DNA of 29,853 nt from a virus. The number at the start of each line of letters is the position of its first letter. Within the stretch, counting starts at the first letter, position 1. Where the stretch lies: IMG/VR virus record IMGVR_UViG_3300048033_000253, positions 1 to 29,853 of that record, one strand, 5' to 3'. A model generated the notes under the pieces. That model saw only the letters and a list, made by a program, of their open reading frames with translations. It was not told where the DNA came from and made no database searches. Both the position numbers and the translations under genes were made by a program. Below are positions 1 to 29,853 of this stretch, piece by piece.

Positions 1-1
1 G

Positions 2-190
2 GCTAGGGTTGACACTATAGATCAGAGCAATACCAACACGAAGGTATCTTCTGACAGGGTTGAGACAGTTGTCATCAATGAAGTACCCGTTTGGGTTGTT
101 CTCCTTCTGATCCTTGGGTGGCTACTACCTAGTCCACAGGAGATCGCTAGGGTTCTAGTCAAAGTATTCAAGAGGAAAAGTAATGGCTGA
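2..190 (+). CDS. Single-TM membrane protein, holin-like candidate (5' end missing)
   Basis: The reading frame is open from the window edge to a TGA at 188-190, leaving the last 62 residues. A polar segment is followed by one strongly hydrophobic stretch (about residues 29-43, VPVWVVLLLILGWLLP) and a basic tail ending KVFKRKSNG. One TM helix plus a short basic C-terminus at the end of a late operon is what small holins and other lysis-associated membrane proteins look like, and similar proteins recur in marine podoviruses. This is resemblance, not proof: no lysozyme or spanin is visible here to support it. The stop overlaps the next gene by 8 nt, so the two are probably translationally coupled. 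The true start lies outside the window. Confidence 0.6.
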   Translation, partial: ARVDTIDQSNTNTKVSSDRVETVVINEVPVWVVLLLILGWLLPSPQEIARVLVKVFKRKSNG

Positions 191-455
191 CAAAAAGAAG
201 AAAGATTCTAGGCTTGAGAACGCAGGGGTCTCAGGTTATAACAAACCCAAGAAAACCCCAAGTCACCCCACGAAGTCACACGTTGTTGTAGCTAAAGAGG
301 GTGACAAGATTAAGACTATCAGGTTTGGTCAACAGGGTGTCAGTGGGGACAAGAAACCTACAGCTAGGCAGAAGTCCTTTAAGGCTCGTCATGCTAAGAA
401 CATCGCCAAGGGTAAGATGAGTGCAGCCTACTGGGCAGACAAGGTGAAGTGGTAA
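183..455 (+). CDS. DUF6321-like basic protein
   Basis: A 90-residue, very Lys/Arg-rich protein starting MADKKKKDSRLENAGVSGYN and ending AKGKMSAAYWADKVKW. The opening, the central TKSHVVVAKEGDK..IRFGQQGVSG block and the AYWA..VKW ending match my recollection of the DUF6321 family, found in many cyanophages and other marine phages; its function is unknown. The basic composition suggests nucleic-acid association or packing in the virion, which is inference. The start lies inside the upstream membrane-protein gene (8-nt overlap). It is the last gene of the late arm, 18 bp before the terminator that separates the convergent arms. Confidence 0.85.
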   Translation: MADKKKKDSRLENAGVSGYNKPKKTPSHPTKSHVVVAKEGDKIKTIRFGQQGVSGDKKPTARQKSFKARHAKNIAKGKMSAAYWADKVKW

Positions 456-473
456 CAACGAGCAAACACAAAG

Positions 474-503
474 AAGCCCCCAAGGAGAAATCCAAGGGGG
501 CTT
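474..503. terminator. Bidirectional rho-independent terminator between convergent arms
   Basis: AAGCCCCC (474-481) pairs with GGGGGCTT (496-503). An inner GGA/TCC pair closes a GAAA tetraloop (487-490), with a small AA/AA internal loop. On the + strand TTTT follows; on the - strand the stem is followed by TTCTTTGTG. It sits between the last late gene (stop at 455) and the last early gene (stop at 527), where a two-way terminator is expected. Confidence 0.85.
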
Positions 504-526
504 TTGCTTGTCTGAAGAGACTTCTG

Positions 527-739
527 TTACTCGTCAGCTTCCGCATGTTCAATCAGGAAGTCTAGGTAGTGACGGGCTTTCTTTAGGTCTTCAGTACCAT
601 TCTTATACTTCCATCGGGTGACATACTTGACAATGTTACCCTCACAAAAGTCTAACTCATTGGCTAGTATGAAGTCGATAGGTTGGATCGTTTGGATGTG
701 ATAGTGGTCACCTCCTACTTGATGTTTCTTAGCTGTCAT
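527..739 (-). CDS. DUF3310 family protein
   Basis: 70 residues from the chosen ATG, beginning MTAKKHQVGGDHY. The VGGDHY..I..IQPIDFI block and the later GNIVKYVTRWKYKNGTEDLKKARHYLD match DUF3310, a small phage family sometimes labelled 'nucleotide kinase' in databases without good evidence. A longer in-frame start exists at 769, but the ATG at 739 has an AAGGAGG ribosome site 5 nt upstream and begins where the family normally begins. It overlaps the PhoH stop by 4 nt (ATGA). It is the last gene of the early arm, before the terminator at 474-503. Confidence 0.85.
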   Translation of the reverse strand: MTAKKHQVGGDHYHIQTIQPIDFILANELDFCEGNIVKYVTRWKYKNGTEDLKKARHYLDFLIEHAEADE

Positions 740-1446
740 AGTCCCTCCTTGAGAAAAGTACGTACCCACATAGCTGTGATGTCAGACCTTACGATATCCT
801 CAATGCCAAACTCAATGATTGGCACTGGCAGTTGGTGCTTCTTAGCAAGATGAATAACCTTTGTCAACCCATCAGCTTCCTTAAGGTCTGACTGTTGTAC
901 GTCACCATTGAGAACGATAGTTGTACCCTCACCTACCCGTGTCAACAACATCTTCAACTCATGGGTGGTGATGTTCTGTGTCTCGTCTACAATAATAAAG
1001 GCGTTATCAAAGCTACGTCCACGCATGAGGGCCAGTGGGGCCATCTCAATGTTACCGTTCTTAATGCCAGTCTCAACTGCTCCTTTACCAAGATGCTTCT
1101 CCAATACGTCTAGCACAGGCAAGGCCCACGGCATAGTCTTCTCTGTCAAGTCCCCTTTGAGGAACCCTAGCTCCTTACCTACGGCAACGTGAGGTCTTGT
1201 GATGACGATCTTATCAATCTCTTTCGTCGTGTAGAGGTCGGAAGCATAAGTCGCAGTAACATACGTCTTCCCAGTACCCGCAGGCCCAAGGATAAAGACT
1301 TGGCGGCTTGTCTTAAGGGCATCAATGAGGTCTTTCTGTTTGTCAGTACGAGGCACTAGGCCTGATGTTTTCTTTGCTGATGCACCCTTGTATGTAGTCT
1401 TGCGTCGAGTACGTGATTGCTTCTTGGGTGGCTCAAGATCACTCAT
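736..1446 (-). CDS. phoH: PhoH-like P-loop ATPase
   Basis: 236 residues. After a basic N-terminal tail (1-35) comes a PhoH-type ATPase: Walker A GPAGTGKT at 54-61, the VITRPHV..GKELGFLKGD block (81-99), Walker B FIIVDETQN at 150-158, and the LNGDVQQSDL segment (179-188) typical of PhoH. The family hydrolyses ATP and is linked to RNA metabolism and phosphate stress in bacteria; its phage role is unsettled. phoH is very common in marine phages and is used as a marker gene. It overlaps the upstream nuclease gene and the downstream DUF3310 gene by 4 nt each, so it belongs to the same early operon. Confidence 0.95.
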   Translation of the reverse strand: MSDLEPPKKQSRTRRKTTYKGASAKKTSGLVPRTDKQKDLIDALKTSRQVFILGPAGTGKTYVTATYASDLYTTKEIDKIVITRPHVAVGKELGFLKGDLTEKTMPWALPVLDVLEKHLGKGAVETGIKNGNIEMAPLALMRGRSFDNAFIIVDETQNITTHELKMLLTRVGEGTTIVLNGDVQQSDLKEADGLTKVIHLAKKHQLPVPIIEFGIEDIVRSDITAMWVRTFLKEGL

Positions 1447-1895
1447 AGTACGACTAGCTCCGCTTGTGTGTATGGGATGTGAAAGAACTGTTCACCCTTC
1501 TGGATGTAACGACCCTTGGCTTCCTTAAGACTTTCCTGTGTTAGCAGGGTGTCCTTGATGCGCCATGCCTGCTTGAAGTCAGGACGAAAGATGTAGAAGT
1601 TAAGCACACTGAACAAGTCTGTCTTATGTTTGTCAAGAAGTCTCTGCTTACGTTCTGGGATACGTATCTCAGTCCAGTCTGTAGGCCAGTCAGCCTTCCA
1701 TGCTGTCTTAACTTCACACTCATTGAAGTATGTGACACCATTCTTTTGTGACACCAAGTCAACATTGAAGTTCTCTTCGTTTGACACAACAGTGTGACCC
1801 TTTGCTTCGAGATAGATCAACAATGCGGTACGTGCTGGTGTGTCATACGCCTCGTATAGTGCTCGACTGAATTGCTTACGAACTGCTTGTGACAT
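1443..1895 (-). CDS. Putative PD-(D/E)XK-type nuclease
   Basis: 150 residues from the ATG at 1895, which has AAGGAG 7-8 nt upstream; an in-frame start at 1949 would extend it deeper into the glutaredoxin gene and has weaker support. I do not recognise a named family. The pattern FNVDL (Asp46) followed by YFNECEVK (Glu59, Glu61, Lys63) has the Asp...Glu-x-Lys layout of the PD-(D/E)XK nuclease core, preceded by a helical segment (ARTALLIYLEAKGH) as in restriction-endonuclease-like folds. A DNA-processing role fits its place among replication genes. T7-type endonuclease I is encoded separately at 4855-5235, so this would be an additional nuclease. Fold assignment is inference from the motif alone. 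Confidence 0.7.
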   Translation of the reverse strand: MSQAVRKQFSRALYEAYDTPARTALLIYLEAKGHTVVSNEENFNVDLVSQKNGVTYFNECEVKTAWKADWPTDWTEIRIPERKQRLLDKHKTDLFSVLNFYIFRPDFKQAWRIKDTLLTQESLKEAKGRYIQKGEQFFHIPYTQAELVVL

Positions 1896-2115
1896 TGAAG
1901 TACTCCTTAAGTTCTGTGTAACCACCAATAAGTTTGCCATCGGGGTCAATGATCTGTGGGACTGTAGTGTACCCCGCCTGCTTAAGCAAAGTCAACACCC
2001 ACTTCTTCTCAGGGTCTTGAACATTAATGACCCTGAACTGTTTGTCAGCCCCTACGAGCAGAGCCTTAGCTGTGTCACAGAAGTTGCACTGGTTCTTTGT
2101 GATGATTGTGTACAT
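1876..2115 (-). CDS. Glutaredoxin-like thiol oxidoreductase
   Basis: 79 residues from the ATG at 2115, starting MYTIITKNQCNFCDTAKALL. The redox motif is Cys-Asn-Phe-Cys (10-13), followed by the cis-proline TVPQI and the GGYTEL glutathione-site segment, all in normal glutaredoxin positions and spacing; 75-85 residues is usual. A longer start at 2163 adds a hydrophobic leader and lacks a convincing ribosome site, while the chosen ATG has GGAAAG upstream. The gene directly follows the ribonucleotide reductase gene (stop at 2181), so its likely job is to return electrons to that enzyme's active-site cysteines. It overlaps the nuclease gene by 20 nt. Confidence 0.88.
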   Translation of the reverse strand: MYTIITKNQCNFCDTAKALLVGADKQFRVINVQDPEKKWVLTLLKQAGYTTVPQIIDPDGKLIGGYTELKEYFNVTSSS

Positions 2116-2180
2116 TATGACTTTCCATATGTGATATGCGAGGTAGGTGAGCAGTTTATACACATGCTCAGGTGTTAGTT

Positions 2181-4085
2181 TTACGTCAAGTCAACAATCT
2201 CACAGCTATCACCAGAACATGCCAATGTCTGACTTCCTGCTGTGTTATCCTCAACCTCATACTCTGAAAGTTTACTCCAGTCAATACCTGAAGGCATACA
2301 GGAAAGAAGAAACTCATAGTCACTCTTGCCTACCTCTTGGTATGGTGCTTGCTGGTATGTGTGTTCGTTATACGGTAGGAATGACACACCTGACATTTCG
2401 TCAAAGTGTTTGTATACGAAAGCACCAACCTCAAGCCACTCGTTAGACTTCACATTGATAGTGACAGATGGCTTATGTTCACACCAGCTACGTTGGTAAG
2501 CTAGCCACATCTCAAGCTGTTCAATAGCTGTCATGTCTGCCGTTGTAACTGCACCAGCTGGGGCCTTCATAGGGAAACTGAACACAACTGTTTGGTCTGG
2601 CTTCATAACACAGGGTTCACTTGGGATACCCTGATCCTTCATAAACTGCGTCAGAGGGTCTTTGATATCTCCCCTGACAGTACGTACGTAATACTCTGAG
2701 TGACGAGCATGAATACCAGAAGCACTGTCAACAAGCTGGGATACAGTACCACTAGGTTTAACACAAGTGATAGCAGTAGAAGCAGGGATACCAAGGCGTT
2801 CAGCCCACTCAGCGTTCGTAGCCACTGCGATAGTTTTAAGGTGTTCAAGGGTCTTCTCCAATCCATTGTTCTTGGTTGTCATTAGGGGGTTGTCCATGAT
2901 GCCTGTAAGGCTGACACCTAGGAGACGTTCTTCTTCTGTGTTCTTCTGCCAAATCTTACGGAGGTATGGGAACTTCGTGAAGCTTGACTGGATAGTACCA
3001 AGGATAGTCGCAAGTTTAACCTTACGTTCCAGTGTGTCAACCGTGTCTGTTGCACGTACGACAACCTCAGTAAGGTTACAGAACTGGTATGGACGCAGGA
3101 TGATCTCTGAGCAGGGGTTAGTACCGAACTCATAGCTGTCATCACGACGACCGTTCTTAGCTGCCTGCTTCTTAGAGGCCTGACGGTTAAAGACACCACG
3201 TTCTCCTGAGCCTGACTCAACGAGTGCCATCCACTCACGCATGAAGGACATGCTGTCAGGTTTCTCAGTGTAGCTTACAGAGTTGTTAGCCAAGGCTCGT
3301 TGTGGATCATTCTCCCACCATGAACCTGACTTAGCATGACGCATACGGTCATCACTCAGGTTTGACAGAGAGATCATAGCTGACCTACGCACACCACCAA
3401 CAACTACTACTTCACCAATCTTACACATTACATCGTGGCACTCAAGTGAACTAAGCTTACGGCCTTGTGCTTCCTTGAAGGTACGGATGACAAAGTTAAA
3501 CAGGTCAACCAGTGGTGCTGGGCCTGAGGCACGGCCACCGAATGTCTTAAGTTTAGCACCAGCTGGACGTACACGGCTTACGTCCCACTTAGGAATCTCT
3601 CCACTATACAGGAGTGCAATCACTTGACGCAGTGCCTTGGCCCAACCTTCCTTGCTGTCCTTAACGACAATGGTTGTATCACTCTCGAAAAGCTCAGGTA
3701 CTTCTGGAAGCTTTGACACAAACTGACGTTCAACTGAGAAGCCTACTCCTGTGCCACATAGAAGGATGAACATAGCTTCATCGAAGGACTTGGGGTCATC
3801 CACTGGAAGGTACGAGCAGTTGTATCCTGCTGTGTTGTCACGCTCCAAGGCTGGACCAGCTGTCATCAGGGCCCGCATAGAGGGCATGACCTCAAGGTTA
3901 AGGATAGCATCACGAATGGACTGTGTGTAGCTGTCATCACCAGCCTTAGGCTTAAGGATGTTGTCAACGTAACGGTCTACAGTCTCACCCCATGTCTCAC
4001 GACGACCCTCATCGTCTAGCCAACGGGCATAACGTGAGGTTGCAATGAATGTTTGGTAGTCCGTAGGGAGGTAGTTATCTGTCAT
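2181..4085 (-). CDS. Adenosylcobalamin-dependent ribonucleoside-triphosphate reductase (class II, monomeric)
   Basis: 634 residues from the ATG at 4085 (AAGGA 7-8 nt upstream); an earlier in-frame ATG at 4124 would overlap the MazG gene more. It converts ribonucleotides to deoxyribonucleotides using a coenzyme B12 thiyl radical. The radical loop NPCSE is at 323-327 (Cys325, Glu327), with partner redox cysteines at 90 and 336 and a C-terminal shuttle pair CSGDSC (623, 628). The Cys325-to-Cys336 and C-terminal Cys spacings match the Lactobacillus leichmannii enzyme (408/419 and 731/736). It is about 100 residues shorter than that enzyme (739). The B12 requirement suggests a host that makes or imports cobalamin, as many marine Rhodobacteraceae do. 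A glutaredoxin gene follows and a MazG-like gene precedes it. Confidence 0.96.
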   Translation of the reverse strand: MTDNYLPTDYQTFIATSRYARWLDDEGRRETWGETVDRYVDNILKPKAGDDSYTQSIRDAILNLEVMPSMRALMTAGPALERDNTAGYNCSYLPVDDPKSFDEAMFILLCGTGVGFSVERQFVSKLPEVPELFESDTTIVVKDSKEGWAKALRQVIALLYSGEIPKWDVSRVRPAGAKLKTFGGRASGPAPLVDLFNFVIRTFKEAQGRKLSSLECHDVMCKIGEVVVVGGVRRSAMISLSNLSDDRMRHAKSGSWWENDPQRALANNSVSYTEKPDSMSFMREWMALVESGSGERGVFNRQASKKQAAKNGRRDDSYEFGTNPCSEIILRPYQFCNLTEVVVRATDTVDTLERKVKLATILGTIQSSFTKFPYLRKIWQKNTEEERLLGVSLTGIMDNPLMTTKNNGLEKTLEHLKTIAVATNAEWAERLGIPASTAITCVKPSGTVSQLVDSASGIHARHSEYYVRTVRGDIKDPLTQFMKDQGIPSEPCVMKPDQTVVFSFPMKAPAGAVTTADMTAIEQLEMWLAYQRSWCEHKPSVTINVKSNEWLEVGAFVYKHFDEMSGVSFLPYNEHTYQQAPYQEVGKSDYEFLLSCMPSGIDWSKLSEYEVEDNTAGSQTLACSGDSCEIVDLT

Positions 4086-4461
4086 CGCCTGATCCTTTAA
4101 GTGTTCCACGGGCTTCACGCCCATCTAGTTTTTCTACGTTCATCTTAATGAGCATCTTCAAACTGCCGTTGTAGTAGTTAGCCAAGGCTGTAGTGTAGAA
4201 GAGTACGTCACCTAGTTCCTTAAGTATTTCCTGATTGTTGAAACGTGTGTCATCTCGTATGAGCTTCTTGATCTTCTCAGCTACTTCACCCGCTTCACCT
4301 ACAAGACCCAAGATGTTCTCAACCAAACGGTCGTCACCCTCAGTCATAATCTTGTCTTCAACCCAGCTAGAATAAGTAGCATAAGGATCAAAGTCCCTCT
4401 GCTCTAGTTCGTAGGACGCATCGTAGTATCCCATCTCATCTAGTGTACCTCCTGTAATCAT
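4075..4461 (-). CDS. MazG-like nucleotide pyrophosphohydrolase
   Basis: 128 residues. The MazG/all-alpha NTP pyrophosphatase metal-binding pattern is visible: GEAGEVAEKIKK (Glu56, Glu59, Glu62) and, about 20 residues later, KELGDVLFY (Glu82, Asp85). The family hydrolyses NTPs or dNTPs to monophosphates; in marine phages it has been proposed to alter (p)ppGpp or to clean or recycle nucleotide pools. The N-terminal 30 or so residues (rich in Tyr, Asp, Glu) lie outside the conserved core. The ATG overlaps the upstream gene's stop by 4 nt and the 3' end overlaps the ribonucleotide reductase start by 11 nt, consistent with joint expression of nucleotide genes. Confidence 0.88.
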   Translation of the reverse strand: MITGGTLDEMGYYDASYELEQRDFDPYATYSSWVEDKIMTEGDDRLVENILGLVGEAGEVAEKIKKLIRDDTRFNNQEILKELGDVLFYTTALANYYNGSLKMLIKMNVEKLDGREARGTLKGSGDDR

Positions 4462-4643
4462 TCTTCAAGTTCCTTCCAGTATTCCATCTCTGCGTCTGTG
4501 TTGAAGTAATCCTCTAGGTCAATGAGACCTTCGTCAACTAAGAACTGGATGACAAACTCTTCAAGTATGTCGTTCTGCTCCAGAAGTTCCAAGAGGCCGA
4601 AGTTCTCCACCAGAGCTCTTATCCTACTCTCTAGGTCAAACAT
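4458..4643 (-). CDS. Small acidic hypothetical protein
   Basis: 61 residues, strongly acidic and apparently all-helical (FDLESRIRALVENFGLLELLEQNDILEEF...), with 20 Asp or Glu residues and few basic ones. I do not recognise a family. It is supported as a gene by position: its start overlaps the previous stop as TAATG and its stop overlaps the MazG start as ATGA. Small acidic early proteins of lytic phages often bind and inhibit host proteins or mimic DNA, but nothing here shows that specifically. Confidence 0.7.
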   Translation of the reverse strand: MFDLESRIRALVENFGLLELLEQNDILEEFVIQFLVDEGLIDLEDYFNTDAEMEYWKELEE

Positions 4644-4858
4644 TAGTTTAGGTTTCCCCCTGATTCTTCAAGCTCAATAGCTTCTTCCATAGCCTCCAAG
4701 GTCTCCTGTATCCTGACCTTGAAGAGGTAAGCATCCTCGAGTGTTTCATGGGAAAGCTCTACGAAAGTAGGGTCACCATCTTCATCAATAGCTAGACAGA
4801 CAGAGATGTTACCATCCTTTGTGTCATAAGGCCCTGCGATATACTCAATGATGTTCAT
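4643..4858 (-). CDS. Small acidic hypothetical protein
   Basis: 71 residues starting MNIIEYIAGPYDTKDGNISVCLAIDEDGD. The first half reads as beta strands around the CLAIDEDGDPTFVEL segment; the second half is a helix rich in Glu (VRIQETLEAMEEAIELEESGG). No family recognised. The start overlaps the endonuclease I stop (ATGA) and the stop overlaps the next start (TAATG), so it is a real member of the early operon. No membrane segment, signal or cysteine motif. Confidence 0.7.
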   Translation of the reverse strand: MNIIEYIAGPYDTKDGNISVCLAIDEDGDPTFVELSHETLEDAYLFKVRIQETLEAMEEAIELEESGGNLN

Positions 4859-5235
4859 TTAGGTGTCTTCCTTTTCTTCTCTTTGATCCATTCAAGGGGT
4901 ATAGTTTCTTTAGCGTAGAGGAAGCCATGTTTGTCACACCATTGGGCATAGGTTGACTTAGCTCCTTTAGATAACTTGGCTTGTGGATTTGAGAACACGA
5001 AGCGTATGTCAAGCTCAGGGTGCTGCTCCTTAACTGACAGATGTTTGAACCTATCGGCAGCTGTGAAGCGACCCTTAGTCTCAATGATGATGCCGTTGGG
5101 TAACTCAAAGTCAGGGGTGTAGGTCTTGTTCCTGTTGTCACGCCAAGGTATCTTAAGCTTCTCATACTTGAAGTCAACCTTAAGCTTCTTCAGGTATGTT
5201 ACCGTACGTGCCTCAAGTCCTGATCTGGTTCTCAT
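4855..5235 (-). CDS. T7-type endonuclease I (Holliday junction resolvase)
   Basis: 126 residues from the ATG at 5235, which overlaps the exonuclease stop by 4 nt; a GTG five codons earlier is less likely. It resolves branched DNA and, in T7, helps degrade host DNA and process replication intermediates. Catalytic residues correspond to T7 gp3: Glu8 (in SGLEAR), Asp42 in YTPDFELPNG, Glu52 and Lys54 in IIETKG. The 10-residue Asp-Glu and 2-residue Glu-Lys spacings equal those of T7 (55/65/67). T7 gp3 has 149 residues; this is slightly shorter. The protein is basic and the neighbouring gene encodes the exonuclease, as expected for a replication/recombination pair. Confidence 0.95.
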   Translation of the reverse strand: MRTRSGLEARTVTYLKKLKVDFKYEKLKIPWRDNRNKTYTPDFELPNGIIIETKGRFTAADRFKHLSVKEQHPELDIRFVFSNPQAKLSKGAKSTYAQWCDKHGFLYAKETIPLEWIKEKKRKTPK

Positions 5236-5924
5236 TCTGGTGGCTCCCACATCTGACCTACACTGCGTCTAAGCCAGAGCAGCCTAGCGTTCTCCATAAG
5301 CCAATCAAGGTCGTTATCATACGTCAAGAGACAAGTATTGTAAAGCTCTTTCTCAGTCTTACAGTCAGAAAGTATTGCCTTGGCTTTCACTGGGCCGATA
5401 CCTTTGCAACCCTTGATGTTGTCCACTGTGTCACCCGTTAGCAGCTGAGTGTAGAAGAACTTCAAACCTTCGAAGTCTCTTACAGTTTTGTGTACCTTGG
5501 TGACAGGGTTGAAGTGGTTACAGGGTAGCTGAAGCATGTCCTTGTCTATCGAAATGACAATGGCATTAGGGCCATACTCAGTTGACCAGATACCTAGGAG
5601 GTCATCAGCTTCCTCACCGTCTGACACAATGGCTGACCAGTTGTCAATCATGTGTTGCCTTACGTCCTCTAGGTGCTCAGGTCTCTCAGCATTCTTACGG
5701 TTACCCTTGTAGGGGTGAGTGACTGCAACATCATAACGAAAGTTCTCCTTGCCTGTAAGGAAAACTTGGTGGTCATCATCCGTCCAGTCCCATGACACCT
5801 CGTGAAGGGCCTGCTCAAGGAAGTCGTCAACCTTGTCAATGGCCTCCTCTAGGTCATCCCCTTGGGCTGAGAAGGCTGCACGGTAGGCGAAGGGATCACC
5901 GTCGATTAGATAAGGTTTACTCAT
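5232..5924 (-). CDS. 5'-3' exonuclease (FEN/T7 gp6-like)
   Basis: 230 residues. Motifs in order: N-terminal LIDGDPFAYR with metal ligands Asp8 and Asp10; GEEADDLLG at 103-111; SIDKDMLQL at 125-133; and the helix-three-turn-helix GDTVDNIKGCKGIGPVKA (164-181) that holds DNA. This is the 5' nuclease fold shared by the N-terminal domain of DNA polymerase I, T4 RNase H and T7 gp6. In T7-like phages it removes RNA primers, degrades host DNA and creates 3' tails for concatemer formation. It ends in an ATGA overlap with endonuclease I. The phage polymerase (9314-11219) carries no 5' nuclease domain, so this protein supplies it separately. Confidence 0.95.
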   Translation of the reverse strand: MSKPYLIDGDPFAYRAAFSAQGDDLEEAIDKVDDFLEQALHEVSWDWTDDDHQVFLTGKENFRYDVAVTHPYKGNRKNAERPEHLEDVRQHMIDNWSAIVSDGEEADDLLGIWSTEYGPNAIVISIDKDMLQLPCNHFNPVTKVHKTVRDFEGLKFFYTQLLTGDTVDNIKGCKGIGPVKAKAILSDCKTEKELYNTCLLTYDNDLDWLMENARLLWLRRSVGQMWEPPE

Positions 5925-6123
5925 TGTCTAATTCCTTTCCTAGGATGCTATCGAATACATAGTCTACGTTAGTACCAGTAGCTCCACAGAATATCAGGAG
6001 CTTCAACCCTAGCTCCTGTGCTAGTGCTGCTGTGGTGTCATCCATGTCGAACTCTACCGTAGCACTACCGTCCTCGTGTTCAGTTAGGTTTGTCACCTTC
6101 ATGTGTCCTACTTCGTTAGTCAT
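5917..6123 (-). CDS. Small hypothetical protein
   Basis: 68 residues. The segment MKVTNLTEHEDGSATVEFDMDD (from residue 8) resembles a short protein common in marine phages that I know only as hypothetical. Two starts are plausible: the ATG at 6123 with AAGGAC 5 nt upstream, overlapping the preceding stop by 4 nt, and the ATG at 6102 with AGGAC close by. I kept the longer form. No catalytic motif, membrane segment or cysteine pair is visible. It overlaps the start of the exonuclease gene by 8 nt, so the two are likely translated together. Confidence 0.72.
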   Translation of the reverse strand: MTNEVGHMKVTNLTEHEDGSATVEFDMDDTTAALAQELGLKLLIFCGATGTNVDYVFDSILGKELDNE

Positions 6124-6407
6124 AGTAAGTCCTTATCCATCTCAGCTAATGCAATCAAGAAGTTCTCCTGTAGCAAAGCCTGTTGTACACCACGGGTAAT
6201 CTCTCTCCAAGAGATGTGCCCTAGTTGTTGTGGTCCTTCTGGTGTATCATCAATGAGCCAGATACCTAGCTCGTCGGTGTCAAGTGTAAGGTTTAACAAG
6301 GGGTCTTCCTTATTAAAGGTTCCGTCCGTATGCTTAGTCATGGCCGCACAACCATCTCCTGATGGACAATCCAGTGGCTCTCTGCATGAGGGGCAAATGT
6401 CATCCAT
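6120..6407 (-). CDS. Hypothetical protein with N-terminal Cys cluster
   Basis: 95 residues from the ATG at 6407, preferred over the ATG at 6419 because GGAGG lies 5-6 nt before it and none precedes the other. The N-terminus MDDICPSCREPLDCPSGDGC has Cys at 5, 8, 14 and 20, which could form a small zinc knuckle. The remainder is acidic (LLNLTLDTDELGIWLIDDTPEGPQQLG) followed by a helical region. No family recognised; zinc binding is inference. It sits in the run of small unknowns between ThyX and the exonuclease. Confidence 0.7.
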   Translation of the reverse strand: MDDICPSCREPLDCPSGDGCAAMTKHTDGTFNKEDPLLNLTLDTDELGIWLIDDTPEGPQQLGHISWREITRGVQQALLQENFLIALAEMDKDLL

Positions 6408-6408
6408 A

Positions 6409-6648
6409 TTATCCTCCATAATAGTCGATCACACGATCTAGTGCTCCTATGTCTTCTACAAGGCTTTCCCAGTCCTGCGCTTCAGCACTAGACCAGAGGC
6501 CCTTGCGGTCACGTTTAGCCTCAATCTGTTCAAGCATCTCTGCACAAGTATCACGAGAGCTTTGCAGTGCATTCCACACAATCTCATTTATGATTTCTAC
6601 TGCTGCGTCTGTTTGTAGTACACTTAGCATTACGTTTTTAACGTCCAT
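6409..6648 (-). CDS. Small helical hypothetical protein
   Basis: 79 residues, mostly helical and acidic (MDVKNVMLSVLQTDAAVEII...; ending LVEDIGALDRVIDYYGG). GGAG lies 7 nt before the ATG. The stop TAA is one base before the next start, and its last codons supply that gene's ribosome site. No recognised family and no catalytic or membrane motifs. Regular heptad-like hydrophobics in the middle (SRDTCAEMLEQIEAKRD) allow a short coiled coil. Confidence 0.65.
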   Translation of the reverse strand: MDVKNVMLSVLQTDAAVEIINEIVWNALQSSRDTCAEMLEQIEAKRDRKGLWSSAEAQDWESLVEDIGALDRVIDYYGG

Positions 6649-6753
6649 AGTTGTTCTCCGTCTTTTGCGTGTTTGTAGTACGTGTAAGTCATAACGGCTG
6701 AATATGTCTTACGAAGCTCACATTCTCCTTACTGTTTGCGGTAAATACGGGTG

Positions 6754-7047
6754 CTAATCTCCGCATTTGCTTGGTCGTTTACCTTTAACGGTAAGCATCC
6801 AATCGTTGAAGTCAGATGTAGCCATGAAGTCCTGCAAGATACGTTCAATAGCCCACAGTAGGTCTTCATCTACACCCATGTCCATCCCACCCTCGTCCTT
6901 AACGGGTACTGAGCATAGGTTGTAATACTTCATCAGGCTACACACTACAATCTCTTCTTCGAAGTCATCCTCTAGGTCACGCAACATACGGCTAAAGCGG
7001 TCTGTGACCTTATTAGCTGCGCTGCGGGTTACGTTGTAGTCACTCAT
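6754..7047 (-). CDS. Hypothetical acidic protein
   Basis: 97 residues: MSDYNVTRSAANKVTDRFSRMLRDLEDDFEEEIVVCSLMKYYNL... then an acidic middle and a helical end (LLWAIERILQDFMATSDFNDWMLTVKGKRPSKCGD). A GGAG ribosome site lies about 9 nt upstream and the gene overlaps its upstream neighbour by 8 nt. No family recognised. It is followed by a 105-nt gap, one of the few in the early arm, which holds no convincing gene. Confidence 0.68.
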   Translation of the reverse strand: MSDYNVTRSAANKVTDRFSRMLRDLEDDFEEEIVVCSLMKYYNLCSVPVKDEGGMDMGVDEDLLWAIERILQDFMATSDFNDWMLTVKGKRPSKCGD

Positions 7048-7264
7048 AATCTTTCACTCCGTGCTTGTCAATGTCATTTAGCATAAGGAGAAGGGACTTC
7101 TTAACGTCTTCAATATCCTCTCCTGTTACTTCTACAGGTTCTTCAGTCCAACCGTCACCATCTTTCATAGTGTAGTACTCGTGGATAGCATAGTAGCCAT
7201 CACCCTCAAAGGCAGCAGGCTTTTCACGCTTGTGATACATCAGTTGGTAATGCCAATAGCTCAT
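7040..7264 (-). CDS. Small conserved phage hypothetical protein
   Basis: 74 residues from the ATG at 7264, which overlaps the previous stop as ATGA; a GTG two codons earlier is possible. The sequence MSYWHYQLMYHKRE...YYAIHEYYTMKDGDGWTEEPV resembles a short protein I recall from many tailed phages, with the WHYQLM...IHEYY..DG..WTEEP pattern. Function unknown. The N-terminal half is rich in aromatic residues and looks beta-stranded; the C-terminal third is one helix (DIEDVKKSLLLMLNDIDKHG). Confidence 0.75.
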   Translation of the reverse strand: MSYWHYQLMYHKREKPAAFEGDGYYAIHEYYTMKDGDGWTEEPVEVTGEDIEDVKKSLLLMLNDIDKHGVKDYE

Positions 7265-7458
7265 TTGCACAAGTCCTCATACATCCATTTATATTCTTCC
7301 AGTTCCACAATCTTAGCCTCAGCCTTCGCCAGCTTGGCTTCCAGTTCCTCGATCCGTGCCTCTGCCTGCTCAAGCTCTGCCGTGACCTCTTGCAGTGCGT
7401 CCCAGTCCTCACGCTCGTCGAGGTGCTTGTTGATTGCGTATGTGTTTCCGTCAGTCAT
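7261..7458 (-). CDS. Coiled-coil hypothetical protein
   Basis: 65 residues. From about residue 15 to 55 it is an almost uninterrupted heptad pattern (ALQEVTAELEQAEARIEEL, then EAKLAKAEAKIVELEEYK), strongly predicting a coiled coil. Base composition is more GC-rich than in flanking genes (for example GAGCTTGAGCAGGCAGAGGC-type codons), which may reflect the repetitive Glu/Ala/Lys content or separate acquisition. ATGA overlaps link it to both neighbours. Function unknown; dimerisation is likely. Confidence 0.7.
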   Translation of the reverse strand: MTDGNTYAINKHLDEREDWDALQEVTAELEQAEARIEELEAKLAKAEAKIVELEEYKWMYEDLCK

Positions 7459-7847
7459 TCTGTTTCCTCCACGAATATCTCAGGGTTGCCGCCATCCTCA
7501 TCACGTTCAATGCGGTAGACGCAGAAGCGCTCCTCTGCTAGGAAGCCTTCAGAGTGATCACCCAGGTCTGCATCACTTCGAGTAGAACGCTGAGGGCTAA
7601 TCCAATCACCGTAAACATTGTGCCACGTTGTGATGCGCTTGGGGATGTCGTGGAGGTCGTATTGACTTTGTTCATCATCGTAATAAGCCCCCCGCTCTGT
7701 CCAAGAAGAAGCATATCCATCAGCATCATAACCAATAAACGGGGAACTTTTGTTTGGCCCTCGACCCAAGATGACAGCTTTGATACCAAACCCATCGACA
7801 TACTCTGCGGGGAACTCTGTTGGTGGTGTGAATTCACGGTCATCCAT
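7455..7847 (-). CDS. Hypothetical protein
   Basis: 130 residues from the ATG at 7847, preceded by AAGGAG at 7 nt; a GTG directly before it is an alternative. The sequence is acidic and Tyr/Trp-rich (REFTPPTEFPAEYVDGFGIKAVILGRGPN... YDADGYASSWTERGAYYDD), looks beta-rich, and has no catalytic motif I can name. It overlaps the small TM protein upstream by 8 nt and the coiled-coil gene downstream by 4 nt. Function unknown. Confidence 0.7.
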   Translation of the reverse strand: MDDREFTPPTEFPAEYVDGFGIKAVILGRGPNKSSPFIGYDADGYASSWTERGAYYDDEQSQYDLHDIPKRITTWHNVYGDWISPQRSTRSDADLGDHSEGFLAEERFCVYRIERDEDGGNPEIFVEETE

Positions 7848-7989
7848 CACGAAGCTCCTTCCTCAGGTCTTCACTAAGCTCTTTCCATTCGTGCTTCCAT
7901 TGGTATGCGCCGATAGTATCCAAGGCGAGGATGATAAACCAAAGCGCAATGCGCTCTCTGCGTGTCAGGTTTGGTAGTGGGTCACTCAT
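7840..7989 (-). CDS. 49-residue single-TM protein (short gene)
   Basis: Read on the reverse strand the frame gives MSDPLPNLTRRERIALWFII... ending DLRKELRDG, then TGA. Residues 13-29 (RIALWFIILALDTIGAY) form one hydrophobic segment preceded by Arg residues, so the protein probably has one membrane helix with a charged C-terminal helix. The ATG overlaps the ThyX stop as ATGA, and the end overlaps the next gene's start by 8 nt, the same spacing seen throughout this operon. This is strong evidence for a real gene despite its size. Function unknown; small early membrane proteins may affect host membranes or superinfection. Confidence 0.8.
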   Translation of the reverse strand: MSDPLPNLTRRERIALWFIILALDTIGAYQWKHEWKELSEDLRKELRDG

Positions 7990-8669
7990 TCTGTTTCTCC
8001 TTCCATAAGTGCAGTCCATGATACAGGGTACAGGTCTTGCATGATAGTAGACACTTGGTCAGCTACAAGGCGGCTCTCGTACTGTGTGTCTTCCTTACAC
8101 CGAAGGCGGCACATGTCAGCAAAGGCATCCAGTGAACCTGACCAGTACCACTCTGTCATAGTAGATTGTGGCAGTACCATACGGGCTTGCTCAGGTGCTA
8201 CACCAGCCTCTAGCATTGCCTCATAAACGCCAATGCAAATATCCTCCGCACGGTAGCTGTAGTGGTCGGGGAGATAAACATGGTAAGGGTCAAAATCCAC
8301 AACACCATCACTGCCTTGCTTCTTGTCAGCACTACGGCCACGCCATACGTCAGGCACATAGAACTCAGGTTCATCATCTACGTAACGACGACTGATCTCA
8401 TTCCAACGTAGGAACTTATGCTTCACAAGTTGTCGTGCCACAAAGATAGGAGCCTTGATGTGAAAGGATACGAAGGCGTGACCGAAGGGGCTGATGTGCT
8501 TGTGCTTGGCGAGATACTTGATGAGCTTGGTGTCACGTTCTGCTAGACGCATAGTCTGACTATCGTGGTATTCCCAGTCAGCCTTCTTACCAAAGCTAAC
8601 CCGTGCTGCGTTGACTACCGAAAGGTCTGACCCCATGTGGTCGATGTATGTTGTTGTGATCTGTGTCAT
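7986..8669 (-). CDS. thyX: Flavin-dependent thymidylate synthase ThyX
   Basis: 227 residues. It makes dTMP from dUMP using FAD, methylene-tetrahydrofolate and NADPH. The signature region is at 83-96: KHKFLRWNEISRRY, where the usual Arg-His-Arg is Lys-His-Lys, with Ser93 and Arg-Tyr at 95-96 kept. HKHISPFGHA (56-65) is the conserved upstream block, and MTEWYWSGSLDAFADMCRLR near the C-terminus is the family's TEWYWTG..N.F..R dUMP-site segment. With ribonucleotide reductase and MazG it forms a phage nucleotide supply set. Its ribosome site lies in a hairpin (8679-8694). Confidence 0.96.
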   Translation of the reverse strand: MTQITTTYIDHMGSDLSVVNAARVSFGKKADWEYHDSQTMRLAERDTKLIKYLAKHKHISPFGHAFVSFHIKAPIFVARQLVKHKFLRWNEISRRYVDDEPEFYVPDVWRGRSADKKQGSDGVVDFDPYHVYLPDHYSYRAEDICIGVYEAMLEAGVAPEQARMVLPQSTMTEWYWSGSLDAFADMCRLRCKEDTQYESRLVADQVSTIMQDLYPVSWTALMEGETE

Positions 8670-8678
8670 ACATTATCT

Positions 8679-8694
8679 CTCCTTATGTAAGGAG
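8679..8694. promoter_or_regulatory. Inverted repeat enclosing the thyX ribosome-binding site
   Basis: CTCCTTA and TAAGGAG form a perfect inverted repeat. On the thyX mRNA the AAGGAG that serves as ribosome site (9 nt before the ATG at 8669) is one arm of this hairpin. It shares two bases with the next hairpin (8693-8716), so both cannot form fully at once. Regulation of thyX translation is inferred. Confidence 0.5.
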
Positions 8695-8716
8695 GGGGAA
8701 CCGTTAAGCTCCCCCT
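8693..8716. terminator. GC-rich hairpin between the ssDNA-binding protein gene and thyX
   Basis: AGGGGGA (8693-8699) pairs with TCCCCCT (8710-8716) across a 10-nt loop. In the direction of the early operon the stem is not followed by a T run, so complete termination is unlikely; it may be a partial terminator, an RNA-processing or stability element for the abundant upstream message. On the + strand TTTAT follows the stem. Confidence 0.5.
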
Positions 8717-8736
8717 TTATGAAGTATATTCTATTT

Positions 8737-9225
8737 TTACCAGCGGTCGTCGGAACCTGCGCCCTCTACGTAGGGTACATGCTCAAGTACACCTACTTTC
8801 TCAAGTCGAATAGAAGCACGAGCCCCTTCTCCATACATTGACAGCTTGACAACAGCCTTGGTTCCGTTACCAAGTTCACCGTCCTCAATAAAGTCCCAAG
8901 GAACATTAGTCTTTCCTTTAGTAACTTTAGGAGCACCACCAAAGTCTTCGATGCCTTTCGGGTGTACATTAGGACGCTTGAGTTTCATACCTGAACGTCC
9001 GTCAGCAAACTCATACTGTTTGATCATTTGATTTCCCATAGAAACTTCTGGGTAACCCGCTTCGATCATACTGTTAAGCTCATCACTGTCCTTTGGAATA
9101 AAGACTGTGTTGTACTGGCCCTGTGTGGCCTCGTGATACTCAGCGTTGTCGATGTTATCCTCGTGAAGTTTTGCGTAGAAAAGCTCACCTTCGAATGCAA
9201 GGTACTTTGTCTTTGTCTTACTCAT
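8737..9225 (-). CDS. Probable single-stranded DNA-binding protein
   Basis: 162 residues with a good GAGGAG ribosome site. The layout resembles phage ssDNA-binding proteins: an N-terminal segment beginning YLAFEGELFYAKLHEDN, a central basic part (KLKRPNVHPKG), then VPWDFIEDGELGNGTKAVVKLSMYGEG and ASIRLEKVGVLEHVPYVEG, the 'W..dG.lGNGt..v.v..Y' and 'v.l..v.vl..vpy' strands seen in DUF2815/gp2.5-type proteins. The end (GAGSDDRW) is short, acidic and aromatic, loosely like the acidic aromatic tail T7 gp2.5 uses to contact polymerase and helicase. Its place right after DNA polymerase and a hairpin downstream fit a highly expressed replication protein. The family name is inference. Confidence 0.75.
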   Translation of the reverse strand: MSKTKTKYLAFEGELFYAKLHEDNIDNAEYHEATQGQYNTVFIPKDSDELNSMIEAGYPEVSMGNQMIKQYEFADGRSGMKLKRPNVHPKGIEDFGGAPKVTKGKTNVPWDFIEDGELGNGTKAVVKLSMYGEGARASIRLEKVGVLEHVPYVEGAGSDDRW

Positions 9226-9313
9226 GCTTTATCTCCTCTAAAGTTTTTGCATGTTAGTCGATTGATCTTCAGTGATTTCCTTACCCTATAAAAGGTAGGT
9301 TGTCAAGTAGAAA

Positions 9314-10354
9314 TTAGTGAGTGTCTCTCCAACTATTACCTATGTCAGTTGAGCCAGCTAGAGGGCATACCATATCAAACTTAACACCTGTGTCAACAAT
9401 AGATTGTCTCTGTATCTGACCTAAGTATTCCGCCTGATCCTTTGTCCCTTTAATCTCTGTCTGCCACTCATCGTGAGGCCATGTGACAAGCTTGAAGTCC
9501 AAGCCTTCCCTCTGTGCCTGCCTGTACCACTGGATTGCTGAGTGTTTCATAATGACAGACTCACCATTCTGTAGCATACCTGCCAGTGTCTTGTGCTCGC
9601 TTGGTACTTTAACCTTACGTCCGTCTAACCCACGGAACCACCCACGTTTAGCCACGTAGGGGATAACCTTCTTCTTTAGGTCAGCAAGTCCTTGGATGGA
9701 ATGTGTAAAGTTTTCAACAGCTTGAGAAGCTTCCCTCTGGTTTACCTTGAGTATCTCTGCAACCTTTGCGTTACCTGCACCCAAGAGGAATGCGTAGATA
9801 AAAGTCTTTGCGTCATCTCGTGTCACATGTGAGATACCTAGGGCTCTCTTGTTGAGGTTGTGGATGTCTGTCTCATCCTCCTTCTTACCTGACACAATAG
9901 CATGTACGTACGCTTCTGATTTCATAAGGTGAGCTAGTACCCTGAGTTGGATACCTTCTGCGTCTGTGCCTACCAGCCAGCTACCCTCAGGGACTGTCCA
10001 TAGGCCACGAAAGGCTCCGTCATATTTCTTCTTGACTTCCTCCACAGCTGACCGAGGATCACCGTGAAACTCTGAGGGAATGTTCGCTTGGTTAGGGGCT
10101 GAGTGTGCCATACGTCCAGTCCATGCGCCGATGTGGGTGAACCTACCATGAATACGTTTGTCCTCCTTAACGTGACCAAGCCATTCCACTAGGGAAGACC
10201 TGCGTCCCTCCAAGGTGAGCCACTGGGCTAGGTTCTTACCTCCCTCAGGTGCGTCATCGGGTAGTGTGTTAAGGTTAGTCTCAGATAGTGTCCAACCGTA
10301 TCGTGCAAACTTATCTCCACGATCTTTTGTTTTGTCTGTTGAGGTCACGTTCAT
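9314..10354 (-). CDS. DNA polymerase family A, polymerase (palm/fingers) part
   Basis: 346 residues holding the catalytic core of a T7-type DNA polymerase. Motif A is DAEGIQLRVLAH with Asp131; motif B is RDDAKTFIYAFLLGAG with Arg179, Lys183 and Tyr187; motif C is HDE (294-296). Tyr187 corresponds to T7 Tyr526 / E. coli Phe762; the position of E. coli Tyr766 / T7 Tyr530 is Leu191 here. The exonuclease and thumb are in the upstream ORF (10311-11219), which overlaps by 44 nt in a different frame. The residues after the junction (RGDKFARYGWTLSE) look like internal polymerase sequence, so the ATG at 10354 may be an internal start. It is followed by an 88-nt gap. Confidence 0.9.
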   Translation of the reverse strand: MNVTSTDKTKDRGDKFARYGWTLSETNLNTLPDDAPEGGKNLAQWLTLEGRRSSLVEWLGHVKEDKRIHGRFTHIGAWTGRMAHSAPNQANIPSEFHGDPRSAVEEVKKKYDGAFRGLWTVPEGSWLVGTDAEGIQLRVLAHLMKSEAYVHAIVSGKKEDETDIHNLNKRALGISHVTRDDAKTFIYAFLLGAGNAKVAEILKVNQREASQAVENFTHSIQGLADLKKKVIPYVAKRGWFRGLDGRKVKVPSEHKTLAGMLQNGESVIMKHSAIQWYRQAQREGLDFKLVTWPHDEWQTEIKGTKDQAEYLGQIQRQSIVDTGVKFDMVCPLAGSTDIGNSWRDTH

Positions 10355-11219
10355 ACTCCATATGTCCTTTCGTCTTGTCTACTGGTTGCCAACCAGCCTC
10401 CCAAAGCCTGTCAATTCTTTTCTTAGGAGAAGCAGGATCGAAGGGTATCCAATCGTAACACCTAAGTTCAGGTGGGTTGAACGACCAGTCAACCTCAGTC
10501 TTAAAGTATTTCTCCTGAGCCTTGACAACATTTGACATAAGACTGTTGTCCTTCTTACGTCGATACTTGATCCTGTTCACCTCCTCAAGTTTAGGTGGGA
10601 AGTCCTCTTGGAAGCCAGCCTCAAGTCTGTCCATCTCACATATGATTTCTCCTAAGAGTTCCTCAGCTTTGTCTTCATCAAAGAAGAAGCCATTGGCTGT
10701 CATCTCCTCACACATGATCTGAATGTCATGCTCACACCTCAAGGATTCCTGCCAGTCAGGTTCAAGGATAATCTTCTCGAACCTTCGGTAAAGCTGAACG
10801 GTTACCTCTACATCTTGGTGACAGTAGTCAATCATCTCCTGTGTCAGAACCTCAAAGCCTTTGAAGTCTAACTTGAAGTCACCTAAGCGGATACCCCAAG
10901 CACGAAGGCTGTGTCCCTTACCATCCATTGTGTAGTCCACAAGGCGTGACACAATTAGGGTGTCCACTACTTTACTTGGGTCAACACTGCCTGCACCCAA
11001 GAGTTTGTTGATCATCGGTATATCAAAACCAATACCGTTATGTAAAACAAGACGATCATAATGTCCGATGTATCCAAGGAACCTCTCCTTCTCTTCTGCT
11101 ATGTGGGAGACATTAAGGAACTGCTCTCGTTCCCCTGTCTCTATATCCTGTGTGCAGATAACGTGAATGCGGGTGGCATCCAAGGCATCTGTCTCAATGT
11201 CCATCGCTAGGTTTCTCAT
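10311..11219 (-). CDS. DNA polymerase family A, 3'-5' exonuclease and thumb part
   Basis: 302 residues. The proofreading exonuclease motifs are complete: Exo I DIE (Asp7, Glu9), Exo II HNGIGFD (Asp66) and Exo III YCHQD (Tyr132, Asp136). The rest continues into the polymerase thumb; PFDPASPKKRIDRLWEAGWQP corresponds to the T7 polymerase segment FNPSSRDHIQKKLQEAGWVP. The ORF stops at 10311 where a normal polymerase would go on to the palm, which is found at once in another frame at 10354. The pair together would give a polymerase of about 645 residues, close to T7 gp5 (704). The upstream membrane-protein stop abuts this ATG. Confidence 0.9.
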   Translation of the reverse strand: MRNLAMDIETDALDATRIHVICTQDIETGEREQFLNVSHIAEEKERFLGYIGHYDRLVLHNGIGFDIPMINKLLGAGSVDPSKVVDTLIVSRLVDYTMDGKGHSLRAWGIRLGDFKLDFKGFEVLTQEMIDYCHQDVEVTVQLYRRFEKIILEPDWQESLRCEHDIQIMCEEMTANGFFFDEDKAEELLGEIICEMDRLEAGFQEDFPPKLEEVNRIKYRRKKDNSLMSNVVKAQEKYFKTEVDWSFNPPELRCYDWIPFDPASPKKRIDRLWEAGWQPVDKTKGHMEYERDLNRQNKRSWR

Positions 11220-11450
11220 TTAGTAATCCTCATCGTCCTCATCAAAGAAGAAGTCAGGGAGAAGGAACATCAAGAAGTATTGCAGGGTGAAGAATACCCA
11301 CACACTTGAGTTAAACATAGCCTTGGTGTGGTTCATCTGTTCTGACATATCGTTCAATACAAAGATTGTTCTGATGTGGGTATAGTGCAGGAAGATACCT
11401 AAGAAGTAGACAACAGCTAAGGCTGAGGCAAGGATATCAAAATTCAGCAT
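11220..11450 (-). CDS. Small membrane protein with two TM segments
   Basis: 76 residues from the ATG at 11450 (GGAG 7 nt upstream, inside the end of the helicase gene); a start at 11468 is less well supported. Hydrophobic segments at about 3-24 (NFDILASALAVVYFLGIFLH) and 46-68 (NSSVWVFFTLQYFLMFLLPD) predict two membrane helices, followed by a very acidic tail (FFFDEDDEDY). The gene lies between the helicase and polymerase genes, an unusual spot for a membrane protein, and its stop touches the polymerase ATG. No family recognised. It might anchor replication at the membrane, which is speculation. Confidence 0.75.
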   Translation of the reverse strand: MLNFDILASALAVVYFLGIFLHYTHIRTIFVLNDMSEQMNHTKAMFNSSVWVFFTLQYFLMFLLPDFFFDEDDEDY

Positions 11451-13062
11451 ACTTTTGCTCCAATACAAATGTTTCAGGGTTGAACTTTAGCTGGCCTGCA
11501 AATCCTGTAGGTCCAACAGGTCTGTTCTTTGTGACCAGTAGTTTCGTTGTGTTCCTTTCGTCAGGGTCTTCTGACATTTTGTCACGCAGAAGTTCCACCA
11601 CAACGGAGGCTCTCTGCTCAATCATACGACAATACTTTACAGCACCATCATCATTGGTGTGTCCAATGGTTACGATACCAACCCCAAGTTCAGCTGCCAG
11701 CTTAGACAAACGCACAGATAGGTCAGCAAGGAATTGTTCTTTGCTCTCTTCTCCTGCTAGGTTAGCTGAGATATCTTGGATAGGCTCAAAGAATACATAG
11801 TTCACACCACATGCCTGAGACAGGTAACGTATGTGACCAAGAAGATCAAGGGGATCGTCCTCATCGTTCAAGAAGAACTGAAAGAGCCTCTCGTCTACAC
11901 TCAAGCGAGCAATGGATTCCTCTACCTCCTTACCTAGGTCTGCGTCATCAATCAAATCCTTTCGTGTCACGTTCTTGTTCAAGTCATATGACACAAGACC
12001 AAGGAGAGACCTAAGCTTTGTCTCCTCCATATGCCAGATAGCAATCTTAATATCTGGGTGGTTCTTCAGGATGTGGTGCTCAAGGTAGCGCATGAACTCA
12101 GTCTTACCTATGCCTGTCTGTGCCTTGAACAGGGTAAAGTGTCCCTGCATGAGGCCAACAGCTAGATCATCGAAGTCTTGGATACCTGTAGGGATTGACA
12201 CATGGTCACCTGAGTCCCTGTATAGCTTCATAAATTGATCAGTAGTATTCAGGACATTCTCAGGTGTATACTTCTTGGCGTTAAACCAAGCGTGAAAGAA
12301 TGCCTCAGTCTGACCAGCCTCAAGGAACTCATTGGCGTCCTTGTATTTGTCATGCTGCACCCGATAGACTTTGTTAGGGAACAGGTTAGCTATACGTTGA
12401 GCCACTGCATTCCCTTGTTCGTCATGTTCTATTGACAGGACAATCTTTTCGAAGGAACCAAGCCACTCAGACACATTAGCCCAGAGCTTAGAGCTTGGGG
12501 TGGCTGAGGGTAGTGACACAAAGGCTGAGTTATACTTAGGTCGGCGGCACATTTGGTATGCTGACATAGCATCAAGTTCACCCTCACACACCGTGACGAT
12601 CCGCCCTGAACCTGCATTCCAGAGGTTCATACCGAAGAGCTCATCTGACTTAAGGTTCTTCGCTGAGAATTGCTTGGGGAAGTAGCGTGTTTTAACGCCG
12701 CCTGAGGGGTAGATGTAGTCTTGGGCTACCTCCTCCCCTTGGCTATTCACCTTGGTCTTCACGCCGTAAAAACGCATGGTCTCCGAGTTAATTCCACGCA
12801 CTGTCCGATAGACAGAGGTGAGTATCTCCTGAGGCACAGGCTTAAGTTCTACTTTCTGTTGTTCCATTGTATCCCATGAGTCCTTGTCAGATAGTGTTGG
12901 GTATTCATCCTCAGCCCAGTCGAATTTCTTGTCCTTTGAGCGAGGGTATTTTCTTTCGCAGCTGTGGCATCTACCCGCACAACTCTCAAGGTTGTAACTA
13001 AATGCATCAGTGCTCCCACATTCCTCATAAGGGCAGGGTTGGTGTGCTTTCCAGCTGCTCAT
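11437..13062 (-). CDS. Primase-helicase (T7 gp4-like)
   Basis: 541 residues; T7 gp4A has 566. The N-terminal zinc-binding site uses Cys10, Cys15, Cys32 and Cys35 (CPYEEC...CHSC). The TOPRIM primase core has CEGELDAMSAY (Glu160) and IEHDEQGNAVA (211-221). The C-terminal DnaB-type helicase has a PTGIQDFDDL lead-in (291-300), Walker A AQTGIGKT at 314-321 and the Walker B strand VFFEPIQD (423-430), where Glu replaces the usual Asp. It unwinds DNA and lays primers for the phage polymerase. AGGA lies 7 nt before the ATG, which overlaps the upstream stop as ATGA. Confidence 0.96.
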   Translation of the reverse strand: MSSWKAHQPCPYEECGSTDAFSYNLESCAGRCHSCERKYPRSKDKKFDWAEDEYPTLSDKDSWDTMEQQKVELKPVPQEILTSVYRTVRGINSETMRFYGVKTKVNSQGEEVAQDYIYPSGGVKTRYFPKQFSAKNLKSDELFGMNLWNAGSGRIVTVCEGELDAMSAYQMCRRPKYNSAFVSLPSATPSSKLWANVSEWLGSFEKIVLSIEHDEQGNAVAQRIANLFPNKVYRVQHDKYKDANEFLEAGQTEAFFHAWFNAKKYTPENVLNTTDQFMKLYRDSGDHVSIPTGIQDFDDLAVGLMQGHFTLFKAQTGIGKTEFMRYLEHHILKNHPDIKIAIWHMEETKLRSLLGLVSYDLNKNVTRKDLIDDADLGKEVEESIARLSVDERLFQFFLNDEDDPLDLLGHIRYLSQACGVNYVFFEPIQDISANLAGEESKEQFLADLSVRLSKLAAELGVGIVTIGHTNDDGAVKYCRMIEQRASVVVELLRDKMSEDPDERNTTKLLVTKNRPVGPTGFAGQLKFNPETFVLEQKYAEF

Positions 13063-13313
13063 ACTTCTATCCTATCCCAGTAAATTGCTTGTGCGACACC
13101 CTCCATATAGCCAATGTCCTCGCTAGTCAACAGGAAAGCCTCACCCTCAGGTGTGTTGACAGAGAAGGAGAAGGTAGGTTCCTCAAGTATCTCAATGAAA
13201 CCTGATGTATCCCCTAGGCCTGTCTCCCATGTGTAATCCCCGTGATCTGTTACCTCAGCACCCACTTGGATTTCCTCACAGTCTACTGTTTGTATCTCAA
13301 AATTAAACTTCAT
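13059..13313 (-). CDS. Hypothetical acidic protein
   Basis: 84 residues from the ATG at 13313, with GAGGA 5-6 nt upstream; a GTG four codons earlier is the alternative. The sequence MKFNFEIQTVDCEEIQVGAEVTDHGDYTWE... is acidic and looks beta-rich, ending in a helix (DIGYMEGVAQAIYWDRIEV). No family recognised. It is the gene immediately before the primase-helicase (ATGA overlap). Its upstream flank (13314-13396) holds a consensus promoter that points the opposite way. Confidence 0.72.
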   Translation of the reverse strand: MKFNFEIQTVDCEEIQVGAEVTDHGDYTWETGLGDTSGFIEILEEPTFSFSVNTPEGEAFLLTSEDIGYMEGVAQAIYWDRIEV

Positions 13314-13332
13314 CTTAGTCCTCACTTTCTTG

Positions 13333-13360
13333 TTGACAGATTGGAAAACCTGTATATAAT
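13333..13360 (+). promoter_or_regulatory. Consensus sigma70-type promoter, antisense to the early operon
   Basis: TTGACA at 13333-13338, a 16-nt spacer and TATAAT at 13355-13360, both perfect matches. Predicted start is about 13367. It reads rightward, against the leftward early genes, so it would make RNA antisense to genes at 13397-14770. The -10 region shares TGTATATAATA with the promoter at 27136-27164. Confidence 0.72.
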
Positions 13361-13364
13361 AGGG

Positions 13365-13382
13365 CTTGTCCCTGACAAGGGA
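13365..13382. promoter_or_regulatory. Hairpin at the predicted 5' end of the antisense transcript
   Basis: Two alternative small stems: TCCCT(GACA)AGGGA at 13369-13382, or CTTGTC(CCT)GACAAG at 13365-13379. The first begins two bases after the predicted start of the promoter at 13333-13360. No T run follows on either strand, so it does not look like a terminator. Confidence 0.45.
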
Positions 13383-13396
13383 GATATAGGTAATAC

Positions 13397-13567
13397 CTAG
13401 GTGATAGACCCTGAGGACTTTATATCTTTTATAAGATAATCAGTATCCCTTAGGTCTTGCTCTCTAAGTTCTTCTTCATCTAGTAGCTTCTCATATTCTT
13501 CTACTTCCTTAATAGTTTTCCTATGGAAGGAGTGAAAGTTTAAGGAGCTCTTGTTCTCTATCACCAT
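13397..13567 (-). CDS. Small charged helical hypothetical protein
   Basis: 56 residues from the ATG at 13567, which overlaps the upstream stop by 7 nt; a GTG at 13600 is less likely. The sequence is highly charged (TIKEVEEYEKLLDEEELREQDLRDTDYL) and predicted helical, possibly a short coiled coil. The ribosome site is weak (GAGAG). No family recognised. The gene lies downstream of, and antisense to, the promoter at 13333-13360. Moderate confidence that it is real, based on packing. Confidence 0.6.
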   Translation of the reverse strand: MVIENKSSLNFHSFHRKTIKEVEEYEKLLDEEELREQDLRDTDYLIKDIKSSGSIT

Positions 13568-13773
13568 TTCTTTTCTCTCACTTTCCAGTAGACCCAACAC
13601 TCAGAGCAATGCTGAGGGCCTAATAGTTTGTCAATCAAGAAGGTCAGGTTAGGTTTTCCTTCCTTCTTCCATGCGTGATTCCTTGCGCTGAAGGTTTGAT
13701 TACTAGGGCCCCCAAGTATTACATTAGCTAGGACACTCAGGGCTAACCCTACTCTTGTCAAGTATTCTGTCAT
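13561..13773 (-). CDS. Conserved phage hypothetical protein with hydrophobic N-terminus
   Basis: 70 residues from the ATG at 13773 (AAGGGG about 5 nt upstream), starting MTEYLTRVGLALSVLANVIL. The block VGLALSVLANVILGGPSNQTFSARN, then KEGK.N.T.LIDKLLG..HC..CWVYW, matches a small conserved protein I recall from many phages, function unknown. The N-terminus is hydrophobic enough for one membrane helix, and the C-terminal HCSECW pair could bind metal. Upstream it is 8 nt from the end of the HTH gene; downstream it overlaps the charged small protein. Confidence 0.78.
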   Translation of the reverse strand: MTEYLTRVGLALSVLANVILGGPSNQTFSARNHAWKKEGKPNLTFLIDKLLGPQHCSECWVYWKVREKKW

Positions 13774-13780
13774 ATCCCCT

Positions 13781-13984
13781 TCAGCTTTCCAGAGTATAGC
13801 GCACATAGCGCTGGCCTGTCACTGGGTGACGCTTAGGCACTGACACAATGTCATGGCCTTGTTCACGTAGCTCTTGGATACGTTTGGTCAGGCTGCTTAT
13901 GCTATACTCAACCAAAGCTTCTCGCACAGTGAGGCCTTTGGTTTGCTTGAGGTGCTTAAGAATCTTCTCGTGTTGCGTTTTCAT
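13781..13984 (-). CDS. Helix-turn-helix DNA-binding protein
   Basis: 67 residues from the ATG at 13984 with AAGGA 8 nt upstream. A winged-helix-type reading head is clear: HEKILKHLKQTKGLTVREALVEYSI as the first helices, SSLTKRIQELREQGHDI as the recognition helix, then a beta wing (VSVPKRHPVTGQRYVRYTL). It fits the small phage HTH family (PF14090-like). As the third gene of the early arm it is the best candidate in this window for a transcription regulator acting on the control region at 14771-15918, though this is inference from position and fold. Confidence 0.85.
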   Translation of the reverse strand: MKTQHEKILKHLKQTKGLTVREALVEYSISSLTKRIQELREQGHDIVSVPKRHPVTGQRYVRYTLES

Positions 13985-13988
13985 GGTC

Positions 13989-14162
13989 TTATCCTTCCAT
14001 CTCATATTGTGTTTTTACTTGTTCAACCTGCTCATGTGTCAGGTACATAGCTATCTCTTCAGCTAATGCTAATGCTCTGTCTGAGCTTTCATCATCAGGT
14101 GCATTGATAGCTAAGTCAACAGCTAATGCAAAGGCTGTCACGGGGTCTTGTATCTGTGTCAT
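13989..14162 (-). CDS. Small acidic hypothetical protein
   Basis: 57 residues from the ATG at 14162, starting MTQIQDPVTAFALAVDLAIN. The pattern QDP.TA.ALA..LA..AP, then ALALAEEIA..LT..EVEQVK, resembles a short alanine-rich protein common in phages, known only as hypothetical. AAAGGA lies about 11 nt upstream. It is predicted all-helical, soluble and acidic. It starts 17 nt after the stop of the first early gene and ends 4 nt before the HTH protein start. Confidence 0.72.
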   Translation of the reverse strand: MTQIQDPVTAFALAVDLAINAPDDESSDRALALAEEIAMYLTHEQVEQVKTQYEMEG

Positions 14163-14179
14163 TGATGTCTTTTCCTTTA

Positions 14180-14770
14180 TCAAATGTTATGGATACGCTT
14201 CCACGTTGTCCACGTGATTGCTTGAAGTACGTGAGGCTTTACGCCTACTCGCTTAGCTGCCTTGACGTAAGCCTCTTGAAGCTCACGATACTCACGCTTG
14301 CCCATGTTAGTCTTGTCGCTTGTCAAGCCCTCACGTTTACCTCGTGCAATGTTCAAAGCATGACCATCTATTGTCACCTCGTCAAGCCCACGAATGTTAG
14401 AGTAAAACGATCTGATCTTCTGGCCGTTAAGGTGCGACAGAATGTCCTCGTCGTCTGTCAAACCTAGGTCAAGTATAGTCCAAGCCTTCTGTTTCATTGT
14501 GTTATAGCAGGATACCTTGAAACTATCCATGCTCTCACCTGCAACCCAAGCCTGACACATAGTCGCAGCATCCTTGCAGTTGCGTTCCCATCGGTTATTA
14601 GGTGACAGTGCGGCCATGACACCAATCACAGTAGGTAGTGGCAAGCCAGCGTCCTTAGCTATAGCCTTAGCCATGCGTTCTGCTCTTGCATACCATTCGA
14701 CACCATTAACAGTATCTTCCTGAGTAGCTTGGCGATATAGTTTAAGAATGTTGCGAACGTGATTAGTCAT
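14180..14770 (-). CDS. Phage protein of DUF7178-like type, possibly HhH-GPD glycosylase-like
   Basis: 196 residues; first gene of the early arm, with AGGAAAG 4-5 nt before the ATG. I know the pattern (GVMAALSPNNRWERN..DA, then KAWTIL, HLNGQKIRSFYSNI, VTIDGHALNIARG) as an uncharacterised phage family, probably DUF7178. The segment ILSHLNGQKIRSFYSNI followed by EVTIDGHAL (Asp135, His137) has the order of the helix-hairpin-helix and catalytic Asp regions (L.G.G.kt.a...vD.H) of HhH-GPD DNA glycosylases. If so, it would act on DNA bases. This is a motif-level inference. The C-terminus is basic (KRVGVKPHVLQAITWTTWKRIHN). Confidence 0.78.
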   Translation of the reverse strand: MTNHVRNILKLYRQATQEDTVNGVEWYARAERMAKAIAKDAGLPLPTVIGVMAALSPNNRWERNCKDAATMCQAWVAGESMDSFKVSCYNTMKQKAWTILDLGLTDDEDILSHLNGQKIRSFYSNIRGLDEVTIDGHALNIARGKREGLTSDKTNMGKREYRELQEAYVKAAKRVGVKPHVLQAITWTTWKRIHNI

Positions 14771-15067
14771 AATCTTTCCTCTCTCTTTTAAAGCTTAAAC
14801 GTCCGAACCTCTCAGGCGCTTAAGGCTTTGCTCTATTATCGGGTGTAACCCTAAGAGCAAGAGTAATGCTAACAATGTCAAACAGCGTGTGAGACCTTGG
14901 TTTGCCTTGTGTCTCGGTTAGTGTAGTCAGGTTAGTCTTAGTCAGTTTGGGTTGTCAATCCCTGTTTTAGTCTCTTTCACCCTCTTGCTTGCTAGGTGCT
15001 GCACGGTAGCGCAGGTTGACACAGTGACGTTGGTATCTCGTATGTGTCTGTGTTTGCTTGCCGATGT

Positions 15068-15086
15068 ACACAAGGTGACACAAGGT
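15068..15086. repeat. Two direct 9-bp repeats ACACAAGGT, period 10 bp
   Basis: ACACAAGGT occurs at 15068-15076 and 15078-15086, exactly one helical turn apart. Function unknown; could be a protein-binding pair. Confidence 0.6.
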
Positions 15087-15143
15087 TTCTCATATGTCAA
15101 CAGTTATTTTCTAATCTTTATTTTACCTAGAGAAGCTATCCTG

Positions 15144-15157
15144 TTTGTGATCACAAA
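15144..15157. promoter_or_regulatory. Perfect 14-bp palindrome, candidate operator
   Basis: TTTGTGATCACAAA is its own reverse complement. Its TGTGA/TCACA halves are those of CRP/FNR-family sites but without the usual 6-bp spacer, so CRP itself is not expected. It lies in the early leader 374 bp upstream of the first early gene. A homodimeric HTH protein could bind here. Confidence 0.5.
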
Positions 15158-15189
15158 AGGAACCTATAGGGCATTCTATAAGGAACCTA
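15157..15189. repeat. Two direct copies of AAGGAACCTA
   Basis: Copies at 15157-15166 and 15180-15189, separated by 13 bp (period 23 bp). The first copy touches the palindrome at 15144-15157. Role unknown. Confidence 0.5.
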
Positions 15190-15316
15190 AGTAAGGTTAA
15201 GGTTAATACTTTATAGGGTGTCAGTAGAACGTGAGTGATTCCATTGGGTTAGAGGCTCAGGGATTAACCTGTGTGTATTTCCGAAAGTATACCTCAAGAC
15301 CCCTAACCCCTAGTGC

Positions 15317-15366
15317 AACACACATGAACACACATGAACACACATGAACACACATGAATACACATT
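15317..15366. repeat. Tandem 10-bp repeat, four perfect units plus one degenerate
   Basis: The unit AACACACATG occurs at 15317-15326, 15327-15336, 15337-15346 and 15347-15356; AATACACATT (15357-15366) is a decayed fifth copy. The 10-bp period places every copy on the same face of the DNA helix, as for iterons or cooperative operators. The reverse-strand open frame across it is a translation of the repeat, not a gene. Confidence 0.85.
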
Positions 15367-15393
15367 AGCATTCCCTGCACAGGAAAAGGGGGA

Positions 15394-15409
15394 CTAGGGT
15401 TTTCCCTAG
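15394..15409. repeat. Inverted repeat CTAGGG-TTTT-CCCTAG
   Basis: A 6-bp perfect stem with a 4-nt loop, flanked by G-rich sequence. No T run follows, so it is not a clear terminator. Confidence 0.45.
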
Positions 15410-15420
15410 GTGTAGACTTT

Positions 15421-15440
15421 AGGGGGTGCAAGGGGGTGCA
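15421..15440. repeat. Tandem pair AGGGGGTGCA
   Basis: Two perfect adjacent 10-bp units (15421-15430, 15431-15440). It is the third element in this region with a 10-bp period and is strongly G-rich on the + strand. Confidence 0.7.
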
Positions 15441-15513
15441 CGGGTATCCTTCTATATGTACAATGCACCAAAAGATTTTCTCATAGTTTTTCCTACCATG
15501 TAAAAACAGAAGA

Positions 15514-15544
15514 AGCTCCCTATGGTATTTAACCAAGGGGAGCT
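15514..15544 (-). terminator. Hairpin terminator in the leader of the early transcript
   Basis: AGCTCCC (15514-15520) pairs with GGGAGCT (15538-15544), and inside it TGGT pairs with ACCA, giving a long stem with one small internal loop. Read leftward the stem is followed by TCTTCTGTTTTTA, the T-rich side, so it should act on leftward transcription. It lies about 210 nt after the predicted start of the leftward promoter (15788-15760) and 740 bp before the first early gene, so it would attenuate early expression or define a short RNA. Confidence 0.65.
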
Positions 15545-15553
15545 CCAGTGTGT

Positions 15554-15661
15554 AGATTCTAATGTTTACTCTAGTGTAATGACAAAAAGGAGGAGGAGTA
15601 CTTAAGTTAGATTCTGATGTTTACTTAAGTAGTCCCTACAGATTCTGATGTTTACTTAAGT
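15554..15661. repeat. Three copies of a 22-bp repeat containing ACTTAAGT palindromes
   Basis: Copies AGATTCTGATGTTTACTTAA(GT) at 15609-15630 and 15640-15661 are identical; 15554-15575 is a diverged copy. An 8-bp palindrome ACTTAAGT ends the two good copies (15623-15630, 15654-15661) and occurs once more at 15600-15607. Spacings are 55 and 31 bp. The repeats lie within the transcribed leader of the leftward promoter. They look like iterons or operator sites. Confidence 0.8.
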
Positions 15662-15734
15662 ACTACTTCTCCTACTAAGATGTTATACTCAGACAAGGTG
15701 AGGATATACCTTAGTATAGGGTATATACTATATA

Positions 15735-15752
15735 TCACCCCTGACGGGCTGA
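15735..15752. promoter_or_regulatory. Hairpin at the predicted 5' end of the early (leftward) transcript
   Basis: On the leftward strand TCAGCCC-GTCA-GGGGTGA folds with one G-G mismatch around a GTCA loop. It begins one base after the start predicted from the -10 element at 15765-15760. It is likely a 5' stability structure, by analogy with 5' hairpins of other phage messages. Confidence 0.45.
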
Positions 15753-15759
15753 CACTGTA

Positions 15760-15788
15760 AGTGTACCAATTCTTTGTCCTCCTGTCAA
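15760..15788 (-). promoter_or_regulatory. Leftward sigma70-type promoter for the early arm
   Basis: On the reverse strand TTGACA (15788-15783), a 17-nt spacer, and TACACT (15765-15760). The -35 is perfect, the -10 matches 4 of 6, and the spacing is ideal. Predicted start is about 15753. It diverges from the rightward promoter, with the two -35 elements 45 bp apart. Confidence 0.65.
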
Positions 15789-15833
15789 GAACAAAATAAC
15801 ATCTTCTCATAAAAAAAATAATAAACTTTTGTG

Positions 15834-15862
15834 TTGACAACTAGGAATCCTTCTGTTATACT
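15834..15862 (+). promoter_or_regulatory. Rightward sigma70-type promoter for the late arm
   Basis: TTGACA (15834-15839), a 17-nt spacer and TATACT (15857-15862), with an extended -10 TG one base before it (TGTTATACT). Predicted start is about 15869, 50 nt before the terminase small subunit ATG. Confidence 0.8.
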
Positions 15863-15870
15863 TCCATTCA

Positions 15871-15895
15871 AATACTTCGAGTAGCTCCTAGTATT
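15871..15895. promoter_or_regulatory. Hairpin at the predicted 5' end of the late transcript
   Basis: AATACT (15871-15876) pairs with AGTATT (15890-15895); GAG/CTC inside the loop can add a short inner stem. It starts two bases after the predicted start of the promoter at 15834-15862. Confidence 0.45.
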
Positions 15896-15918
15896 CCCTA
15901 AAAGGTCGCATATAAACC

Positions 15919-16449
15919 ATGATGTACACCTACGAGCAGCTAAAGGCTGTAACTGGTAAACCCCGCACGAAAAGTTTGTTCTACGAGCTCAGCTACGTTG
16001 ATCCTTCCAATGCTCTCTTCACACTGAAGGAACGAGACATTGAGGCTCACGGTAGACACTATGTCTCCCTTAGAAATCTTTTCGTAGCTATGGTCCCTAA
16101 TGACCCAACTGAGTATGAGTTCGCACAGACAGTCTTCGGTTCATGGGAGAACTGGGAGGCTATCTGTAAGTCACCCTTCGTCAAGCCTCACATCCAGAAG
16201 TGGCGTAATGAGGTTGAGGTTAAGATTAAGTCTCAGGCTATCCAAGCTATCGCTGAGGAAATGAAGTCAAACGGACGTTCCTCCTTTAGTGCAGCTAAGC
16301 TTCTCCTTGATAAAGGTTGGCTAGATAAAGACTCAGCTGCACAAGCTAACAAGAAGTTAAAAGCTAAAGAAGAAGAAGAACAGAATAAAGAAGCTCTGTC
16401 AATCTTGTCAGAAGATGCAGAACGTCTTGGCTTGAACAAACTAAACTAA
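15919..16449 (+). CDS. Terminase small subunit
   Basis: 176 residues (the second codon is also ATG). The N-terminus (YTYEQLKAVTGKPRTKSLFYEL), the GRHYVSLRNLF segment, DPTEYEFAQTVFGSWENWE, and a helical C-terminus ending in a highly charged coiled coil (KKLKAKEEEEQNKEALSIL) match the layout I recall for small terminases of marine T7-like and SIO1-like podoviruses. Small terminases bind the packaging site and hand DNA to the large subunit. It is the first late gene, 57 nt after the predicted +1 hairpin region begins. The large subunit is unusually distant (21647), with tail fibre genes in between. Family assignment is moderately confident. Confidence 0.8.
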   Translation: MMYTYEQLKAVTGKPRTKSLFYELSYVDPSNALFTLKERDIEAHGRHYVSLRNLFVAMVPNDPTEYEFAQTVFGSWENWEAICKSPFVKPHIQKWRNEVEVKIKSQAIQAIAEEMKSNGRSSFSAAKLLLDKGWLDKDSAAQANKKLKAKEEEEQNKEALSILSEDAERLGLNKLN

Positions 16450-16506
16450 TTGTATCCACCTCTCAGCCTAGTGCTGTTGAATACGGAAGGTAAAGGATAA
16501 AACACC

Positions 16507-18537
16507 ATGGTAAAAAGACCAGACATTACAACTATTGCTTCAGGCTACTACAGTCGTCAGGCACTTAACACTAACTTTGAGAACCTACAAGCAGGGTTCG
16601 ATAATACTTTGTCATTGGACGGTAGCACACCTAATGCTATGGGTGCTGACCTTGACATGAACTCCAATGACATCTTGAATGCTAGTCTTGTAGACACAGA
16701 TGCACTTAAGATCAATGGTACACTTGTTGGTGTAGGCTATCTTAGTGCAGCTGGTGCAACTCTGTCATCCATCTCTCACATAGGTAACGGTAGCACAGTA
16801 GCATTCTCTACAGGCTACCAAGCATTCATTACAGACAACACACAAGTTTATATTGATGGTGTGTACCAGAACAAAGCTGGATACAGCATCTCAGGGACTA
16901 CCCTGACGTTCTCTGAGGCTCCTCCTCTTAATGCTGACATTGAGATTGTTGTAGCTCGTACCTTGGACTTTGGTGCTGATGATGCAGCTAACGTAAACTA
17001 CAACCAAGGTGGTTCAGGTTCTGTCAATCGTACAGTGCTTACGAAGCTGCAAGAGTTTGTATCGGTCAAAGACTTCGGTGCTGTCGGTGATGGCGTGACG
17101 GATGACACTGCGGCTATTCAGGCTGCGATTGATGCTGTTGCAAATGTTGATGGTGATTTGGAGGCGGCTGGTGTTTATTTGCCGATTGGCACATATCGTG
17201 TGACTGCACAGATCAATGTAACTGGGGCAAAATTATTTGGTGAAGGCATAAAATCAGTCATCCTTCAAGATGGTGACTTCACTGTTCTTTTTTCAGACGA
17301 AACTTGTCACTTGGAAGGTTTCATTCTTAACGGGCAATGGAATGGAACTGATCCAGCAACAGGCAATCCAACTATTCTACACAAAAAGGGAACAGGCACT
17401 TATGGTGCTTGGACGGGGCAGGTTCATTACAAAGATGTTTTTGTAAAAAATTCAAGAGACACTGGTATTAGTGTAAATGGATGCGGCTATTCAACTCTTT
17501 ACAACGTTACAGTAAGGGGTGCAGCCGCAAATGGTCTTGATCTCATAGGAGATCAGGCAACTCTTGCTGCAATTACATCAACAACAATTTATAATTTTAA
17601 TGGGGGATCGATTGGTGGATACGCAATCAACCTTCGTGATGGATTTGCTATCAACTTCAATGGCTGCGTTTGGGAATTGTGTGACGGTGTAAACATCACT
17701 GGAAGCAGTAACAGGTCCATTTCTTTTACTGGATGTTATTCTGAAGCTATTTCAAGTGGGAACATGCCAATTAACTTCACCAGTGCTGGTGGTTTAGGCT
17801 TGCATGTTACTGGGTGTTATCTGGCATCGGCTCCATCTGGAACAACTCAATCATTTGATGGGACTGGTTTCAGAAGGATTTTTGTCGCTTCATCAACTGG
17901 TGAAAACGGTGGTCGTTATGATGATGACAACCCGTTTGTATTTAATCGTGCATCAAGCAATGGCTCCATTATTGAAGTCGAACGCAATGAAGTGAAGCAG
18001 TTTGATATTCGTGCAGAAAGTGGTGTCAGCACTCTTCAAACGTATCCTACAAACTCGCAATGGCGTATCAGGTTTAAAGATAGTGCAGACGTTGATCGTG
18101 GTATTGAACTTGTTGAGGATACTGGGGTTCCAGTGCTGCGCCCTGCACAAGACAACATTATGGACTTGGGTGCTGCCGCCAGACGTTTTGACGACATCTA
18201 CGCAACAAACGCAACAATCCAAACATCTGACAAAAATGACAAGCAAGATGTAGCTGTTTTGTCTGATGCAGAACAACGTGTTGCTTCGGCTTGCAAGGGC
18301 CTGCTGCGTAAATTTCGGTGGAAAGATGCTGTAGTTGAAAAGGGTGATAAAGCCCGTATTCACTTTGGTGTTATTGCACAGGACTTACAATCTGCATTTG
18401 AGGCTGAAGGATTAAATGCCGAAGAGTATGGATTGTTTATCTCTAACACTTGGATTGATGAAGAAACTAATGAAGAGCATACCCGCATGGGGGTCAGATA
18501 CTCCGAATTGCTCACCTTCATTATTGCAACTATGTGA
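16507..18537 (+). CDS. Tail fibre/tailspike with pectate-lyase-like beta-helix and S74 chaperone domain
   Basis: 676 residues in three parts. Residues 1 to about 185 are the likely virion-attachment region; its ITDNTQVYIDGVYQNKAGYSISG segment is typical of T7-type fibre N-termini. From about 188, VSVKDFGAVGDGVTDDTAAI opens a right-handed beta-helix of the pectate lyase 3 type, which usually binds or cuts surface polysaccharide. The last 104 residues are a peptidase S74 intramolecular chaperone: TSDKNDKQDV gives the Ser574/Lys579 dyad for self-cleavage after trimer folding, and HFGVIAQDL and RYSELLTFIIA follow as in the family. Nucleotide style changes near 17060, suggesting a swapped receptor-binding part. 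Confidence 0.9.
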   Translation: MVKRPDITTIASGYYSRQALNTNFENLQAGFDNTLSLDGSTPNAMGADLDMNSNDILNASLVDTDALKINGTLVGVGYLSAAGATLSSISHIGNGSTVAFSTGYQAFITDNTQVYIDGVYQNKAGYSISGTTLTFSEAPPLNADIEIVVARTLDFGADDAANVNYNQGGSGSVNRTVLTKLQEFVSVKDFGAVGDGVTDDTAAIQAAIDAVANVDGDLEAAGVYLPIGTYRVTAQINVTGAKLFGEGIKSVILQDGDFTVLFSDETCHLEGFILNGQWNGTDPATGNPTILHKKGTGTYGAWTGQVHYKDVFVKNSRDTGISVNGCGYSTLYNVTVRGAAANGLDLIGDQATLAAITSTTIYNFNGGSIGGYAINLRDGFAINFNGCVWELCDGVNITGSSNRSISFTGCYSEAISSGNMPINFTSAGGLGLHVTGCYLASAPSGTTQSFDGTGFRRIFVASSTGENGGRYDDDNPFVFNRASSNGSIIEVERNEVKQFDIRAESGVSTLQTYPTNSQWRIRFKDSADVDRGIELVEDTGVPVLRPAQDNIMDLGAAARRFDDIYATNATIQTSDKNDKQDVAVLSDAEQRVASACKGLLRKFRWKDAVVEKGDKARIHFGVIAQDLQSAFEAEGLNAEEYGLFISNTWIDEETNEEHTRMGVRYSELLTFIIATM

Positions 18538-18546
18538 GGAAATAAC

Positions 18547-19404
18547 ATGACAATTAAGCAGCAAGGCGGCATCTTTGGAAGAAACCCAACATTCAACAAT
18601 GTTGAAGTTGATGGAACTTTGACCGCAAACTCAGTTTCCACGAGCCAGTTTGATACGTCCATTGATGTTAATGGCAGTGTCACCAGCAACGGCTTTATTG
18701 TAGACACAGCATCTACAGCAAATCTTGCCACATATACTTACACAAGTGTTGATCGTTCGAAGATTGAAGGTCAACAGGTAGGTGGTGCTGGTGGCAAACT
18801 TGATTTCAAAACCAATGATGGTGGAGGTTTAAAGTCACGGGTTAATATCGATCATGTTGGTGACGTTGTTTTTTACAAAACTGACGGAACCACTGCTGGC
18901 ATGACTTACGATGCGTCTGCGTTTTCTTTGGCATTTGCATCTGGTGGTGGCATCGACTTCTCTGCCACCTCTGGCACTGGCACAAGCGAACTGTTCGATG
19001 ACTATGAAGAGGGGACGTGGACGCCGAGTGTAATCGGTGCAACCAGCGGGTCTATGTCTTTTGGTAGTGTGGCAATTGCCAGATACACTAAGGTTGGCAG
19101 GATCGTTTCAATTAACCTTTACATGACTGGCGGTGATTTTGCGGCACACACGGTTTCAGGAAATGTGCTGATCCAAGGTCTGCCATATGCTGCATCATCT
19201 GTTGGCGCTGGTGTAATTTCTGTGGCGTATTGCAACCTGACAACGGCAGACGAAGCTGACATTACCCTTTCAGGATATGTTGAAGCAACATCCCTTCGTC
19301 TTTTGAAGGGCAGTTCTACCTCGGCAGTAACTGGTGCTGACTTGGCTTCATCTGGAACAAACGGGGCAATCATGCTCAGCATCGTATATGAAACGGGGGC
19401 GTAA
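18547..19404 (+). CDS. Tail fibre-associated protein
   Basis: 285 residues. It begins MTIKQQGGIFGRNPTFNNVEVDGTLTANS, a repeat-like beta pattern found near the bases of phage fibres, and contains LFDDYEEGTWTPSVIGATSG (about residues 150-170), the 'DYEEGTWTP' motif that marks many tail fibre and receptor-binding proteins. The C-terminal part (about 155-285) is a predicted all-beta domain that could bind a receptor. The stop is followed at once by the ATG of the next tailspike gene, and it starts 9 nt after the S74 fibre stop, so the three form one cassette. Exact role unknown. Confidence 0.8.
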   Translation: MTIKQQGGIFGRNPTFNNVEVDGTLTANSVSTSQFDTSIDVNGSVTSNGFIVDTASTANLATYTYTSVDRSKIEGQQVGGAGGKLDFKTNDGGGLKSRVNIDHVGDVVFYKTDGTTAGMTYDASAFSLAFASGGGIDFSATSGTGTSELFDDYEEGTWTPSVIGATSGSMSFGSVAIARYTKVGRIVSINLYMTGGDFAAHTVSGNVLIQGLPYAASSVGAGVISVAYCNLTTADEADITLSGYVEATSLRLLKGSSTSAVTGADLASSGTNGAIMLSIVYETGA

Positions 19405-21000
19405 ATGGCACTCACAAAAGCACACAACCGCATGATTGCTGGTGACGTGGTAAACGTCAAAGACTTTGGAGCAATTGGCGACGGGGTGACTGACGACACC
19501 GCTGCGATCCAAGCGGCAGCCGATCAATGCAACAGCACTGGCCAGTCTCTATTCGTCCCTGCTGGGAACTATGTCATCACAAGCACGATCACCTTTACGC
19601 AGATCAATGTTGAATGCGAGGATGCTCGGACTGTAAAGTTTACAGCAAACGGTAACTTCACAGCATTCAAGTTCATTGCTGCTGGGAAGACCTTCCGAAA
19701 CTTCAATCTGTGGTTTGTTCCGCCTGTAACATCCGCTGCTATTGGTTATCAATTTGGCGAAGGAGCATCTCAGTTTGCTCGGTGTGTCGTCGAAAACTTT
19801 TCTGTGCGCTACGCATACAAGGGGTTTTTCAACAGCTCGGATATGTGGGGAAATACGTTCTCACAGATCAACAGCGACTTTTCGTTGAACTACGGCTTTC
19901 ACTTTACCGCAAACCCAAGTGGGACCACAAATAGCTTCCGCAACATCTATGCAACAAATGCCCATACGACTGGGACGATCTCCAGCGGCTCTGCTTCTCT
20001 GACTGTTGCTGACGCAACAAACCTCAGTGCGGGGTTGGCTGTCGTTGTTCTCGGGGCTGGTTCTTCTGGACCACTGCTTACGACTATTAGTTCAGTAGTC
20101 GGGACAACTGTAACTCTTGCAGCAACGGCCTCTACAAGTGTGACTGACACCCGTGTGCTTTTGAGAGCAACGGCATGGAGTAGCACCAACTTTTCTGACT
20201 TACACTTCTTCAACGCTTACTTTGATAATTATCCATCAAGCGCAAACTCCCTTAATGGATGTGTTTCTTTTGGGGACAGCTTTGTTTGGGCAGATGCATT
20301 GCGGTTTGAGACTTGTGCAGTTGTGGCAAACAATACTGGTCTTGTAGATGACCGTGCAAACATGTCAAAAATTGAGACCATCCTTTCGTTTGCTCATCTT
20401 GTTGATGCTGGGGCTGGGAACTACGGCTTTATATATCGCTGCGGGACTGGCGCTTTTACCCAGCACACTGTTGGTGACCTTCTTTTGCAAGGCTTCATCC
20501 ATTACAGTGGTGGGATAAAAAAGCTGCGGGTTTCCGCAAATGACAACCTGACTTATCTCGGACGAAGCGCCACTGTGTCTGACGTTGACACCAATGGGTT
20601 CAATGGTTGTTTGTTTTTCTCATCGCAAGATGCACGTTTTAACGGTGCAAGCCCTGCTACTGGCAGTTGGGACGTTGGAGATGTCTTTACCATCAGCACT
20701 CCAACTGTATCTGGTCAGCTTGGAGGTATCTGCTTGACGGCTGGAACATATGGAACGCTGAGCGGAACAACTGCAACAACTTCTGTAGGGTCAAACCTAG
20801 TTGAATTTGATACACTTGGAGCACTTCGTCGAAACCAGTTTATCACTATTTCTGGGGTCAGCGGCGTCTACAAGGTTGTTGACATCCAAACAGGCACAAA
20901 CAACGTCGGTCTTGTGGTTCCTGCAATACCAACCGCAGTATCCGCCGCAACAGTTTCGTATGCAACCCCGACATTTGGAAGCACAGGAACCATCTCTTAA
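19405..21000 (+). CDS. Tailspike protein with pectate-lyase-like beta-helix
   Basis: 531 residues. After a short start (MALTKAHNRMIAGDVVN), VKDFGAIGDGVTDDTAAIQAAAD (about 17-40) opens a pectate lyase 3/beta-helix domain, homologous to the one in the fibre at 16507-18537. It has no long N-terminal virion anchor, so it probably attaches through a neighbouring fibre, as in branched receptor-binding assemblies. The mid-region shows small beta repeats (GTISSGSASLTVADATNLSAG, residues 191-211). No S74 domain. Such proteins commonly bind or depolymerise capsule or O-antigen; catalytic residues cannot be assigned by eye. Confidence 0.87.
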   Translation: MALTKAHNRMIAGDVVNVKDFGAIGDGVTDDTAAIQAAADQCNSTGQSLFVPAGNYVITSTITFTQINVECEDARTVKFTANGNFTAFKFIAAGKTFRNFNLWFVPPVTSAAIGYQFGEGASQFARCVVENFSVRYAYKGFFNSSDMWGNTFSQINSDFSLNYGFHFTANPSGTTNSFRNIYATNAHTTGTISSGSASLTVADATNLSAGLAVVVLGAGSSGPLLTTISSVVGTTVTLAATASTSVTDTRVLLRATAWSSTNFSDLHFFNAYFDNYPSSANSLNGCVSFGDSFVWADALRFETCAVVANNTGLVDDRANMSKIETILSFAHLVDAGAGNYGFIYRCGTGAFTQHTVGDLLLQGFIHYSGGIKKLRVSANDNLTYLGRSATVSDVDTNGFNGCLFFSSQDARFNGASPATGSWDVGDVFTISTPTVSGQLGGICLTAGTYGTLSGTTATTSVGSNLVEFDTLGALRRNQFITISGVSGVYKVVDIQTGTNNVGLVVPAIPTAVSAATVSYATPTFGSTGTIS

Positions 21001-21049
21001 TGCGCTCTGAGCGTGGACAGGTCCAACAGGACGATAAAAGGAGGCCATC

Positions 21050-21310
21050 ATGGCACTGACTAAGACAACGACCAACGACAAGATCGAGGTTCTGCAACTG
21101 GCTGCGGGTTATCCCGTCATTCAGGTTCGCACAGCCACCATCATTGCAGAGGATGGCGTTGAGTTATCACGCAACTTCCACCGCCGTGTGGTTACACTGG
21201 GTGATGACTTCCTTGCAGAGCCAGACGCAGATGTGCTGGCAATCATTCAGGCTACATTTACTGCTGAAGCACAAGCTGCTTATGCTGCTGCTCAAGTTGA
21301 GGGAGAGTAA
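21050..21310 (+). CDS. Conserved small phage protein, probably virion-associated
   Basis: 86 residues with a strong AAAGGAGG ribosome site. The sequence MALTKTTTNDKIEVLQL..., VIQVRTATIIAEDGVELSRNFHRRV and EPDADVLAIIQATFT resembles a short protein common in marine cyanophages and podoviruses, usually next to tail or head genes; function unknown. It shares the MALTK start with the tailspike upstream. The first two-thirds follow the nucleotide style of the tail fibre cassette, while the last third (GCTGAAGCACAAGCTGCTTA onward) resembles the backbone late genes, so the cassette border may fall inside it. Confidence 0.75.
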   Translation: MALTKTTTNDKIEVLQLAAGYPVIQVRTATIIAEDGVELSRNFHRRVVTLGDDFLAEPDADVLAIIQATFTAEAQAAYAAAQVEGE

Positions 21311-21312
21311 CA

Positions 21313-21609
21313 ATGGCTAACGTAACAGCTTCCCTTACAGATAACGGCAGCACAGATGCCCTACAGATCATCGGTCACTTCAACTTGTCAATCTCAGGTA
21401 CATGGGCTGCTACAGTCACTGTAGAACGTAGCTGGGATAAGACTAACTGGTTTGCTGTAGACACCTTCACAGGCAACTACGAGGGTGTAGGCTTCGATGC
21501 TGAAGAAGTCTACTACCGTGCAACTGTCTCAGGATATTCTTCTGGTACTGTAGCACTACGTATCTCAGATAACCGTGACTTCGGTGCTAAGGACGTATTC
21601 GTACAATAA
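21313..21609 (+). CDS. Small all-beta protein, possibly a virion component
   Basis: 98 residues: alternating strand pattern throughout (ANVTASLTDNGSTDALQIIGHFNLSISG, then WAATVTVERSWDKTNWFAVDTFTGNYEG and YYRATVSGYSSGTVALRI). It looks like a single beta-sandwich domain such as a decoration or tail-associated domain. I do not recognise a family. The codon style is again that of the late backbone. It starts 2 nt after the previous stop. A probable promoter lies just downstream, before the large terminase. Confidence 0.72.
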   Translation: MANVTASLTDNGSTDALQIIGHFNLSISGTWAATVTVERSWDKTNWFAVDTFTGNYEGVGFDAEEVYYRATVSGYSSGTVALRISDNRDFGAKDVFVQ

Positions 21610-21618
21610 AAAAAATAC

Positions 21619-21648
21619 TTGACAAAGTAAATTTAACCGTGGTACAAT
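21619..21648 (+). promoter_or_regulatory. Possible sigma70-type promoter overlapping the large terminase start
   Basis: TTGACA (21619-21624), an 18-nt spacer and TACAAT (21643-21648). The -10 overlaps the terminase ATG at 21647, so its predicted transcript (about 21655) would begin inside the gene. No +1 hairpin is present, unlike the four other promoters. It may be inactive, or the terminase may use a later start. Confidence 0.45.
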
Positions 21649-23182
21649 GGCAACATTAGAACAAATAAGACTTGCAGCTGAAGCTGACTTGGTGACATTC
21701 ATTAAGCTTGTAGCACCTGAGCAAGTCTTGGGTCAATGCCATGAAGACGTATGTGACTGGTGGAGTCGTCCAGATGCTAAGTCTCACCAGCTTCTCCTAT
21801 TCCCACGTGACCATGGTAAGTCTCGTCTAGTAGCTTACAGGGTTGCGTGGGAACTAACCAAAGACCCAACACTGCGGATATTATATATCTCAGCCACCGC
21901 AAACCTTGCGGAGAAACAACTAGGTTTTGTCAAGAGCATTCTTACCTCTGAGACTTTCTCAAGGTATTGGCCTGACCACGTGAACCCAGACGAAGGTAAG
22001 CGTACTAAGTGGACCAACTCAGAGATCATGCTGGATCACCCAGCACGTAAACGTGAGAAGATTAGAGACCCCTCAGTATTCACAGGCGGCTTAACGACAT
22101 CCCTTACAGGTCTCCACTGTGACATAGCTGTACTCGACGATATCGTAGTTTACGAGAATGCTTACACAAGTGAAGGTCGTAACAAGGTTAAGTCTCAGTA
22201 CTCCCTTCTGTCATCTATCGAAGGTGCTGAAGCTAAAGAGTGGGTCGTAGGTACACGTTACCATCCAGCTGACCTTTACAATGATCTTCTTCAAATGACA
22301 GAAGACTTGTTTGATGATGATGGAAATAAAGTAGGTGAAGAGAACATCTACGAAATCTTTGAACGCCCAGTAGAAGACCGAGGTGATGGCACAGGCCAGA
22401 TGCTTTGGCCACGAGCTCAACGTAAGGATGGTAAGTGGTTCGGGTTTGACATCAAGGTTCTCGCCAAGAAACGTGGTCAGTACCTAGACAAGGGTCAGTT
22501 CCGAGCACAGTACTACAATGATCCTTCTGATCCTGACAACGTACCTGTAGGTTCAGAAAAGTTTCAGTACTACGAGCAGAAGCTTCTTCGTCAGGAGAAC
22601 GGCTACTGGTTCTACAAAGATAGAAAACTAAACGTCTTCGCAGCTGTTGACTTTGCTTTCAGTCTCTCAAAGAAAGCTGACTATACAGCTATTGTTGTCA
22701 TAGGGATTGACTACGACAATAACGTGTACGTCTTAGACATCGACAGGTTCCGCACAGATCGTATCTCTGACTACTTTGATCACATCTTTCATCTTGTCAA
22801 CAAGTGGTCTTTCCGTAAGATGCGAGCTGAAACAACAGTAGCTCAGGTGGCTATCGTTAAGCAGCTTAAGGAACTTGTGAAGCAGCACGGGCTCTCACTT
22901 AGTATTGAAGAGTACCGTCCAAACAAAACTCAAGGTAACAAGCAGGAGCGTATAGCTTCAACTTTGGAACCTCGTTATGACAACATGAGTATGTGGCACT
23001 ACCGAGGTGGTAATACACAGATACTTGAAGAAGAGTTGTCATCTCGTAACCCAGCACATGATGACGTTATTGACGCATTAGCTTCTGTAGTTGACATGGC
23101 TATCAAACCCTCTCGTACAATTAAAAGACAAAACACCCAGAACATTGTATGGGCTAACAACAGATTTAGAGGAGCCTCTTAA
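21647..23182 (+). CDS. Terminase large subunit
   Basis: 511 residues. It is the ATP-driven motor and nuclease that packages DNA through the portal. The ATPase has a Walker A-like LLFPRDHGKSR (50-60, Lys58), the ILYISATANLAEKQ coupling region, and Walker B CDIAVLDD (158-165). The RNase H-like nuclease has FAAVDFAFS (Asp335), ADYTAIV (Asp345) and, near the C-terminus, HDDVIDALAS (471-480). Length is normal for podovirus terminases. No ribosome site precedes the ATG at 21647, where AAAAAAATAC and a possible promoter lie instead. The stop overlaps the portal start as TAATG. Confidence 0.94.
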   Translation: MATLEQIRLAAEADLVTFIKLVAPEQVLGQCHEDVCDWWSRPDAKSHQLLLFPRDHGKSRLVAYRVAWELTKDPTLRILYISATANLAEKQLGFVKSILTSETFSRYWPDHVNPDEGKRTKWTNSEIMLDHPARKREKIRDPSVFTGGLTTSLTGLHCDIAVLDDIVVYENAYTSEGRNKVKSQYSLLSSIEGAEAKEWVVGTRYHPADLYNDLLQMTEDLFDDDGNKVGEENIYEIFERPVEDRGDGTGQMLWPRAQRKDGKWFGFDIKVLAKKRGQYLDKGQFRAQYYNDPSDPDNVPVGSEKFQYYEQKLLRQENGYWFYKDRKLNVFAAVDFAFSLSKKADYTAIVVIGIDYDNNVYVLDIDRFRTDRISDYFDHIFHLVNKWSFRKMRAETTVAQVAIVKQLKELVKQHGLSLSIEEYRPNKTQGNKQERIASTLEPRYDNMSMWHYRGGNTQILEEELSSRNPAHDDVIDALASVVDMAIKPSRTIKRQNTQNIVWANNRFRGAS

Positions 23183-24927
23183 TGGCTGGCGAAACTATCG
23201 AAATTGATAGCCTTCTTGATGTAGACCACATGGCAGTTGAGATTGCCAACAGGTTTCAAGAGTGGTCCATGTTCCGTAACAAGAAGATTGAGGAGTGGAA
23301 AGAGCTCCGTAACTATCTGTACGCAACGGACACAAGCACCACTAAGAACGCAATGCTTCCTTGGTCTAACAGTACGACCACACCAAAGCTGACACAGATC
23401 ATGGATAACCTCCATGCGAATTACTTTGCTACTCTGTTTCCGCAACAGAACTGGATGCGTTTCGAAGCTGACAACGCAGACTCAAACCTTAAAGCTAAGC
23501 GTGATGTAATCCAAAGTTACATGAACAACAAGCTTCGTAAGTCAGGTTTTGTCAATACAGCTTCTGATCTTCTTTATGATTATATCCAGTATGGTAACTG
23601 CTTTGCTACAGTTACTTGGGAAGACAGCTACACCACCAAAGAATCAGGTGAGTTTATTGTCAACTACGTAGGTCCACGTGTAGTACGTATCTCTCCTTAT
23701 GACATCTGCTTTAACCCTACAGCCTCAAGCTTTGAGAAGTCCCCTAAGATTATCAAGTCAGTGATGACACTCGGAGAAATCCGTAAGATGATCAAGGATG
23801 ATCCTTCCAAGGAATACATGGAGGGTGTCTTCAATAAGATGGTTGAAGCCAGAGGTAAAGTACGTGGTTCAAACGCTACGTTCACTAAGGGTGAAGGCTT
23901 TACAGCTGATGGTTTCAGTGACATCCAGAACTACTACGAGTCTGACTATGTAGAAATCCTTACGTTCTACGGGGACTACTATGACACAGCCAACGATAAG
24001 CTTTGGTCAGATCGTGTCATCACTGTAGTTGATCGTGCTTACGTACTGGCCAATGAAGAGAACGCAAGCTGGCTTGGTCATGCTCCTATCTATCACGCAG
24101 GCTGGCGTCCTCGCCCTGACAACCTCTATGCTATGGGCCCACTTGATAACCTCGTAGGTATGCAGTATCGCATTGACCACTTGGAGAACTTGAAGGCTGA
24201 CGTATTCGATCAGATTGCGTACCCTATGCTTAAAATCCGTGGGGATGTTGAGGACTTCGACTTCCAGCCTGCTGGCCGTATTTACCTAGGTGAAGAGGGT
24301 GACGTAGGTTACATGGCTCCTGATGCCACAGCCTTGCAAGCAGACCTGCAAATTAGGCTGCTGGAGGACAAGATGGAGGAGATGGCTGGTGCACCTAAGC
24401 AAGCCATGGGTATCCGCACTGCTGGCGAGAAGACAGCCTTTGAGGTACAATCCCTCCAGAATGCTGCCTCACGTATCTTCGAACACAAGACTGCACACTT
24501 CGAACGGACATTCCTTGAGCCAATCCTGAATGCAATGCTTGAGGTAGCTCGTCGTAACATGAGTAACTCAGATACAATTCGAGTTGTCAATGAGCAGGAT
24601 GGTCTTATTCTTTTCCAGTCAATCACAAAGAATGACCTTGTAGCTGACGGTAAGATTGTTCCTGTGGGTGCTCGTCACTTTGCTGAACGTGCTCGTCGTG
24701 TTCAGAACCTTACACAGCTTTACCAGATCAAGCTTGCTGATCCTTCAGTCGCTACTCATCTTTCAGGTAAAGAGTTCGCACGTATTCTTGCAGATGAACT
24801 AGGTGAACCAACTCTTTTCTCTGACAACGTAGCAGTAGGTGAGCAGCTGGAAACCCAAATGCAGATGCAGGAAGCAGAAGCTGTCAACCAAGATCGCCTC
24901 ATGGCGGCACAACAAGCAGGACTTTAA
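23182..24927 (+). CDS. Portal (head-tail connector) protein
   Basis: 581 residues. The protein forms the ring at the capsid vertex through which DNA passes. The N-terminal region (FQEWSMFRNKKIEEWKELRNYLYATDT), the NLHANYFATLFPQQNWMRFEADN segment, the central WLGHAPIYHAGWRPRPDNLYAMGPLDNLVGMQYRIDHLEN block and the C-terminal helical crown (AVGEQLETQMQMQEAEAVNQD) are typical of marine podovirus portals of this length. It follows the large terminase with a TAATG overlap and precedes the scaffold and capsid genes, the expected order. Confidence 0.9.
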   Translation: MAGETIEIDSLLDVDHMAVEIANRFQEWSMFRNKKIEEWKELRNYLYATDTSTTKNAMLPWSNSTTTPKLTQIMDNLHANYFATLFPQQNWMRFEADNADSNLKAKRDVIQSYMNNKLRKSGFVNTASDLLYDYIQYGNCFATVTWEDSYTTKESGEFIVNYVGPRVVRISPYDICFNPTASSFEKSPKIIKSVMTLGEIRKMIKDDPSKEYMEGVFNKMVEARGKVRGSNATFTKGEGFTADGFSDIQNYYESDYVEILTFYGDYYDTANDKLWSDRVITVVDRAYVLANEENASWLGHAPIYHAGWRPRPDNLYAMGPLDNLVGMQYRIDHLENLKADVFDQIAYPMLKIRGDVEDFDFQPAGRIYLGEEGDVGYMAPDATALQADLQIRLLEDKMEEMAGAPKQAMGIRTAGEKTAFEVQSLQNAASRIFEHKTAHFERTFLEPILNAMLEVARRNMSNSDTIRVVNEQDGLILFQSITKNDLVADGKIVPVGARHFAERARRVQNLTQLYQIKLADPSVATHLSGKEFARILADELGEPTLFSDNVAVGEQLETQMQMQEAEAVNQDRLMAAQQAGL

Positions 24928-24929
24928 CT

Positions 24930-25067
24930 ATGCTAGCACCTAAGAAATCTCTTCGCCCTAAAGCTCGCCCAAAGAATTTGGCAGCTAAGGGTGCAGTAGC
25001 TCGTGGCAACAAAGCCTCAAAGTACAACGCACAAGACATGATGCTTGTCAAGAAGAAAAAGAAATAA
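24930..25067 (+). CDS. 45-residue lysine-rich protein (short gene)
   Basis: The frame reads MLAPKKSLRPKARPKNLAAK... ending QDMMLVKKKKK, then TAA. About one-third of residues are Lys or Arg. It begins 2 nt after the portal stop and its stop overlaps the next ATG as TAATG, the same junction used elsewhere in this arm, so it is very probably translated. The charge suggests nucleic-acid binding or an internal head protein; that is inference. No family recognised. Confidence 0.82.
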   Translation: MLAPKKSLRPKARPKNLAAKGAVARGNKASKYNAQDMMLVKKKKK

Positions 25068-25309
25068 TGAGGGCTGTCTGGTTTAAAAAGTGTAAGACCG
25101 AAGAAGAGAAGAAGTCTCAGAGACAAACTCTTCTGCAACACAGGTATACACTGGAGACCCTTCAAGAAATCCTTGAGTCTATGCTTGAGGTAAACCCCCC
25201 TTCTACTGATTATGATAACCCTTCTTGGGCTTATAAGCAGGCAGATAGGAATGGCTATAACCGAGCACTAACCAAGGTGCTTGAAATCATCAACTTAGAC
25301 AAGGAATAA
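25067..25309 (+). CDS. Small hypothetical protein
   Basis: 80 residues: MRAVWFKKCKTEEEKKSQRQTLL, then a helix (TLETLQEILESMLEVN) and DNPSWAYKQADRNGYNRALTKVLEIINL. Predicted helical with a basic N-terminus. It resembles small proteins found between portal and scaffold in related phages, function unknown. TAATG overlap upstream and a 3-nt gap to the scaffold gene. Confidence 0.72.
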   Translation: MRAVWFKKCKTEEEKKSQRQTLLQHRYTLETLQEILESMLEVNPPSTDYDNPSWAYKQADRNGYNRALTKVLEIINLDKE

Positions 25310-25312
25310 CAC

Positions 25313-26089
25313 ATGGTATTCACTGACGGAACTGCAACCACACAGACCGATCAGAACGCAGAGCAGACACAAGCTGAGACCCCACCACAGGAATCATACT
25401 TGAAGAAGCTCGTAGAGGCAAAGGGAGAGAACTGGGGAGACCCTGAGGTTCTAGCTAAAGGAAAGCTTGAAGCTGACGGATACATTCAGACTCTGGAGCA
25501 ACAACTTACGCAAATGCGTGAAGACCTCCAGAAGCAAGACTACGCTTCTCAACTTCTCGAACAACTGAAGAACAAGGCCGCAGAGCCCACCGCTGCACAA
25601 ACTTCAGCGCCCAAAGAAAATAATATTGGTGGCACTACAGAAGGGAACACCAACCCTGCTCTGAGTGAGGAAGACCTGAAGAGCCTCGTTGAAAAGACAC
25701 TTAGTGAACGTGACAAGGATACACTGGTAAAGCAGAACCTTACTTACGTTGACCAAGAACTTGAGAAAGCTTTCGGCACAGATGCTGAAGGTGTTGTCAA
25801 GAAGAAAGCTGAAGAGCTTGGTTTGTCAATGGACCGTATGAAGGAAATTGCAACTGAGTCACCTAATGCTTTTCTTACTCTTGTAGGTGAGAAACCAAAA
25901 CAAGCCTTCAACCCAATGGTTCAAGGTTCGGTTCGCACCGAGGGTGTCAATATGCAAGCCTCGACAGAACGCAACTGGTCATACTACCAGAAGCTACGTC
26001 GAGAGAACAGACACGAATATTATTCCCCACGAGTCCAACAACAGCTTATCCAAGATAAGATGCGGATGGGTGATAAGTTCGGTAACTAA
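25313..26089 (+). CDS. Scaffolding protein
   Basis: 258 residues, acidic, Gln/Glu/Lys-rich and mostly helical. A disordered N-terminus (TATTQTDQNAEQTQAETPPQ) is followed by coiled-coil stretches (YIQTLEQQLTQMREDLQKQD; DLKSLVEKTLSERDKDTL) and a basic C-terminus (YYQKLRRENRHEYYSPRVQQQ), which in podovirus scaffolds contacts the coat protein. Position between portal and capsid genes is diagnostic. Scaffold proteins direct procapsid assembly and leave before or during packaging. AAGGAATAACAC precedes the ATG. Confidence 0.88.
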   Translation: MVFTDGTATTQTDQNAEQTQAETPPQESYLKKLVEAKGENWGDPEVLAKGKLEADGYIQTLEQQLTQMREDLQKQDYASQLLEQLKNKAAEPTAAQTSAPKENNIGGTTEGNTNPALSEEDLKSLVEKTLSERDKDTLVKQNLTYVDQELEKAFGTDAEGVVKKKAEELGLSMDRMKEIATESPNAFLTLVGEKPKQAFNPMVQGSVRTEGVNMQASTERNWSYYQKLRRENRHEYYSPRVQQQLIQDKMRMGDKFGN

Positions 26090-26119
26090 AACTTCTCTTA
26101 ACAAAAAAGGACTAGCAAA

Positions 26120-27094
26120 ATGGCTGGTATGATTTCGTCCAATGCGGACATGCAACGTCTAATCCGTTCAGAGGTATACTCCTCAGAGCTTAAAGAAATC
26201 CTCCGTGATGAGATGCAAGCACAACGCTACGTGCGTATGCTGGATGGTTTCCCAGATGGTGACACATTCACAATCCCAACAATCGGTGAAACAACTGTAG
26301 CTGACTACACAGAAGATGCAGCTGTTGCTTACACACCAATGGATACAGCTGAGTTCTCATTCACTGTAGACAAGTACCTCCAGTCAGCTTCTTACATCAC
26401 TAAGAAAGCTGCTCAGGACTCATTCTACAGCGCACAACTCGAAGCTCGTTTCGTTCCTGAGCAAGAGCGTGCAATCCTTGAGCACTTCGAAGCAACCACA
26501 TTTGCTTCACCTGAAGTTGGTGTCACAGCTAACTCAGCTGAAACACTTGACGGTGTTGCACACCGCTTCTCAGGTGGTAACGCTGGTCGTCTTGAGCTTG
26601 CTGACTTTGCATTCGCACGTTATGCCCTCAAGAAGTCAAACGTACCTGACCGTGGTCTCGTAGCTGTTGTTGACCCATCAGTAGAATACCAACTGAACAC
26701 ACTGACAAACCTTGTCAACGTGTCGAACAACCCAATGTGGGAAGGTATTGTACGTGACGGTATCGCAACTGGTATGCGCTTCGTAGCTAACGTATACGGC
26801 TTCGACGTTTATACTTCTAACTACCTCAAAGCTGACGTTGCTGATGCAGCCCTGCTTGAAAAAGATGGTTCAACAGGCAACGACTTCTCAGTCAACGCTG
26901 GTGTTGCTAACCTCTTCTTCTCAGCTGACACAACTGCCAACCCCTTCGTTGGTGCATGGCGTCAAATGCCTGAGGTTGACTACGAGTACAACAAAGACCG
27001 TCAGCGTCACGAGTATGTTACTACTGCTCGTTACGGTGTCAAGAAGTACCGTCCAGAAGGTATTGTCACAGTCGTGTCAAACCCTGCTGTATAA
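26120..27094 (+). CDS. Major capsid protein
   Basis: 324 residues with a good AAAAGGAC ribosome site. It follows the scaffold gene and is closed by a strong terminator, as expected for the most abundant late product. Residues 1-45 are a helical arm (DMQRLIRSEVYSSELKEILRDE); TFTIPTIGETTVADYTEDA and the FTVDKYLQSASYITKKAAQDSF segment resemble the E-loop and spine of HK97-fold capsids in this phage group; LVAVVDPSVEYQLNTL follows in the P-domain. Codon use is strongly biased to a few codons, consistent with high expression. The HK97 fold is inferred from phage type. Confidence 0.9.
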   Translation: MAGMISSNADMQRLIRSEVYSSELKEILRDEMQAQRYVRMLDGFPDGDTFTIPTIGETTVADYTEDAAVAYTPMDTAEFSFTVDKYLQSASYITKKAAQDSFYSAQLEARFVPEQERAILEHFEATTFASPEVGVTANSAETLDGVAHRFSGGNAGRLELADFAFARYALKKSNVPDRGLVAVVDPSVEYQLNTLTNLVNVSNNPMWEGIVRDGIATGMRFVANVYGFDVYTSNYLKADVADAALLEKDGSTGNDFSVNAGVANLFFSADTTANPFVGAWRQMPEVDYEYNKDRQRHEYVTTARYGVKKYRPEGIVTVVSNPAV

Positions 27095-27101
27095 AAACAT
27101 T

Positions 27102-27131
27102 GGGAGCTCCTTCGGGGGCTCCCTCCATTTT
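27102..27131 (+). terminator. Rho-independent terminator after the capsid gene
   Basis: GGGAGCTCC (27102-27110) pairs with GGGGCTCCC-type sequence (27115-27123) around a TTCG tetraloop (27111-27114), with one G-T pair; TCCATTTTCT follows. UUCG-loop stems are unusually stable. Located 8 nt after the capsid stop. Confidence 0.88.
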
Positions 27132-27135
27132 CTTA

Positions 27136-27164
27136 TTGACAGAATAGTCAGAAGTGTATATAAT
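27136..27164 (+). promoter_or_regulatory. Consensus sigma70-type promoter for the tail genes
   Basis: TTGACA (27136-27141), a 17-nt spacer and TATAAT (27159-27164), a perfect match in both boxes and spacing. Predicted start is about 27171. It starts a new transcript directly after the capsid terminator. Confidence 0.85.
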
Positions 27165-27170
27165 AAATTT

Positions 27171-27184
27171 ACCCTTGGTAGGGT
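27171..27184. promoter_or_regulatory. Hairpin at the predicted 5' end of the tail transcript
   Basis: ACCCT (27171-27175), loop TGGT, AGGGT (27180-27184). It begins exactly at the start predicted from the promoter at 27136-27164. Confidence 0.5.
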
Positions 27185-27212
27185 CGATAGTATATACCCC
27201 TAGGAGAGCTTC

Positions 27213-27779
27213 ATGGTAAACATCAATCATTCTAATCTTACAGACCCATACCTCCATGAGCCCAAGGGTGTAGCTTCTGCTACTTCTGGTAAGGTCTATG
27301 TTTCAGATGGTTCAGGTAGTGGGGATTGGACACAACCAAACTATCAGATCAATGGGTATGTAGACTTTGATGCTACTACTCCTGCTTACCAACACTCAGT
27401 AACTACTTCTTTCACAGCACTTAATCCTACTTTCCTTGTCACACTTGCAGATGGCTTCACAGGTACAGCCACACCTAATGCTCGTCTCGTGTACACAGGA
27501 ACAGACACCATTATCTCTGATTGTTCTTTTGCCTGTAACTTCCGAAACAATTCAGGAAGCAATAAAACTCTTGAGCTTGTCTTCTACAAGAACGGAGCAC
27601 TTATGAATGGTGGTCATGTTATCGTAACCGCTGTGTCAGGTGAGTGGCGTTCTGTTGTTCTTAATGATCTCGTAAGTCTTTCTACAAATGACTACGTTGA
27701 AATCTTTATTAAAGGTGACGCAGCCTTTACTCTTGATGTAGCTACTGCTTCCCTCATTATGAAAGGGGTTCCAGCGTAA
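27213..27779 (+). CDS. Virion protein, possible head fibre/decoration or tail-associated
   Basis: 188 residues with an AGGAG ribosome site. The N-terminus (NHSNLTDPYLHEPKGVASATSGKVYVSDGSGSGDW) contains the 'DP..HEPKGVA.A..G.VYV.DG.GSG.W' pattern shared by many phage structural proteins, thought to attach to the virion. The rest (GYVDFDATTPAYQHSVTTSF... to the end) is all-beta and reads like a C1q/TNF-type jelly roll, used in decoration and head-fibre proteins. It is the first gene after the tail promoter. Exact place on the virion cannot be told from sequence. Confidence 0.75.
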   Translation: MVNINHSNLTDPYLHEPKGVASATSGKVYVSDGSGSGDWTQPNYQINGYVDFDATTPAYQHSVTTSFTALNPTFLVTLADGFTGTATPNARLVYTGTDTIISDCSFACNFRNNSGSNKTLELVFYKNGALMNGGHVIVTAVSGEWRSVVLNDLVSLSTNDYVEIFIKGDAAFTLDVATASLIMKGVPA

Positions 27780-28501
27780 TGAAGAAAACACTCATTGAGA
27801 TAGTCCAGTCGATCCTAAACGATATGGACTCAGAGGGTGTCAACTCCATCGAAGACACCGTTGAGGCACTTCAAGTAGCCTCCGTTGTGGAGGACACCTT
27901 CTTTAACATCGTCACAACCCGTGACATCCCTGAGCACCACCAGTTGATTAAGCTTACTTCTTTGTCATCTGGTAGTCGCCCCACACACTTTAAGTACCCT
28001 ACGAATGTTCGTCGTATTGACACCCTTCGTTATAAAGTAGGTACAACATATACAGAAGTTCTCTTTGTTGAACCCCTTGAGTTCCTCGCACGTACAGGTT
28101 CTTCTTCTGCTAACACAGTAGAGGTTACCGATGTAAACGCAGGGACATCCATGTACATTCGTACCAACGGACAACCCTCGTTCTACACAAGCTTTGATGA
28201 CGAGCACATCGTGATGGATTCCTATGACTCTTCTCTTGAGTCAATTCTGTCAGAAAGTAAGACACAAGCTTGGGGTGTCATTTACCCTACGTTCACCAAA
28301 GCTGATACATTCGTTCCTGACCTAGATGAAGTAATGTTTCCCTTCTTGATTGCTGAAGCTAAGTCTACTTGCTTCTCTTTGTTTAAAGGAGGAGTAGACC
28401 CGAAAGTAGATCAGGCTGCTCGTAGACATAAGTCTTACGTACAGAATGATCAGTTCAGAACTAAACGTGAGAACAGTAGACCTAAGTATGGGAGACACTA
28501 A
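27779..28501 (+). CDS. Tail tubular protein A / head-tail adaptor-like
   Basis: 240 residues. The opening (KKTLIEIVQSILNDMDSEGVNSIEDTVEALQVASVVEDTFFNIV), the FKYPTNVRRIDTLRYKV segment and the end (PDLDEVMFPFLIAEAKSTCFSLFKGGVDPKVDQAARRHKSYVQND) follow the plan of podovirus gatekeeper/tail tubular A proteins (T7 gp11-like), which ring the portal and receive the nozzle. The order before a gp12-like protein supports this. TAATG overlaps join it to both neighbours. Identification is by layout and order, so moderate. Confidence 0.82.
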   Translation: MKKTLIEIVQSILNDMDSEGVNSIEDTVEALQVASVVEDTFFNIVTTRDIPEHHQLIKLTSLSSGSRPTHFKYPTNVRRIDTLRYKVGTTYTEVLFVEPLEFLARTGSSSANTVEVTDVNAGTSMYIRTNGQPSFYTSFDDEHIVMDSYDSSLESILSESKTQAWGVIYPTFTKADTFVPDLDEVMFPFLIAEAKSTCFSLFKGGVDPKVDQAARRHKSYVQNDQFRTKRENSRPKYGRH

Positions 28502-28836
28502 TGACTGACTTTATCCATGACACCGAAAACCAGAGGTGTGAATGCAAGTCAGACAAGATTGTCGGTTCGTTCTACATAGAGAAAGAACTTGGGGGTTACC
28601 GATTTTTTGTCATCAGGGTTGAGGTTGGCTCAGTACCTAAGGCACTAAGTGGCAAGTACTCCTCCATGCAAAAGGCTCAAGAAGCTGTAAAGAAGTATTT
28701 CCTCAACAAAAAACCTAGCGCTTCAGTTCGCAGGAAAGAGTTCGGGGACGCATACGAAAAACGTAAGAAAGCAAAAGATGGCGCAGAGACTAAACCAAAA
28801 GGTAGTAAACACGTTCATCAAGGGTCTGATCACTGA
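28501..28836 (+). CDS. Small basic hypothetical protein
   Basis: 111 residues: an N-terminal part with two close cysteines (ENQRCECKSDKIVGSFYIEKEL), a beta-rich middle (YRFFVIRVEVGSVPKAL), then a very basic, probably flexible tail (SVRRKEFGDAYEKRKKAKDG, ending HVHQGSDH). I do not recognise it. It starts with a TAATG overlap after tail tubular A and its last 59 nt overlap the start of the next tail gene, an unusually long overlap that leaves its C-terminal tail constrained by another frame. Confidence 0.7.
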   Translation: MTDFIHDTENQRCECKSDKIVGSFYIEKELGGYRFFVIRVEVGSVPKALSGKYSSMQKAQEAVKKYFLNKKPSASVRRKEFGDAYEKRKKAKDGAETKPKGSKHVHQGSDH

Positions 28837-29853
28837 GGCTGGTGAACTTACATTCCCTGAGGATGCTTCCATTGACGAACTGAACTGCCTCCTTGGGAGA
28901 GATGGTTCTCGTCGCCGTAGACTTGCTGCTAAGGTGGAGGAGAGTAATGTCTTGTCCACCTTTACTGTTAGTGCTACAGGTGTCTTTACTACAGGTCGTT
29001 GGGAGAATGCAGCTGGTCAAGCAGGCCTTGACTTCCTTGTTGTTCAAACAGGAACTAAACTCTACTTCTACAACACAGCCACAGAACCTTACTCAGGTAA
29101 TGAGAAATCTTTTTCTATTGACCTGACAACCTTTGAACATGCAGGTGGTGTTAGCTCAGGCTCAACTAAAGTACAGATGACATCCATCCTTGGGGCTCTT
29201 GTCATAGCTTCTGAGGCTATCGACTCGTTCTACGTAGAGTACGACACAGTAACTGATACCATCTCTACCTCAGCGATTAGTCCCCGTGTACGTGACTTTG
29301 AGTGGCAGGGTGACACTGAGACATACTCAGAAGGTGTAGCCTCCCCTACAGCAGAACGTGAGTATGACACAGCTAACGCAGGGTGGACAGGAGATCAAGG
29401 TTCTGCGGCGCTTACTGCATATGAGACAGCTAACACTGAGTACCCACCCCTTACTCATCCTTGGTACTCAGGTAAGAATGCCGATGGTAACTTCGATGCA
29501 ACTGAGTGGAGTAAAGTATTTACTGGTACAACCCTCACAGGTAACGGCCACTTCATTCTTGACTTCTTCAACAAAGTACGTTCAGGTCTCCCAACTGAAA
29601 CAGAAAGCACACGCTTTAAGAGTGTAGCCGCTTTTTCTGGTCGTGTCTTCTTTGCTGGGTTGACATCTGCGAAGAATGGTGGTAAGATACTTTTCTCTAA
29701 ACAGCTTGACAACGTGACAGAAGTAAGTCGTTGTTACCAGCAGAATGATCCCACATCAGAAAACTCAAGTGATCTCTTGGATACTGATGGTGGTGTGATT
29801 ATTATCCCTGATGCCAACAACATCCAGAAGCTTCATGTCTTTGGGTCAACTCT
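28778..29853 (+). CDS. Tail tubular protein B-like (nozzle) protein, 3' end beyond window
   Basis: The frame from the ATG at 28778 stays open to the window edge (358 codons). It begins MAQRLNQKVVNTFIKGLITE, then AGELTFPEDASIDELNCLLGRDGSRRRR, the standard start of gp12-like nozzle proteins ('...kGl.TEa..l.fPe.a..de.N......g.r.rR'). Beta-propeller-like segments follow (FLVVQTGTKLYFYNTATEPYS; RFKSVAAFSGRVFFAGL). In T7-like phages this protein forms the tail nozzle. Other ORFs at 28790-29712 are shadows of it. The ribosome site is weak and lies inside the preceding gene. T7 gp12 has 794 residues, so roughly half is present. Confidence 0.88.
   Translation, partial: MAQRLNQKVVNTFIKGLITEAGELTFPEDASIDELNCLLGRDGSRRRRLAAKVEESNVLSTFTVSATGVFTTGRWENAAGQAGLDFLVVQTGTKLYFYNTATEPYSGNEKSFSIDLTTFEHAGGVSSGSTKVQMTSILGALVIASEAIDSFYVEYDTVTDTISTSAISPRVRDFEWQGDTETYSEGVASPTAEREYDTANAGWTGDQGSAALTAYETANTEYPPLTHPWYSGKNADGNFDATEWSKVFTGTTLTGNGHFILDFFNKVRSGLPTETESTRFKSVAAFSGRVFFAGLTSAKNGGKILFSKQLDNVTEVSRCYQQNDPTSENSSDLLDTDGGVIIIPDANNIQKLHVFGST

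What the first reader, a model, noticed from the sequence alone, without database searches (positions are those of the whole stretch)
13333..27184. Four sigma70-like promoters each carry a small hairpin starting at the predicted +1
The promoters at 13333-13360 (+), 15788-15760 (-), 15834-15862 (+) and 27136-27164 (+) are near-consensus. In all four a short stem-loop begins 0-2 nt from the start predicted 7 nt after the -10 box: 13369-13382, 15752-15735, 15871-15895, 27171-27184. The fifth candidate, at 21619-21648, has no such hairpin and overlaps a start codon. A shared 5' cap-like structure suggests a phage-wide rule for mRNA stability or for marking phage messages. I have not seen it described for this group.
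Basis: partly seen in the sequence, partly recalled or inferred. Interest (0 to 1): 0.6.

Follow-up and report, generated by a model that had tools for sequence, protein, structure and literature searches.

The report
Phage transcripts starting with a hairpin
In a group of marine phages, RNAs from some strong promoters are predicted to begin, at their very first base, with a small hairpin that relatives keep in changed sequence, probably as a shield against the host's RNA-degrading enzymes; the idea is known from E. coli mRNAs, but its recurrence in one phage lineage seems undescribed.

Summary
The window is a Veravirus-like cobavirus (Zobellviridae, Cobavirinae; phages of marine Rhodobacteraceae). 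All four promoters exist, but only three carry a convincing hairpin.

P_early (15788, -) has the strongest: its 24-mer from +1 is more stable than all but 0.05% of window 24-mers. P_as (13333, +, antisense to early genes) ranks at 1%. P_mcp (27136, +) ranks at 5% and starts exactly on the predicted +1. P_late (15834) is ordinary (49%).

In relatives, the folding signal peaks at the predicted +1 for P_early and P_mcp and is flat for P_late. Independent P_early sequence clusters with a +1 hairpin number 10 of 18, against 0 of 37 for P_late. Stems change on both sides yet stay paired (ATCCC/GGGAT, ATCCG/CGGAT, ATCCA/TGGAT, CGCT/AGCG, ATCGG/CCGAT).

Hairpins of two promoters in one genome are no more alike than across genomes. 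That argues for structure rather than a shared operator or boxB-like site.

It is not a phage-wide rule: the late promoter, siovirus promoters and distant Zobellviridae lack it.

Best explanation: a 5'-terminal stem-loop that denies RppH, RNase E and RNase J a single-stranded 5' end (ompA/papA principle). Start sites and RNA stability are untested.

The parts
13333..13360 (+). P_as: 12/12 sigma70-like promoter (TTGACA-16-TATAAT) in the gap between two minus-strand early genes, reading antisense to the early operon
   Evidence: same site in ICBM2 (L104 2672 -) and L100-L103
13365..13382 (+). P_as start-region inverted repeats: CTTGTC-CCT-GACAAG (13365-13379) and the overlapping TCCCT-GACA-AGGGA (13369-13382)
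   Evidence: relatives found with a pairing-blind pattern have either CTTGTC/GACAAG or CTGCG/CGCAG
15760..15788 (-). P_early: sigma70-like promoter (TTGACA-17-TACACT, TG before the -10) for the early operon
   Evidence: conserved in L083-L099 and L150-L229
15732..15755 (-). P_early +1 hairpin GTGTCA.CCC-GTCA-GGG.TGATAT; predicted +1 is G at 15753
15834..15862 (+). P_late: 11/12 sigma70-like promoter for the tail/late operon; no conserved +1 hairpin (15871-15895 judged chance)
27102..27123 (+). Intrinsic-terminator-like hairpin after the major capsid gene, just upstream of P_mcp
27136..27164 (+). P_mcp: 12/12 sigma70-like promoter (TTGACA-17-TATAAT) between the capsid gene and the next structural gene
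   Evidence: conserved in many of L003-L082
27171..27184 (+). P_mcp +1 hairpin ACCCT-TGGT-AGGGT, starting on the predicted +1 (A27171); the next start codon is 27213
27188..27198 (+). TAGTATATACC element just downstream of the P_mcp hairpin; the only other copy in the window (15730-15720, minus) is just downstream of the P_early hairpin

Best explanation
P_early, P_mcp and probably P_as are host-sigma70-type promoters placed so that the transcript begins at, or within a base or two of, the 5' foot of a short stem-loop. The RNA therefore has little or no single-stranded 5' end. The host pyrophosphohydrolase RppH, the 5' sensor of RNase E and 5'-3' RNase J all need one, so early-gene and post-capsid transcripts should last longer in infected Rhodobacteraceae cells. 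Shown here by sequence: the promoters, the stems, their register, and their maintenance through sequence change. Inferred: the start sites, folding in the cell, and protection from decay.
For: Register: mean folding energy of 18-nt windows is lowest at offset 6 after the -10 for P_early (-4.04; 6 = canonical +1) and at offset 5 for P_mcp (-2.67), and near -0.1 for P_late around +1. The usual start is a pyrimidine followed by the first stem purine. Conservation: 10 of 18 P_early clusters are in the most stable 10% of their own locus (binomial p 2e-6), 3 of 9 for P_mcp, 0 of 37 for P_late. With one filter, 15/33 early, 9/22 mcp, 0/51 late and 10.8% of random positions have a +1 hairpin. Two-sided changes: 22 distinct stems, all four inner pairs vary on both sides, 13 further pair types (arms chosen by folding). 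P_as relatives retrieved without regard to pairing keep the stem with three pairs changed on both sides. RNA rather than DNA: sense folding beats antisense in 11 P_early clusters against 3. Sequence-independent: early and mcp hairpins of one genome are no more alike than across genomes, 8.27 against 8.33 of 18. 5'-end sequestration: unpaired probability of nt 1-4 is 0.42 for early, 0.66 for controls, 0.79 for late (early p 6e-6). [quoted passage not shown] Rhodobacter has RNase E and RNase J (PMC6238624).
Against: No start site is mapped. Relatives are not independent, so p-values are optimistic. P_mcp is weak overall: sequestration p 0.21, mean shuffle z 0.16, no sense bias (4 against 3), and a conserved sequence core CCTTGGCAGGG. 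A test that swapped right halves between relatives separated own from swapped arms only slightly, because left arms are C-rich and right arms G-rich. One P_early clade (L208, L213, L216, L221, L222, L224) lacks the +1 hairpin and instead has an inverted repeat beginning right after the -10, which would not be transcribed whole. P_late, which also makes long transcripts, does without.
Confidence: 0.5

Rival explanations
1. DNA operator: the inverted repeats at +1 bind a phage repressor or activator (for example the winged-HTH protein at 13781-14005) that times these promoters.
For: Dyads over +1 are classic operators. CCCTNNNNAGGG occurs only twice in the window, at P_as and P_mcp, against 0.34 expected. 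An HTH_39 protein is encoded nearby. One clade has its dyad at -6 to +7. TTGGCA-like cores recur.
Against: Hairpins of two promoters in one genome are no more alike than across genomes. Stems differ outright inside a genome, e.g. G041 TATCGCT/AGCGGTA against ACCC/GGGT. Sense-strand folding is favoured at P_early.
Confidence: 0.2
2. Antitermination leader: the nascent 5' hairpin, as an HK022 put-like or boxB-like element, makes RNA polymerase pass terminators.
For: The lineage lacks its own RNA polymerase (PMC6775973) and P_early leaders often have two or more stem-loops in about 90 nt. P_late, without the hairpin, runs into the capsid terminator.
Against: put is about 70 nt with two stem-loops (PMC9378689), but the P_mcp start codon lies only 42 nt from +1. 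Loops differ between promoters and relatives, unlike a protein-read boxB.
Confidence: 0.1
3. GC-rich initial transcribed sequence with incidental hairpins: selection acts on promoter escape or an initiator sequence, and C-runs followed by G-runs pair by accident.
For: Dinucleotide shuffles of the same 24 nt fold nearly as well for P_mcp (z 0.16) and only moderately worse for P_early (z -0.99). The half-swap test is weak. Siovirus promoters share an unstructured start sequence.
Against: Compensatory stems that are not C-run/G-run (CGCT/AGCG, ATCGG/CCGAT, GTCT/AGAC, CTTGTC/GACAAG to CTGCG/CGCAG) and the sharp register on +1.
Confidence: 0.17

Closest known systems
5'-terminal mRNA-stabilising stem-loops of E. 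coli (ompA, papA; Emory, Bouvet and Belasco 1992; Bricker and Belasco 1999)
   Same: Stem-loop at the extreme 5' end of the transcript; what matters is pairing of the end, not its sequence.
   Different: Known cases are single cellular genes with measured half-lives. Here it recurs at two or three promoters across a phage lineage, is only predicted, and the foot coincides with the predicted +1.
HK022 putL/putR nascent-RNA antiterminators
   Same: Structured RNA soon after strong early phage promoters.
   Different: put is about 70 nt with two stem-loops; the P_mcp leader is 42 nt with one 14-nt hairpin.
Lambda nut boxB
   Same: Small hairpin in early phage RNA.
   Different: boxB has a conserved, protein-read loop (general knowledge); these loops vary within and between genomes, and they sit at +1.
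N4 virion RNA polymerase hairpin promoters
   Same: A short hairpin next to a start site in a podovirus.
   Different: N4 hairpins lie upstream of the start and are read as DNA by a virion polymerase (general knowledge). Here a sigma70 promoter is present, the hairpin is downstream, and cobaviruses are reported to lack an RNA polymerase.

Membership tests
5'-terminal mRNA-stabilising stem-loop (ompA/papA type) | Stem begins within a few nucleotides of the RNA 5' end | tested here: inconclusive
   Met for predicted starts (register; 27171 exactly +1); no mapped start exists
5'-terminal mRNA-stabilising stem-loop (ompA/papA type) | Pairing kept while sequence changes | tested here: met
   for P_early and P_as; weaker for P_mcp; stems unlike within a genome
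5'-terminal mRNA-stabilising stem-loop (ompA/papA type) | Prolongs mRNA half-life | not testable with these tools
   Needs an experiment
HK022 put element | About 70 nt with two stem-loops | tested here: not met
   P_mcp leader 27171-27212 is 42 nt with one hairpin; P_early leaders vary in architecture
Lambda nut boxB | Conserved loop sequence across sites of one phage | tested here: not met
   Window loops GTCA, TGGT and GACA or CCT; loops vary in relatives
Operator dyad of one phage regulator | Sites in one genome share a recognised sequence | tested here: not met
   Same-genome similarity 8.27 against cross-genome 8.33; the window alone is suggestive
N4 vRNAP hairpin promoter | Hairpin upstream of the start and a virion RNA polymerase gene | tested here: not met
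   Hairpins lie downstream of the -10; absence of an RNA polymerase is stated for SIO1 in PMC6775973 and no RNA polymerase is annotated in ICBM2
Intrinsic terminator | GC-rich stem followed by a T-run in the direction of transcription | tested here: not met
   No T-run after the P_as, P_early or P_mcp hairpins in the sense direction (27171-27184 is flagged only on the opposite strand)

The most novel reading that the evidence does not exclude
A phage lineage uses a promoter-coded structural cap: a class of its promoters fixes transcription initiation on the foot of a sequence-free hairpin, so that early and post-capsid messages (but not late tail messages) are hidden from host 5'-end-dependent RNA decay, giving expression control by message lifetime rather than promoter strength.
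Probability: 0.3. Interest if true: 0.6.

Novelty: new variant of a known kind. Interest (0 to 1): 0.42.

Why it matters
Phages that rely on host RNA polymerase must also survive host RNA decay. If confirmed, this is a simple way to do so, built into the promoter, kept over strong sequence divergence and used selectively by gene class. It gives directly testable pairs (P_early or P_mcp with, P_late without) in cultured phages such as ICBM2 and CRP-5, and a ready set of natural 5' stabilisers for alphaproteobacteria.

Tried and rejected
Half-swap test for covariation was hardly discriminating (10.7 against 9.7 for P_early), because any C-rich left arm pairs with any G-rich right arm. Dinucleotide shuffles of 24 nt are too harsh for P_mcp (z 0.16) since they keep CC and GG, so I used own-locus random positions and P_late as controls. 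MAFFT alignments of start regions do not line up the arms and were not used for counts; the pair count uses arms picked by folding and so leans towards pairing. Rfam: no match. The 15871-15895 hairpin was rejected as chance. A divergent -10 in the TAGTATATACC element was considered; no -35 was visible by eye. Literature: the cobavirus paper mentions neither promoters nor hairpins; searches for phage 5'-terminal hairpins found no described case, but the library is only partial.

Full report
What the window is. It is a virus record of 29,853 bases. Its genes match Lentibacter phage vB_LenP_ICBM2 and Roseobacter phages CRP-4 and CRP-5 (major capsid protein 96, 92 and 90% identical), that is, Veravirus and near relatives in Zobellviridae, Cobavirinae. 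In window coordinates early genes run leftwards from about 15.7 kb and late genes rightwards from 15.9 kb, with the genome-end region between them. Cobaviruses are reported to have no RNA polymerase of their own (PMC6775973), so host sigma70-type promoters are expected.

The promoters are real. The two perfect 12/12 promoters (13333, 27136) are the only exact matches in the record. In 50 related contigs the promoter pattern is found many times, against one match for its reversed form. P_early (15788, minus) and P_late (15834, plus) are divergent and conserved in position in about 110 related loci. P_mcp (27136) follows a terminator after the capsid gene and recurs in many relatives; a sister lineage has a terminator-like hairpin there but no promoter. 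P_as (13333) reads antisense to the early genes and is conserved in ICBM2 and other contigs.

The hairpins. Measured from +1 (7th base after the -10), the 24-mer of P_early is more stable than all but 0.05% of window 24-mers, P_as 1%, P_mcp 5%, P_late 49%. In relatives the folding energy of 18-nt windows is lowest exactly at the predicted +1 for P_early, one base before it for P_mcp, and is flat for P_late. Grouping start regions into sequence clusters to reduce relatedness, 10 of 18 P_early clusters, 3 of 9 P_mcp clusters and 0 of 37 P_late clusters have a median stability in the top 10% of their own locus. With a single hairpin filter the counts are 15/33, 9/22 and 0/51, against 10.8% at random positions.

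Sequence changes, pairing stays. P_early stems include ATCCC/GGGAT, ATCCA/TGGAT, ATCCG/CGGAT, GTCC/GGAC, CGCT/AGCG, CCGC/GCGG and TGTC/GGCA; P_mcp stems include ACCCT/AGGGT, ATCGG/CCGAT and GTCT/AGAC. A pair count on 22 distinct stems shows all four inner pairs changing on both sides, with the caveat that arms were chosen by folding. The cleanest case is P_as: a pattern that leaves the stem bases free (TATAATAGGGCNNNNNCCTNNNNNGGG) retrieved 22 stretches; all but one are promoter-borne phage sites, and they carry only two stems, CTTGTC/GACAAG and CTGCG/CGCAG, three pairs apart on both sides. The one match without a -35 has no stem.

RNA or DNA. At P_early the sense strand folds better than the antisense strand in 11 clusters against 3, as expected if G-U pairs count. 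Early and mcp hairpins of one genome are no more alike than those of different genomes, which argues against one protein reading a common operator or loop. Against this, the window's P_as and P_mcp both contain CCCTNNNNAGGG, P_mcp has a conserved core CCTTGGCAGGG and no sense bias, and one P_early clade has its inverted repeat right after the -10, not at +1. A DNA-level role is therefore not excluded, above all at P_mcp and P_as.

Most likely function. [quoted passage not shown] Rhodobacter also has RNase J (PMC6238624). The predicted unpaired probability of nucleotides 1-4 is 0.42 at P_early, 0.66 at random Y|R starts and 0.79 at P_late; P_mcp (0.61) does not differ clearly from random. The best-supported reading is a 5'-terminal stabiliser at P_early, with weaker support at P_mcp and P_as. 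What is shown is a conserved, correctly placed, predicted RNA structure. What is inferred is the start site, folding in the cell and the effect on decay.

Limits of the rule. Siovirus cobaviruses (SIO1, ICBM1, P12053L) have perfect promoters whose shared start sequence AGTCTTAACAAGTCTCCCCTGC is unstructured. Strong intergenic promoters in six more distant cobavirus and Zobellviridae genomes show no comparable +1 hairpin (two of the six had no such promoter to test). P_late never has it. So it is a feature of certain promoters in the Veravirus-like lineage, not a phage-wide rule, and as a principle it is a variant of a known one.

Noticed in passing
window 21619-21653; L083, L104, L106, L110, L116, L118, L123-L127, L134, L146, L149: A conserved promoter-like TTGACA-N17/18-TANNATG whose -10 box contains the start codon of the terminase gene (MATLEQIR...), with no +1 hairpin. 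It would start RNA inside the gene and so boost portal, scaffold and capsid but not terminase.
   Followed up: partly
window 13333-13940 (+): P_as should make an RNA antisense to several early genes, possibly including the winged-HTH gene (HTH_39, 13781-14005); sequence just after it (ATAGGTAATACCTA) is also conserved.
   Followed up: partly
window 15720-15730 (-) and 27188-27198 (+): TAGTATATACC (with the palindrome GTATATAC) sits just after the P_early and P_mcp hairpins and nowhere else in the window; similar elements follow most P_early and P_mcp hairpins in relatives but few P_late starts.
   Followed up: partly
L208, L213, L216, L221, L222, L224 (P_early): A clade with an inverted repeat directly after the -10 (AGCT-TTGGC-AGCT, AACT-TTGGC-AGTT), upstream of the expected +1, so more like an operator.
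   Followed up: no
L104 40364 (+), ICBM2 P_early: Instead of a small hairpin the leader folds into one long stem of about 50 nt whose foot is again at the predicted +1.
   Followed up: no
L107 39888 and 29377; L108 38681 and 30175; L109 8612 and 37512 (all -): Siovirus late and post-capsid promoters share an identical 22-nt start sequence AGTCTTAACAAGTCTCCCCTGC.
   Followed up: no
L021-L031 and others, after the capsid gene: A sister lineage has the post-capsid terminator-like hairpin but no promoter; the next gene's ribosome site follows directly.
   Followed up: no
window 15318-15360 and 15551-15665: Short direct repeats (ACACATGAAC x4; TTCTAATGTTTACT / GATTCTGATGTTTACTTAAGTA x3) in the genome-end region next to P_early.
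   Followed up: no

Follow-up and report, generated by a model that had tools for sequence, protein, structure and literature searches.

What is a perfect sigma-70-type promoter doing inside a phage early operon that reads in the opposite direction? The question arises from the stretch of DNA analysed here, a 29,853-base virus record (hereafter the window) whose genes resemble those of Lentibacter phage ICBM2 and Roseobacter phage CRP-5, with a fused primase-helicase that is 75% identical to the ICBM2 counterpart and 76% identical to that of CRP-5. By sequence affinity the window is a Veravirus-like roseophage (Zobellviridae, Cobavirinae). The accessible text of the cobavirus paper (PMC6775973) reports such phages from numerous marine metagenomes and describes SIO1 as being without an RNA polymerase gene; no RNA polymerase gene is annotated in seven related phage records. 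Every likely gene within 736-14770 of the window is oriented leftward, the rightward (late) genes begin at 15919, and the early/late junction crossed between ~14.8 and 15.9 kb matches the layout of the relatives, since ICBM2 and CRP-5 have oppositely oriented early and late genes. Terminal repeats are annotated in ICBM2, and in the window a non-coding stretch near the genome junction (15316-15365) contains tandem ACACATGAAC-type repeats.

Within the leftward operon the sequence TTGACA-N16-TATAAT reads rightward at 13333-13360 (+), as the initial annotation had claimed, and we term it P_A, for antisense promoter. It reads away from the primase-helicase and, again as anticipated, against the five small genes that come first in the early arm. 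The supposed primase-helicase pair next to it is in fact one fused gene, with a small ORF lying between this gene and P_A (Table 1).

Table 1. Positions of the P_A cassette, its neighbouring genes and the other promoters of the window
Feature	Position	Strand	Remark
P_A -35 hexamer TTGACA	13333..13338	+	TTGACA in 76/76 antisense loci
P_A -10 hexamer TATAAT	13355..13360	+	T-12, A-11, T-7 invariant in relatives; middle three bases variable
Dyad CTTGTC-CCT-GACAAG	13365..13379	.	Stem pairing kept despite sequence change
AT-rich box GATATAGGTA, 3' of dyad	13383..13392	+	Conserved in alignment A1
Fused primase-helicase gene	11437..13062	-	75-76% identity to ICBM2 and CRP-5
Small ORF, function unassigned, between primase-helicase and P_A	13059..13325	-	Relative of ICBM2 gp8
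Five small first early genes, opposed by P_A	13397..14770	-	ORF list
First early gene, DUF7178	14180..14770	-	
First early gene	13989..14183	-	
First early gene, winged HTH	13781..14005	-	
First early gene	13561..13806	-	
First early gene	13397..13600	-	
P_E, leftward promoter TTGACA-N17-TACACT, convergent with P_A	15760..15788	-	Promoter scan
Rightward promoter TTGACA-N17-TATACT, before the late genes	15834..15862	+	Promoter scan
P_L, second perfect promoter TTGACA-N17-TATAAT, after capsid gene	27136..27164	+	Pattern scan

P_A is very probably a real promoter, judging from its match to the consensus and from the conservation described below. The 29 promoter-like sites detected within 1-20000 are no more than expected by chance (26.2 ± 5.4), so that only P_A, the sole 12/12 match among them, stands out. 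The window contains two perfect TTGACA-N15-19-TATAAT sites, at 13333 and 27136, where 0.05 would be expected, and a count of two was reached in 0/100 shuffles. The spacing of 16 nt in P_A falls within the 16-18 nt between -35 and -10 boxes that marks sigma-70-type promoters, and the key bases TTGAC, T-12, A-11 and T-7 are invariant in 28 distinct sequences, as selection on them would produce. The RNA start predicted from this arrangement is at ~13367-13368, inside a dyad that adjoins the promoter.

The cassette is conserved across the clade of the window. A search for relatives of the primase-helicase returned 262, of which the best 80 were kept; in 72 of the 73 of these loci with at least 450 nt upstream, the cassette is directed away from the primase-helicase and against the early genes. 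The one exception, L048, has no cassette at the expected place; there a stretch normally located at most 70 nt from the primase is found ~870 nt away, and an insertion has probably moved the expected cassette place off the contig. Four shorter loci among the remaining seven are likewise antisense, and three are without usable upstream DNA. TTGACA is present in all 76 antisense loci, with a spacing of 16 in 72 and of 17 in four; the -10 box is TACCCT in 51, TATAAT in only 14, TATCCT in nine, and TATGCT and TATGAT in one each, so promoter strength probably varies across the clade. The cassette also occurs in ICBM2 and CRP-5, with one strong match per genome in these two phages and the window, and a search of ICBM1, P12053L, SIO1, CRP-4 and CRP-6 yielded no match. 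Some members have, in addition, a sense promoter closer to the primase (12/12 in L056-L059, 11/12 in L072 and L073), which would free the replication genes from conflict with P_A; in the window, the promoter scan found no perfect or near-perfect sense promoter near the primase.

Constancy of the promoter letters is claimed from a promoter-blind set rather than from our 35-row alignment (A1), because the latter was partly picked with a pattern demanding TTGAC and TAnnnT. When IMG/VR was scanned for the dyad pattern alone, all of the 73 viral contigs recovered had TTGACA (66) or TTGACG (7), in every case separated by exactly 16 nt from a TAnnnT box adjoining the dyad block, and across the 28 distinct sequences the middle of the -10 box and most spacer positions vary around the invariant bases. 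The constancy of T-7 is of note given that, according to the accessible text of PMC8407463, more than 60% of the promoters of four alphaproteobacteria are without this base. In bacterial and archaeal genomes (257 Gb, 84,980 genomes) the dyad pattern gave two matches, about the chance number, both without a promoter and one resembling a tRNA gene by eye. A weak match in Salmonella phage Munch (E = 0.02) was taken as chance, and this phage was rejected as a cassette carrier.

Comparison of the loci also indicates that the promoter letters are not a side effect of neighbouring genes. TTGACA is kept in the window and L060 though the start and likely ribosome-binding site of the neighbouring gene have shifted away (by eye), and it is kept in L077 and L081, where the cassette directly adjoins the primase-helicase and the small ORF does not intervene. 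The genes on the other side of the cassette vary among members, and the 3' end annotated for gp08 in CRP-5 overlaps the dyad, as no gene does in ICBM2. Both boxes are thus kept in relatives whose flanking genes differ (72/73 loci; 73/73 blind-scan contigs), a comparison that the initial annotation had proposed.

The whole cassette extends over ~65 nt and comprises the promoter, the dyad at the start site and the AT-rich box. The stem of the dyad occurs as CTTGTC/GACAAG, CTTGCC/GGCAAG, TTGTCC/GGACAA, CTGTC/GACAG, CTCTGC/GCAGAG and CATCGC/GCGATG, with pairing kept in each of these variants. Summed over 13 distinct leaders, there are 60 paired positions, as against 35.8 ± 3.3 (maximum 47) in 300 shuffles, with two of the 13, L059 (2) and L248 (3), being without a long stem by Watson-Crick pairs alone. 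The loop ranges from 3 to 6 nt, a variability that fits poorly with a rigid dimer site or fixed-spacing operator. In several members of the sister clade described below the dyad begins directly behind the -10 box, upstream of where RNA could plausibly start, which fits poorly with a pure RNA hairpin; taken together with the predicted start inside the dyad, this favours a role at the DNA level, for example as a candidate regulator site. No U-run follows the dyad, and the terminator scan did not pick it up. Conservation of the cassette ends ~45 nt after the -10 box, and no conserved small ORF is present just after the P_A start. Two further candidates were discarded on inspection by eye: a leftward promoter TTGTCA-N16-TATACA in the same stretch, for which -10 position 6 is not T in most relatives, and base-pairing between the dyad and TGTCAAG in the leftward mRNA, which is not kept in L056, L077 and L081. 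In five virus contigs (L086, L089, L093, L125 and L134), GGGTAGTATATACC comes after TTGACAGATTGTTCAAACGTGTATATAAT, an arrangement similar to the AT-rich leader box seen in these phages.

A second orientation of the cassette emerged from the blind scan. Nine of its 73 contigs are without the usual neighbours, and in eight of these the cassette faces a different, downstream primase-helicase (57% identity to that of the window), at a distance of 80 nt or across an intervening HNH gene; the ninth contig (L142) ends within the HNH gene. This gene (Pfam HNH_3, AP2; L163 7980-8522), which looks like a mobile homing-endonuclease gene, is found between cassette and primase in L144, L163, L170, L190 and L193 and is absent from this position in L177, L182 and L194. 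A search with the sister-clade primase gave 190 relatives, of which the best 80 were kept, 70 of them with at least 450 nt upstream; the cassette is in sense orientation in 56 of these (35 by profile, 21 by pattern), antisense in none and without a match in 14, some of the sense labels resting on weak profile matches (E up to 9e-4) or on our own pattern, run on both strands. In many of the loci it stands at the position of an ordinary gene promoter.

On a primase tree of 56 proteins, quickly built with the long SIO1 branch as outgroup after the distant primase of L114 had been dropped, the clade of the window comprises 18 rows (17 antisense, one without the cassette; support 99) and the sister clade 36 rows (23 sense, 13 without or too short; support 100), such that the two states are separated by one change. 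CRP-6 and SIO1 belong to neither clade and CRP-4 to the sister clade, all being without the cassette by this method. The likeness of the two clades' cassettes over ~65 nt suggests one cassette in two orientations, rather than chance. We tentatively propose, as a scenario more doubtful than assured, a single inversion of this cassette (or its gain in opposite directions) when the sister clades diverged, with both states maintained since. A promoter driving the replication genes and an antisense gate that reads late-ward against the early arm would then be two orientations of one element.

From the cassette, its conservation and its two orientations, which are evident in the sequences themselves, we infer the activity of P_A, its timing, its regulator and its effect on the early genes. 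Our best reading, to which we accord a little less than an even chance, is that P_A is a regulated host-sigma70 promoter, reversed relative to its sister-clade counterpart, and that by transcribing in the late direction it interferes with transcription of the early arm. The main sigma-70-type RNA polymerase of the host would start at P_A; in the sister clade the same cassette would presumably drive the primase-helicase. In the clade of the window transcription would follow the late-gene direction and produce RNA antisense to the first early genes, and the polymerases would meet those coming down the early arm toward the primase-helicase, with collision and antisense pairing most likely damping or ending early-arm transcription. 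For convergent promoters more than 200 bp apart, the accessible text of PMC4731013 leads one to expect interference mainly by collision, with antisense RNA adding to it. The presence of a dyad at the start site hints at a DNA-binding regulator, which would time the firing of P_A.

Certain considerations tell against interference. A strong unregulated antisense promoter would hurt the replication genes as well, and with TATAAT in only 14/76 antisense loci its strength is probably variable. The dyad could serve an RNA, or a regulator unrelated to early shut-off, and Rho, by inference, could stop the untranslated antisense RNA early. The more specific suggestion that the point of P_A is to shut off the HTH regulator among the opposed genes does not hold as a general role, as the two are not linked across phages: ICBM2 has both an HTH relative (by tblastn) and the cassette, CRP-5 has the promoter and no HTH match, and ICBM1, P12053L and SIO1 have an HTH relative and no promoter.

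The best-surviving alternative to interference, though an unlikely one, is that P_A is simply a late-direction promoter, whose RNA on a concatemer would cross the terminus and supplement expression of the late genes that begin at 15919; any antisense effect would then be a by-product. P_A does point late-ward, the window itself runs from early arm to late arm, and the terminator scan detected no convincing rightward intrinsic terminator between 13367 and 15919. This path is, however, ~2.5 kb long and untranslated, a separate rightward promoter at 15834 stands directly before the late genes, and the opposite direction of the cassette in the sister clade implies that late expression is not its general job.

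The other promoters of the window also bear on how P_A might be controlled. The initial annotation had likened its -10 region to that of a tail-gene promoter and suggested the same class of control. The likeness stands, the -10 regions of P_A and P_L being identical over TGTATATAAT; the gene that P_L precedes (27213-27779) has a product of unassigned function (phrog_38624), and in ICBM2 tubular protein A is the annotation of the gene that follows the counterpart. The leaders of P_A and P_L are alike at P = 0.15 in the window, 0.08 in ICBM2 and 0.0055 in CRP-5, and those of P_A and P_E at P = 0.008, 0.55 and 0.012, respectively (all uncorrected, with 18 comparisons made); the leader likeness is thus weak in ICBM2, mixed for the window and suggestive for CRP-5, and a shared class of control for P_A and P_L is no more than a possibility. 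About 240 nt after P_E lies a strong leftward terminator-like hairpin (15546-15512 (-); GGAGCTCCCC...GGGAGC, then TTCTTCTGTTTTT; -21.4 kcal/mol), which suggests that P_E may yield a short transcript close to the end of the genome instead of driving the early genes. Siovirus phages have two late-direction perfect promoters each, which share an identical 22-nt downstream box AGTCTTAACAAGTCTCCCCTGC and lie on the minus strand (SIO1 (L139) 8612 and 37512; ICBM1 (L140) 39888 and 29377; P12053L (L141) 38681 and 30175). CRP-4 (L138) has two early-direction promoters at 1648 and 39777 (+), with -10 boxes once more of the TACCCT class and a common leader ATCTT...ACTTAAAGGATA.

Rather less probable still is a transcription-primed replication origin, at which promoter and AT-rich box would make a primer or open the DNA, such that position matters and orientation does not. 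The cassette indeed stays by the primase-helicase in both clades though its direction differs, and third-position G-C skew shifts across it, being greater upstream than downstream in 28/29 antisense and 26/33 sense loci, a contrast whose control is flawed by truncated primase ORFs. However, the shift may reflect gene content, given how small and unusual the first early genes are, and the place of an ordinary gene promoter that the cassette takes in many sister-clade loci speaks against an origin.

Improbable, too, is a hairpin between genes of the leftward early mRNA, acting in processing or in translation control of the next gene, with the promoter letters incidental. The leftward mRNA would contain the entire dyad, while an RNA starting rightward near 13367 would lose part of the left arm, and stem changes in L159 and L176 leave a G-U pair on the leftward strand only. 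Those in L056 and L079, on the other hand, leave one on the rightward strand only; TTGACA and TAnnnT, which have no pairing with the dyad, persist where the stem changes, and the sister-clade promoter reads along with the genes. A promoter followed by a stem might also suggest a small regulatory RNA made from P_A, which is highly improbable given that conservation stops ~45 nt after the -10 box and no terminator follows the stem. Equally remote is the reading of P_A as a decayed, functionless remnant of the promoter found in the sister clade, turned round by chance: many members do have a non-consensus -10 box, but neither the -35 box nor the key -10 positions vary within the clade, and a perfect TATAAT occurs in several subgroups.

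If the inversion scenario is the correct one, regulatory logic would have been changed by flipping one short cassette, with no new genes. The two orientations of the cassette suggest that reversing a promoter can rewire the timing with which phage genes are read. The antisense P_A and its sense homologue in the sister clade constitute a natural pair for studying the early-to-late switch in phages that depend on host RNA polymerase, and allow one to ask whether convergent transcription is a tool that phages are selected to use. We found no description of cobavirus promoters in the open-licence literature; the word "promoter" is absent from the accessible text of the cobavirus paper (PMC6775973) and has 0 occurrences in that of the RCA-phage papers PMC6918029 and PMC8528129.

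Among known systems, the closest in composition are the PeSL (promoter early stem-loop) cassettes of T4-like phages (Arbiol 2010 and Comeau 2014, as described or cited in the accessible portions of PMC4503421 and PMC3950731), which likewise join a short host-type promoter and a stem-loop between genes and are able to appear in varied settings; the 2014 title, as cited there, speaks of promoter-terminator motifs. The P_A cassette differs from them, so far as those portions describe them, in its single strong copy per genome (window, ICBM2, CRP-5), its fixed place beside one gene with a direction that differs between clades, its dyad without a terminator U-run, and its lack of any sign of gene shuffling. 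Like P_A, the lambda promoter paQ sits inside a phage operon and reads against operon genes, and the accessible text of PMC2327240 has it lowering Q and hence late gene expression; paQ, though, belongs to a temperate phage and needs the activator CII, whereas P_A opposes early genes and is not known to depend on an activator. With the ordinary sigma-70 promoters of phages dependent on host RNA polymerase, P_A shares TTGACA-N16/17-TAnnnT, and it departs from them in opposing its operon clade-wide and in having a dyad at the start site. Thus, antisense phage promoters and promoter-stem-loop cassettes are already known kinds, while a clade-wide antisense promoter with the same cassette reversed beside the same gene in a sister clade is, to our knowledge, new.
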